A stretch of 64,000 nucleotides of DNA. Source: Undaria pinnatifida. Its lineage: Eukaryota > Sar > Phaeophyceae > Laminariales > Alariaceae. Both the position numbers and the translations under genes were made by a program. The DNA lies in the NCBI GenBank assembly GCA_012845835.1, contig JABAKD010000006.1, positions 7,795,637 to 7,859,636 of the forward strand, given 5' to 3'. Positions 1 to 64,000 of this stretch are shown one piece after another (position 1 is the stretch's first letter; the number at the start of each line of letters is the position of its first letter). The notes under the pieces were generated by a model. That model had not been told where the DNA came from and searched no databases. It saw nothing but the letters and a program-made list of their open reading frames with translations.

Positions 1-1930
1 ATCGTTATGGACACCAGCGTACGTAGCACATGTTTTTTCCCGGCGATGCTAGGGCAGCTCATTGTAGCCGCACCTACCCTCGAACGAAGGCTTTGTCGCG
101 GCAGGACGCGGAAGTATGTTGTTCATATGCGACGTACATGGATGGCTAGCTTCCTGTTTTAGTTGCATCAATGTGCGGCGTGCGCTGCCTGTATGTCCTA
201 CCTGCGTAGTACGTCCTCGTGCTACGCGCCAAAGCGAGCGGCGTTTGTTTGTTTTTGCACACCCCTCTCGCTGGTATTTGTCACCTCGCTCGAATATGAT
301 CTTGGGACTAAGCACGTGCACAGTTGCAGATCCGTGAAAAGAAATTCCCCTCACGATGGTTGTGGTGGTGGTAGTCGTTGCGGTTTGAGCACAGATTATT
401 GCACACACAGGACGGATCAGGTCCTTCTTCATGGTGTTTGCCTTCCACGGCAGGCATAAATATCCCTGGTGCATATGATCTGCATGGCCTACAGATCATG
501 TTGCATCGTGAGAGAGCCGTATGATCTGAAAGATCTGCAACAGTTACTGGGTTGGATCTGTACTACACAGATCCTGCACAACATACCATGCTGACATATA
601 TAGAATCTAGGTTATCTAGATCGTGATCTGTCCGATCTGTTGATTCTTGGAATGCGTGTCGATGAGTTTGCGTAGGTATGGGCATGCTTTTCGAGAGGAT
701 GCTCTCTTCTCTACCTGGACACATGTAACGTGTACCTGGCATGTGTTCGAGCGGATCCCTCTTACTCGTCCCTATTTTTTCTTGTTTTCTGCGTGTTTTT
801 TCATGTTTTCCTATAATTGAGCCTCGGCCCTGTGTAGAGTTTATAGATGTTTCCGTTGTTGAATTATTTCGTGTAGGCATGTTTAGGACGGATGGCATCA
901 GACTCCCCCAATGGGAGATGGTGTGTGATGTGCGTCAGGGGGAGAGGATGCGAGTGTATTTTTTGTATTGGGATCGCAATCGGCTACGTACGTAGTGGTT
1001 GATGGTGGTTGAACAACCTTAGTAGCCTTTTGCATATAACTCGTAGTATTTGTTATTAGCGATGTCCCTTTTAGTGACGCAACGAAGGACGATAAATAGA
1101 TAGCTCCACGTACGTAGCACGTACTGGTTTTAGGGTAATATATTGAGCACGAGCTGGTGGGCATTCATTCCATAAACGGGGAGAGGGAGCTAGGGCGAGG
1201 GGGGGGGGGGGGGGGCGGGGGCGGTCGGCACGTACCGAAAACGATTAAAATAAGCCGACTTATTGACTAACTGTTGTTATTTTTCTGATTATCTGTTTGT
1301 ATTCTTGCGCGCCGTGACTAGTGAAACAATAAGGATTTGATTTAATGAGGTCTCCTGCAGCAGGGGGGGCTCAGCTATCTCGCGCTGAGTGCGCGCTCAC
1401 CGCGGCGCTTATCCGCAAAAGGTTTCAAACGCATACTTCGTACACTATTTACTGTACATATGCTGTCAACCACCGCTCCGCCTGTGCGATGTGTACAGCA
1501 ACAGCCGCAACAAACTGTTATAGCAGGGATGCCAGTAGAAGGTATCGCAACTTCCGCTGCGAGGTAGTAGGGTGGGTCACCGAGGTGTTTTCAAATGCGA
1601 GAAAAAGTGGCGTAGCTACCGTCCCGCGGACGTGTCCGCTACTACTTCTACCACAGCTGAAAGTATATGGCAAAACGCCAGATTCCAAGTCACTCGTACG
1701 AGACCATTCAACACAAACAATAACAGCACACCGGGGAGCAGCACGCCAATGTCATTCTTTGACGCTGCACTACAGCAGTTTACTTACAAAAAACAAACAT
1801 CGCCTCACACGATTACAAATGGCAATATCGACCCCCGTCGACATATACAAACTCCGTTCCTTTCCCCCTACGCACGGCATTATTTGCTGGCTACACCCAT
1901 CATTTCCGGGTATCACGAGCACCCCCCAGA
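1..1930. other. Repeat-derived non-coding end of window
   Basis: No gene is supported. At about 465-600 there is a GATC-rich segment (GATCTGT and ACAGATC motifs) that recurs near 13.0, 46.5 and 47.5 kb. A G-run lies at 1199-1216. Open frames on both strands show no coding pattern or splice-compatible partners. Confidence 0.6.
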
Positions 1931-1934
1931 ATAT

Positions 1935-2290
1935 CATGTTTACTCTTTACTTTCCAGTTCAACTTGTGAGAGGTTTTACCCTCGACGACCTTCTGGGCAA
2001 GCCGTGGTCACAGGTCTCTTCCCTTCTCCCCCTCGATACGTGCCATCATGATGTTTATCGCGCAAAGGGTTCAGCATTTCCACATGTCATATTTTAATGC
2101 TCGTCCGCTTTCATCAAAATTTGCTAACTTACGCTCTCGCGCTTTGCACTAGCTCCATTTTTTTACGCAAGGAAACTCCCTGCGAGAACGAGTATGCACT
2201 ATTAATATAGTATTAACAAGGGCACTATTAATATAGTATTAATAGGGACGATGCTCACCTACTACTCCACAGGGGACGCCCATTGAGCTA
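1935..2290 (-). mobile_element. tRNA-derived SINE copy, interrupted
   Basis: In minus orientation, the 3' part (1935-2199) matches the reference copy at 63684-63994, including GGGTTCAGCATTTCC and the TTCTGGGCAAGCCGTGGTCA stretch. The tRNA-like head is broken by two copies of an AT-rich unit (CACTATTAATATAGTATTAA). The A-box half of the head (GAGTAGTAGGTGA on the minus strand) resumes at about 2247-2290. Confidence 0.65.
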
Positions 2291-2554
2291 TTCCCGGGGT
2301 TTCCACTTCAAATCTGCTGACACTTTGATACCAATCACCTCCGATTTAGAGGCGATCTCAACCGGGCATTAGAGCGGTGACCCTACAGTAGGTGACCCCC
2401 CGATACGATACCGTGATGGGTACCATCTACGAACTTCGCTCGGCGTAGCCCACCAAGGAAAATTGAGGCACGCGAAGCGAGCCGATTTTTGCGCTTGTAT
2501 CCCACAAAAGACATCCTTCCTTGCAGTCCTTCCACGGCCACGAGATAACCGCGG

Positions 2555-3382
2555 TCACAACCGAACCATGCTAGCCGGTTCAGCTACCGAAATGGCAAGC
2601 CTGACGTCCGTCTCAACGCCTCCCTCTTCGTCCTCTCCAGCACTAACCCCGCTCCCGGGGGTCGTCACTCGCGCATACAACCGAGCCCCAACGCCCTCCA
2701 AATCGCTGTCATCATTCTCTCCTGTGCGTTTCATTTTCCGGACAAGGTCACTAGCCAACCCGGGCAAACGCCACTTGGCGGAGTACTCCCGCACACGCGC
2801 CTCGGGCATCGCGTTTCCTGTCGAGAGCAGGGTGCTGGGAGTTCGAGCTCCCCGTGTAGGCGTAGTGGTAGGAGAAGTGGCGGCAGCAGCCGTGGAGGCG
2901 GCAGTTTGAGAGGCACTGTTGTTACTCTCTACGGCGGCGTGATGGTCATCGCCATCGGTTCCATCGCGGGCGCTGTTATCGCCGCTGCCGCGAGAATCTC
3001 CCGCACGCAGCTCGCCATAAACCGCTCTCCGCCCGTTGCTGCCGCTGCTCCCAGCACGCTGACGATGCATCTGCTCTTGGTGATGTCTCTGCCCCTGGTC
3101 ACGCGACTGCTCCTCATGGTGCCCTTCTTCTTGTTGTTGCCGCTGCTGCAGCCAACTACCGTCCTCGTTCGGCGGGAGCGGTGAGCCGCCCGGAGAGGAA
3201 AACGGAGGGGAAGGATTACCCGAGGAGAGGTAACGCACCAGGGCTTCCAGGCCGCCGTCACCTGCGCATCTGCCGAACCCGCTTATGGCCGGCTCTCCAA
3301 CCTTCGGAGCTGATGCGTTGTGGCGGCCGCTGGTAGAGTTGGCGGTGACCAGCGCTTCCACGAGGCCGTATTCGCCGGGAAG
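2555..3382 (-). CDS. RAB3GAP1: RAB3GAP1 exon 17 (C-terminus, stop)
   Basis: The acceptor is tccgtctcag|CTT (phase 0) and the stop codon ends at 2555. It encodes 275 residues: LPGEYGLVEALVTAN, then a long Gln/His/Ala/Thr-rich insert, then REYSAKWRLP and a DVRLAISVAEPASM end. These match the family's REFILRT and EDFRLAGAFS C-terminal strands. Confidence 0.85.
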   Translation of the reverse strand, partial: LPGEYGLVEALVTANSTSGRHNASAPKVGEPAISGFGRCAGDGGLEALVRYLSSGNPSPPFSSPGGSPLPPNEDGSWLQQRQQQEEGHHEEQSRDQGQRHHQEQMHRQRAGSSGSNGRRAVYGELRAGDSRGSGDNSARDGTDGDDHHAAVESNNSASQTAASTAAAATSPTTTPTRGARTPSTLLSTGNAMPEARVREYSAKWRLPGLASDLVRKMKRTGENDDSDLEGVGARLYARVTTPGSGVSAGEDEEGGVETDVRLAISVAEPASMVRL

Positions 3383-6300
3383 CTGAGACGGAACGGACAC
3401 ACGGGTTGGGGGGGGAAGGGAGGGGGGCGGAAGGGAGGAGGGGGGACGGGGGGGGGGGGCAGGGGTTGGTTCGTCTCGAACATCTGGTAGACTCTTGGAA
3501 GCCCCCCCCGGCGAAACGCTCAACTGTAGATGGAAATAAACAGAAATGATCGCAGCGACAGCCACCTTCGCCTGTGAAAGTTATGCCAACGCCGCCCATG
3601 AAGTTAGCGTACTTCTAACAAAGCGGCGGGTGTTGCCCGCAATAGCGGGGGTTGCCTCACGCAACACCGCGTTGTGCGAGTACTAGCGTCTCGGTCGCTT
3701 CCAAATCTTCACACACCAGACACACTAGCTGCCGCGAAAACCTCGGGACAAAATTTGGCGGAACGGAGACCGGCTTCCCGCCATTAAAACTGACCTTATG
3801 CAGCAGAGAGGTGCCTCGAGAGAGCAAGACCTCGGCGTCGTCAACAGCGTCACACAGAGCGTCACAAGCCACGAGCGTCGCCTGAAAGTTCGCCGCGCGT
3901 TCGGGCGCCCAACGGAGATGGGGGGTGGGCAGAAAGGAGGCGGGGCGAGGGGAGGGGGGGGGGGCGGGGGGCGTACTCATTTGTTGCTTGCCTTAGCCAT
4001 TTGACCATTGACCACGCATTCCTTTCGAGACGTAACACTGTTCCTGCTCCTAATAGACGCCTCCAATATTTTGGGCGCTCATGAGGCCTCTTCCATATAT
4101 TACATAGAAACTGTTTGCTTATCCATTCCCCGTTCTGTTTCGTTGTCTGCGGCCACCATTTATCTCCTAGGATAGCGATCGTTTTCAGCTACTCCCTAGT
4201 CTACCAAACTCTTCCATGTCACATACGTCCAATTTCCTCATCTCCTCTAACGCATCCCGTTACTAACGCATCCCGTTACTCCTTGTATATTTCACATTTT
4301 CCTACTGTGTGAGTCCTACTCTGTTGTTGTGCCACACGGGCACATATGTGTAGCCATGTCCTCCTCCCGACTACTGGTATATCTCTTTCTTCTTTCTGGT
4401 AGGTCCAGGCCCCCTACAAGAAATCGCAGCTTCAGGTTTTTCGCGTAGTCCATTGAGCCGTGCAGATACGTTTTCATCCCAATATCTTCCCTCAACCCCC
4501 CGTATATCTCCAAGTGCTTGTCCTCTTTCACCCTATTTCTTAGCGCTAGCCTTTCCCTTTCTTCTATTCTTTATTTTACTTCTGTCTTGTACCCGCCAAA
4601 CTTCTCCATAGACAATACCTCTTGTTCTCCCCCTAAATCCTTCCATATTGTCTCGACTACGTTATCCGGGGCGAGAAGGGGGCGGGGGGGGGGGAGGGTG
4701 TGCTCAGTTTGTGCATGGCCGTAGTCGTACGACCATAGACCCTTGCATCCCTAATGTGCCGGGACGAAGCACGTCGGGTTTTTACCAACCAGGCAGGAGG
4801 AGGGGGGGGGAAGAGGGCAACGTAAAAACAACAAAAATTTAGTTCCGTTGTCCTGCCAAAAGAGAAAAAAAAACGTTTTCGTATTATATCGTCTTCCTGG
4901 AAGTTGAAACTTAATACGTGTCCTGAGTTGGCATGACATGAAGGCCTCAAATCCACCCCCGCCAATTTACATTTGATATGAAACAATAACGGAGGAGACG
5001 AAGACCCATGCCACGATCCGGGTATAGTACCTATAGATCGTCAGTTCCCAGTGACGTTAATCCTGGGTGCTGTCAGAGGGTTTCCAACAATCCTCAAGTC
5101 CCCTGCTTTTCAACACTATTTCCGGACCTAATTTCACCGTTGTTTAACCATCTCCTTCCGTCCCTTACACAAAGTTGAAACACAATTTGGCACTGTAGCT
5201 CATCAAGTAGTTCATCAATCATCTACTCGATTATTATTTTCAGTTCTGGGTCGCGTCAAATCGCACATACAACAAACAGACAAGCATTACATGTCATGCG
5301 ATAACAAGCGAACGGGTGTACGCACACGAGCACGCGCGGCCACCGAGTACACGTCACTGCAGCATCGAGGATGCTGCGCACACGAAAACGCTCAGGGCTG
5401 TATTGAATGTTGCACAAACGAGTATAAACTGGCAGAGAGCTGCACACACGAGTACACAGTGACCGCTGTGTGCTGCTGCATGCTCGAGTACACACTGACT
5501 GTTGTGTGCTGTGTTGCTGTGTACTACGGCCGACGTACCTAAACGTGTTTTTGCGTGCGGTACCGTGGGCCTTGGTTATTTTATTACATTTCAATGTTTG
5601 TACCGGCGCAATCTGAAAACATAAAATAAAAAAAAGATCACCAGACGTCCGCCGCGGTCAGAAGAGCTAGCACTACTACCAGTCCCGAGTAGAGAGTACA
5701 ATAGCAGCAGCAGTACTTGCTTTGTACTGTGCTACTCGTAGCTTTCAACAGGCAACGACAGCAGCGGGGAGGGGACAAACCCGCGTGATCTTTGCTGGGG
5801 GCACACACACCCTCTCCAGCTTAGTCAGCTTGTCTTTCTTTGTGCGGTTTTACGAGAAGCAGGAGACGCAGTCTGCTTTTTGCCGAAGATATCCTGTGGG
5901 ACTGTAGTACCAGAGTACGGCAATAGTGTTTCTTCTGTAATATGCACTCGTAGTTTTTCGACTGGCAACGGGGCGGGACCAGACCACAGCAGTACTGCTT
6001 GCTCTGTACTCGTACGTGCTCGTAGCTTTCAACGGGCAACAACGGCGACGGTGAGCGGACAAACCCGCGTATCGTGCGGTGTGATACGTACGCGTGCCAA
6101 TGATGATGACCTCGGCGACTCCATTCATGTTTTACGGGATGAGTTCGCACGAAGACCACAACCCCTATCGCTACAACACGAGTCAGGAGCCAGGAGTATG
6201 CTCTCAACCTTATAAGCGTCACTGGGACCCGTGTGCAGAGCAACCCCTCCGCACGCTATAAGCAGTCTAATGAAGTCGCAGGGTTTTACCTGCGAAATGG

Positions 6301-8108
6301 GATGGGCCACACGATTCCCCATGAGCAACACGCCTCCGCCAGAGGACGCTTCGTACAAACCCTCCGACGCGCTCTGGACGGCGAGATTCACTCGAGACAG
6401 CGCCGCCTGAACGCAAGGCAGCTCTAGCGCATCCTGCGGGGGACGCACGTCGGGTTCACAGCAAATCAAAGGTAAAATTTGACGACAGTCCGGGCACGAA
6501 AACCAAAAAGTGGCAAGATAGGCTGCTGTACTGCAGTTGGGGACGCACGTTGGGTTCAAAGCAGAAATAAACGAAGACAATCCGGGCACGAAAAACAGAC
6601 TACTGACTACTGTAGACAAGCCGGTGCACTGCAGTCGCTACCGAGCATTGATCATAACAACACGTCGCAGTTGGGTATTTCCAAACAGACCACATCGTAT
6701 TTCGGTGATCAGCTTGAAGCGGGGTTCCAATGTACTTGACGCAATTGCTGAACCCTCTCGCGGCGAGGGACGGTCTGCGCACCGTCTGAGCCTCTGAAAG
6801 CAGGAAGCCCGATGTGCACGCCAGCGCCATCACCAACTGGCCCATGAGCTGCGCCGGACCAATCGTCTCCAGGTAGTGCAGGGCCTTCTCTGCCTCCTGG
6901 GATCACCGCATATCATGAAAAGCGTGGGCGGCATCGGCGCACGAGCGCAGCGGCGGCAGGTCAATGCGTAATCGTCGATGAGGTTGTGCCACGTTTGCCT
7001 TGATATGCCCTTGAACGGGGCTATTCGGTTGGTCACAGACTTATGAACCCATCTACTACCGCAACAATTAATCCACACTAAATGTCAGTAAAGTTGTCCC
7101 CCATGGGTGCAGTGACAAAGGGGTTAAATGAAATGACAGCGTCCAAGACGCGAAAAAGCACAACCAAAGCAAACAATAAAACTGGGCGATGCTCGCAGAT
7201 CGCTGTGAGCACCCCCAAAAGAAAATCAGATGTTCTCCGTCGGCGAAAATTCTAGTACACACGAAAAAGCGGGGGCGTAGAAAAGGGTAGCGGACAAACA
7301 TGAAAATGGGCCAGAGTGAGTGCGCCCAGCGTCAACGCCCCCCGTCTCTCCCGGTCTTACGACTACGGCAATGCATGACAATTACTAACCCTCCCCCCCC
7401 CCCCCAAACATGCGAGCGTCTGCACATTTGCACTTGTCAACTAGACACCGCACCCTGCCACAATCATTTCACCTGTGCAGGGCTGAACAAGTTTCGCGGC
7501 CGGGAAACGCCTCCTTCTTCGTTCTCTTCCGCGACCGCGCGCTCCACCTCAAACCAGGCTTCCATCCACTCATTACCCTCCTTCTCATCCACGCCGCATG
7601 AACCACTACCGTCTGCTGCTGCTGCTGCTGCTGCGACCTCCGCTGCGGATCGCCACTCAACCTTACCTCTCCGGCCCCAATCAAGCTGGTGAGAACACGC
7701 CCGAGAAGCCGAGCGGGACAGGGAAGGAGAGGGCTGGGTTGCGACGGTCTTCCTCGGAATAATCGTTTTCCAACCCGAAGACGACACCTCGGAGGTCATG
7801 GGCGGGGCTGATCGGGTGGCCGGCGGCGACGACGGCGGCAGCGGGGCCGGCTCCGCCCCGGCGTTTGCCGCCTCCATTGCGTCTGTACCCCCCCGGAATT
7901 GCAGCGTCCCTCCTAGGTCTGCGCGAGTCGCGTCCTCATCACCCATGGCGGTGCCCACAGCGCCAGGCGCGGCAGTTGCCTCGGAGATACCAGCAGTGGC
8001 GCCTAGAGTACCAGACGCGGAGGTCGAATTGGAGATAGCATCGGTGGCTGTGGCGGTGGTAGTGGTGGTAGTGGTGGTGGTAGTGGTGGTGGTGGTGATG
8101 GTGGTGGT

Positions 8109-8143
<35 letters not shown>

Positions 8144-11100
8144 TGCCCAGAGCGGAAGACGCGGTAGCCGTGTGGGAGACAGCGGCGGTGGTGGTAGTAG
8201 CGGCGGCGCAAGGGGGGACATCCGCCGCGTGGTTCGCTGCTCGATCCACGATGGCAACGACCAAGGCACGCATGGCGTCCTCAACATCAGAAATTCTCGA
8301 TAACAATTCCACGGTTACGCCGTCCGCATCTTGTAACGCCGCGTTTTCTACGCCCGCGTCTTCTAATACCGCGTCTTTTCTTCCTGACTTTTCTGCTCCC
8401 GTGTTTTCCGATTCATGGTATCCTAGTCCCGTGTTTTTCAATCCCGCGTCATCATGCTGCTGCGCGCTCCCGCCCACCCAATTGCGAGGGCTGTACCAGC
8501 GTACAAAGTCGGCGAAAACTGCTCCCGGGTTTTCCCGCTCAAAACAGCGCATGTCGGCCGAGAGCGTGGCGAAGCGAAGACGAGCCAATCGGTTCCTGGA
8601 CACATCGGCGTCGGCACCGTTGGACCCCGCGCGGACACTGGAGCGTGCGGGAAATGCAAGTAGGCATGAGCGGGACACGCAGTTTTGGTGGGGTTGTGTG
8701 TGTTTTTTGTTAAGCCACCCGACAGAGCATGTGCGAGGGCGAGCGAATGCTCACTACCAAGTGTTTACGTGCGAGTGTCGGCGGCGGCGCTAACTAGAAA
8801 TGGAACCATAGCAGAGGCCGTCTGCCGTCCACAAACCCCGGTACGTGCCTTCATTTTTTATCGCACAGAGGGTTCAGCATCCCCACTGCCCCTCCATTTG
8901 CATCGGATGGGGAAGACTGGGCTACGCGAGGGGGGGAGGGGGGGTACGCCTCACCTGAGGCGCCGCACGAGCTCCATCTGCTGTTCCAGCATATCCGATG
9001 TTAGCGGACAGGTTTGCATAAGCTCCGGGACCAAAACCCTGACGGCCAACCGGGCAGCGACAATTATGTTTTAGTGAGACGCAAGAGAACATCGTGGGCT
9101 CCGGGGAGTCGGCCAAAGTAGGCAACATCGAAAAATACATAGCACAAACAATCGATAACACTTTAAGATGACAACAATATCGTACACAAACTCCAAGCAC
9201 TTCATCACGAAAAGCGCGGGTCCAGTTCTAAGCGTGGGGACAGCTCTGTGCGGGTTAACGCCATGCGTACATTGTCTGTACTGGTGCAAGGTGGATGCTC
9301 TCAGAAACCATCAAAAGTTGACTTACCACTCATCCGTGACCAGCAGACGGTCACCGGTGAACTTCATGCTGGCGGTAGCATCAGCAACGGCGGTGGCAGC
9401 CACGCCATGATTCTCTCGACTCCCTCGTACTACCGCCGCCGAAATCGTTGTCGAACCAACTTCCCAATCACCGCGCCCATCCCTCAACGTCTCCCTCCCT
9501 TCGACGCTTCGTTCTTCTAGCGTGTCGCCCTTTTGAGTGGCAGCATCCTCCCGGGCTGCTAGACGAGCCTTGTTCACCGCGCCGCCCGCTTTTCTCACCG
9601 CACCTCCAACCCGCTTAAGGGTGCCGCCAACGCGCCTAACAGCGCCCCCGACTTTCCCGGGGGCCCTCGGCAGATCTACGAGCTCGTTTGATTGTGCGTC
9701 GTCGCCGTCGTCTGCGCCAAGATGAGAAGGTGGGAGAGTTGGCGACGGCTCTGTAGTCTCTTTCGGACCCCCTCCTATCCCCCACCATCTTCGTCCCGTT
9801 GCCTTGGCTCCACCGTTGCCTTCTTTCTTTACTCCAACCCTTCGGAGGATGGCGTCTCTCTCCGCGGCAAACGCAGCCACCTTCGTCTTCTCTGAGTCCC
9901 GCGCCCCGCTCTTTCCCGGGTCGACGGCACCGTTTCCGCCATCGTCCTCGCCACGACTGCTACCCGTCTTGCCGACGGTCTCCGACGGCATCGCCGCTGC
10001 TACGCCTTCGTTCGCAGCACTACCCTCATTGTAGCAACCACTACCGCCGCCACCGCCGCCACCTCCACCACCAACACCACCAACACCATCACCACTGCTG
10101 ACATCGCCGCCACCACCAACACCAACACCACCACCGCCATCACCACCACTGACACCGCCGCCACTCGCGTCCGTGGAAGAAAATCCATCCGTTTCGCTTC
10201 TTTCAAGGGCGCTTGGTGGCAGAAAGCACGCTAACCCCGCCGCCCCCTGCTCATCACGCGGCAGCTCCCCGCTGGGTTCCCCGCGAGCACCTGTTTCTGG
10301 TCCCCCGCTAGCGTTAACATGAGGCGCGCCCCATGACGCCGCAGAAGCTGACGTCAGTCCGACAGGCGAAGAGCGCGTGGACAACGCGACCACCCTCGCT
10401 CTGTTCTGCTCGGCCACGCAGCAGTTCAGCATCTGGAGCTTCTGATGGATTAGGCAGGTTCTGCGGGGATTTGTAAGCGTGGGCGGGGGTGAAAAAGGGC
10501 GATGGCGGGCGTGGGTGAGAATTAAAGCTGTGAGTTTAGCTGTAAGTCGCCGACTCGTAAGTAGTTGGCTAGGACAACGCGATTGTTCTCGCTCTGTTCT
10601 GCTCGGCGACGTTGCAATTCAGCAACTTCTAAAGCTTCTGATGGATTAGGCAGGTTTTGCGGGAGGTCCAAACGTGGACGGTTGGAAGGAGAAGGAGACG
10701 GCAGGCGCGGGTGACGAGTGGGTCACAACTAGAGCTGTGAGTCGGCTATTTTTTTTTGTCATTTTTGGTTTCAATCTTCCGGACAAGCCGTGATCACAGG
10801 TGCCTGTTCAGCTACGCAGCAGTTCAGCACCTGGAGTGTTTCTCGGATTGAGCAGGTTCGGCGGGTGTTCAAAGAGTGGGCGGTTGGCGGCGGCGGGCGT
10901 GGGTGACGAACGGATAAGGTCGGCACTGGGGCGGGGAGTTAGCTGACCATAGTCACAGACTAACAACCATATAGCTAGGACAACGCGACCGTCCTCGATC
11001 TGTTATGCGCGGCCATGCAGCAGCATCTGGGGTTTTTGACGTTTTGGTGGGATAGGCGGGTTTAGCGGGTATATCCAATCGTGGGCGGTTGGCGACGGCG

Positions 11101-13370
11101 GGCGGGTGACAAACGGGTCAGGTCAGCACTAGGGCTGTCGGTTGGCTGATTGTAAGTCGCCGATTAGAAAATACCAGGTACCAGGTAGTTGGCAAGGCCA
11201 CCGCGACCGTCCTTACTATGTTGCGTCCGGCCACGCAGCAATTCAGCATCTGGAGCTTTTGATGTTCTGATGGATTAAGCGGGTTCAGCGGGTATTCCAA
11301 ATGTGGGCGGTTGGCGACGGCGGGCGTGGGTGACGAACGGGTCAGGCCAGCACTAGAGCTGTCAGCTGGCTGACTATAAGTCGCCGACTAGTAAATAATT
11401 GGCTAAGAAAACCGGCCTCGCTCTGTTCTGTTCGGCCAGGCAGCAGTTCAGCATCTGGAGTTTTTGATTGATCAGGCAGGTTTTGCGGGTGTTCTAAGCT
11501 TCGTCATGCACCTGAAACCTAGGCGTCCAGTCTAGCCAACTCACAACCCTCGCTAGCACGGCAGCGCCGCTAGTGCTTCAACGAGAGTCATGCTACGCAC
11601 CCCATACGCTCACCTCATGTCCGGTGGAGGTGGCGAAAACGCGGTCCCGCTAGTCCCTCCCGTCCCGCCCGACGACACAGAGCGAGGCCGAGCGAAGTCT
11701 CCGCCCCCATCACCCCCCTGTTTGCAGTCACCCTGGGCCGACCCGCTCTGTCCGCAAACTTCCGTGTTCCATCTGGCGCCGTCGGCGGCATCCACAGCGG
11801 CGGTCATATGCCGCCGAAGTCGAGCCGACCCCGCGGCATCTTGTCCGGTAGCCGACGGATCATACATACTGTATCCGTCTACTGGAGGCTCCGGGTCCTG
11901 CGCGCGGTAGACGTTCGCGGGGCGAGGGGACGAGTTGCGGGCCGCGTGTACATCGGTGTGTGTGTAAACTCGTGCGTGCCGGGGGGCGGGTGGGAGGCAT
12001 GACCATTTGTTGCATGCCTCAGTCGTTTGGCCATTAATCACGCGTCCCTTTCGAGATGGAGCACGGGGGAGTGGAGGGGCGTACCGACGTGTTTACAAGG
12101 TGCAATTATCTTGGACCAGCCTTGGACAAAATAGTGTTGGAATGCATTTGAATTTAAACCCTTGCCCTTGAAACCATGATGCCTGTCGAGGCTCTCTGGC
12201 TCTGTCTTTGTGATAAGAGCAGCAGAGGTGGCCCCGAGTGTCTGTGATCCACGTTCCAAGGATCTCTAACCCTAACCGTAATCCCGACCGCCTAGGAAGC
12301 CTATCGGAACAAGATTAAATGAAGCGATAGTGTCGCCCATAAACCATTTTATCGAAGCTGAGTCAAGTCGCATACTAGGTACATTGCTCATATTAAAAGC
12401 CTTTCAGAAGCGGGTGGGTGGATGGTTTCCCGCACCTCCCCCCGCCCCCAAGTTGCTACGGCAGCACTGTCGTTTCGGTAAACCAGCTTAATTGGCATTG
12501 AATGTGGTGAGCCCATGCTCCGTTTCACCCATCCGCCGGAGGATATACAAACCAAAGCGAACCCTCAAAAACAGGAGCGAGGGCAGCTTCGATCAGCTAG
12601 AGAATTTCCCGATTACCTCCGCCGCTCTCGTGGGCATCATCACGCAATGTGTTCTAGCCGTACGGAAGGCGAGAAGGGAGCCTTCCGTCCGGGAGACACC
12701 GCGCGTCTCGAGGCCAATCCCAGCGTGACCCCCTCCCCCCCCCAACACGTGCTGCGATAGGGATCTTTTTTGGTTTTTAAGCTATTTCTGATCGACGGGG
12801 CTTCCCGACCAAAATCGTTGCAATACAGTACCTTGATTGTTGTGACAGTATTGCGCACCTCTGACAGATCAGGATCTAGACCATATAGATCAGCTAGATC
12901 ATCTACAGCACGTTCCAGATCTGCCGTTATGAGGTGCTGTGTTGGGATCTGGATCTGTAGAGTACAATCTAACCCAGGAAACACGTGCTGGATCATGCAG
13001 ATGTACGGCACCCACCCGGTAACATGAGCTAGACCATACAGATCTTACGTAAAATATCTACCGTAGGTAATCAAGTAAGGATCGGTGAGCTGCCCGAGGT
13101 GTGAAGCATTGTTCGGCGTACACTTATCACGGGAGGCCATAATAACCAGAACCCACGATACACACAAGAATCTACATATTCCCCCACTAGCAGATTTACT
13201 AACAAGGTCCCTACTACAGAATACAGAAAGCACGTCTGTCTGTGTGTACACGTCTGTCTGTCTGCCTGCCTGCCTGTCTGTCTGTCGGTCTTCTGTCTGT
13301 CTGTCTGTCCGTCCGTCCGTCTGTCCGTCTGTCCGTCTGTTCGTCGGTCTGTCGGCCGGTCGGTCTGTCG

Positions 13371-13410
<40 letters not shown>

Positions 13411-13434
13411 GCCTGCCTGTCTGTCTGTCTGAAA

Positions 13435-13498
<64 letters not shown>

Positions 13499-14950
13499 TG
13501 TCTGTCTGTCCTGTCTGTCTGTCCGTCTGTCATCATGGCCTCGCCACTCAGAGTGTTTCAGCCCCGTCTTGCCCTATGGGTAGGGAGGGTGGGTGGGCGA
13601 CAAAGCCAGCACAACACCAGATCTCGCTCGGTTCAAATTACCACCTGATAAGTTCCCCCGTAACAGGCCAATGGGATGATTACATCGCGCTGCCACTTCC
13701 ACTTCTGAAAAAAAAAACATTTTTGGGGTGGAGGTATAGAGCTGCTCAATTGACCACTCCCCAAAAAGCTAGGTGCATCCCGACCGCAGCCTGCGTCCCA
13801 GACGCGTGCTACGACACAGGTATTAAGTTATACCACTTTTTGGCTAAGATAATTTGTGAATGACGGGGCTCCTCAGCTCGAACTCATTGGAAACGTCGTT
13901 CTTGTTTTGCAATATGAATAGTGGCACGTGCTACGATAGAGGTAGCACTTTTCGACTGAAACGGTTTCTGAAAAATGGGGCTCCTTAACCTAAAATTGTC
14001 CGAATTTTGGCCATTTTTAAACGAAGTTTTTGTTGTATACCTAGGCCATGGGACGTTTCATCATCTGGTGCAGTTCCATTTTCCTCCAAATCAGTTTTGG
14101 GGTTAAGAAGGACATGTATAAGCTCCTAAAATCAGGAACCCCAGAAAAAAGTCGTAGCACTCGTCTAGTTTGTGTACGGAGGCCATGGGTTTGGTACCGC
14201 GCGCCCACAGCAGTCGTATGTGTACCATGCGTTCGTATTTTTTCGTCGTTGGTTTTTGACGTGGGACATGCATTTCATGGCAGCAGAGTATATCGTGCCG
14301 TGTATGGTGACGGGGTGCACTTTCAGTTTACTCAAAATAAGCTATTTGGGGTAGATATAGAGCTGCTCAAGCGACCCTCCTCCAGAAAAGCTAGAGGGCA
14401 CCCCTGCCGTACCCTCAGTAGCGTGCGTCCCACAATACACCGAATGCGATGGTATCATCGGTCCTCAAATGACCCAGTTCTCCGTTTTGATCTTCAGACG
14501 GAGCACTAACGCCCCACTAAACAGGCCGAAAGGGGGGTTCTCGTCTTTTTTTTTTCTTACCATTCGCGGCACGCAGGCGCCCTCTTCCCAGAGGAACCGG
14601 AGCTCTTGCACGAACGACTTCCAGAACGCAGCGACGTCGCCGAGGCAAACCCCATGCGTTCCTGGAGGGGGGGGCGGGGGGGCAAGCGGTCAGACACAAA
14701 GGGGGCGCGGTAGGCAACGCCTCGACGTGACAGCCTTCCGGCCCACAATACTCGTGCACTTGTGTTTATTGTCTGGCGTGCGACTTGCCGCGGGCGAGTG
14801 CATGGTTTTGCTTTTTTATTTTCGTTTCATGGGGTACTCTTCCACTCCAGAGTGGCTGGAGCCTGCCTTGTGACCACGAGACTGGAGTACGGCGACGAGT
14901 TAACGTGAGAACAACAATACCCACAACAACAGCAGCAACAACAACAACAA

Positions 14951-15039
<89 letters not shown>

Positions 15040-18000
15040 CACCCCTGCCCGTTCGGCAATGCTCCTGACTGGTCCACGAAGGCTTTCGATTTTATAAGTT
15101 CGTGTGGACAGCGCAAACGTCATGCCGCGAAAGCCTGTGCTCCACGTCGGAAAGCCCATCCAGGGCCGTATTCCATGTGTTATTAACGCTTATACTTCGA
15201 AGTAGTTCGTATGGTAAGGAGCCTGGGGACAAAAACGATAGGGGCAATTATTCACTTCAACATCCTCCCTACTGCAAACAGTTACAGTGGGGTACTCGAT
15301 TTAAGAGCGACCATAACAGGAGAAATCAGACGTAAGAGCGGTCAAATCGGCTTGCCACGCCCTGTGACGCTGACGCATACACTAAAACCTGCCACCAGGC
15401 ATATGATACCCAAACTGACATGAGAGCGGCACGGAGACAAGAGCGGTAACACTGGCCTGTTCTAAGGGGCTCTTAAATGCTACGGTGGAGGTACACCTTT
15501 TGGGGGGGAGGGGTCTTCCCTTGAAGAGCCCTATACCTCACCCAAAAACTGATTTTTGAGGGAAAACTGAAATTCCAACCCGGTGAGCAAAACCGTGGCC
15601 TAGGTATACAAACAACCACATGTCGCAAAACATGAATGGTCTAGTTCCGACGATTTCGGGTCAAGGGGCCGCGTCATCCATGATTTTTTTTAGCCAAAAA
15701 GTGCTACGTCTGCTATCGTAGCACGCGTCTGTACCCAATCAAATTCCAAGCAGTTTGTCCTAGGAACGCGGCTGCAGTCCTGCAGGGGCTATAACCTCTG
15801 ACAACGGCAGAGCGACGAGCAAACGGAGGGTGTTAGAGTACTGCGCTTGGAAGCCTGGTGGAGGCTTACGATTCGGGATATCGGTTCAAGAACACGGGAT
15901 AAAAGGGTTGCACATGCCCTGAACGGCATGTGCATGCAGGGAACCAGAGGCTGGCGAATTACACGAACTTGTCAAGCCATTTTCGGCCAGTTCCTCCCGT
16001 GAGCGAGGATTAATACAAGAAAACTCCTTCGAGGGTACACACGTAAGTGGCACTGCGAGACCTGCTTAACAGAGAGACCCACAAGGGGATACTCTGTTGG
16101 CCCAGGCTTATCATAATAAGGGCTCACCAAATCGAGCCGCCTCCAGCGCCACCTGAGACACCAATCGGCAGGCAGGGGCGCCCCCGCGAGGCACCCACAA
16201 CCACGGCGTGGCACCGCCGTCAGCCACAGCTCCGTCCACCCCACACTCTCCTCGGGGCGGGGTTCGCCCGATAGAACCTCCGCTATCCGTCCCCCCAATC
16301 GCGTAGGCACGAGTGTCAAACCCTGGACTACGACCTCCAACAGCCGCTGGTGGCCAGGGCAAAGGGGACAAGCTCTGCTCGTTCCCCTTTAGCGGGGTTT
16401 TTGTCCGGGATGGCGTTTCTTTGGGCGGTGTCGATGTCGGCGTCTTCGCCTGCTGCTGCTGCTGCTGCCGGTGGTCTTGGGAGTCCCATGACCCACGACC
16501 GCTCTTGCTGGCGCCCTGCGTGTCTCGGTAGCTAAGCGAGGCGCGCCGGGGCGTGAGGAGGTAGCGCACCGAGTGGACGATCTCGGCAGGGTCTGCCCGT
16601 CGCGTGTTGAAACGCAACGATTACCCCGAACGATAAATACCCCGCGTGAAGATTACCCCGCGTGTCAATTATCACGTGTGACCATTACCCCGAAGAATGA
16701 TTACCGCGCATGTTGATTAACCCCGCGTGATGATTCCCCCGAGTGACAATTAGTGCGATGATTACCCGGTGAGACGATTACCCAGAGCGGAGGAGGGGGA
16801 AAGGGAGGTGGGGGGGAGGGGAGGGGAAAACGCGCGAGGCATCGGATCAGCGAATTAATTTGATAAAACATCCGCGATGGGTGATGACACGGGAGGGATG
16901 TATGTCGGCGGGGCGAACACACAAGGTGCACAAGCGTAGGAGCAACCAAGGGGGTGAGGCTCGCTTTCTTCTGGTAACCCCGACCGGTTGTTTTCTACAG
17001 TGGAGCCATGCCACAGTATAGGGGAGCGGGGTGGAGGCGGGGCGGGGAGGGGCGTACTCATTTGTTGCTCGTCTTACGTAGTCCAGCCGACTCGCAACCC
17101 TAACAATTGACCAGTTTATTATTTCGTCAGTTTCACAATCCAGCTTAACTCGCAAAAGGATTTCATTTTTTATCGCGCATGGGGTTCAGCATTCCCACTT
17201 GTCGGCCTTTTTGCGCTCGTCGAATTTCATCCAACCATGCACTCGGTGAGACTTGAACCCACGACCTTGGCGTTGGTAGGGATGAGATTCACCTACTACT
17301 CCCTTGGGGATGCCGACTGTATCGCGGCGTGACTCAGCTGCCGTCAAACTTAGCGACGCGCGTGTCGCTGCTAGGGGTGTATGCACCACGTTGACATGGC
17401 ATTCGGCATAGCGTACTAACTTGGCTCTAGTGGCATCATAATGACAATATTGGACTTAACTACGAGCACACCAGGAATACCTGAAGGAATACTAGAAAAA
17501 CGTGAAGTAAAATAGAAGAAGCTAACAAAAAAAGAGCCCAAATCGAATAAAAGCACAGAATGGATGTAAGCCTGCCGTAGTCACCGCCTCACCAGCACCC
17601 TGAACGTCTCCGTCTCCTCCGGCGCTTGCGTTGTGCTGAGTCGTCGCCCTCATCTGCGCGATGAGTGCTCGCGTGCCCGGGCCTAAGACCGCGCCGATGT
17701 GCATTGCCCCCTCCCTCGCCGACGACACATCCGCCTGACAAAAACAAAAGACAAACACAAAGGAGGCCGGAACGAGGACCAGACGGGTCGGGGGGTGGCC
17801 AAGGACACGGTTGGCAGGGGTACTCATTTCATGCATGGCCGTAGTTACAACGCCATTCACCCTCGCATCCGGAAAGGAGCATGACGGATTTTACCCACCA
17901 GTGCACGGTAGGGGGAGGGGGGGGTCGTACTCATTGGTTGCGTGCCTTAGTCATTTGACCATTGACCCCGCATCCCTTTCGAGGCGGAGCACCGGGAAGG

Positions 18001-21000
18001 GGGGGGGGGGGGGGTGTACTCAGGAGGGGGGGGGGACTAATTTCATGCATGGCCGTAATGCCGTAATCCTAAAGACCATGGGCGTTGACATCCCTACCAT
18101 GCCGGAATGGAGCACGTCGGGCTTTCACCGACCAAGGTACGGTAGGGTGGGGGGTTCTATTGTGTTGCTTGTCTTATTGCGGAGGAATATACCGGGAGTA
18201 ATCATCACCCAAGATCAAACCAAAAAATATATATATATATGTATATATTCCATTGGCTTTACTAACAATAATTGGTCCTCCTGATTATCAAGCCCCCCCG
18301 CAACAGTCATTTGGCCGTCGACCACGCATCCCATTCGAAACGGAACACCGTTCCTATACCAAACAACGAAAAAAAACAACAAAAAACACGACAGCAAAAA
18401 AAAATGAAAGCAAAACGTGCCTCGTTGCCGCTGTTGCCAACGTCGGCCATTAGCAGATCACCGCCCAGCGCCAGAGACTGCACGTACACCGCCAGGAGAA
18501 GCCGAAGCTTGAAGCCGAGAGACCCCTCTCGTGCCCCTCTTGCGTCGCCGCTCTACGTTTGATTAGGAAACATCCCATGGTGATGGTGATGGTGGCGGCG
18601 GTAATCCCGGGATAGGTAGATACCGGTGGCGGGGGGCGGGGCGGGGCGGGGCGGAGGGGGGGGAGGGGGAGGGGGAGGGGGGGGGCGGGGAAAGGGTGGC
18701 GGGGTTGCTCGAAATGTAATCAGAAGAGTAAAAACTGTCCCTTGAAAGGCGCTGTGGTGGCCTTATTTCGTCTATAATTTCATGTTCAAGCTATCCGATA
18801 TCGCGTACTGGTATTTCATAACACTGACCCAGCTGATCCAGCTATGCCCGTTTCGTTCTAGCAACGGTCTCTGCCGTAGTACCATTATAATGATCGTTGC
18901 AGGTACCAACAGGAATAAAAACATCCCTTATATTCCCGTCCAGTGTGGTGGACACTAAGCCTGTGTGTCACACAGCAGAGATGACTATCGACCCTAACTT
19001 TATCGAACTCACAGCTGACGCATTTGGACGAAACTTGATAAAATATTAATACAAGATAAACCAAGCACACACATACCACTACTGTATACCTGGTATATAG
19101 TATTGCCGGCTTGATCGCAGCCTTTCAAAGGCAACGGTGATCTCCCCGTTGGGTCGATTGCACACCCGACGTAAATAAAAACGTAGCACCCCTTCGTAGC
19201 ACGCGCTATCTCCCGATTTGGTTGATTGCAGCCGACGTATCAAAAAGTATTACCAGGTACAGTGCGCCTTAGACGCGTGCTATGACAGGGGACTGCTGTG
19301 CACTGGGCACTCCGATTTAAAAACGCCCAGGACGAGAGCATTCGAGATTCGGGACTTAACGCCTTTACAACTGGAAAGCCGCGTTTGGGGACAAAATTAC
19401 TTGGGAGGGGTTTCGGGGCTCTAAACGGGTTAAGAGCGGTCAAATCGGCATGTCTCGCCTACACTAAAAGCTATATATGTTCCACTGCAAACAAGAGCAA
19501 TGTGTTATTAAGAGCGCTTGTTTTGGCTTGTCACGGGGCGCTCTTAAATCGAAGTATCCACTGCTGTACCTCTTTTTGGCAAGAGCACATGCTACAGTAG
19601 AGAGTGCACCGTTTTCTTTCTGAGGCTTCTTCCGCGCTGGAGGGGCTCTACCAAAATTACCTGGGGGGGGGGTTCGGTGCTCTAAAGGGGTTAAGAGCGG
19701 TCAAATCGGCACGTCCCGCCTACACTAAAAGCTAGATATTTCCCACTGCAAATAAGAGCATTGTGTTATTAACAGCCTTGTCACGGGGCGGGGTACCCAC
19801 TGCTGTACCTCTTTTTGGCAAGAGCACATGCTACGGTATACAGAGTGCACCTGTTTTTTGTTTTCACTCCTTCCGTGCTTGAGGAGTTCCAAATCTCTCC
19901 CCAAAACTATCATTGCTGTTGAGTAAACTTAAAGGGCAACACGATGAACAGATCGGATGATCCATGGCCTCTAGGCAGCCATACAAAAAAAACACACACA
20001 CGTAGCAAAACACGCACTAAAAATCCCGACGGTTTTGGGTTTTAACCCTTTTAGCACCGCACTCCCGACATGGGGGACAAAACACTTGGAGTTAGACTAG
20101 GATAATTTTAGGAGTTAAGAAATTGATTACCTTTAAGGAGCTCCGTCGTTCAGAAAAAAAAATGAAAAAAAAACAAGTCCTACCAAAAAAACGTAGCAAG
20201 CGTCTCGTGTCTGACATACGGAGGTCATCACCGCAGGGACTATACCCGAAACTGGCGGAACGCCATTTTTGTTTCACGGTAATACGTAGTCGTTTCGTGC
20301 CTGGTCCGTGGGATTATCGTTAACGCATTAACAACTGGAAAACCGCTTTTAGGAACACGTTGCTTGGAATTAGTGTAGGGGGCTTATAGGGCTCTAAAGG
20401 GGTTAAGCGTACATTTTTGTTTTAAGTCAGTTTTTGAGCAAGGTAGAGAGCTCCTAGGTCAGCTGTTGGGTGGGGAATACAGCTCCCATTGCAGAGACCC
20501 ACTGTTAACAGGATGAAAATTACACACAAAAATGGAAAGCAATGCCACCTTTCAAGCAAGCAAGCTCTCCTACGCTACGACTGAGTTCGATTGAGCCTCC
20601 GCATGCCTGGCAAAGACTAGACAACACCAAAATAACCTTGAGCCAAACACTACTGAACAAAGGTGGGTGCTTTTTCGCCCCCCTTTTTTGTCTTATAATT
20701 CGTCCTGCTTACGGTGGATCTCCGCAAATAAGTCACAGTTTCTGGGTGAGGCATAGACGTATATAGATGTAGCACTTTTGTTTTGGCGAACGTATTTTCT
20801 GAATGGCGGGGGGCTGTTTTTATCCCAACAAAAAACGCCGACACATGATTTATTTATTTTCGCAACATTAGTTTTTTCGGTGCACCTATCATTGTAGGCA
20901 ATAGATTCGTTCGTCGGGATTTTGCACTTGCAGTCTTAAACTCAAAATCAGTTTCGGGGTTGAGGTATGGAGCTGTTTGAGCACCCACTCCTGCAAGGCA

Positions 21001-24000
21001 AAGGGTGCCACCTTTTCTTGGCGAAACTAGGCAGGCAAAGGGTAGCACCTTCTCTTGGCGAAACTACGTTCTGAAAGACGAGAGGCCGCTTCTATGAAAA
21101 AAGAAAAACGTGGAACTACTATTTTGTTTTCTTGCAACATAAGTTGTTCCGTGCACTTATCATAGTAGGCCATAGGCTTGTGATCATCGAGCTGCACTTT
21201 CAGCGTTGACTCAACATCTGTTTGGGGTGGAGGTATAGCGATGTTTAACGCCTCTACAACTGGAAACCCTTTTGGGGGGCAAACTTACTTGAAGTTAGTC
21301 TTGGGAGGGGTTTTGGGGCTGTAAAGGGGTCAAGCAACCACCCTCAGGAGGAAAAAGGGTGCACCTCTACAGCAGCATGCGTCTTTGCCAGAAAGAGGTA
21401 CTCAATTGAAAGAGCCTTAGACAAATAACATACGTCCTTTCTTTTGGTTTGCTTGTGTTTTTTCCCCGGGGTATTATTCAACTTCAGAGTGGCTGGAGCC
21501 TGTCCTGTGACCACGGACTTTGAGTATGCCAATTAGTGTGAGAACAGCATCAACAACAACAGCAACAACAACTGTAGCATGCATCGAGACGACGAAATTG
21601 GCGCACCTCCCACGAAACGGTGGCCTTCCAGTCGGCGGCGATCCCCGCAGCAGAGAGGCCTCCCGATAGGTCTCCTATGAGTTCTAGGGGCGCGTGCGGA
21701 AGGGGATGCTCCCCTCCGATCCCCCGCCACAGTGCCGTCATCCGAATTCCTTCCAAAGGGTCCTTTAAGCACGAACCAAAAAAAAAACAAGGATGTCCAA
21801 GAGATCGGGAGGGGGGGGGGGAGGGCGTCACCGCAGGAACCGGGCAGGACGGGGACGGGGGACGGTTGGACAGTGCCGGGGGCAGGACAAGAACGGGGTA
21901 CGGGGAGAGGATCAATAATTGGTTCGTAGAGCACGCGGCAGCGACAGTGGCAAGCCGCGACGACGGCGGGGGTGATCCTCGGTATAGATACCGGTGGGGG
22001 GCGCGGGGGGGCGAAAAAAAACGAAACCTTTTGGTGGTTACAGGCCAGTTTCGGAACGGTCTATTATCGAGGTGTTGCGTTACCCTGTCAGCGAGCGGCG
22101 CAGCACTAAAACATGCGTCGCCCATGAGAGACCTCATTTCTTCTCGTCACCAGGAGGCTTTTCGTACGGGAGACACGGCACGGTGCGACCCGTCAACCGT
22201 TGGCACAGGTGACGAAGAAATAGGACTTCAGATAACTACGAGTTCGTATGGGTATGTTAATTTGTTACACATGATAGGTAACACAATACAATGTTATCTT
22301 ACATCGGGTTTTGATTTATGAAACTTACTAGAGACGGGCGATCGGCATAATAGCGCGCAGCTTGCAAAGATGAGCATCGACCCTAAACTCGTCGAAGCCA
22401 CAGCTGACGTCGTCACGAAGAAACAAAAAAACTAGGGCACTCACTACGGTACGGGAAACATCTAATTTTTCCGAGCCTCCTCACCCGAAGAACCCCTCTT
22501 GTTCACCCAAAAACTGATCTTCAGAATAACCAGGGGAGCACTAAAAAAAAACACAACCTTAACCACTCAACCACACCTTTTTTTTTCCAAGGAGCCAGAC
22601 TGGGGGGGGGGGGGGTACTAAAACTAAGCAAGAAAAAAAAAAGAAAAAAAAGTTGAAAACGAAACGACCCTTTCACGATACGCACAGAAGTTGCAAATGC
22701 TCCGTTTTTTTGTTAATTTTTACCCATCCTAGGAGTATGGCTCTGCTTTTTTTTTCCCCCTGGAAAGACAATGAGCAATCCCCCCATGGACTAGGTTTGC
22801 ATCGAATAATATCGTAGACCACGAATAGACTTGCAACCATACTGGGTATGTATCTAATAATATCGTAGGCCACAAATGGAGTTCCAACCATGGTGGGTAT
22901 ACACAGCATATTAGTTGGAGAGCCTTGTCAGCCACCAAACGTTTTTCGCCAAAAAGAGGTGGTGTACCTCGATCGTAGTCATGGAAATAAACAAACACGC
23001 ACACAAACAATGAGCACAAAACGCATACACAAGTAACTGACACACGCGTGCATACACGCAAATATGAGACACACAAGTACACAAACACAAACAACAAGTA
23101 ACGGACTTGCACACATGCACGCACATACAAGACCATGGACACAAACAACCGCGGTTATTTAGCGCGGTTACTTACTTCTTCCGTTCCCCAGGCTGGAAGC
23201 AAACCCTCTCCCTCCGTGGCGGCAAGGAGGGACCGCACGGCGCGATCCCTTGGTCCCCTGCGGCGGTGCGATCGCTCGCGCCGCGCCCTCGTCCGCCATT
23301 CAGTCTGCCGCGGTTCGACGAAAAAAGAAAAGAGGAAGGCGTAGTCAGAGATCACTAACAAAGTATGCCACTCAGTCTGCCGCGTTTCTTGAAAAAAAAC
23401 TCGGAAAGTCGAGTCAGTGATCACAACAATACTACAAGCAACGGTGTGCTTGGAATGTGGAATCGGTTGTTCTCGAGCGCAAGAAGGGCTAAGATACGTT
23501 CGCTTGAGCGGTGATATGTGCCACTGGCAAGCCCTCCCCTCCCCCCTCAAGTGGTTCTTAGTAGGACGCAGCTCACCCTTCATGTGACTCGCCGAATACC
23601 TCACGGCGCTTCGCGCTTCGTGCTAGCAATGTCTGCCTGGGCGGTGACAAACCGACGTGCTTCGTCCCGGAAATTTAGGGATGCGAGCGTCTATGATCCT
23701 AAGGACTACGGCAATGCATGATATCATTCATTACACCCCCCCGCCCGTGCAATGTTGTACCGGGCACGTGTTAAATGGAAGCCCACACTTCCATGAGTGC
23801 ACCCCATCTCATTATACAACCCGGGCTGTTGGTGCGGTGGGGAAAGCGGCAGTCGTTCCGCACAGAGGTTGAGTAGTATATCGGGCCAACAAGAGGCCTG
23901 CTGCGGTTTGGTGATTTCTCCCCGTCCTTCTCTGTTTCTCTGGCTCTTGTTTTGTCTATCTGTGTTGTGTGTTCGTTTTTATGTTTTTCTTTTCTCTTTC

Positions 24001-27000
24001 TGCCACAAAATTTCTCCCAATCTCCCTCTGCCTCTCTGCCTCTCTCTCGTCATTTCTCCCGCCCTCTCTCCCGCTCTTTCTCTCTCTCTCTCCCTCCTTG
24101 CGTCTTCAATTCAATCATCTACTTCCTCCGTTCCATAACCAAACCAGGTTACATTTACACAGGCCCTAAACCATCTCCGATTTATCGTCATCGTTTGGTG
24201 AGATCAACCAAGTTTGCGAAGGTAGAACCCCAATTCTTCACAGAGATCAAACACAACCATATTCTCGCAAAAAAAAATCCCCGTCTAAGGGCAAAACCGG
24301 CCACGGCAACCGCCGCCCCCGCTCCCCCTCCCCCCCACCCCCGCCTCATCGCAAACGCATGCTACGATAGCGAGTGCACCAAAACAAGTGGAGTCTTCAC
24401 GTGAGGGGCTCTGGTAAAATTCACCCCCCCCCCCAAAGGTATGTTGATGAAACACGAAATTGTAACGTACACGATGGCAAAAATTACATGGCCTGCATAG
24501 GCACACAGCGTTCAAGAGTCACCCCACGCTAGCTAGGGGTGCAGCAAGAAGCTTTCTGAGCTCCTCCCGCTGACACGAGGAGCTCAGCAACTCTCCCGAA
24601 ACATGTCTTCTTCCAAGACCATTCGTTTTAACGCAACCCGACCAGCGCTTCTATTGCGTGCGCTATCAATAGTCCTAAAAAAACATACACTCGTAAAATT
24701 ATCGTGCTAACCGATCGTTCCACGCTTTTGAGGAGCTAAAACCGGTCAGAAATATTCCGCCCAAAAAAGCACAGCACCTACCGTTGGATAACCCTTAACC
24801 TTGAAAAACGCAAATGGCGCTCCAACCACAAATTGTGTACAGAGTGTGCTGTTAATACTGTCATTGAAGAGCCCCCGCCAATCAGATATATTTGCAGGGC
24901 TTTGCACGGGCCGGATCGCTTCTCGCGGGCCGGATAGGAATAGCGTGACTCGGTCCGACTCCTCCCGAGAGACTCGAACACCTCCAGACCCGACCCGAGC
25001 TGACCCATGACGTTTCGATCACCTCCTCACCCCGCCCGACTCGGTCCGCGGGTTTTCGAAAACCGCCTGATCCGACCCGCGGGTCGGATCCCGACCCGTG
25101 AAAAAAGCTCTGAATACTATGCCAGACGCGGGCTTCGATAGAGGCACTGTTGAGCATTTTTTGTTTTTTCCCAAAGATATTTTTTGAACGACGGGACGGG
25201 CACGGGCCTCCTAAACCCAGAACCGTCGGAATTCCGCCCGTTCAACGATGTTTCACAACATTTTTCGTAGTATGGCTAAGGTCACTGGATTTTTCTCGGG
25301 ACGGGTCACCGTATAGCCCAAAATCGTCAGAATTCCGTCCGTTCAGCAACGATGTTTCACAACATTTTTCGTTGTATAGCTAAGGTCACTGGATTTTTCT
25401 CAGGACGGGTCACCGTATAGCCCCGAATCGTCGGAATTCCGTCCAACGATGTTTCACAACATTTTTCGTAGTATATATGACTAAGGTCACTGGATTTTTC
25501 TCGGGACGGGTCATCGTATAGCCCCGAATCGTCGGAATTCCGTCCAACGATGTTTCACAACATTTTTCGTTGTTATAACTAGGCAATTGGATTATTGGAT
25601 GCTCTATGGGGCAGTACTTTTGTTCCCCCCCTCCCCAAATCTGGTTCTGGGCGAGCTATAGGGAGCTCCCCAAGCGGGGAGCCCTGTTTGTGGTATGCGG
25701 TTGTTCGATAAGGGTCAGCGGATATTTGGGGGTATCGTATATTATGGGGTTTCGTAGTATGTGTCGAGGCAATCTCTGGTATATGCCTCGGAGTGTGGAG
25801 AAGCCTCCCCGAGAGGCAGTCGCTGACGATAGTAAAGATACGACCCAGGCCTTGATGACAAGATACTGTCCGTATATGTGAGAGTGGAGCGTGACGACAA
25901 GGTACGGCCCACTCCTGTGTGGTGTATGTGTGTGGAGCCTTCGACGACAGGTACTACGCTTCTTCTGTGAGGGTACGTGTTCTAGAGTCTGCGATAACCA
26001 GGTGCGGCTCCGTGTATTATATCTTGTGCTCTCCTCATCTACTCCATAGGAGCACGCCGCGTGGTTACATAGAACACATTATACAGCAAGCGAATTCAAA
26101 CAAGCCCCACAAACAAATCGGAGCGCCTCTACCGTAGCCATGTACCGAGCCTTATCGCAGCGCGCGCGTCCTTACCTGCCAAGCGTCGTCGCCCTCCCCT
26201 AACGTTCGGCCGTCGTAAACACGTCTTTCCCACGTGTACCGCGCAGAGGCATGTAACCGTCCCCCCTCCCCGACCTTTCCCCAAGCTGATAACGCCTTGT
26301 CCTCAAGCAACTCCCCGAAAGCTTCCAGCGACTGCCGGGACTGCGGAACGTTCGATGACGTTTCGCTCTCCATGCGGACGGTTTCGGCCAACCGCGTCCA
26401 CCCGGAGGCACCTTGGGACAGGGCGACGTGCCCCTTCACAGACACGCCTTTTCGCGCAAAGCCTGGAGGGACGAACGGGCGTGTCGGACGGACGGACTCA
26501 ACCCAAAACGCAGCAAGCGTCCCGAGGGCGGTGATGCATTGCCCCAGCTTCGACAAAGTGGTTGAAGTACAAACATGACTCTAAACTCTGACCCTAACCC
26601 AAAATCCAACCCCGACCGCCTGGATTTTTTCTCCACATGTATACCAGGTACCAGGTCCGAAATAAGCGATCACATATATGCCCGGTGCAAGATCCTATGA
26701 TCTACTTGTTGTTTGGGCATTGCTTCTGATGGGTTGTGACCGCACAGGATCTACGGAGATAGACAAGCATTCGTATCGATATGATTGGAGGTCCCAATCG
26801 ACCTACGATGTGGTCTGGTGGTGCCCTGTGTGCCGCTTCCACGTCCACCTCATGTTGTGTTCTTCCCTGTTGATTGTGCGGTGTATTCTACGCGGATAAC
26901 GCAATAATTCATGCCTGGTATTCCTTGTGCCCGAACCATGGCGTTGCCGTGCGCTATCCTCTTCTCGTGAGGAAGCCAACCCCGTGCACGGCTTTGCCCA

Positions 27001-30000
27001 ACACGTAATGAGGCGGTAATGTGGACTATCGACCATTTCATCGAAGCTGGGGCAAGTTGTAAACACTGCTACTTCGTATATAGTACTACTCACCGCGGCG
27101 ATCGTTTCCCGGTGGCTGTAACGCCAACACTGCTGCGCAGCGGCGATGCTCCATCGCCACCACCCCCGTGGACAGCAGCTGCTCCAATGACAACCGCGGC
27201 CCTGTAACGAGGCAACGGGGGCGTTCGGTATCGGATTGGCCCCCGGTATCGGATGAATGTTCGGTATCGGGTTGGTGTTCAGTGCCGGACTGGTGCTTGG
27301 TGTTGGAATGGCTTTCGGAATCGGATTGGCGATCGGTATAGGATAGACGATCGATATCGAGTTGGCGTTCGGTATCGGAATAGCTTTCGGCACCGGAGTG
27401 GCATTCGGTATCAGACAGACGTTCAGTATCGGACTTACGGTCGGTATCGAGCTGCCGATCGGGTATGGGACAAGCTTTCGGTGTTGGATTAGCGTTCGGT
27501 ATCGGACTTGCGTTCGGTATTGGAATGGCGTGCGGTATCGGGCTGTGCATCGGGATCGGAACGGCCTTCGGTATCGGACTATAGTTCGGTATCGACGACG
27601 TTCGGTACCGGATTATAGTTCGACTACGGACCGGCGATCACTATCGGATTGACGCACGGTGTTGAGCTGACGATCGGTATCGGACTTGCGTTTCGTATTG
27701 GAGTGGCAGTCGTTATCGGGCTGGCACATATCGATATTGGACTGGCGTTTGGTATCGGACTAGAGGTGTGAGGCCGCCGCGAGCGTTCGGTATCGAACCA
27801 TGAGTACTGGTGTGAGGTCGTCACGGAGAGCAGTCGATATCGGACTGGCGGTGTGAGAACGCCGGCGGTGACTGGTGTCAAACCGCGGCATACGCTTACC
27901 GCTCGGTACGAGTTACTATAGAAACAGTGGTAAGAGGCCGAGCTTCACGAAGGCTGTGCACGTTCCAACCAACGTAGCAACGGCGACCAAAAGGTGTCGG
28001 TGTTCGTTTCAGTTTTGTGCTTCCCGAGCGAGTGCTAGAGCAAGACGCGGGAAAAGGGGGGGCTGTGAAGACCTTCGCCAAGTTTCAACTTGAAGTATAC
28101 TTGACTTGACTTTTACCCTTTCACTGCTGCAAATATTGTCTTATACTCTCTCTTACACTACAAGTTCCACGTGGTTCGTCCCCCCCCCAAAAGGGTACGG
28201 TTCTCAAGGGGCTAAACATTATCCCTAACCCCAACCCTAACCCCCACCGCCCGGGATTTTTTCATGAATAAGACGTCATGAAGAGTTCCTGTCGCAACAG
28301 CGAAAAACGGGGAGCAACGAGGCAAAGCTAAACTCTCTGCTTCAATGAATGCGCGGCGCTTCTGTAACTCACCACACACGCCTGGAGATTGCGGAATCGA
28401 GCTCGCGGACTCGTGCAAGCAGAGGAACTCTCCGACGCCGAACCTGCATCGTCACACACGCGCGCAGGACGGAAAAAACGACCAATGAAGCGGTGGTTTA
28501 ACTCGAGAGTCGTCGTCGCCTTCGGCGGCGGCGGTACCGGTGGTGGCGGTGGCAGCGGCGACGGTGGCGGAACACGAGGGCACCAGTTACCCCTGCCGAT
28601 TAAACACCTCCAGTCCGATACCGAATGCCCCAGGCAGCATGACACTACTCGTCCGATATCGAATGCCACCTGCGGTTCCACATCGCCAGGTCGGAACCGC
28701 ATACCCTCGGCGTCATCCTCTCTCCCGACTACCGATTGCCCCCGGCGACCCTAGACCGCTATTCCGATAGCGAATGTCCATCGTAGTTAGTCTCACAACG
28801 CTGCCCAATATTGAACCCACATCGATCGCGGTCCAATATATCCGGACCATTTTCTCACGCATGCGCGAGGGTAACCAGTCGAGCAACTAAGCAATAACCC
28901 AAGGTATACCCTCGACTGCTCAAAAACATGAAAAATGTGCGGGAAGCAAAACAAAACAGCTGCAAACGTGACTACGTCCTTCTCAGATGTCACTGACTCA
29001 TTAGTCTAAGAGACTTTTCTCCTGATTTCATGCGAGTTGTGCGAACGCGGCATGCTTCTGGCCAAATGTGATGCGACTTTACTTCAAATTCGCTCAAGCA
29101 CTCTAAAACCCATAATAACTCATATGCGCGTAAAGACGAACACATGGCCAATTCTTGCGAAAATGTATGCGAGCATAACCCATTTAGCACCGCACTCCCG
29201 ACGGGGGGACAAAACACTTGAAGTTAGACTACCATAATTGTAGGAGTTAGAAATGGGTTTACCCATTGAACACTGCGCCCACGCTTCTGGGGACAAATTA
29301 CGTGGAATTAGCTTGAGATAGTTTGTAAACCAGCAAAGGGCTAATGGGTCAAAACTTAGGACTTCCGCAAACACGCACCAGCAGCGCAGCAGCCGCCATG
29401 CCTCCTCCTGCTCCAACGCCTGTTCGCTGACCGATGGTTCCCGTTCGGACTCCAGCAGAGCGTCGAGCGAGCACTCCTCTTCCCCTAAAAAGCCTACCAA
29501 GCGGGGGAACTCCGAACCCTCGTATTGAGGATGTAGCGGGTCCTGATTGTTATCTTCCACGTCCGGTGTTGGCGACGCATCGGCTGTGGAAACCTGGCGT
29601 GGAGGCGTGTGGATGAGCGAGCGTGGTAGCGGGGTTAGGGGAAGGACGGTGGGGGGTGTAAAACGGCGGTAAAGGGAGATAAGGCAAGGACGCTGGGGGC
29701 CGTAAACCGGAGGTAGGAGCTTGTGCACAGAAACCGTCCGATCATCTTCGCCCGGACTGGTGTCGCCACGAGGTCCGCTCGTAGGCAGTTTCGACAGCGT
29801 GCGGTCGCAGTCAGCACGATAGCGCAGGCGTGGTGTGCTGCGCTGCAAGACACCTAGCTAATGCAAGGAAACTAAAGCCGTCGTTAAACGACGGGACGCC
29901 CTCCGAGCGCGGCAGTAGCAGCGTGCTTGTCGCGCGGTATGGTGCTCACACCGGGAACGGCACAGAGGGCGGGGGTCAACCACACTCAAGGTCAGAAATC

Positions 30001-30797
30001 GTCTTAAACCGCTCCCCCCCTTTCACCATGTTTCGTCCACGTACCTCCCGGCTATCGCATTGCAACAACTTCCTCAGCACGTACGACCGCCCGAGGTATG
30101 TAAGCTCTTTGCGCCATCCACTGACCCCCCGGGCCTCCCCGTTCGCTGATGCCACGCTGCGCGCAACCCCCGCTACGACAGCCTCGCGTGACTCCAACAC
30201 TCCCATGGCGTTTCCGACGTCGTTGACGAAGTACTCCCACGGGGTGGCGCACGAGTAGTCCTTCCAGTCGTCGTGCTCGCTAGCGCTAACCGCGGCGCGT
30301 GGGCTGGCGGGAGGTCGTCGCCGAGTTGGCGACGACCTTTCGTCTATGTCATGTACTGCTGCTGTTGTTATGTTGTGCACGCCGTCTACTGCTGTTGTTG
30401 CATCGCGAGAGGCGCTTTTCCCTACTTCCGTGTGTGCCGGAAGACTCTCGGGAAGCGGGTCATTCTCCCCCACTTCGTCGAACATCAAGTCCAGGTCGTC
30501 AACAGGCCAACCGTGCCCCGAGACAGCGGTCGCAGGGTTCTTGCTGTCAGCATTGGCCATGGCGGCGGAAACACCACAACTTGAGTTTTTACTGGACATG
30601 TCAGCATAGCCAGCACCGCTCGAGCTAGGCCGTTCTTGCTGCACGTCGCCTCGCCGAGGCTGTCTACTCGAGGCCTCGACAAGGGAAGCCTCATTTTCGG
30701 GACCAGCTTCACTTTTTGATCCCACTTGCCTCACAGCTGCGGAAGGTATATCGCCGTGAGGGAGGGACTTGTCCCACCGGGTGGTGTCATCTTCCAT
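2555..30797 (-). CDS. RAB3GAP1: Rab3 GTPase-activating protein catalytic subunit, complete 17-exon gene model (span)
   Basis: In the known family this catalytic subunit pairs with a non-catalytic subunit, stimulates GTP hydrolysis by Rab3 and acts as an exchange factor for Rab18 at ER and Golgi membranes. Seventeen exons join in phase to 6,150 coding bases including the stop (about 2,049 aa, against about 980 in animals). Family signatures seen in order are an N-terminal WEYFV block, WFGVGEF, DPLEGIRMTALW, PPPPDM then IHQKLQMLNCC, the FVRWYSPRNW block, EAEKALHYL, and a C-terminal end of the DVRLAISV type. The ATG at 30797 follows an in-frame TGA 15 bases upstream. The extra length is low-complexity sequence (Gly-rich, Thr/Ala-rich and Gln-rich). 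Weak points are the exon 9/10 boundaries, a possibly missing exon between exons 7 and 8, and the absence of the family's conserved LWxEF-type block. Family assignment is from remembered motifs, not a search. Confidence 0.9.
3400..3470 (+). repeat. G-rich tract in RAB3GAP1 exon 17 / intron 16
   Basis: Runs of G on the plus strand form the C-rich pyrimidine tract just upstream of the exon 17 acceptor at 3382 and would be strongly G-quadruplex-prone on the non-coding strand. Confidence 0.5.
3795..3881 (-). CDS. RAB3GAP1: RAB3GAP1 exon 16
   Basis: A 29-codon exon, phase 0 both sides, acceptor gaactttcag|GCG, donor CATAAG|gtcagt. ATLVACDALCDAVDDAEVLL occupies the place of the family's NVEALIARARSLK helix. 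Confidence 0.75.
3952..4560 (+). mobile_element. G-run-headed dispersed repeat, long copy
   Basis: A G-run is followed by TACTCATTTGTTGCTTGCC, CCATTTGACCATTGACCACG and a ~500-bp body that includes CCACCATTTATCTCCTAGGA and GCCACACGGGCACATATG. The same body occurs at 33095-33937. It lies between RAB3GAP1 exons 16 and 15. No protein-coding capacity is seen. Confidence 0.65.
4677..4812 (+). mobile_element. G-run-headed repeat, diverged subfamily
   Basis: A G-run leads into TGCTCAGTTTGTGCATGGCC, CGTAGTCGTACGACCATAG and CGGGACGAAGCACGTCGG. Related copies are at 17812, 18005, 23627 (minus) and 51820. Confidence 0.6.
5690..6085 (+). repeat. Imperfect tandem duplication in RAB3GAP1 intron 15
   Basis: Two to three diverged copies share CTCGTAGCTTTCAACAGGCA and GGACAAACCCGCGT-type blocks. 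There is no coding signal. Confidence 0.5.
6290..6433 (-). CDS. RAB3GAP1: RAB3GAP1 exon 15
   Basis: A 48-codon exon, phase 0 both sides, acceptor cgtcccccgcag|GAT, donor TCGCAG|gtaaaa. It encodes an alpha-helical segment starting DALELPCVQAALSRVN. A second copy of the acceptor region lies about 105 bases upstream in the intron. Confidence 0.75.
6434..6640 (-). repeat. Tandem copies of the exon 15 acceptor region
   Basis: A ~105-bp unit with GGGGACGCACGTCGGGTTCA, then GACAGTCCGGGCACG, occurs next to exon 15 and again at about 6538-6632. On the minus strand each copy ends in a CAG (ccccgcag in the real site, ccaactgcag in the copy), so the 3' splice site itself was duplicated. Confidence 0.6.
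6783..6896 (-). CDS. RAB3GAP1: RAB3GAP1 exon 14
   Basis: A 38-codon exon, phase 0 both sides, acceptor tgatcccag|GAG, donor CAGACG|gtgcgc. EAEKALHYLETIGPAQL matches the strongly conserved EAEKVLHYL block. The frame stays open past the donor, so a slightly longer exon cannot be excluded. Confidence 0.88.
7473..8637 (-). CDS. RAB3GAP1: RAB3GAP1 exon 13 (catalytic-region signature)
   Basis: This exon carries FERENPGAVFADFVRWYSP followed by RNW (near residue 1315), the family's diagnostic block. From family knowledge, the catalytic arginine of the human protein is thought to lie in or next to this block. A ~300-residue Thr/Ala/Ser insert follows, including a near-pure (ACC)n-encoded poly-Thr run at about 8045-8110. 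The exon then has NEWMEAW and PRNLFSPAQ, matching the MWxEAW and RRLFDD blocks. The preferred acceptor is at 8637, with an in-frame alternative at 8595. The donor is CACAG|gtgaaa. Confidence 0.9.
8045..8112 (+). repeat. Coding trinucleotide microsatellite (GGT/ACC)
   Basis: A near-pure GGT repeat on the plus strand lies inside RAB3GAP1 exon 13 and is read on the minus strand as a poly-threonine run. The complementary frames give poly-Val, poly-His and poly-Pro shadows, which are not genes. Confidence 0.8.
8840..8906 (-). mobile_element. SINE fragment
   Basis: Contains TTTTTATCGCACAGAGGGTT and CAGCATCCCCACT, matching the body of the SINE family on the minus strand. Only the central part is present. 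Confidence 0.6.
8955..9038 (-). CDS. RAB3GAP1: RAB3GAP1 exon 12
   Basis: The acceptor is tggccgtcag|G and the donor CTCAG|gtgagg. It encodes VLVPELMQTCPLTSDMLEQQ, matching the family's PMTEDLLEEQ block. The first base completes the tryptophan codon split at the end of exon 11. Confidence 0.9.
9327..10460 (-). CDS. RAB3GAP1: RAB3GAP1 exon 11
   Basis: A 1,134-base exon, acceptor tccccgcag|A, donor GATGAGTG|gtaagt. It opens with CLIHQKLQMLNCC, one of the best-conserved family blocks. It then has a long Gly/Ser-rich insert and basic repeats of the type RVGGAVRKAGGAV, and ends FTGDRLLVTDEW, matching the strand-rich stretch before the catalytic region. The upstream intron contains five more copies of this exon's first ~75 bases (see the array at 10389-11500). 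Confidence 0.88.
10389..11500 (-). repeat. ~200-bp tandem array carrying copies of the exon 11 splice acceptor and exon start
   Basis: Six units begin near 10389, 10580, 10801, 10988, 11205 and 11411 (last partial). Each contains the exon 11 start (encoding QKLQMLNCC or decayed forms), the intron 3' end and a common tail with TAAGTCGCCGACTAG. The unit at 11205 still encodes HQKLQMLNCCVAG in frame. Only the first unit (10389-10460) is the functional exon edge. Unit 2 carries a SINE 3' fragment at about 10770-10802. Confidence 0.85.
11614..11881 (-). CDS. RAB3GAP1: RAB3GAP1 exon 10
   Basis: The preferred acceptor is gagcctccag|TA, with an alternative at 11897; the donor is ATGAG|gtgagc. It encodes DGYSMYDPSA and onward and ends SPPPPDM. 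It joins exon 11 to give PPDMRTCLIHQKLQMLNCC, matching the well-conserved PPDLRxCLLHQKLQ region. The 3' end is certain; the middle is low-complexity. Confidence 0.75.
11968..12066 (+). mobile_element. G-run-headed repeat, short copy
   Basis: A G-rich run is followed by CATTTGTTGCATGCCTCAGT and GGCCATTAATCACGCGTCCC. It lies just upstream (minus strand sense) of RAB3GAP1 exon 10. Confidence 0.55.
12840..13160 (-). repeat. GATC-rich dispersed repeat
   Basis: The minus strand carries GATCTGT..ACAGATC-type motifs and GGGTGCCGTACATCTGC; related segments occur at about 465-600, 46430-46620 and 47395-47660. It may be an LTR or MITE remnant. No ORF of a mobile element is seen. Confidence 0.5.
13234..13532 (+). 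repeat. (TCTG)n microsatellite, ~300 bp
   Basis: Long CTGT/TCTG tract with interspersed TCCG and TGCC variants, within RAB3GAP1 intron 9. All frames are open and give Cys/Leu/Ser or Thr/Asp/Arg/Gln repeats, which are artefacts. Confidence 0.95.
13920..14168 (+). mobile_element. MITE with CCATGGCCTAGG core, copy 1
   Basis: Starts GGCACGTGCTACGATAGAGG, has TGTATACCTAGGCCATGGG in the middle, and ends near AAAGTCGTAGCACTCGTCT, so the ends are inverted repeats. About 250 bp. Confidence 0.65.
14918..15039 (+). repeat. (CAA)n microsatellite, ~120 bp
   Basis: Pure CAA repeat in RAB3GAP1 intron 9; the open frames through it (poly-Thr, poly-Val, poly-Cys) are artefacts. Confidence 0.95.
15473..15730 (-). 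mobile_element. MITE with CCATGGCCTAGG core, copy 2
   Basis: Begins ATGCTACGGTGGAGGTACACC, has GTGGCCTAGGTATAC in the middle and ends GCTATCGTAGCACGCGTC. It is inverted relative to copy 1. Confidence 0.65.
16128..16592 (-). CDS. RAB3GAP1: RAB3GAP1 exon 9 (boundaries uncertain)
   Basis: The acceptor is acgggcag|AC and the preferred donor TTTG|gtgagc (phase 1). It encodes PAEIVHSVRYLLTP, compatible with the family's VLNTILLFLF-type helix, then a (CAG)n-encoded Gln run and Pro/Gly-rich sequence. An alternative donor at 16153 also keeps frame. A second frame here reads WTELWL, faintly like the conserved LWxEF block, so a small unrecognised intron or a frame slip is possible. Confidence 0.55.
16620..16798 (+). 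repeat. Degenerate ~20-bp tandem repeat (GATTACCCCGCGTG-like)
   Basis: Repeated GATTACCCCGCGTG variants fill the part of RAB3GAP1 intron 8 adjoining exon 9. Confidence 0.7.
17028..17100 (+). mobile_element. G-run-headed repeat, fragment
   Basis: A G-rich stretch leads into GGCGTACTCATTTGTTGCTC and then diverges. Confidence 0.5.
17160..17326 (-). mobile_element. tRNA-derived SINE copy with intact head
   Basis: On the minus strand the head reads GGGAGTAGTAGGTGAATCTC (A-box-like), then GTGGGTTCAAGTCTCACC (B box), then the family body with GGGAATGCTGAACCCCATGC and GCGATAAAAAATGAAATCC. The 3' end is truncated. The head is tRNA-like but not a functional tRNA gene, because the body continues directly and no clean acceptor stem is visible. 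Confidence 0.7.
17593..17734 (-). CDS. RAB3GAP1: RAB3GAP1 exon 8 (probable)
   Basis: The acceptor gtttttgtcag|GCG is strong and the donor is GCTG|gtgagg, with phase 0 in and phase 1 out. It encodes ADVSSAREGAMHIGAVLG and onward in good coding style. It sits where the family has the segment before the LNTILLFLFP-type helix. Similarity here is weak, so membership rests on phase and position. Confidence 0.65.
17812..18160 (+). mobile_element. Cluster of three G-run-headed repeat copies
   Basis: Three copies follow one another, starting at about 17812, 17911 and 18000. Each opens with a G-run and a TACTCATT or ACTAATTT motif, then GCATGGCCGTAGT or TGCGTGCCTTAGTC. Confidence 0.6.
18411..18545 (-). 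other. Possible extra RAB3GAP1 exon in intron 7
   Basis: The minus strand is open through GFKLRLLLAVYVQSLALGG, a hydrophobic helix-like segment. It lies in the intron where the family would need a LLGDFVTEFF-type segment. Splice sites here are weak and no phase-compatible pair is convincing, so I left it out of the model. Confidence 0.2.
18625..18705 (+). repeat. G-rich low-complexity tract
   Basis: GGGGC and GGGGA repeats over about 80 bp, strongly G-quadruplex-prone, in RAB3GAP1 intron 7. Confidence 0.8.
19356..19433 (+). mobile_element. Short TTAA-flanked element, copy A
   Basis: TTAACGCCTTTACAACTGG at the left and GGGGCTCTAAACGGGTTAA at the right; 78 bp including both TTAA. The ends are near-inverted (CGCCTTTA/TAAACGGG). 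Confidence 0.7.
20042..20118 (+). mobile_element. Short TTAA-flanked element, copy B
   Basis: TTAACCCTTTTAGCACCGC at the left and AATTTTAGGAGTTAA at the right; 77 bp. It is a diverged subfamily that recurs at 29174-29258. Confidence 0.6.
20320..20406 (+). mobile_element. Short TTAA-flanked element, copy C
   Basis: TTAACGCATTAACAACTGG at the left and GGGCTCTAAAGGGGTTAA at the right; 87 bp. Confidence 0.7.
21245..21333 (+). mobile_element. Short TTAA-flanked element, copy D
   Basis: TTAACGCCTCTACAACTGG at the left and GGGCTGTAAAGGGGTCAA at the right; one flank has mutated to TCAA. Confidence 0.6.
21607..21762 (-). CDS. RAB3GAP1: RAB3GAP1 exon 7
   Basis: A 52-codon exon, phase 0 at both ends, acceptor cgtgcttaaag|GAC, donor TGGGAG|gtgcgc. 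DPLEGIRMTALW matches the DPxxELxLxTxW motif, and WKATVSW matches the block near APHWSVRV. The following intron is large (about 3.9 kb) and may hide another short exon. Confidence 0.85.
23176..23304 (-). CDS. RAB3GAP1: RAB3GAP1 exon 6
   Basis: A 43-codon exon, phase 0 at both ends, acceptor ccgcggcag|ACT, donor GAAGAA|gtaagt (consensus). It begins TEW, is Arg-rich in the middle and ends GLLPAWGTEE. It joins exon 7 to read TEEDPLEGIRM, at the place of the family's LPFGxxEDP block. Confidence 0.8.
25190..25575 (+). repeat. ~100-bp tandem array, about four units
   Basis: Units carry GTCGGAATTCCGTC, ACGATGTTTCACAACATTTT and GGTCACTGGATTTTTCTC. The unit is related to the interior of the CCATGGCCTAGG element, so the array seems to have grown inside one copy, in RAB3GAP1 intron 5. 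Confidence 0.8.
26176..26462 (-). CDS. RAB3GAP1: RAB3GAP1 exon 5
   Basis: The acceptor ttcgtccctccag|GC has a good pyrimidine tract, and the donor is TGGCAG|gtaagg (phase 0). It encodes 95 residues including SLEAFGELLEDK and RLHASARYTWERRV, which correspond to the family blocks resembling SGLLDIFKSK and VSIAIRFTY. The frame stays open upstream of the acceptor, but the phase from exon 4 selects this start. Confidence 0.82.
27094..27201 (-). CDS. RAB3GAP1: RAB3GAP1 exon 4
   Basis: The acceptor is cctcgttacag|GG and the donor CGCG|gtgagt, phase 1 in and out. It encodes PRLSLEQLLSTGVVAMEH and onward, the position of the family segment resembling LLLSSVSIAL. Beyond the acceptor lies a degenerate 18-bp tandem repeat that fills the intron. 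Confidence 0.8.
27205..27800 (+). repeat. Degenerate 18-bp tandem repeat (TTCGGTATCGGATTGGCG-like)
   Basis: Dozens of variants of TCGGTATCGG fill RAB3GAP1 intron 3. The minus strand is open across several hundred bases and reads as Ile-Pro/Asn-Pro repeats. It lies between exons 3 and 4, so I treat it as intronic. Confidence 0.85.
28373..28443 (-). CDS. RAB3GAP1: RAB3GAP1 exon 3
   Basis: A 71-base exon with acceptor gacgatgcag|G and donor TGTG|gtgagt. Joined to exon 2 it reads WFGVGEFLCLHES, matching the family's WYGLxEF-type block. Phase 2 in and phase 1 out both fit the neighbouring exons. Confidence 0.82.
28508..28795 (-). repeat. GCC/GGT-rich tract and TCCGATACCGAATGCC repeats
   Basis: Low-complexity GGC/GGT triplets are followed by several copies of the inverse of the 27.2-kb unit, next to RAB3GAP1 exon 3. 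Confidence 0.6.
29174..29354 (+). mobile_element. Two diverged TTAA-type short elements in tandem
   Basis: CATAACCCATTTAGCACCGC begins one copy. A second from about 29265 has GCGCCCACGCTTCTGGGGAC and ends GCAAAGGGCTAATGGGTCA. They lie just downstream of RAB3GAP1 exon 2. Confidence 0.5.
29379..29593 (-). CDS. RAB3GAP1: RAB3GAP1 exon 2
   Basis: The acceptor is ccacgccag|GTT (phase 0) and the donor is TGCTG|gtgcgt (phase 2). It encodes an acidic linker and then a segment ending WRLLRCW, which aligns with the segment before the conserved WYGxxEF block. The split tryptophan codon is completed correctly by exon 3. Confidence 0.8.
30045..30797 (-). CDS. RAB3GAP1: RAB3GAP1 exon 1 (N-terminus, start codon)
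   Basis: This exon encodes residues 1-251. The start ATG lies in GGGAGATGG with an in-frame TGA just upstream. The first ~170 residues are low-complexity and acidic/serine-rich. Near residue 185 begins DYSCATPWEYFVNDVG, which matches the conserved WERF-type N-terminal block of the family. The exon ends GAG|gtacgt in phase 0. Confidence 0.85.
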
Positions 30798-32223
30798 CTC
30801 CCTTCTCGAGCTGCTGTCTCAGAGGGAGGGAGGCAACGGCTTGCCAACTCAACTAACTGCAGCCTGACAGTGGGACTGGGACCGGGGCCGGGTGCCGATT
30901 CAAACACATTTCAAATTGGCATGTCCCCGAATAAAAAAACACCACCGAATTACATTGGAAACCCTGAAGACGTCGAACTTGCTCTTTGCTCAACTTTGCT
31001 GTGACGTTGCACTGAAGAGAAGCCATGTGCGAGAGCTGGAAGCCCTTCGTGTGAGCCCTGACTTCGGTGAGAGTAGAAGGGTGCAGTAGTTGGGCAGCAG
31101 TTTCAGTCGCGAGCTCTTGGAAGGACAAATCGGCAATTCCCTGTATCGAAGTCTACGAAGATACCTGGTATACCTGACAGTCCCGCCGCTACGCACCGTA
31201 TTGTTGCTGTCGCGCCGCTGCCCAAAGATGCCATTACTAGTGAGGATTTTGGAGCCTTGGGGGCGGGGAGGAGGGGGCAGAACTCCCAAGGCTGCATAGG
31301 CTTCTTCCTGAATAGGTCGTGCACGTACAGCAGTAGGCGTACACGCAAAGAGTTGGAGAAAAACACCGAAACAAAACTTTGTGGAGGTCCACCATTCCTA
31401 CGAGTGTACTCCTCGTCGATTTGCGCCAATTAATCATGAGGATTGTGAAGCCGAGGGTGCGGAGCTCCCAGGGCTTTAATAACCCTCTTTCAAATTCGAT
31501 CGCGCACGTACAGGAGTAGGCGCACACGCAAGGAAGTCGAGTAAAATACCGGGGGGGGAACTATGAGGTCCAGCACTCCCGCTGTTTGTCGATTTTTGCG
31601 TCGATTTTGCTTTTTGCCGACTCGCGCTTTCGCACCTTCGGCAATGGAAGAAACCTCAGAAAAAAGTAATCGGAGAGCAGCAAACAGCGACCGAAACAGA
31701 CAGCCCCTTTACAACTGGAAACCCGTTTTTGGGGACAAAATTACTTGGGTTTAGTATAGGTAGGTGTTTGGGGGCTCTAAAGGGGTTAACACACCGTTCT
31801 TCAACGGCCATTGCCCGTCCCTAACTTGAACACGGTCGGCCGTTTGACTCCAGCACTCGCCCAGAACTCACGATATATGCCCATGATACCGGTATACCAT
31901 ATCTGGTACCAGATACCGGTACCTGGTAGTACGCTGAAAAGCCACACACTCACGGACAGCAAGCAGCAGTTTTACACCTGATATCCTGATATTACCAGCG
32001 GACGCTCCGTCCGTTTCTTATTCCGCGCAGAGAAGGACTAACTTCATGCGTAAAGAGCCCTATTAGTGGAGACCTACACCAGCGACAGCAGCAACAGGAG
32101 CAGGACCAACGACAACGACACGTTTAACGACATCTACACCAACAACAACACCGCAACAACAGCGCCCGCAGCAGAAATTCAGCGCTTGTACGTCATAAAA
32201 GCCCGCGTGCCGTTGTCTGCTCC
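30798..32223. promoter_or_regulatory. Divergent intergenic region between RAB3GAP1 and the SET gene
   Basis: About 1.4 kb separate the two start codons, so both promoters should lie here. I see no convincing TATA box or named site. It contains a ~200-bp tandem duplication (31237-31430 and 31437-31600, sharing GCACGTACAGCAGTAGGCG-like sequence), a TTAA-type element at 31704-31789 and a palindromic GGTACC cluster at 31875-31930. Confidence 0.4.
31704..31789 (+). mobile_element. Short TTAA-type element, copy E
   Basis: CCCCTTTACAACTGGAAACC at the left and GGGGCTCTAAAGGGGTTAA at the right. It shows the terminal inverted repeat CCCCTTTA/TAAAGGGG clearly, but the left TTAA is lost. Confidence 0.65.
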
Positions 32224-32387
32224 ATGGGGATGTTTTCCTCCAAGGGATCCGAGAACAGGGCCAAGGAGGAGGCGATATCTAACCTTCAGCGCGCGTACGT
32301 TAAGCTCTCGCCTTCTTCCCTGGAAGGGGTCGGGGTGTTCGCTGTGAGGGACATCCACGAGGGCGTGGAAGTGCTTCGGTGGGACTG
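32224..32387 (+). CDS. SET protein exon 1
   Basis: The start is ctccATGGGGATG. The exon encodes residues 1-54 with the N-terminal SET strand (LSPSSLEGVGVFAVRDIHEG) and ends GACTG|gtgagg in phase 2. Confidence 0.82.
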
Positions 32388-35300
32388 GTGAGGGGCAGGG
32401 GCGGGGTAGTGAGGGAGGGGGAAAGGGGAACACGAATGGCCTCTCGGGCCATACTGCTATTTGAACGTTGATTGTTCATGATTAATTGTTGATGATGATT
32501 TATCGATTATTGATTGGTTGGATGTCGATTGTTGATAGCAGTATGTATAGTGCCGGCTGAGTAGTACTGTTTGCCCGCCATAGCGACTGTAAGATCGATT
32601 GGCACAGATGAGAACAACCAGTAGTGGCGGCACGTGGAGTAGTGCCGGATGCTGCTGTAGTGCCGGTATTTCCGGCTGGCACTGTAAGATCGATTGGCAC
32701 AGATGAGAACAACCAGTAGTGGCGGCACGTGGAGTAGTGCCGGATGCTGCTTTAGTGCCGGTATTTCCGGCTGGCACATACCGGCGCTGTAGAGGGACAG
32801 CTACTGTGCTTCTTTTTTTTTTTCGACTGAATAGTTGTTGATTTAGTTGGTGTTGGTGATTGATGGTTGATGGCATGGCATGGGTGTGGGCTTCGCCTTT
32901 CGTCAAGAGGAAGCCACCCATAACCCGTCGCAACGTTATGAGTCTTCCCTGACTCCCCCTTTCCTCCCGTATCCCCTCCCTGTCGAACGGCATCTTGTTG
33001 CAGGCGCAGATACGCCACGGTTTTCATTCCGGAAGAAGAGCTTCGAGAAAAAGTCCCGCCAGAAGTTTTTGATCAGCTACGGTAAGGTAGATTAGGGGGG
33101 GGGGGAGGGTGCTCATTTGTTGCTTGCCTGCCTTAGTCAGTTGACCATTGACCACGCATCCCTTTCGAGACGGAGCACCGTTTCTACTCCCAGTAGAGAC
33201 ACCTCCAACGTTTGGGCGCTCAGTACGCTTCTTCAAACTATTACGTAATTTGTTGTTCTCATCTTACCTCCTTCCTGTTGGCCGACTGTGGCCACCATCT
33301 ATTTGCTAGGATAGTGTTATGGAAATGTTAGCACATAGCCAGTATGAGTCAATGTTCAGTAGCACTGCACTTGTACGTCGTAGATCATCGTAGATCTGTT
33401 ATGTGTCGGTTCGTATGTAACGTGCGTATGAATATGCGGAGGAATTACTTCTGTAGGATCCTCTGTTGCCTTGACGAGCACTCTCTCGTGTGGATCCTTC
33501 CGGATTGTCTAGCATCGTAGCCATCCTGGTCATCTCCAGTACCCCGCCAACTTCTGGACTTCTGCATAGTCTGCGGTTTATCTGTGTGTGTTGGCCACAT
33601 AAGCGCCAGTGTTTACAACATCTTTACATCTTCTCCTCAACACGGAAGCACTCGAGTCTTCCAGGCTATCCACTGCACAGTGTCACCAACCCGACTAGCG
33701 TCGGGGACACAGCCTCTCTGCCACCGTGCTGGGGTATACCACAATATCCATAATAGATAGTGATCGTTTTCTCGTAACTATCTAATGTACCAAACTTTTT
33801 CCGTTTCACGCCCGTTTAATTGCGCCTCGTTTTCTCCTCTAACATATTTCGTTCCTCCTTGTATAGTCAACATCCACATTCTCCTACCAAGTGGGTTCTA
33901 CTCTCGTTTGAGTTGCCACAAGGGCAGATCTGGTAGATTGGGGGGGGGCAGTTCGCAAAAGATGACGGGGGGGGTCGGAGACGGGGAGGGTGGAGGGAGA
34001 GACGGGGGGGGGGGTAGTGATGGGCGAGGGGTGGCTGAGCGGAGACCCGTGAATGGGTCAGGCGGGGATGAGAGTCACTTGAATATAGCATTGAAACATT
34101 TCGTGCTTTACGAGTACAGCCGAACGGTAGCAAAGCATGCACTCTGCAGAGAGAAATGGAAGGCTTGCATGTGCCAGGTATCATTTATAGCGTCCACGAA
34201 ACACCGTCCGCCGCCTGCAGCAGCACTTCAACTCCGACAATTCTACACGCGCTGCAGCGCGTACGCGAAAAACACACACTAGCCACGGCAAGGGTGAGCC
34301 GCAAACGGCGAACCAACATCAATGCCAGCCTCTGCAGGGACCACGGTGAAGGCCGAGCACCATTCACTGCCTGTCACATATATATATTAGGCCCTTTCGG
34401 CGAAATGCTCAACATCGGCTAAGACGCGCCCGCGCTTGATTACATCAAGCCACATAGAGGAGGAAGGGGGGTAGGGGCTCAGCCCACCCTCTATCAGGCA
34501 GTTGTGATCGCACTGGCCTTATTATGTTCGAACAAATATTAATAGGAAATTGATCAACAAGTTTTCGCCACCGATAAACAACTGACCGAAAAACCACGCC
34601 CGAGGCCACCGCCACAAACCCCACTAACACCTGCATTGCTACTGTTGGGAGACCGGTCATTTGGGGCACGTCAACGCCTTGTTTGGCCTTATTATGCTTG
34701 TTCTAGTATACCAGGCGGTCAGCCAAGGGGTCAAACCGAAACCTCCCAACAGTTGCTGGCTCTGTCGTCTACTTGCGGTGCTTTATTTTTGTCCCTACTT
34801 CTGCAACAGACGAATCTGGCACGTGGATCAGCAGGGGCGGGTGGCTACCCCCATCGACTTCACGGCAACGCTGAGCTACGTTAACTTCCTGAACCACTCC
34901 GACCAGGCACGAACTGTCTATTGCTGTCTATTGTACACTGTCTACTGCCTATAGCCTACTGTGCTACTGTCTACAGTTTACCGTCTACTGTCCACTGTTT
35001 TCTACGATGTGTGTTATCTGGTAAATGGTCAAACCGCGTGACGACTTCTACTGCGTTTGTGCTCTTGATAGGCCAACGCGCTTGCTTCAATCCTACTACG
35101 GTATTACGGTATCACTCAGTTTGTGCTGCAGGTTGGCCTGTGACCTCGATGGCCCCTGCCATACTGTCACTGCCGCGCGTGGTTTATTTACAGCTAGGGT
35201 CCTCACGAAGAGTCTTCCCACGCTAGGAGCGCAGCAGAAGTTTACGACCTCCCAGAACGAGACGCTCAATATCTCACCCTAAACACGACTTCGAAGACAT

Positions 35301-36019
35301 TGGTTGGCGCAATCCGACCATCTAACACTACTATCCGCCAGTCCTGAAGCAAAAAAAATCTCGAAAAAATGTCCTACTAACTGATAATGCCACACTGAGG
35401 AGCTCAACCGATCAGAAACGTTCGGCCCAAAAAAGCGGAACCACTTCCTTGGGATGACTCCGAAGCCGTTTCCTTGTGTGTATGGTTTCTACGTTCGGAG
35501 TCCATCCCCAAGACCCTCCGTGCCTTCCCCCCCATCCATACGTGCGTTTTATCTCTAGGGCAATGCTTGTATTGAATACTTCGTACGTTAGTACACGTTA
35601 GTGGAGCAGTCATATGTTTGAGCAAACCCAAGTCCGCGGGCTCTTCACGAACATACACGGTATATCCTATGCAGGGTAGCGAGTTTTGAGTTTTTCGAGT
35701 TCATATATTAATAGTCCATCATCCCTCGGGAATAGCGCCAACATGTAACCCCTCCCCTCTGCTTGCGTTTTTGCCCTTTTTACCCTTGCCGTTTCCCTTG
35801 CCTCTACCCCCCCCTTGAGTTCGCCCTCACCCCTACCGTATCGAAAACGCCTACTTTTTACAGCCAAACCTGTCATTTTCGTACTCTGATGGAGGCTACG
35901 TGACTACGCGGGCGGTGACGAGAGGGGAAGAGCTGTTCATCAGCTACGACCGGGACTATTACCCCGGGTACACGGATGGTTTTCGTGCGCGCGAGTCTGA
36001 GGGCAACGCTCCGGCATAA
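32224..36019 (+). CDS. Compact SET-domain protein (putative lysine methyltransferase), four-exon gene span
   Basis: Exons 32224-32387, 33004-33081, 34810-34906 and 35864-36019 join in phase to 495 bases, giving 164 aa and a TAA stop. The SET family transfers methyl from S-adenosylmethionine to lysine side chains. Visible SET motifs are GVGVFAVRDIHEG (35-47), NFLNHSDQPN (106-115, the NHSxxPN cofactor motif) and GEELFISYDRDYY (134-146). There are no pre-SET or post-SET cysteine clusters and almost no flanking sequence, so this is a minimal SET protein. Similarly small free-standing SET proteins are known from algae, bacteria and large algal viruses; histone is one possible substrate, ribosomal or other proteins another. 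The gene diverges from RAB3GAP1 with about 1.4 kb between start codons. The third intron is best read as GC-AG. Confidence 0.87.
32585..32790 (+). repeat. Two tandem ~100-bp units in SET intron 1
   Basis: GTAAGATCGATTGGCACAG and GGCGGCACGTGGAGTAGTG occur twice in direct order with few differences. Confidence 0.8.
33004..33081 (+). CDS. SET protein exon 2
   Basis: The acceptor is cttgttgcag|G and the donor CTACG|gtaagg. It completes a split tryptophan codon and reads RRYATVFIPEEELREKVPPE, a charged insert of the SET-I type. Phase 2 in and out. Confidence 0.82.
33095..33937 (+). mobile_element. G-run-headed repeat, long copy, split by an LTR
   Basis: The same body as 3952-4560 starts after a G-run at 33095, is interrupted at 33315-33755 and resumes at 33756 up to GTTGCCACAAGGGCAGATC. 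It lies in SET intron 2. Confidence 0.75.
33315..33755 (+). mobile_element. Solo LTR with 5-bp target duplication
   Basis: A 441-bp insert begins TGTTATGGAAATG and ends TATCCATAATA, giving inverted ends TGTTATGG/CCATAATA. It is flanked by GATAG at 33310-33314 and 33756-33760. The uninterrupted relative at about 4170-4190 has a single GATAG at this position. Size, TG start and the 5-bp duplication fit a solo LTR of an LTR retrotransposon; the superfamily cannot be decided. Confidence 0.8.
34810..34906 (+). CDS. SET protein exon 3 (ends at a GC donor)
   Basis: The acceptor is tctgcaacag|A and the exon ends GACCAG|gcacga. It encodes RIWHVDQQGRVATPIDFTAT and then YVNFLNHSDQ. Splicing at this GC site joins NHSDQ to PN and restores the NHSxxPN spacing; the nearest GT would insert three residues. 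Confidence 0.75.
35864..36019 (+). CDS. SET protein exon 4 (C-terminus)
   Basis: The acceptor is ctactttttacag|CCA. It encodes PNLSFSYSDGGYVTTRAVTR, then GEELFISYDRDYYPGY and a short polar tail. The TAA stop coincides with the first bases of a TTAA-type short element. Confidence 0.85.
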   Translation, partial: PNLSFSYSDGGYVTTRAVTRGEELFISYDRDYYPGYTDGFRARESEGNAPA

Positions 36020-36105
36020 CCCCTTCCGAACTGCACCCACGTTTCTGGGGACAGACTACTTGGAAATAAAGTGGGATAGTTTTTGCCGTGATAAAAGGGT
36101 CGGAC
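36016..36105 (+). mobile_element. TTAA-type short element fused to the SET stop codon
   Basis: ATAACCCCTTCCGAACTGC begins at the stop codon of the SET gene, followed by the family block CACGTTTCTGGGGACAGACT. The right end is diverged (GATAAAAGGGTC). Confidence 0.55.
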
Positions 36106-37083
36106 CAGCCGCGACCAGGGTCGTCGGTTGATGGATCGAGATTACTTCGGTTGGCCGATCAAGACCAACGGTGGGTGGACCAACTTCAACACGGTTAATC
36201 GACCAGCAAACAAAACGAAACGACACGTTGCTCAGCTATTCTGGGCTGCTTGGAGTAAACAATCAACGACCAATCACCGATCGACAACCAGCTGTTCCGA
36301 CTAGTTCCCCCTGTCAGGCAAGGCTACGTCTTTGGCAGTTGCGACCAGCGAGTCACCCCACGCCACGGGTTCAGCAGAAGTTTCTCAACTCCTAGCAAGA
36401 GGAGCTCAATATCTCACCCAAAACATGGCTTCGAAGACATTCGTTCGCGCACCCGACCAACCTTTCTATACGCTAGTCGTGAAACAACCATTGTAGTCGT
36501 AAAATTGTCGTACTAGCTTATTGTTCCACGCTTGAGTGGGAGCTCAACCGGTCACAAACGTTTGGACCAAAAAGTGCAACTTCTACACACCGTGGGGTGA
36601 CTCCAACCCTTTTGTCACTGCTAAAAATATCTAGCACTAATTCCAAGTAGTTTATCCCCAAAGATGGGCGCAGTTCTGGCGGAATTTAGATTGATTAATG
36701 GATCAAGATTGTTGTGATCAATCGAGCAACCAATTTAGTCCACCGACCAAGATTCAACCGTTCAAAAGCCCCCGCTAAGCCTACGATAGCTAACGTTCCG
36801 GCTTAGTTGGCCAACCCCGACCGAATTCGTCACCAGGTTCCGAAGGAAGGATCGATTGACGATAAGCTTGGTCTCCTTCGGTTCCAGTGCCAGTGTGCTG
36901 CGGTATGGGTAACGTCTGGCGTTTTTTCCGAAACTCCTATCTTGAGCTCTTTGCTTCCCCCGTGAACTTACTTTGAGAAAAATCACCAACGATCTCTTAG
37001 CCTACACATTTAACGATTTAAACCAAAACGGGATTTTCCAACAATACTGGGTACCATAGTTCCTCAACAGTGGAGGAGCCCCG

Positions 37084-37400
37084 TGTTAAGCCGCGGGCGA
37101 CGACAGAGGCAGCACTTTTTTTACGCGTGCGACGATAGAGGTATACCTTTTTTTGGCGAAAATGATTTCTGAATGACGGGGCTTCTTAACCCAAAATCGT
37201 CGGAAATAGGACATTTTTTTTTGTGCATGATTCTCGTTGTATACCTAGGCCATGGGAATTTACATCCGGTACTACAGCAGCAGCAGTTTTTATTCTTCTC
37301 CACATCAGTTTGTGGGAGAGGTCTTAAGCTCCTAATGTGAGGAACCTCAGAAAAAAAGTGTACAATACACCTCTATCGTACAGTGGCACGCGTCTTTTTG
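37084..37400 (+). mobile_element. MITE with CCATGGCCTAGG core, copy 3
   Basis: The left end has CGTGCGACGATAGAGGTATACC, the middle TATACCTAGGCCATGGGAAT, and the right end TACACCTCTATCGTACAGTG, so the terminal inverted repeat is well kept. A further partial copy follows to about 37640. Confidence 0.7.
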
Positions 37401-38224
37401 GCCAAAGTATTTTCCGAATGACAGGGGCTCCTTGACCTAACAAAACTCGCCCGAAGTTTCTGGCTTATTTTGCGAGATACCATGTTTTGGAATACCTAGG
37501 CCATGGTGTCGGTCATCGCGTTGCACTTTCAGTTTGCTCAAAGAGTCATCCCACGGTGGGGATTGCGCTTTTGCGCTAAAAAGTCCCTGGGCGCGATTGA
37601 GTTCTTCATTTATGTGAGGAACTGCCGGTCAATGAAGTAAAATCCCGAGTACATATTGTTTTAGACTAGTCTAAGGCGTAGAAGCTTGGTCGGGTTTTCC
37701 GAACGAATGCCTTCGAAGTCATTTTTCGCGTGAGATGTTGAGTTCCTCATGTGAGGAGCTCAGGGACTGATGCTGCAACCCTACCGTGGGATGGCTCCAA
37801 AATCAGTTTGCCTCAGAAGGTATAGAACTCCTCAAGTGAAGAGAAGTATTAAGAAAAAAAGGTACACCTCTAACGTCAGCATGTGTCTTCTAAGGCAATA
37901 ATCTGCTACCCCAATCGTAGCATGCGTCGTTTTCTTTTTTCTTCTTATGTTTTTCTGTCAATCGAATGGGACGGATGAGCATGGTTTGCGACCACGGGTT
38001 TAGGTTTAGAGGAGCTGATTCCCTAGCGTGTACTCTAGGGCATCTGTTGCCTATACCTTTAAAACCTGTTACCGTGTACTCAAGCATGATCGTTGCACCA
38101 GTAATTGAGCGTCCTCGTTACTCAAGTGATTTTAAAGCGTTCTCGCACCCAGTCGTCGTCGTCGTTGTTGTGGTTGTTGTTGTTGTTGGTAGTGGTGGTG
38201 GTGCTGTTGGTGTTGTTGTTGTGT

Positions 38225-39315
38225 GATACGGCGAACGAGCGAACCGAATCGCACAGGTGGATTCTAATCGACCACCCGGCAGCCACAGGCGAACCATGTT
38301 TCGATCACACTACACGTTTCACCGTCTACCGCTGTGTTTTTTCGCAGACAACACAGCAGGACATAAATGGTGACACACACGCGTTCTCATTATTCAAGTA
38401 AGCATGGGTGGACCCATGGACTTGTTTTCGGTATTTGAAAATGTCCTGACTCGAATATTTCGTTGTATGCACTTGAGCGACAAAAAATAATCCTGGCGCG
38501 CGTTGGATCGCCTGGCATGCTCCTCAGGTAAAATTGCGGGATATCCTCCATTGGGAGTGCGTAGGTTTGTGTTCCTCGCACCTCTGACCTTGGCCCCACC
38601 CGGCGATGGCCATGATAGCTCTCGCGAGATGGCAAACGAGCGCACAGACTCGCGCAGGCCAGGAGCGGATGCACAGGCGGCCTCTCCTCGATCGACGGGC
38701 AGCCAGCAGGAACAAGCACGTTCCGATCGCGCAACAAGTTTCCACTTCTGCTCTGCTGTGTTTTTTCCACAGACAACACAGCAGGGTACGATAGTGATAT
38801 ACCAACGCGTACTTACTCAAGATAAAACATATAAGCGTTGTCGTTGCTCGAGTAATTATGGGTGGAAACTTTAGCTTGGTTTCAGCATTACCAAAACAAA
38901 ATAATGAAAATGTCCTGATTCAAATATTTGTTGTTAAAAAAACTTTGGCGGGCATAAATCCTGGCACGCTGGATCGCCTGGCGCGCTCCTCAGGCAAAAA
39001 ACGGGCGAAACATTCCTCGTTTATTGGAGTATTAGTGTTTGGGTTCCTCATCTCGCTGGTCTTGGCCCCACCCAGCGATGGCCATTATAGCCTACGCGAT
39101 ATGGCGAACGAGCGCGCAGAGTCTTCAAAGCCAGGAGCGGACGCGCAGACGACCTCTCCTCGACTACCCGGCAGCCAGCAGGCACATACAATTTCCGATC
39201 ACTTCCACCATCCGGCAACCAGCAGGCATAGACAGGTTCCGATCACACAAGTGTCGCCCTCTGCTGTGTTTTGTTCACAGACGATGCACAGGATACTATG
39301 GTTCTATACGAACTC
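38225..39315 (+). repeat. ~450-bp tandem repeat, about 2.5 units
   Basis: Units share GGCCCCACCCGGCGATGGCC, GATGGCAAACGAGCGCACAG and CTCTGCTGTGTTTTTTCCACA. The first unit (38225-38400) is partial. Frames are open in places but shared only as repeats. Confidence 0.75.
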
Positions 39316-39474
39316 AAGCTTTTGTTAATTTCATGTGATGAATACTGGTTGCGGTAGCCACGAAACAAGAGCTATACCGGGGGTGTTCCGCGCCAACTGC
39401 CGGTACAAGAAATTATTTTTCAGGAATCACCATGCATCTCGGCAACGCTACAAGTAGATGGTCAAGGTACCCCC

Positions 39475-40095
39475 GCTACGGCGTCTCACGACTCTCTTCT
39501 CTTTTCTCTCGATCGATCGGTCTCTCGCTCGAGGAAAAGAGAGAGCCGGTTTGGCTCGCGCCGGCCCGAACCGACCGGGGCCCTCCAACGGCAAAGTAGT
39601 CCACGCAAGACCGTTGTGCGGTATGGGCATCAGGGAGTGCGACTGAAACATGAACATTGGTTGCAAATATTGATATCTCACACTTTCTTTTGGCGCTGTT
39701 GTTGCGTCGTATGTTTATTGCGATTGACACACGCTGCCCGCTATCGGATGGCAAACACAATAATAACTCATGCCATGGTTCATCAGGGAGAGCGAACAAG
39801 TTGTTTCAAAGTCAGTCTTTGGGGGTTGGGCATAGAGCTCATGTTGGGATTCTGATAAAAACTAGGTAGCCCTTCTGCCGTGGCACGTCTCTCTCTCTTC
39901 TGCTCTCTCTCGATCGACAACCCCGGGTCTCCCTTTCTCTCTCGATCAAGGAAATGAGACAGAGAGAGCTGGTTTATGTCGCTCGCATCGGCCCGAACAT
40001 GGTCCCTTCTTAAGTCTCAACGACCATCAAACGAGAAGTGTAAGACAAGGTAAGACCGTTGCACGCTATGGGCACCAGGGGAGGCAGCTGGATCT
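39475..40095 (+). repeat. ~430-bp imperfect tandem duplication
   Basis: Both copies have a CTCTCTCGATCGA-rich block, a GGCCCGAAC block and GACCGTTGTGCGGTATGGGC or its near copy GACCGTTGCACGCTATGGGC. Confidence 0.65.
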
Positions 40096-40426
40096 TAAAT
40101 CACGCTTGCATGCAGGTGACCGTCCTCGCCCAGAACAGTACCTTATTGCTGCAATTCTCCTGCCAACGCCCCATGCTAAGCACCTCGCCCCCCCCCCTGG
40201 CCGTCGTCCCCTCCCTTCATCATCCCTCCTCCTACCCCCCCCCCTTCTTCAGCACCTCCTTACCTACCGCGCCCCTCTCGGCTCCTCCTCTTCAGCACCT
40301 CCCCTCCTGCCCCTTCCCCCCCCCCCCCTCCCTTCCCCGGTCACTTCCACCTACCAAATCCTTCAGTGTTCCAGAAAAAAAAACTGTTTTTGTTTCGAAA
40401 TGGACTAAATAAAAAGATATTCAGGT

Positions 40427-40627
40427 TCAGGCAACCGCAAAGGTCGCAGCTACCCGATCGAACGCAGACTCAGCATTGGCCAAAGACTTTACGTACGGGT
40501 GCTGGGGGTGAGCGGTCTTAAGCTGATGAATGTATCGGTCCAAAAAGGACGCGGGCTTGCCGAGGTGGCGGCCGCAGCAGATCAGGTTCACCAGCGCGTC
40601 CGCGTCGTTTGCGCTCTTGCTGATGGC
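40427..40627 (-). CDS. COPE: COPE exon 7 (C-terminus, stop)
   Basis: The acceptor is ctgcaactccag|GCC. It encodes 66 residues to a TGA stop, including DALVNLICCGRHLGKP and LKTAHPQHPYVKSL, the conserved C-terminal helices of epsilon-COP. Confidence 0.93.
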   Translation of the reverse strand, partial: AISKSANDADALVNLICCGRHLGKPASFLDRYIHQLKTAHPQHPYVKSLANAESAFDRVAATFAVA

Positions 40628-43600
40628 CTGGAGTTGCAGAAAATGTGACGGGGGGGGGGGGGGGAGGGGGGGAGGGAAGGAAGGGGCAAGGGGAGGGCAA
40701 GGGAGAGGGGGGAGGAAGGAGGGGAGAGGAGGGGGGGGGGCGAGGAGGGGAGAGGAAGGAGGGGGGAAGAGACACGCACGCGCAAAGTGTCACGAAAATA
40801 TCGAATCAACAGAAAGCAAGTACCTAGAATACAGGTGTGCAGAGCCAGGGGTGGTGTTGCAATATCGTACTAGGAGGGTCCAGCGGTGACCACCCCAGTC
40901 ACAATTAAAAGCACCCCCTTCCCCTCTTCAGTACCAAAACAAGCGTACCAAAACATCCTTACGCTTGCACGAGAAAAGAAAAAAACACGCAGCATTAGAA
41001 CGACGGTTCACAATATGTCCTTGAAAGTCTGTTTTTTTTTCAGGTTAGAGTTGAAGCAAAACAACGGGCGGGTGGGTTAGTCAGACCCCACGGAAGAAGT
41101 ATGATATTATCATATCATACATACGCCGCGGGCCGGGGTTTCCATTCAAGAGGGCCTGGAACAAGAGGGTTGACGTTGGCGGGAATTGGGGGACGAGGGC
41201 GTCTTCGTGGGGGTTCGAAACTCCGCGGCCACAATGGCGATTTCATCGTGATTCGACATTTGCTAAAAATCTTGATTCGACATTTGCTCAAAAGGTCAGG
41301 TATTTGGGGATGCCTGTCATGCCACCTTAGGCAGATATATAGATAGATATGGATGGGGCGCCGCGCCTCTACCTAGAATATCAGGTCAGGTATTTGGGGA
41401 TGCCTGTCATGCCACCTTAGGCAGATACATAGATAGATGATCGGGCGCCGCGCCTCTACCTAGAATATCAAGCCAGGGGTACGGAGGCGGTGGGGCTTGA
41501 CTTCGACACGTTGCCCGCCGTTCAGCTTGAATTGGTCTGTTGTCTATCTACCTCTATCTATCTGTCTGCCTGTCGGCCGGTCTACCTTACCTACTCACCT
41601 ACCTGCACCCTCACAACATCTGTTATATGTTCTCTCATGAATATCGAGTACCCCCCCCCCGCCCCCCTCTTTACCCGACTCCCGTACTCCTTCCCCTCTC
41701 CTTCCACCCCCTCCCACACCAGGAGCCAGTTACACGCCCAAAACACCCCCCGTAACGTCTCGCCCACCTCGATCAGACTGCTCTCCGCCTCTTGGTATTC
41801 CCCCATGTGCATCTTCGCCACGGCATGGCTGTTCAGCAACATAGGAGATGCCTGCCCAACACCCGAGAAACCCCGTGCGTCGTCAAATGTGGGGAAATAC
41901 AAGAAAAATGTCACTTAATTATCACTTTCGCATTTTCGCTCGCCTCGGCGGCTGATGTCAGGCTTACATCCATCTTGATCGCCTTTGCCTACTTCATATG
42001 CTTTTTGCCGGATAAGAAAAAAAGTATGGTACCATACTCTTCCCGTATTATTTTCCCCCCAATTATGATCGTTACGCTCGAAAAAAAGCCCCAAAAAACG
42101 ATTGTGACATTTTTGTGATGTTAAAAACGTCCAGTTATGCCAGCTATTAAAAGCGACATTGATACTGCGTATAAACCTGTTTAATAGCTGCAGTTCAGCA
42201 ACAGAGGAGACACCTGACAACACCCTAGGAAACCCCCGCGACATTATTTTTGGGGAAGCTACGCACTAGCAGACACCCGATTTTAATTTTTCGCTCGACA
42301 CGGCGCTGTTTAGTATCAGAGATGCCCTCCAACAACACCCGAGAACACCCTCCGTGTCGCTAAATTAGAGTACAAAACACGTGTTCCGTATCAAAAGATG
42401 TCCACGTTTCATGGTCCTCCGCTACAGCAATGTTGTTAGCAGGTGGGGGGGGGACGCAGGCAATTGTCATAAAAAAACAAAAACACGCGACAAAAAAAAA
42501 AGTGTTTCTATCAAAAACGTTGAAAAAAAAACACAACACGTAAAAAAAGGCCAAGGCAAAAAAGGCATTCCACTGAACACTAAGCGTTCCACTCTGTCCG
42601 GAAATCAAGGACATATTTGTATTGAAGTTAGTATACTGACGGTTCTTGTATTTACGGATAGATTATCACGCCGTAAGGGTAAGCAAGGGCAGGATGCTAC
42701 TCACCTGATACTTGTCGATGAGCTCATCGAAGATGTAAGCCGCCTCCTGGTAGCGCTTTCCCCCCTGCGCGAGGAGCCAGGGTATAGGGTGGAGCATCCC
42801 ACAACGGTAGGGCTGTGAGTTGGTTGAGGTGAGTGGCTGATTGAAAGTCGCCAACTAACAACGTGCTAATTGGGTAGGTGTTACAGATGGTTGCGCGCGT
42901 TAATTCGCGGAGGTGCGCATGTTCGCAGCTTACAAGTATAGCGCGTTCATGGCTTGACGTGTGGTGCATACTAGGGTGTTGCGAACTACCTGGTACCAAC
43001 TTTAGTTGGGAAAGAGTTGGGTAGGAAAATGTATTAAGAATAGTATTGAAACCGCCAAACGTCACAGCCTAAGGCCAACCCAACCCACGACAAAGCAGCG
43101 AAACACTAGGTTCGAAAATACTCTTTCCTTCCACTTTTTTTCTTCCGACACAAATTTTCGTTGGTTGGTTTTGAGTAACGACATTCGTCGGTTTCAACAC
43201 TATTTTCACATTTTTTTCCACCCGACAGAGGTTAGAAATTGCAAACACTCTACGAAAAAAGACACTTTCAGTTGCTTGGTTTTAGTTCGCCATCCAACCA
43301 CTAACTCGCTGCCAAATTCAGGAAACTCACAACCCCACAAAACGGCGTGGTCAACTAGTAGAGCCAGAAGCGCGAGGAGTCAACACGCCCAACGATATTC
43401 TGCATTCTAAATTAGCGTCCTGAGGACTGCAACCACGTTTCGGGAACAAACCACTTGGGGTTGTATAGAGTGGGTTAATTTTGCGGTACAGCATAGAAGG
43501 GTTACACCTATAATTAACAAGGTTTTGCATGTTGTACCAGGCGGTGGCTGAGCGGCTGAGCGCGTGAGCGCGCGCGGGGGGGGGAGGGTACTCATTTGTT

Positions 43601-46600
43601 GCTTGCCTTAGTCATTTGACCATTAACCACGCGTCCCGTTCGACACGGCGCACCGTTCCTACTCGTAATAGAGACACCTCCAACATTTGAGGGGGGGGGG
43701 GGGGGAAGGGGGTGTCTAATCTCACGTCTCCGAGTAAGAAGGAAGCCTTACTCGACCTATAGTAGCCCTTGTGACTTGCAAAAAAAGGGGGACTTTCTAC
43801 TTGCAATTAGGGTGGAATATGCTTTGCAGTTGAAAACGGCTAATCAGACTGCTACCCGATTCAAGTAGTCTTCTCGACTACAAACGACTAGAATTTAATA
43901 TTCAATCATCAATCAATCGACCACTCGCGACATGACAGGACCCGACTGGACTCGCCTGCGCCATGTGCACCCAAGCAATCACGAGCTGCGTCAATGTCGC
44001 ATCTTCGTCCGCTTGCTGCAGCACCCTCACCTGGGAAGGGGAAGACGGGGGCGGGGGGGCGAGGGGGGCGGCGTGATCGAAAATTACTGCACGTCAGGAA
44101 GACAATTGAGTACGCTGTTCCCTTCTTATTGAGTACGCTACCCTCCTTGAGACAATGATTACGATGTCCCCTTGCAGAGGTGATCATGCAAGAGGACGCA
44201 CGTTCTGTACTACAGTACAGCACTACCTGCAACTGCTCTACAGTCTACAGAGAGCAGACGTCGCCAAATACCCACAACTAGATGTACCTGTCACGTGAGT
44301 GTACAGCAAACTCGTCGGAAATGTTGAGAACGTCGATCAAAAGCCTGACATCTCCCAACCATATCCGCAGCACCGCCCGCTAACCGTCGTAGCACCAACA
44401 TGTACACAAGACATCGATCATGCCCCCCGTTCCCTATACAAGCATGCCCTCGGAGTTCCCCCACCTGCTTCAAGGCCAGATACCATAACACAAACAGTTA
44501 CATCCCTCGTCCCCGGCACAAGCATCCTCTCGGAATTCCACCTCCCTGCTTCAAGGCCAGATATAACAACATAAGCAATGATCCCCTCCGTCCTCTGTAT
44601 AAGCATACCGTCGGCTCTCCCCCCTGCTTCAAGGCCAGATATAACATAAGCTATCATCCCCCTGTACTCTCTATAAGCATACCCTTGGAACTCCCAAATC
44701 TGCTTCAAGGCCAGATACAACATAACCGATCATGTCCCCCGTCCCCTCTAGAAGCATGCCCTCGGATCTCCACCCACCCAATTCAATGCAAGATAAAACA
44801 GCGTAAGCAATCATGTCCCACATCTCCTATACAAGATTTCCCTCGGAACTCCCCCCACCTGTTTCAAGGCCAGGTCCACCCGGTCCATCTTTAGGTAGAT
44901 CTGGGCAAGCATCGCCCTCCTGTGAGGACAGGAGAGGGCAAATGATGAGGGTCAAGAAAAAAAAACAGGATTCTATACGAAAACTGTCACGGAAAATTCC
45001 AGGATTTAGACCTGACTGGCTCTCACGAACGGTTCGACCAATCAGTAGACCTTACTATTTATTCGACACTATGGTTGACGCACGTGTACGAGACGAAGAG
45101 GACTAGCTCCAAGCATTGATCGATTGTGTTGGGATCAGGGCCATAAAAGGGATCGTTGTATCCGCACCGTACACAGTGATGAAAACACGACAAAACATAA
45201 ACTTCAGACAACAAACAAACAAAAAAGCACATTGCCCCATGGTGACCCCCCGATTGATGGTCCGGGCGGCCTCCTTAAACCCATTACGGCTGGAAGCCCA
45301 TTTTCGGGTATAAATTACATGGAGCTGGTATACGTTTTTTGTTGGGGCTCTAAAGGGGTTAACGTCGCCCTCGTGTACAAAGGAAAAAAAGTACTCAACA
45401 CATGAAAAATCACCAAAAAACAAAAATATAAAAACTAAAAGGAAAAATCGCACACAGCAAAAAAGTTACTGCTCAATGGTAACCCCCGTTGTTGATTGCC
45501 CGGCCGGTCGGCCTCCTTAACGTCGCTCTCGTGCATGAATGAACACGACAAAAAAGGCAAAACACACGCAAAACAAACACAAAAACACCACAGGAGGAAA
45601 AACCAAACCCTCAAGAAAAAAAAAAAAAACACCCGCAACATTTACTGCTACAAACATACAAACACAAACAAAAAAACACTAGAAAAAAGGAAAATGAAAA
45701 ATACACGAAAAAAATGAACGCCCGCAAAAACTTACTGCTCCTTGGTAATAAAAACTTACTGTTCCATGGTAACAAAAACTTACTGCTCCATGGTAACTCC
45801 GTTGTTGATGGTCCGGGCGGCCTCCTTCACGTCCCCCTCGTGCATGAAGATCGCCGCCGCCAGCAGCTGCACTGTGGGGTTGTTGCACGACGCCGGGTCG
45901 CTCAGCCACACTTTGAGGGTTCCGATGATGATCTCCCGACTGGCGGGGGAAGACAGATACTGCGCCGTGAGCCGCACCGCTTGGAGGGCCGGGGGGGCGT
46001 CGTCCTTGATCTGTCGGCGAGCAAATGACATTTCAATGGTTTTGCAAGAGGGTGGGGGGGGGGGGGGGGGGTCGGGGGGGCGTCATCCAAGTCATCCTTG
46101 ATCTGTCAGCGAGATAATATACCAATTGAGGCGTTTCGCAGGGGGGAGGGGGTCAGGGGGGGGTGGTTCGTTATAATATTTCGACGCTTTTTTCCAAGTA
46201 AACTAAACTGTATAGCTCTTTGGGCTGGTCGGTGTTACTTGTCCGGTTAGTTGCTTGCGCGGTGGCTGCTCATCTTTTCTTTGTTTCCAAGAGATTTTTT
46301 TCATGCTATCGTATCATTTGTACCTGGTAGTTTCGCTCATAGGAACGCCCTTTTCACCTGTGACACCCTCGGGATTTCAAGCCACAAACACGTCCCGAAG
46401 GGAACCCTCGCACACGTCGAACAGATCACCGATCCCCACTTGATTAACTAGATATTTCAGGGAAGATCTGTATGGCATTTAGCTCATGTTACCGGGAGGG
46501 AGCCGTGCGATCTGCATGATCTAACAAACGTTTCCAGGGTTGGATCTGTACTTTTTATGTACAGATCCTGCACAACATCTCAGACGATCCTGCACAACAT

Positions 46601-48840
46601 CTCAGAACGCAAATACAGGGCCTACTTCTGTGTGTGTTCTTTACGACAATAAACGGATTTTTTTTCCACCCATCTGCACCCAGCACAACCAGTGTCCGTG
46701 CCGACGCCTCCTAGAGAGACGAGCTCTGCGGTTACAAACTACGAGACAAGAGATACACACTGCAAATACACACACCGCAACACGCGTGATCGAAGCATCA
46801 CACGTAGCTTGCAACGATGAGTTTTAATCAAAGTCCTTCTTGGTCGATCTCACAGCTCAAAGTGTGTTTTTCCCTTTTCTGAATACAGCAAGTTGGTTTG
46901 GCCATGCAACGCCAACCGCAATGAACACGCGGGAGATTATCTAGATCATCATCTGTCTGAGGTGTGAAACTTCGTCAACATTAAAAATACATCACAAACG
47001 CACCTGGGCTGTGAGATCGAGAATTCAGTCGAAAGCCATCTTTGCAAGTTGCGTGTGGTACCTACGATCGTTCGTTCGTGTATTATGTACGGGGTTCATG
47101 CCCTCATGAAGGATGTGATGAGGGTCTTCCATGGGTGACATGCAGCAGTTGGGTGTGGGCAAAAAAAACAAAAAAAAAATAGTCACGTCGCTAAAACATC
47201 ATTTTCAAAATTTCATGGGGAAGGGAGATGTCGCACGACGGCGATGCAGAGCCTTCGTTACCACTGAAAAAAGTTATCACACACTTATTCCAAGTAGTTT
47301 GGCCCCAAAAACGTGGGTGCCATTTTGAAGGGGTTAAAAGCAGTGCACGCTACAGCACTCAAACCTTTTACTGCTGCGAAGGTTAAGGTTATCCTCCACT
47401 ATTTCACCCGTCGAACAAATCATCGGTATCCACTTGATGATCTAGATATATTCAGGAAATATCTGTGTACGGTCCAGCTCTCATGTTACCGGATGGGAGC
47501 CGTACTATCTGGTTGATCTAATAGCAAACGTTTCCACTGCTGTTGGATCTGTCTCCTTGTGTTATACAGATCCTGTTCAACACCTCATAGCGGCAGGTAC
47601 AGGATCTACTGCAGATGATCTAGATCGTCATCTGTCCGAGGTGCGCACTGTTTCAGAGTGATTTGTCCCCAAAACGTAGGTGAGGTTCTCAAGGGGTCAA
47701 GCAGTTGGGAGTCAAGAAATTTCGGGTTGACCATTGCACGGAACGTCAGAAAATCAGTTTATAATACTGAACTTAGTGCGGGGCACTCCCTGCCTCGAAC
47801 AAGGACTTTAGTCAATGTTCAGCATAGTACTCTCTAAATATCCTGGTACACACCCTGCTGAATATACCGGCACTCGGTACCCGCGGTAGCCGGTACCCTC
47901 GTTCACTCTATACTCTGATGATAAGACGGCTGTTACCTGGGTACAGCAAGCAGTGTCCGCGGCTACGTGCGTCCTGCTGTGTACTCGTGAACATACCTCA
48001 GATGCAAGGCTAAGACCTAAAGACTGGACGTAGGCGGCTGTTGTGTCCCTATGTCCGCTCCGAACACCAACAACAATTCTAAACCCGGCACCTGATACCC
48101 CCGTTTAGTCCATCTTCGTATGATACATATGAGTGTTATCTGTGTACTGCCTACATCAAGCAGCGTTGGCGGCTACGACTACACCCTGCTCTGCGCAAGA
48201 CCGAAATGTAAGACCAGAAACGGGCGTACGTGGGCGGCTCTGCTGTTGTACCCCAAAGGTCAATTCGAACACCAACAACAATTCCTTGTTGGCACCCGGT
48301 ACACGGTACCCCTGTTCAGTCCATGCCCGTACGTATAATTCAACTGATGTTATACCTGCAACTTGTTAAGAGCAGTGTTCGCCGGCACGAGTACGCCCTG
48401 CCCTGCGTAGTATTGAGATGTACCAGAACACCCGGGGGCTGGTGTTTCCTACCGGTACCTGGCTGGTAGCAGGCACCACTCAGGACGGTTATGTAAGGAC
48501 CGTTTGGTACTCATACTAATATTTGAAAGTTCCTTGTATATCCGTCCATGATGGCACTAGGTACCAGAGGTACGTACATTTGCGCGCGTACATCAGTCCA
48601 TTTCGAACACCAACAACTCCTTTCCACGCCAATGCCCCCTCATCGCACGCATCCACGCACCTCATTGAGGACTATGCTGTACTGCCCCAGGGCAACATAA
48701 GAGCGGTAAATGAACTCATCCCTCTCCACCCGAAGGGAGTCTGCTAAGCGTCCCAGCCCTGATCCCTCCGCTATCGCTTGCTGGTAGCTTCCGAGCCAGA
48801 AGTGATTGCGGAGCGTGAACAAGTCATCCGGCTCAGACAT
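40427..48840 (-). CDS. COPE: Coatomer subunit epsilon (COPI), seven-exon gene span
   Basis: Exons join in phase to 888 bases (295 aa; animal forms are about 308). Epsilon-COP is an all-helical TPR-like solenoid that stabilises alpha-COP in the coat of Golgi-to-ER vesicles. Diagnostic blocks in order are DLFTLRNHFWLGSYQQAI, ALQAVRLTAQYL, QLLAAAIFMHEGDVKEA, YLKMDRVDLA, DEDATLTQLVIAWV, YQEAAYIFDEL, LLNSHAVAKMHMGEYQEAE, and the end with LVNLICCGRHLGKP and HPYVK. This is a close match across the family length. The gene is on the minus strand, converging on the SET gene. Introns contain repeated copies of exon edges at exons 2, 3 and 6, and intron 4 is best read as GC-AG. Confidence 0.95.
41300..41472 (+). 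repeat. ~85-bp tandem duplication in COPE intron 6
   Basis: CAGGTATTTGGGGATGCCTG, TCATGCCACCTTAGGCAGAT and GGCGCCGCGCCTCTACCTAG occur twice. Confidence 0.9.
41768..41851 (-). CDS. COPE: COPE exon 6
   Basis: A 28-codon exon, acceptor gtgttgggcag|GCA, donor ATCGAG|gtgggc. It reads ASPMLLNSHAVAKMHMGEYQ and onward, the family's LLLNGQAACHM block. Two decayed copies of its acceptor end lie upstream in the intron. Confidence 0.92.
42185..42365 (-). repeat. Two decayed copies of the COPE exon 6 acceptor edge
   Basis: GTTCAGCAACAGAGGAGACA (42190) and a shorter copy with GAGATGCCCTCCAACAACAC (42318) match GTTCAGCAACATAGGAGATG at the real exon 6 edge, together with the adjoining intron. The first copy keeps an AG at the equivalent splice position. 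Confidence 0.7.
42705..42764 (-). CDS. COPE: COPE exon 5
   Basis: A 20-codon exon, acceptor ctcctcgcgcag|GGG, donor TATCAG|gtgagt. It reads GGKRYQEAAYIFDELIDKYQ, matching GGEKLQDAYYIFQEM. Just upstream in the intron lies a piece of the same repeat unit that forms the array in RAB3GAP1 intron 10. Confidence 0.92.
42797..42870 (+). repeat. Dispersed copy of the RAB3GAP1 intron-10 array tail
   Basis: TAGGGCTGTGAGTTGGTTGA and GAAAGTCGCCAACTAACAA match the array tail at 10.5-11.4 kb. The array tail is therefore a dispersed repeat, not unique intron sequence. Confidence 0.65.
43570..43700 (+). mobile_element. G-run-headed repeat copy
   Basis: A G-run is followed by GGGTACTCATTTGTTGCTTG and CCATTAACCACGCGTCCCG, in COPE intron 4. 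Confidence 0.65.
43956..44030 (-). CDS. COPE: COPE exon 4 (ends at a GC donor)
   Basis: The acceptor is ttccccttcccag|GTG. The exon encodes VRVLQQADEDATLTQLVIAW and ends GCGCAG|gcgagt, a good GC-type donor. It joins exon 5 as HMAQGGKRYQ, the expected family spacing. Confidence 0.88.
44380..44858 (-). repeat. ~78-bp tandem array of the COPE exon 3 donor edge
   Basis: On the minus strand CTTGAAGCAG|GTGGG-type junctions occur at about 44464, 44545, 44623 and 44700, a decayed one near 44777, and then the real one at 44859. The spacing is 77-81 bp. Several copies keep an intact CAG|GT. Confidence 0.85.
44859..44919 (-). CDS. COPE: COPE exon 3
   Basis: A 61-base exon, acceptor ctgtcctcacag|G, donor AAACAG|gtgggg. 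It encodes RAMLAQIYLKMDRVDLALKQ, matching the TVQILLKLDRLDLA block. Its donor end is repeated five more times in an array immediately downstream. Confidence 0.92.
45231..45380 (-). repeat. Decayed copy of the COPE exon 2 donor edge, split by a TTAA element
   Basis: GATGGTCCGGGCGGCCTCCTT (plus strand) matches exon 2 exactly. After the insert at 45275-45362 the copy resumes as AACGTCGCCCTCGTGTA. Confidence 0.8.
45275..45362 (+). mobile_element. Short TTAA-flanked element with visible empty site
   Basis: TTAAACCCATTACGGCTGG at the left, GGGGCTCTAAAGGGGTTAA at the right. It splits a copy of COPE exon 2; the sister copy at 45468-45545 has a single TTAA (45517-45520) at the same place, so TTAA was duplicated on insertion as in piggyBac-type transposition. 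Confidence 0.8.
45468..45783 (-). repeat. Further copies of the COPE exon 2 donor edge
   Basis: One ~75-bp copy (45468-45545) ends with the decayed donor AAAAGTTACTGCTCAATGGTA. Two micro-copies of the donor only (ACTTACTGCTCCTTGGTAA and ACTTACTGTTCCATGGTAA) lie at 45730-45772 directly before the real one. Confidence 0.75.
45784..46010 (-). CDS. COPE: COPE exon 2
   Basis: The acceptor is ctcgccgacag|ATC and the donor GAGCA|gtaagt (phase 2). It encodes residues 61-135, including ALQAVRLTAQYLSSP and LLAAAIFMHEGDVKEA. Decayed copies of its last ~60 bases with the donor lie downstream in intron 2. Confidence 0.93.
46060..46175 (+). repeat. G-run with duplicated exon 2 acceptor edge
   Basis: GGGGGGCGTCATCCAAGTCATCCTTGATCTGTCAGCGAG (shown here only as a description: a GTCATCCTTGATCTGTC copy at about 46090) repeats the exon 2 acceptor sequence GTCGTCCTTGATCTGTC at 46000-46016, again in the adjoining intron. 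Confidence 0.65.
46430..47090. repeat. GATC-rich dispersed elements in COPE intron 1, with an inverted pair
   Basis: Segment 46430-46620 carries GGATCTGTACTTTTTATGTA and CAGATCCTGCACAACATCTC. Segments 46783-46857 and 47008-47076 are inverted relative to each other (CGCGTGATCGAAGCATCACA against GCGTGTGGTACCTACGATCG, and TCGATCTCACAGC against GCTGTGAGATCGA), like the ends of a ~290-bp element. Confidence 0.55.
47395..47660 (+). repeat. GATC-rich dispersed element copy
   Basis: TTGGATCTGTCTCCTTGTG, ACAGATCCTGTTCAACACCT and GATCGTCATCTGTCCGAGGT match the copy at 46.4-46.6 kb. Confidence 0.55.
48661..48840 (-). CDS. COPE: COPE exon 1 (start)
   Basis: ATG at 48840 opens MSEPDDLFTLRNHFWLGSY, the conserved N-terminus of epsilon-COP. 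The exon ends AATGAG|gtgcgt in phase 0 after residue 60. Confidence 0.93.
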
Positions 48841-51819
48841 CACGCCTTTCTGATGTTCTGGTTACTACCGAGTTTTCTCTGCCTGTCAGGTGTTGCTGTT
48901 GTTGCCGCTGCTGTTGCTGCGGGATGGGTGCCGAGTGTGGCCTCGGGAGGGTCAATCCAGCTGCTTTGGGAAGGAACCGCCGAGTGCTTGTTCCACGTCA
49001 AGTTTGTGCTCGTCTGTGTGTCTTGCTTGTTGTTCGTGGCTTTTGTTTCGACAGCCTTGTCTCGAGACAAGAAGGTACGAGCTGGGCTCGTTACAGACTT
49101 GCGCTAGTCCGAGAAGGCAAGCAAACCACAAGCGACGCAGACAGAGGTATGCCGGGGGCAGACACAACACACACAAGAAGAGGCCGTCGGCACGGAACAG
49201 GTTTATTTTGCACCCTGAGTCAAACGGCCTTCGTTTCCTATATAACTCCCCAAGAAAAACAGAAACAACCAGCAGCGCAGCAGCGTGCAGAAATCCAGAA
49301 ATCCAGAAATCCAGAAACCCGTCGTGTACTCGTACGATACGTACCGGTGTTTCGTGTGTACCATGTACATGGTAGTGTGCAGGTCCTTCTCCTCGCTCAC
49401 TCTCGTCTCACACAGGGGAGGCAATTTAGCGCGCCGTGGCCGACAGCTATGACACAGCAGTTATACAGTTTCCTTGTTACACACCACCATATATATATAG
49501 ACTATGCCCGTTTTGCACTCTATAGACTACCAGTAGTCTAATCTAGTCTACCCCATTTAGTTCACGGCCTAAAAGTTGGTCGGTCGACGTTGTCAAATGT
49601 GCTGCATGGATCCTGGATACCGCAAGGCAAAAAAGTTTCACAGAACAAGGATCCTGGATACCGCAAGGCGAAAAAGTTTCACAGAGAACAAGGCGACAAA
49701 ACCCAACAAAAACAAGAAAAGGCGGAACTGATGTTTTTTATTGCGCCGTTATTTTTGGATTTTGGATTTTGAGCGTTTCAAACGCTACGTTTTTAGCCCC
49801 CCCTTTTCCCCTCCCAGATGGCATGTCATGTGATGATGTAGGCTCCTTCCGCAAAAATAGAAACTACGACTACTACTAGTGCTGCTGCTGTTGTGGCGTG
49901 TCCCGGGGGGTAAGGATGCAGTAAGCCGCATGCTCCGGGTCCACCGACGGCAAAAACTGCAAACCTCGAGAAAACGGGTATGTATACGTATGCGTACCGG
50001 CGGCCGAAGAACAACTCGGTACGAGTACCGGACAAGTCAGGCAGAGGGAGACGAGAATGATCGGGAATCCGGGCTCACAACAGTTGAGCGCCGCGTAGCG
50101 CCCATATCGAGTAGATATATATGCTGTCCCGTTTGGGGCTCGACTATACCTCAAACATTATCAAAATCAATACGTTTCTCCCCAAAATAGCAGCGTAACG
50201 TAGTCGCCCCGATGTCCCAATTCATTTGAAACACGTGGGGCCCGCGCTTATATCTTCACGCCACCGCCCAACTCGCCCGATCGTAATTAAGGCACGAGAC
50301 ACAGCGTCAGCAGGGCGGGCGTATCGCCATCACACGAGATAACGCTTTTCTTTCCGTGTAGTCCATACCACGTGAGACGGGTTTGGCCGAACCTTGTGGC
50401 ACACGCTCGGTACGCTGGCTCTTGATCTGCAGAGGAGGTGCGTGACTTGTGTTCGACTTGCCCTTCGACAACACACCAAATGCGATGCGGGGCGTCAAAC
50501 CTCAGGATAGTTGTACCTGGTATCATCCATTGTACGATATTCCGAGAGGGTTTTCAATCAATGGCAAGCATGTGTCATTTAGAGTCGACATTGGCGGCGG
50601 TAGGTGCTGCTGCTCCCATAGCAAGCGGTGGACGCTATACATATCGTAGCTTGAATCTCTGGAGTGCCCTACCGTAGCGCAAAACGGCGTACCTGGGCTG
50701 CGGTTACCACGCCCCACACCCCCTCCCCACACGCGCCCACACCCCCGCCCACCCCCGCCCCCACCCACCGATACACCCACCCACCTACCCACCCACCCAA
50801 CACACGCAATAAATGGAGGGGGCGACGGACAGCGAGCAAAGGCTCGACCCTAGCGGGAGTGTGCTGAAAAAATCAGGGCTACACATAAAATGTTTTCGGG
50901 GAGCGGAGAGTTCGGCTAAAGTATTCAAGACATTTACCGAGACGTAATCAGTGCTCTCTCCAGCAAGGGCACCACGATTGGGCGTACGGAAGCATGGTAC
51001 TTGCTGTGATGTTAGAGGAAAAAAAGGTGAAGAAACATTGCGTGCGCAAGGCTTTGTAATGGATTGAAGGGGACGTGCATTTTAATGCGTAAAGTAAAAC
51101 CAAGCATACCTTACTTTTTTTTTATTGACGCCATAATCGAAGTGAGCCCACATACAAGAAAGACAGTGTTTGTTGGGATCACTCGCCATCTGCATCGCCA
51201 CATGCGTCAGTCGCCTTTCGTTACCGTTCCGGCATCGTAACGCCGGTATTCCTCCTAGCGAGAAGGGCGGCAGTAGCAACGAAAAGACAAAGCACAAAGC
51301 ACGGCTGAAAAAATTCGTGGGTACCCCGCCTTGGCCAGTATGTTCTATTTACAACACGGCGTCGATCGGTGGTACTATACCTCGAGCGTGCACAGAACTC
51401 ACGCAGCCCCGCTAGCCTCGACACAGAACTCACGCTGCCCCGCTAGCCTTAATTATGACGCTATATGTTCTACTGGTATTGTTTTTCGAGCTTCGTTGAG
51501 GACGAGACCGTGTTGAGCTTGCTCCTCCTAATGGCTGTCTTTTAACCATCACTGGCACGACTGGGAAGCCTGTGGTCTGAGCGATGTTCCACATTTTCTC
51601 CGGCCACCCGATTTTCCCACGGTCTGGTTGTGCCCGCGGAAGGAGGTTGGAGACCAAGGTCAAGGTAGGGAGGCGATGTACTTCACATACTTCCCACGAA
51701 ATCCCACGATATCCCACCGATGTCTCACGGTACCCCACGGTATCCTGCGGACTTCTCGCGGCATCCCACGATGCATTCACGCTACCCCACCTTTTTTCTT
51801 CGGTATCCAACGGTATCTC

Positions 51820-51935
51820 ATGGGGGGGGGAGTGTACTCACTTCATGCATAACCGCAGTCGTATGAACATAGATAGACCCTTGCACTCCTATAATGCCGG
51901 GACGGCGAGCATGTCGGTTTTTCACCGAGAAAAGA
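51820..51935 (+). mobile_element. G-run-headed repeat, diverged subfamily copy
   Basis: A G-run is followed by TGTACTCACTTCATGCATAA, CGCAGTCGTATGAACATAG and GCCGGGACGGCGAGCATGTC. Confidence 0.6.
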
Positions 51936-52116
51936 CAGATATCGCGTGCACCAAGCGCGAAGCGCCGTGAGGTGCTTCGCGGGTCGCACGAAGGGTGAGC
52001 TGCATTCTGCTAAGGGAACTGCTTGTTGTGAGGCGGACTTCGGCACCTTGTGCGTACTTTGTTGCATATGGATGTCAGTTACGGTAGAGGGGACACTTTT
52101 AGGGCCTCTTTTTCAG

Positions 52117-52210
52117 CCCCTTTAGGACTGCAGTCCCAATTTGGGGACAGATCACGTACAAATAGACACAGATATAAGTTTTCTGTACACTGCAGTACTA
52201 AAGGGGTTAA
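52117..52210 (+). mobile_element. Short TTAA-type element, copy F
   Basis: CCCCTTTAGGACTGCAGTCC at the left and GCAGTACTAAAGGGGTTAA at the right, with clear inverted ends; the left TTAA is lost. Confidence 0.6.
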
Positions 52211-53038
52211 ACGGTTCGCGGTTTCTTGCGCGAGTTTCTTCTCTACGAGTGTTTTTCTTTAGTCGTAGGCTGCTATACCACGTGTTTTTCACAATAAATA
52301 TTCATCGCCATGGAATTTTTTCTCGCTCTCGCGTTCGTGAGTGGGGACATATGCTACGGTAGATAAAGGTGCGCAGGCTCTTTTTTGCCTGCTGAGGGCG
52401 GTGGCTTGATAAACTATTCTATACCTCTCTCCAAAAACTGACCTTGAGGAAACCCGGAAGTGCGGCCCGATGAACAAACCTGTGGCTTAGGTGTACGTAC
52501 AAAAAAAATAATAATGCAAAACAAGAACGAGATTCAGACGATGTTGGGCTAAGGATTATCGTCGCTCATAAAGTAGTTTGGCAAATCTCTATATCAGCAC
52601 GCGTCTGGGGCACGACACCGCTCACGTTAAGGGCCTAAATCCGGTAGTAACAATGGGGTTCCCCCCCCCCCCCCGCCGTAGGTCGGGTCTTGATTTTCAT
52701 CGCCCCATACCGCGGCACCCACTTGGGATTCCGTGAAATACTCTGTTGACAATAATCGTTGACTAAGAGGATGTAATAACAGGCGCCAATAGCCGCGTAA
52801 ATTCGATGCGTGTTTTTTGAGCAGCAACGATCATGTGGTATTGCAAACCTTCGTGCCATTTTGTAGCGAGTGCCGAGCGTGTGCGGTTCTTTTGTTTAGC
52901 GTGTTCACGAGATATGAACAAAAACCAATGGATTGACTTTGGCTTTCTGGTGGTTCAACTGAGGCTCGCTCTTGACTATTTTAGCGCCTTGGTGGGACGT
53001 TTTGGGACGTTTTGTAGTCTGATGCGCTTTGTATAAGC

Positions 53039-53290
53039 CCCCCCGCCCCCTGCTCGAAAGTGCGCAAAATAGGCGGATGTGGCATAGAGAAGCTTAGTAC
53101 ACTAGAACACGATCGCTATCCTAGGAGATATATTGGAACACAGACAGCCAGACCGGAAGGAGACCAGACGAACAAAAGGTTTATGTAACATATAGAAGAA
53201 ACGGAATAATGGGCGCCCAAACGTTGGAGGTGTCTCTCAATTAGATGTGTTAGGAGTAGTAACGGTGTTTCGTCTCGGAAGGGTTGAGAG
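53039..53290 (-). mobile_element. G-run-headed repeat, inverted copy
   Basis: Minus-strand copy containing CGATCGCTATCCTAGGAGAT and GGGCGCCCAAACGTTGGAGG (plus strand), the complement of the body at 4030-4175. The head is lost. Confidence 0.65.
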
Positions 53291-53335
53291 GTCAATGTTC
53301 AAACGATTACAGTAAAGCGAACAACCAACGAGTAC

Positions 53336-54245
53336 CACCTCCCCCACCCCCCGCGAAATGGAAGAGTAGCAGCGTGGATCTCTTGTACTAGTATAACGTT
53401 GGCCTGCTTCGGCTTCACGCAAATGAGCTTCCATTATAGCCCTAGAGAACGTAATTACACCCCACCGGTGGCCGTTGCCTATCCGAGGTGTTCGGTGCAA
53501 ATGGGCGGGGAGGTTTGGTGTACACGAAATTTCGACGATGCCGGTGTGTCATAAAGCGCAGACCTCCTGAAGTAGTGCTAGCCCGTGTCGGCTCCACGCG
53601 AAGAACACGTTCCACGATGTGGCATCGAGGTATCCCTAGGCCCGTTACGTCAAATTCGGCAGTTTCAATACTTTACAGGAACCCGGGGTGGTTTCATATA
53701 TATGAAACGACGACAGCGCCTTTGTGTCGTACCGCGCACGTCTCCGCGCATCTCCTGTTGTAGTAGTGCTGGTCCGTTTCGGCTTTACGCTAAGAATCTT
53801 CCACGGTACCCCTAGACAAGGCTCTAACGCACCACCTGGTAGTCTGTCGCCCATCCGAGGTTTGTGCCGCAGACGCTGAGCGATTTCGTGATGCGAAATA
53901 AAATATTGAAAAAATAACGACGCCGCCGCCAGTGTTTCGGATAGAAGCGGAGATCTTCTGTACGAGAGCTGGCCCTTTTCGGCGTCACGCTAAGAAACTT
54001 CTACGGCAGCCTTAGGCCGGGCTTAGCTTTTGCGGGTTTTGCCTGTTTCCTCCAGGTTGAACAAGAACGCGGGCCGGTTCGTATATCGTATGGGAAACTA
54101 TGTCGACGCTGGGATGCCGCATAGCGCAGATCTTCCGTACTTGAAGTGCCGACCCGTTTCGGCTTCGTGATTCTACGGTAGCCCTAGACCAGACTAGCAC
54201 GCGCTCCCAGGTGGCTCATTGCCCAGATTTTTGTTTTTCGGAAAC
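53336..54245 (+). repeat. ~200-bp tandem array, about five units
   Basis: Units share CGTTTCGGCTTTACGCTAAG-like sequence, a CCCTAGACCAG-like block, CCCATCCGAGGT and TTCATATATATGAAACGACG-like sequence. Divergence between units is moderate. Confidence 0.7.
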
Positions 54246-54345
54246 CCGGGCCCGTTTGGTGTAGAGTAATACCTGGTATATTGTGCGGTTGGATATCCCC
54301 CTCCCCCACACCTTACAAGTGCCCTAAAAAACCCGCCCTCCCCCC

Positions 54346-54606
54346 ACGACGCGTGCTACGATACAGGCGCACCACTTTTTTTCTGAGGTTTCCTCAATTT
54401 GGGAGCTCAAGATTTCTCCCGAGAACTGATCCGGAGAAAAAAAATGAAACTGCTACCGGATGAAAAATCCCATGGCCTAGGTACACGACGAGAATCGTGA
54501 AAAAAAAAATGTCCCATTTCCGACTATTTTGGGTTAAGGCGCCCCGTCATCAGAAACCATTTCAGACGAAAAGTGCTACCTCTAGACTAAAGGAGCACGC
54601 GCCCCA
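54346..54606 (-). mobile_element. MITE with CCATGGCCTAGG core, copy 4
   Basis: Begins CGACGCGTGCTACGATACAG, has CCCATGGCCTAGGTACACG in the middle and ends AGGAGCACGCGCCCC. Confidence 0.65.
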
Positions 54607-57183
54607 CCGGTTATACGACTTACAGGATACACACCTGGTACACGATAAACTGGTCCAGGCTAGTTCTAAGGGGAGTCGCTGACCTACTATGTCCTTAGTG
54701 AGGACACACCCAGCAATACGCGTGATCGCGCCGGAGTATCACACACAGCTTGCAAATAAGAGTTTCGACGAAATCTTCGATCTCACATCTATCTGGAGTG
54801 TTTTTTTATTTCATTATACACGAAATTACAGCGACGCCGATGTGTCGTATTTGTGGTAAAGTGCATTAATGCCTGGTACCAGGTACCAAGGTAATACGAT
54901 ACCATGCGTACCCAGCACAGTCACACAGGCAGAGAAGCAGTGTGTACCACGGCATTTTTCAGGGCTCCGGCGACTGTTGCGATACATATATATATAATAC
55001 ATGCGTAAGCAACACGCCCGAAAACCACTTGATCGACCAAGTGCGCTTAGACGCCTGAAACAACCTTTTGTTTTTTGCGATACACACGTGCGAATCTACG
55101 CCTGAAAATCAGTTTGTGACTCACGTGTGTCTAGACGCATTTTTCGCCTGCAGCGAACAAAAAGTTGATAAAAATGGGTGCTCCTTCCGGCGCCTTTTGC
55201 GCATGACGGCAATTCCGACGCAAACGTTGTGTCCGCGTAACAGCGCAACAACAGCTGACAATGCTGGGATATGTACAACCACCACCTCCTGCCGAATAGT
55301 AGAAGTGTATACTACAACAACAGTTGGTAGTACTCGCATCGTGTTATTCGAGGTGGTTATACACCGAGACAAGCAGTGCATGTAGCTTGTTTATAAATAG
55401 ACCCATTAAACTGCGAGTACTCGTAACGGACGGGGTTTTTCGAGGAACAACGTCGACGAACAACAGCTAGCTGCAACGTATCACAGATAGGGTATCGATA
55501 TAACGATGGCAGCTTTCCCCCCCCCCCTTCGAACACCCCGCCCTTTCCTTTCACTGGTTGTACGACTGACAGGATATATATGTGATAAACTGATCCATTC
55601 CTCCTACAACCGTAAGATTTGTCCCCTTAAATAAAGAAGGGTTATAGTTTCCGCGCACAGATTGAGTTGCCCCCCCCCCCCCCCCCCCGCCGCTCACTCT
55701 TGTTCAAACGCCCCACCTAAAATCAAAATCTGCCAGAGTAATAAACATTGCCAGGCAGTTGATATCACCTAATTATCTTTCAAGCCATCCATGCCGTAGC
55801 TCCACCCCCCCCCCCCCCCCCCCAACGCCCCCTCCTTCCTAACGCCACACAGCGTATATGAGATCTGGCTCGCTCGTGCTGTGTGGCGCTAGGAAGCGTC
55901 TTCTGCCCACAGTCGTTTCATTACGTCATTTTTTGCACATTTTTAGTTGACTTTTAGGGCTGTCTGATGATGTGTGCAAGCTGGGTGTGACGAGGACCAT
56001 CCACGACGACAACAACGATCGACCACATGGTATAGACCTACTTACCTAGATCTTCATGCTGAAAGCGCTCGGTTGGTGCATCCCTGGCATCTCCGGGGTC
56101 GGACGGTCCAGCTTACTCCCGGAACGGTCCAGCTTTTGTTTGGTTTCTTGCTCGGCCTTTATTGTTTTTGTTTCTGCTCGTTTAGCCAGGTATCTTGACC
56201 TTTCAGCTGCTTCCGGCAAATTTGGCTTTTCTGCCAACGCGATTTGGAACTTTTTCGGGTTTTTTCTTGCATTTTGTCTAGTAAGTTGAACTTCCTACCA
56301 TTTGCCGCTAATTTGGCGCCTGCGCATTTTAGTTGCGGAACGGTCCAGCTTTAGCTTTTCTTTGATGCTCCCAACATTTATTTGTTAGTACTTGACGAGG
56401 TTTCATGAGCTGAGATCTGGGCTTGGCTCATCAGCTCCGCACCGCCCAGCACCCCATCGCAGCGCTATAGCTCACAGCAACGCAGGGCCGTGCAGTGCCC
56501 TTCGATGCCCTGCAGCTCAGCTCAGCAGCGCACCGCAGCGCAGCGCTAGCTCAGCAGAGCGAAGCGCTGTGCTTTGCGGTGCTCTGCCATGCTGCGTGCT
56601 TTGCTGTACTTTTTTCCTAGTTCGTACAAGGGCTTCGCTCGCGGGCGGCTGGGCGCCGCCCGCTACGCTTGCGGAAGGAGGAATAGACATTCAGTAGGAA
56701 AAGAAGCACAAATGGCGCAACTGGCGACTTGAAAATGCCAAGAGGTCCATATATAGTACAACGGTACAGAATAGAGACGATTATGATTATGAGTTTGTTA
56801 TTATCATCAATTCGCCCAGTCCATGATGGGCACGTCGGAGGACTTGCTTGGCATATCCTTCCACCTCTCAGGTAGCACCTAGGTCCTGTACACTTATTAA
56901 TAGCTCTCTCTGAGTCGATCATCAATAATAAATTATCGCAGTGCATAAACACCAGGCACGCGCTTGTCAAGGATAGAGACAGGAAAACTACAACTTATTA
57001 AGATGTAAAGGAGCGCAGTGCCAGAAAAAACATGCTGGAAGCAGGAACTTGAACGCACACACCGCAAACATGTGAAGTACATTTGTATTCCTGAAAGACG
57101 AAGAGCACGCATTTAGGCATAGTTATCAAAAAACGATGCTGGTATAATAAACCACAACTTAACGTTCTATAAAGAACGTGCTG

Positions 57184-57730
57184 TCAACATTGCTTCCGAA
57201 GGAGCATGCAGGCTTGCTTGGACTCTTCCTCCTCAGCGGGGGTACCCAGCACCTTGCACTCTTGTTTTTTGTCGATGGTCTTGTGGATCTGTCCACAAAC
57301 GTTGAAGCATGGCGGGAGAACGTCGATAAGTATGTGTGAAAAAGTATTCGTACTTCTCTCCAGCAGACGTCGTAACCATCCAAATTATTGGAGCTCCTTT
57401 CGTTGTCAGTAATTGTTGTGGTATTGTTGTACTTGCTCTTGGTACTTGGAAAAGGAACCGCACTTCATAGACTATATCCGCACGCCATCCCCTAGTCTTG
57501 AGCAAGAGACATGGATGTCTCGACTCGTGACACACAGGACGCAAGATAAGAGTAGAACGTACCTCGATGTCGAACGCCCTCGTGGCAACGTGGGAATGGA
57601 ATGCGGGATGTATATCGAGCAAGTGGTCGCCTGCCTTCTTCAGGAGGTCACCGACCTTGATGTCGCCGGTGCACTTCGTGTTTATGTCCTCGCCGACTTG
57701 GCGGCCCTCGGCGGCTGCTTCGCAGGGCTT
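57184..57730 (-). CDS. Unrecognised cysteine-rich protein, two 3' exons
   Basis: Two exons join in phase. The first is 57563-57730 (acceptor gtcgtttgcag|AAG, donor GACATCGAG|gtacgt, 56 codons). The second is 57184-57357 (acceptor ctgctggag|AGA, 57 codons plus TGA). The encoded end is hydrophilic with regularly spaced cysteines: KPCEAAAEG, NTKCTGDIKVGDLL, PPCFNVCGQIHKTIDKK, ECKVLG and QACMLLRKQC. The Cys spacing suggests a small disulfide-bonded or secreted domain, which is inference only. I recognise no family. The start codon and upstream exons were not found. The acceptor of the second exon is weak and was chosen to preserve frame. Confidence 0.5.
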
Positions 57731-58319
57731 CTGCAAACGACAACAACGGATGGGAATACCTTGCGTTCAGTGAATGTTCAAAATAGTGAGGCCACGTAGC
57801 TGTCGTCGATTTCCAAAGTTTGAAAGGAAGTCGTACAATTTAACACTGTTGTAATGAAAGCGGTCGTTTATGGGCAAAGCCCTGCCTGGTACCACAACGT
57901 TGCTAACACCTATGAAACCACCACTGGGACAGGAACGAACGGGATTCACAGTCGCAACTGGTAAGCGTAAGCCCCGGTATACTGCTATATAAGGCCTACC
58001 GGCGGAATACCGACAACGAAGGGTAAGAGACAGTACCTGCTGTATATATTGTTCGGTACTACTCTATTACTGCTGCTATCAACACTATTACGACCGACGT
58101 GTACTGCGATTCCTGAAGAGGTTGCGCACCCTACTTGTACTCGTTAATACAAAGAGTTTATGTGGTTGTATGAAAAATGAGTAACAGTAGTAGTACACCG
58201 CGTCACTACATGAACAACTCGCTAACCCCAATCACGGGACTGCTCTCCAGCATCACCCAGGTTAACTTCACTGTTTAATGCTATATATCAACCTCCAGTG
58301 TGTACTGCGACTGGTGCTG

Positions 58320-58750
58320 AGGTATCATGCTGCTGTTATTTATCACTGCATGGACCATTTTTACAACCCTGGCTGACCCCCGTGATGAGACTTGCCCGTT
58401 TTCATTGCGTCTTACATGTATAGATACCACGTAGTCGTAGTCGTACATCCAAAACGTGTGTTTATATCACAGCACAAAGCGTCACTGCATGGACCACTCG
58501 TTCAACCCCCGCTTACCCCGATGACGGGACTGCCCCGTACTCGTAGTCGTACATATATGAAGTGTGTTTGGCTGTACGTATGAAAAAGAAATCGCATCAC
58601 ACAGCGTCACTGCATAGGTCTACTCACTCGTAGACCTGTGAGTACTTGTACAATTCCCGCTTACACCGCGATGACGGGACTGCCCCGTACACGTACGTAC
58701 TCGTACATGCAAAAGTGTGTTTGTACGCATGAAAAAGAAATCACAGCACA
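58320..58750 (+). repeat. ~120-bp tandem repeat, about three units
   Basis: Units share CGATGACGGGACTGCCCCGT, GTCACTGCATGGACCACTCG and TATGAAAAAGAAATCGCA. It adjoins the donor of the zinc-finger-like exon but does not copy the exon. Confidence 0.75.
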
Positions 58751-58770
58751 ACAACAGAAATGTAACTCAC

Positions 58771-59155
58771 GTTTCGTCAAGCTCTCAGCTCCTTCGTTAG
58801 GGACGCCGATCGAAGGTGAATCACAGGTGTCCGCGTCACACCAGTCACACACACGAGGGTTGTCGCCGCTTCCCCAGTGCTTCTTGTTAAGGTTATGAAA
58901 AGCTTGGCACGTGGAAGGCTCGTCACTCCTGCAGGTGTCGCAGACAGCGTACTGGGAACTCCTGTTTTTCCTATTTCGTGCGATGAGGAAGCCGTCACAA
59001 CCCTTGCTCGGGCACGGCCAATCAGGATTGCCAGAAGAAGCTGAGTCCCGTTCTTGCCCGACCAGCTTCCACACGCCTGATCCTGAACCTCCACCACCCC
59101 CACTACTGACTGTTGGCGGAGCCTCCTCCCGCACTAGCCTTGGTCCGCTTCGCAA
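58771..59155 (-). CDS. Exon of a putative zinc-binding Cys-rich protein (partial)
   Basis: The minus strand has a long open stretch with a good donor (ACGAAAC|gtgagt) and coding-like composition. The 5' end is Gly/Ser-rich, followed by WPCPSKGCDGFLI, YAVCDTCR, STCQAFH and RVCDWCDADTC. The CxxxxC, CxxC, C/H and CxxCxxxxC pattern suggests a zinc-binding fold such as a zinc ribbon or an IBR-like finger; I cannot name the family. The donor is phase 1 while the exon at 57730 starts in phase 0, so they belong to different genes or an exon between them is missing. The upper boundary is only approximate. Confidence 0.45.
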
Positions 59156-59159
59156 ATTT

Positions 59160-62100
59160 CAACTTCAAATTGTTATTGCCGATCCGGCAAATTTCAAATT
59201 CAAATTGTTTGCAGCCGTCAACGGCAATTCCCTCCCAACAGCCAGCAATCGGCCAACTTCGAAAGTAAAAGTACAAAAAAGAAGTTGCTGAAAAAGCAAA
59301 ATAAAAATATCAGAGAGCAAGCAGTAAAGATCAGAGAATGAGAGCTAAGTAAGAATGAGACGAGGGAAAGCAAGGAAGGCAAGGAACTTCGGGACGGTTC
59401 TTTTCCCCAGCAACTAATTTGCTTTTCGGCAATTACGGGCTGAGAAGGGCTGAGAGGGGGGAGGATATGCCGAGCGAGACGTCCGAAGGGGGCGAGGTCT
59501 AGGTATATAGTTGTATTGGTACATGCCAATAATATTCGAAGTACCATACCACGTATACCGGTACTATTGTAATACTACACCAGGTTGTTTGTACATATAG
59601 TCTATATGACGTTATTGGACCACAAACAATGCACCCCCAGCTCAGTTCAGCACGGCTATATATCGCTCAGCAGCGCAGCGCAGCGCAGTGCGGTGCCGTG
59701 CCTTGCCCTACGTTTTGCGGGGCTGTGTCGTGCGGCCCTGTGCGTTCTTTTGAACATACGGCAGCAGTTCCTACTACTACTAGTAGTTGAAGTACCAGGT
59801 AAGGTACAGATACAGATACTGTACCAGGTTTATGTTCGTACGTGTTTTGTGTACTCGTCTTTTTGCTTTCTTCAGATGATTGTCCTCTCTCGGTCCCCAT
59901 GTGCCCCCCCCCCTCGCAAATATCGCACGTACTGCCGTTCAGAACGTGACATCAACAAGCACACAGCACAGCGCAGGACAATTATTAGCTCTGCACCACA
60001 AGCACCTCTAAGTCTTGGGCATTATTATCAAATCGCTATTCGCACCAAATAATGATCACAGGCCTCTTGTTCCTGCCCCATTTATTGACATGTTTCAGTT
60101 GTTAATAGTTGCATTATTTCTTGCGCGAGCGTAGCGGGCGGCGTCAGCAGCCTTGCGGAGCGGAGCCCTGTGCTTTCTTAAGAATCACACAGAGTTACCA
60201 CCAGGTACCACCGTTGGTACGTGTGTATACTCTCTCGTCTTTTTGCTTTTTTGTCGTTGGTTTTTTTGTTTTTTTGTTCTCCATCTAGATTCTCGGTCCT
60301 CTTGGCGATTTTTTCTTTGCAAATTACACCCGTACTACTGCCGATCAGAACGTGACATTGCCAACATACAGCACAGCACAGACAGGGCAATCAGCTCCGC
60401 ACAAGTGGCTCTTGCCATCATCAAATCGCTAGTTGCACATAATCATGGGCCTCTTCTTTCTGCCCCCTTCACACTTATTAATTGAAATCTTCCTTGCGCG
60501 AGCGTAGCGGGCGGCGTCAGCCGCCCGCGGAGCAGAGCCCTTGTACATACCTACATACACGACAACGGTATAGAACGCTGATCTCATTCTAGGTACCCCT
60601 ATCCGTCTGCGCTCTGGTTGTTTCTTGCTCGTGAGGCTCGAATGTTCAACGCCCTCAATAATAATCGAACTCTCTGTACGACCGTGCATCGCACCGCGGA
60701 TATATTACGGGCCGCAAGGCGCTTTCCGCGCGTTTCGCCGGACAGCGACAGCAACTCGAAACACGTGAAACGTAACGTATAATCCCATAATCCCCTCTAA
60801 AAAAAACGAAAAAACGCCTTCCAATATCTAGATATTATATCCTACGAAAATGCGAGGCGCTTTCCTTCGGCGCTCGGCGCGGGGTGATGTTTGGTGATGT
60901 TTTCCCTATTCCGCTTTCCTATACCGTTTATCTCCCACAGCCCGACGAAAGGGCCCGCATCGCCATTCGTGAAGGCACTGCCACACCTGCTGTCGCCACT
61001 ATTCGTTCTTCTTCACCCGTAGAATCAAGCACGCGCTCCCCTTTTGCCGAGCAGACAGAGCATTGCTTTTGTGAAAATACCAAGCCAGTTCAGCTCGTAC
61101 CGAAGAGCGGACCCTAGAACAGAGAAGACAAAAGTCAGAACTTACTGCTGTTCTGCTGCTGCGCTTACCCAGCACACCCAGGGGAGAGCTCAGTAGACGG
61201 AGTGAGGAGAAAACATATGGGTTGCCATACATCGAAAGAGGGCGATAAGAATGCTTCCGGCACGCGGGGGGTAGGCGGACAGTATGAGGAGATGGCGGAG
61301 GATGCAGCGAGCATGCTTTCGGGATCAGGTATGTCGACTGTTTGAGACAACGAAACAGCAAGTTATTGCTGTGCGTGCAAGCGCGAGCGGACGAGTGCAT
61401 CGCGACAGCAGCCAGTACGAGTAGCAGCAGTTGTTGTATGTTCTCGAACCTCATGTAGCAGGTAGGCTTTGCGTGCGTTGTACATTGATTGGTACCCACC
61501 AGGTATGTCAGTGCTGTTGAGAGTTTTACTGACTACATGCAGCGCTGAGCGGTGCGTGTCAGGCTCGCGTTATACGGGTAGTCTATGTGCGTGCATAGCT
61601 GAGAGGAGGAGCGAGCGATGCTATGAGAGCACAGCAGCAGCAGAACAAATACCACGTCTTGCTCTATTGACAAGCAGTAGTCGCGACGACAGAGCGCCGA
61701 TTGTTTGTTTTTCATCACATCAATGCCATACAGCTACTGACCTATGATACCCGTCCCTGCAGCCGTTGGGACTCCAGCTTGAATACGATACGTGCAGTTG
61801 CAGCAGCTTTTGTTCAACCATCTCCTACATCCAGCAGAACATCAGTACTCGTCGGTACCAGGTACAGCTACGTACGTACCAGGTATATGCAGCATTAACC
61901 AGGAGCCATCAAGAGAGCCAGCTCTGCTCCGAGTCGTTCTGCTGCTAGCATTCGCACTCTACGTGTGAGATCGACCAAAAATGATTTTTAGATCAAAACT
62001 CAGCCTTGCAAGCTGCGTGTGATACTTCGATCGCGCGTGTTACGGGGTGTGTATACCCTCGTGAAGAATACAGGTCGGTGACTCCCCTGCTAATGCCAGG

Positions 62101-63680
62101 GTCAACAGGATTAAGACGTTCAGCCTTGTTCTGCGCACGGAACCCGCATTGAGGGACACAAAACGAGACACCTTCCTGTGGAATTCACTTTGCATAAAAC
62201 ACATCAGTGTTACAGCAATGTGAGTTAACTTTTAAAGTGGGCTACTTGGGTCTACCGGGTTTGTACGCATGTTCCTGTGTACCGCCTGTATACGCAGCAG
62301 GCCAGCGGAGGTCCAGTATATGTACCAGGTACAGCAAAGTACCCTGTGCGCACCTCTTTTCGCTGTACGTTTAGACTATGGTCTGTACTCGCTTTACAAA
62401 CGAGAAATTATTATGCTTGCCTGACGGGCCAGCCTACGGGCACCCCACTCCTTGTTGCCCGCCTGCTCATCAAAACGATTCCACGGCTACAGCAATAGCT
62501 GTAGCGGTACAGCCTATCCCTAACCCAGCACGGGTTAACCCAGCACGAGTTTGCGAGGCTGGCAGCCCGACGCGGTTTGCCTTTTTGCGTCCGCCTGATT
62601 TCCTGTTGGCCGACGGTTTTCTTGCGGTCGCACCAATCTGGGCAGAAATATAGGGGGCGTTTTGATATTAATATACATATCAAACGATTCTTATAGTTAC
62701 GTCAGGAATGGCGGGCGGTTTCTTAGCGTCCTATCTGGTACCGTGATGATATCTGGTACCAGATACCACCACCTACAAGTACCTTATTTTATACAAATAT
62801 TTCAAGGACGTCAGCCGTGAGTTCGACGAATTTCGGGTCAATAATCATTTTTGCAAGCTGCGTTGTTGGTACTTGTAATATACCTTACCTTATTTCCCCA
62901 CTATTAATAGCTATTTCCCACCCACGCTGATAACCGGGGCCGAAACGCCTCCGCCGGCGTTTCGAGCACGAATGGCTTGAGGAGGGTAGTTTGTGCGGAA
63001 CGTCCCATCTCATGCGTATGAAAAGCCCCCATTATTTATCGGTAAGAATCTCACCAAGTATCAACGCACTTGACGCACCAGCACATTGTCGGGACACTCA
63101 ACACAGCAGAGTCATAGCGTATACATACCATGCGAACACTTCAACACCATCAATCGAAGGTCTACGTAGCGACGAGGTGCCCTTTCATTTCATGTCACAG
63201 CCCATACAGCACGATGTATGCTGGCGACCAAAACGAACACCACAACCTCCCGCAACCATCGCACAACCACCGCCGCCGCCACCGCCAAGACAAGAACCAC
63301 AATCAATGAATGGTTGATACCGCTGCAACTTCCTTAAAATTACAACTTCATCGCGAGAATTTTACCATGCAGTCGGGGTTAGGTTAGGGTTAGGGGTAGC
63401 GTTCGGGGTCAAATACAGAGTATATTTCAACGATTTTGTTGAAGCTGGGGCAATGTCTATTGCAGTCCTAGACTAGCCCTCGTTCGGGTGAGGGTTTAGA
63501 TATTATGAGGAGTAGAACGTATTCAAATGTTGAACCATTATGTCAACGCTGGGTCAAGTGGTAAAACACGGCTCACGACAACAAGGACAGCCACTACACC
63601 ACTGGCATCAATCTTTCGTTTTGTATCCACACAGTACGTAGCTACTAGGCATGTTTGAATACGGTCAGTGTTTAGACCGT
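59160..63680. other. Repeat-rich end region without supported genes
   Basis: Contains the ~380-bp duplication at 59.65-60.55 kb, a GATC-type element at 61950-62110, GGTACC-rich palindromic segments (61855-61890, 62735-62780) and telomere-like GGTTAGGTTAGGGTTAGGGG at 63378. Frames are short and not splice-compatible. Confidence 0.5.
59640..60548 (+). repeat. ~380-bp tandem duplication ending in GCGAGCGTAGCGGGCGGCG
   Basis: Each unit has ACTCGTCTTTTTGCTTT, CAGAACGTGACAT, ACAGCACAGCGCAGGACAA-like sequence and a GCGAGCGTAGCGGGCGGCGT block (60124 and 60498). The inverse of the terminal block occurs at about 56635-56675, so it is also dispersed. Confidence 0.65.
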
Positions 63681-63683
63681 ACC

Positions 63684-63994
63684 GATCGCCCCGGTGGCGT
63701 ATCAGGTTATCCTCGAGCCTGGTATAGGTCAGATTCGTGAGTTCGAGCCCCGCCGAGTGCATACTCGTATAATTTCGTTGGACTTTTTCTTGTGGACAAA
63801 TTGACTTGCGGAAAGCGCGAGAGCGTGAGTTAGCAACGTTCGATGAAAAATCGACGAGCAGTAGGATTGCTGAACCCTCTGCGCGATAAAAATTGAAGGC
63901 AAGAACCGGGGAGGAGAAGGGATGACACCTGTGACCACGGCTTGTCCAGAAGCTGGAAAGTAAAAGTGTGCCAAAAAAAAAAAAAAAAAAAAAA
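63684..63994 (+). mobile_element. Full-length tRNA-derived SINE with poly(A) tail
   Basis: The head resembles a tRNA: GCCCCGGTGGCGTATCAGG (A box region) and GAGTTCGAGCCCCGCCGAG (B box at about 63738-63750). A ~200-bp unrelated body follows, with GATTGCTGAACCCTCTGCGC and ACACCTGTGACCACGGCTTG, then (A)22. This order is typical of a SINE transcribed by RNA polymerase III. Other copies in the window are at 17160 and 1935, with fragments at 8840 and 10770. Confidence 0.8.
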
Positions 63995-64000
63995 GAGTTT

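What the first reader, a model, noticed from the sequence alone, without database searches (positions are those of the whole stretch)
6290..46100. Splice-junction duplication recurs in at least five introns of two genes
The same pattern appears at RAB3GAP1 exon 11 (acceptor, six units), RAB3GAP1 exon 15 (acceptor, two units), COPE exon 2 (donor, several copies; acceptor copy near 46090), COPE exon 3 (donor, six units of ~78 bp) and COPE exon 6 (acceptor, two decayed copies). Both 5' and 3' splice sites are involved, always with the duplicate inside the intron and the outermost copy functional. So many cases in about 40 kb look like a mutational habit of this genome, possibly template switching or repair at junctions. 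I know of no named mechanism.
Basis: partly seen in the sequence, partly recalled or inferred. Interest (0 to 1): 0.82.

Follow-up and report, generated by a model that had tools for sequence, protein, structure and literature searches.

The report
Intron-wide local duplications reaching exon ends
Copies of exon ends really do lie in the neighbouring introns of this genome, but they look like the edges of small duplications that are common throughout its introns, not a process aimed at splice sites.

Summary
Five of the six named junctions in COPE and RAB3GAP1 have intronic copies holding both exon-end and adjoining intron sequence; at RAB3GAP1 exon 15 only intron sequence is duplicated. It is not confined to this window. 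In 15 other genes of this 511 Mb genome, 15 of 143 exon ends have a direct copy in the adjacent intron, against 1 of 143 reverse complements and 1 of 321 tests 60 nt or more inside exons.

Junctions do not stand out as hot spots. Random points inside introns have local copies about as often: 121 of 1073, against 11 of 83 junctions with the same 800-nt search (p = 0.59). 42 of 78 introns hold a direct local repeat, 8 of 78 an inverted one. A uniform-rate model with decay on the intron side only expects 7.3 of 83; 10 were seen (P = 0.19).

Best explanation: frequent local, probably tandem, duplication in non-coding DNA. Units that cross a junction survive because the extra copy is spliced out. 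A small excess at one score cut-off (P = 0.04) keeps a weak junction effect possible. One oddity: all five decoy acceptors at RAB3GAP1 exon 11 lack AG.

The parts
10460..11489 (-). RAB3GAP1 exon 11 acceptor array: functional acceptor (first exon base 10460) and five intronic copies at 10574-10663, 10804-10883, 10980-11088, 11199-11310, 11416-11489; spacing about 180-220 nt; all five copies lack AG at the aligned site
   Evidence: exon start supported by homology to human RAB3GAP1
6433..6563 (-). RAB3GAP1 exon 15 acceptor (first exon base 6433) with one duplicated stretch of intron end only (6539-6563), no exon sequence
45725..45797 (-). COPE exon 2 donor: three 24-bp tandem units across the exon-intron boundary (first intron base 45783)
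45460..45539 (-). copy of COPE exon 2 end (65 nt of exon, 10 of intron), 67/75 identical, GT kept
45218..45276 (-). copy of COPE exon 2 end (44 nt of exon, 13 of intron), 47/57 identical, GT kept
46066..46152 (-). copy of COPE exon 2 acceptor region, 61/76 identical
   Evidence: junction test p 0.0025
44417..44873 (-). COPE exon 3 donor array, 5.8 units of 81 bp (at least 15 nt of exon plus intron in each copy)
   Evidence: one place in the genome
42190..42350 (-). two decayed copies of COPE exon 6 acceptor (42190-42257 AG kept; 42295-42350 AG lost)
41293..41477 (-). comparison case: local direct duplication inside COPE intron 6, away from the junctions, 93% identical
32586..32777 (.). comparison case: head-to-tail duplication, 2 x 95 bp at 99% identity, not at any named or modelled junction

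Best explanation
This genome makes short local direct (probably tandem) duplications at a high rate in non-coding DNA, with spacing mostly about 75-365 nt, some iterated into arrays. Shown: junction-crossing copies occur at about the rate found at other intronic points. Inferred: a duplication crossing a donor or acceptor leaves the outer exon whole and adds a second splice site within the intron; as long as the spliceosome keeps using the outer site, the mRNA is unchanged, the duplication can drift to fixation, and only the intron side decays. Duplications wholly inside exons alter the protein and are lost. Direct orientation, regular arrays and copies that run across the splice site point to a DNA-level event (slippage, template switching or end-joining); which of these was not determined.
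For: 15 of 143 exon ends in 15 fresh genes have an adjacent-intron direct copy; reverse complement 1 of 143; 60-100 nt inside exons 1 of 321. Intronic pseudo-junctions 121 of 1073 (intron-resampled interval 0.082-0.148) vs junctions 11 of 83 over the same 800 nt, p = 0.59. 42 of 78 introns have direct and 8 of 78 inverted local pairs (COPE included). Direct coverage: introns 189 of 2111, gene flanks 63 of 852, swapped control 2 of 545, exon interiors 0 of 94. Uniform neutral model: 12.5 of 143 expected at exon ends, 12 seen (the 143 were searched over up to 2000 nt, the model rate comes from 800 nt); over 800 nt for both, 7.3 of 83 expected, 10 seen, P = 0.19. 35 of 47 copies listed span the splice site. 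Of 8 young duplications found in the window, 1 is at a named or modelled junction.
Against: At score >= 50 junctions exceed pseudo-junctions, 6/83 vs 25/1073, p = 0.02; the model expects 2.5 of 83, P = 0.037. At score >= 60 the excess is gone (1/83 vs 16/1073). Copies fall off faster into the exon than the model says (0 of 129 at 60 nt, 3.9 expected, P = 0.019), which hints at extra selection. On the acceptor side, coverage in the 300 nt before the exon (0.05-0.08) is lower than further in (0.11-0.16), and 0 of 50 windows starting 20 nt inside the exon had a copy. The rate is not uniform everywhere: 0 of 104 in window 1-5600, 11 of 248 in 50900-64000, 43 of 462 in 12000-37000. Only 37 of 124 intronic direct pairs are clearly head-to-tail, so tandem origin is inferred for the rest. 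COPE is richer than average. Pseudo-junction points within one intron are not independent.
Confidence: 0.83

Rival explanations
1. A junction-targeted mutational process (template switching or repair at exon-intron boundaries, for example linked to R-loops or splicing) makes these duplications.
For: Exon ends strongly exceed exon middles (15/143 vs 1/321). Excess over intronic points at score >= 50 (6/83 vs 25/1073, p = 0.02; P = 0.037 against the model).
Against: No significant excess at p <= 0.005 (11/83 vs 121/1073, p = 0.59), at score >= 30 (10/83 vs 78/1073, p = 0.13) or at score >= 60 (1/83 vs 16/1073); donor-side coverage similar from exon end to 800 nt into the intron; gene flanks similar to introns; copy ends lie at many distances from the junction.
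Confidence: 0.08
2. The copies are remnants of a mobile element or introner-like family that carries the sequence.
For: Dispersed repeats exist in the window.
Against: The COPE exon 3 array has a single place in the genome (a search that skips simple repeats and very common words); each copy was found as a match to its own gene's exon end, in direct orientation. The same test for three other stretches did not complete.
Confidence: 0.02
3. RNA-mediated origin: reverse splicing or reverse transcription of message writes exon ends back into introns.
For: Exon sequence is involved; at two of twelve junctions aligned the copy stops at or before the splice site.
Against: 35 of 47 copies span the site and run on into intron sequence in genomic order; similar duplications occur inside introns and in gene flanks.
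Confidence: 0.02
4. The copies are kept by selection as alternative or regulatory splice sites rather than being neutral leftovers.
For: Donor decoys keep GT in 17 of 23, expected 15.6. Arrays of up to six units exist at single junctions.
Against: GT retention is no higher than local identity predicts (P(>=obs) = 0.35); the copies' identities (74-93%) lie in the range of intronic direct repeats (69-92% at the 10th-90th percentile).
Confidence: 0.05

Closest known systems
Internal gene duplication (Gao & Lynch 2009, PNAS; not held; known here through its citation in PMC4974935)
   Same: Duplications of segments within genes, said there to be commonly observed.
   Different: That work is cited for intron creation and for duplicated whole introns; here the exon-end copies lie inside existing introns. 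How far it treats this case I could not read.
Tandem duplication across an intron-exon boundary in potato RdRp (PMC4974935, abstract and passages seen)
   Same: A tandem duplicate that holds the 3' part of an intron and the 5' part of the next exon, with a duplicated 3' splice site.
   Different: In potato the duplicate gave a new intron; here the extra copy sits within the old intron and at some junctions forms an array.
Intron gain from tandem exon duplication in Drosophila (PMC2891723, passages seen)
   Same: Regional tandem duplications at splice motifs as the mutational source.
   Different: Those cases are new intron positions; these lie within existing introns.
Decoy splice sites and exonic splice enhancers in intron-rich genomes, Ectocarpus among the examples (PMC4476162, passages seen)
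   Same: Offers a proposed reason why true sites are chosen although decoys lie in the introns.
   Different: The passages I saw treat decoys in general and do not mention duplicated exon ends.

Membership tests
Local tandem duplication spanning an exon-intron boundary | Direct orientation relative to the source | tested here: met
   15/143 direct vs 1/143 reverse complement; 42/78 vs 8/78 introns
Local tandem duplication spanning an exon-intron boundary | Copy contains both exon and intron sequence in genomic order | tested here: met
   35 of 47 copies listed span the splice site with exon sequence aligned; the other 12, including RAB3GAP1 exon 15, do not
Local tandem duplication spanning an exon-intron boundary | Head-to-tail adjacency | tested here: inconclusive
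   Clear in COPE exon 2 and exon 3 arrays; 37 of 124 intronic pairs aligned over at least 0.8 of their offset; others too decayed or spaced
Junction-targeted duplication process | Rate at junctions above that at other intronic points | tested here: not met
   11/83 vs 121/1073, p = 0.59; model 7.3 expected vs 10 seen of 83, P = 0.19; but 6/83 vs 25/1073 at score >= 50, p = 0.02
Introner-like element | Same sequence in introns of many genes | tested here: not met
   COPE exon 3 array found at one place only; only this one array could be tested
Intron gain by tandem duplication | A new intron at a new position | not testable with these tools
   No transcripts and no related genomes were available

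The most novel reading that the evidence does not exclude
Junction-crossing duplications arise neutrally, but splicing then sorts them: upstream decoy acceptors must be disarmed because the first AG after a branch point tends to be used, while decoy donors downstream of the true donor are tolerated. RAB3GAP1 exon 11, where five of five acceptor copies lack AG in four different ways while their surroundings are 68-100% kept, would be the clearest case in this sample.
Probability: 0.15. Interest if true: 0.55.

Novelty: new member of a known kind. Interest (0 to 1): 0.3.

Why it matters
A genome in which, in this sample, about one exon end in ten has a recognisable copy in its own intron is a natural supply of near-identical competing splice sites. 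With RNA-seq it could show how the spliceosome picks the true site. It is also a caution: an excess of exon-end copies over exon middles is expected from survivorship alone and does not show a junction-specific mutation process.

Tried and rejected
Junction hot spot: not supported by the intronic pseudo-junction control. Earlier, smaller runs gave 13/93 vs 104/949 and 10/74 vs 90/986, p = 0.22. A donor-acceptor difference in the coverage profile was not clear in the larger junction set (9/78 donors, 6/65 acceptors), though at score >= 30 it is 9/78 vs 3/65. General disarming of decoy splice sites: acceptors keep AG in 6 of 14 against 10.1 expected (P = 0.015), but this is carried by RAB3GAP1 exon 11 (0 of 5); genes outside the window keep 13 of 18 donors and 5 of 7 acceptors. 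A first simulation with unlimited exon length predicted more copies deep in exons; with real exon lengths the fit improved.

Rows set aside or unstable: acceptor A 10581 was found because its copies showed up in a profile search, so it is out of the count; it is. Low-scoring hits (B A 19170, C A 14160, C D 6476, R A 2093) came and went between random repeats, so counts vary by one or two. Two of the 14 hits gave no alignment at score 36 or more. Exons shorter than 40 nt, and junctions with less than 200 nt of target, were dropped. 14 of the 15 exons I added by hand from the profile search gave at least one splice site. Splice sites were predicted from homology plus a hand-made weight matrix recalled from general knowledge, not from transcripts; unmodelled exons may lie in some 'introns'.

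Literature searches; the listings shown (10-20 papers each; 9, none) held no paper on exon-end copies in brown algal introns by title or abstract start, but only open-licence papers are held. Gao & Lynch 2009 and PMC3787667 were not held.
Full report
What is there. The window is 64 kb of a 511 Mb, 68-contig genome. COPE and RAB3GAP1 lie on the minus strand. I modelled COPE as seven exons with GT-AG sites and one GC donor. Against swapped sequence, 4 of 12 COPE junctions pass p <= 0.005.

Is it local to this window? No. I located conserved genes by Pfam families PF00118, PF01602 and PF00995, fetched 15 gene regions outside the window, and predicted splice sites from homology, reading frame and splice consensus. 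The first 93 junctions gave 14 exon ends with a copy in the adjacent intron at p <= 0.005, and none for reverse complements. The final set gave 15 of 143, with 1 of 143 for reverse complements. Of those first 14, 12 gave alignments at score 36 or more, and in 10 of the 12 the copy crosses the splice site; copies are 74-93% identical. Some junctions have several: five copies at one CCT donor at offsets 274, 357, 518, 605 and 688, four at another, three at a third at offsets 111, 231 and 400.

Is the junction special? Taking 40-mers at random points inside introns and searching the adjoining 800 nt gives 121 of 1073 (11.3%; interval 8.2-14.8% with introns resampled), against 11 of 83 junctions (13.3%) searched over the same length; Fisher p = 0.59. 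On the donor side, coverage by local direct copies is 0.15 in the last 40 nt of the exon and 0.07-0.16 over the next 1200 nt of intron, but about 0.02 further than 60 nt inside the exon; on the acceptor side it is 0.08 at the exon start, 0-0.06 deeper in the exon, and 0.05-0.16 in the intron; inverted copies are at 0-0.04 (CCT genes and COPE). Of 78 introns (COPE included), 42 have a direct local repeat and 8 an inverted one; the smallest spacing per intron has median 114.5 nt. Gene flanks are similar to introns (63 of 852 vs 189 of 2111), and 40-mers tested against other genes give 2 of 545. Other stretches vary: 0 of 104 in window 1-5600, 11 of 248 in 50900-64000, 43 of 462 in 12000-37000, 18 of 173 in the 10 kb before the window.

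A simple model. I simulated duplications at a uniform rate, with spacing drawn from introns, exon lengths from the data, wholly exonic or whole-exon duplications removed, and decay on the intron side only for exon ends but on both sides for intronic points. Scaled to the intronic rate at score >= 30, it predicts 12.5 of 143 copies at exon ends (12 seen), 9.7 of 141 at 20 nt inside (6 seen), 6.8 of 140 at 40 nt (3 seen), 3.9 of 129 at 60 nt (0 seen, P = 0.019), 2.3 of 110 at 80 nt and 1.2 of 82 at 100 nt (0 seen in both). One caveat: the 143 junctions were searched over up to 2000 nt, while the scaling rate comes from 800 nt. With 800 nt for both, 7.3 of 83 are expected and 10 seen (P = 0.19). 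So the exon-end rate does not require a junction effect. Two results fit less well: the steeper fall into the exon, and a junction excess at score >= 50 (6/83 vs 25/1073, p = 0.02; 2.5 expected by the model, P = 0.037), which is absent at score >= 60 (1/83 vs 16/1073).

How it probably works. A tandem duplication that crosses a donor or acceptor leaves the outer exon whole and adds a second splice site inside the intron. If splicing keeps to the outer site, nothing changes in the message, so the event is nearly neutral and the inner copy decays. This accounts for both splice-site types, for the duplicate lying inside the intron, and for the emptiness of exon middles. The choice of the outer site is inferred. 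Exonic splice enhancers, whose use the authors of PMC4476162 link to decoy sites and report as extensive in the brown alga Ectocarpus (passages seen), are a plausible reason if this is a brown alga, which I did not test.

Decoy sites. In copies aligned across the site, donors keep GT in 17 of 23 (15.6 expected from local identity) and acceptors keep AG in 6 of 14 (10.1 expected, P = 0.015). The acceptor deficit comes from RAB3GAP1 exon 11, where all five copies lack AG (AA, AA, TG, TA, CG). In genes outside the window the figures are 13 of 18 and 5 of 7. Donor against acceptor is not significant (Fisher p = 0.085), and copies within an array are not independent, so this is a lead and no more.

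Known ground. Tandem duplication across an intron-exon boundary, and tandem duplication as a source of new introns, are described (PMC4974935; PMC2891723; passages seen). In Ectocarpus tandem repeats are reported as relatively evenly distributed across the genome (PMC12477816, passages seen), which would agree with a genome-wide process in a related organism. What is added here is a measured rate of such copies at splice junctions in a sample of one genome, and a control in which intronic points show a similar rate.

Changes made on checking: the model comparison now states its unequal search lengths and gives the equal-length figure, and the result at score >= 50 is set out more fully; confidence in the main explanation was lowered from 0.85 to 0.83 and the junction-process rival raised from 0.07 to 0.08 for that reason.

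Noticed in passing
window 10460-11489 (-): All five intronic copies of the RAB3GAP1 exon 11 acceptor lack AG (AA, AA, TG, TA, CG); the copy nearest the exon is identical at 26 of 26 scored neighbouring positions.
   Followed up: partly
window 27220-27759: About 30 copies of an 18-bp unit; on the minus strand it reads as a proline- and isoleucine-rich repeat (NPIPNA-like) in open frames of 154 and 196 aa. Possibly coding.
   Followed up: partly
window 3956-4186, 17909-17994, 33093-33314, 43571-43689, 53105-53355: A dispersed repeat of about 80-250 bp in both orientations, roughly 69-87% alike, one copy within COPE intron 4; looks like a short mobile element family.
   Followed up: no
window 10051-10164 (-): A 51-bp repeat (2.2 copies) inside the long open frame of RAB3GAP1 exon 11, in a glycine-rich stretch: perhaps a tandem duplication tolerated in coding sequence.
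   Followed up: no
window 13234-13531 and 14910-15039: Long microsatellites: about 74 units of GTCT and 43 of AAC.
   Followed up: no
COPE exon 4 donor, window 43955: The exon 4 donor appears to be GC (CAG|GCGAGT); GC donors were also predicted in some CCT and adaptin genes.
   Followed up: no
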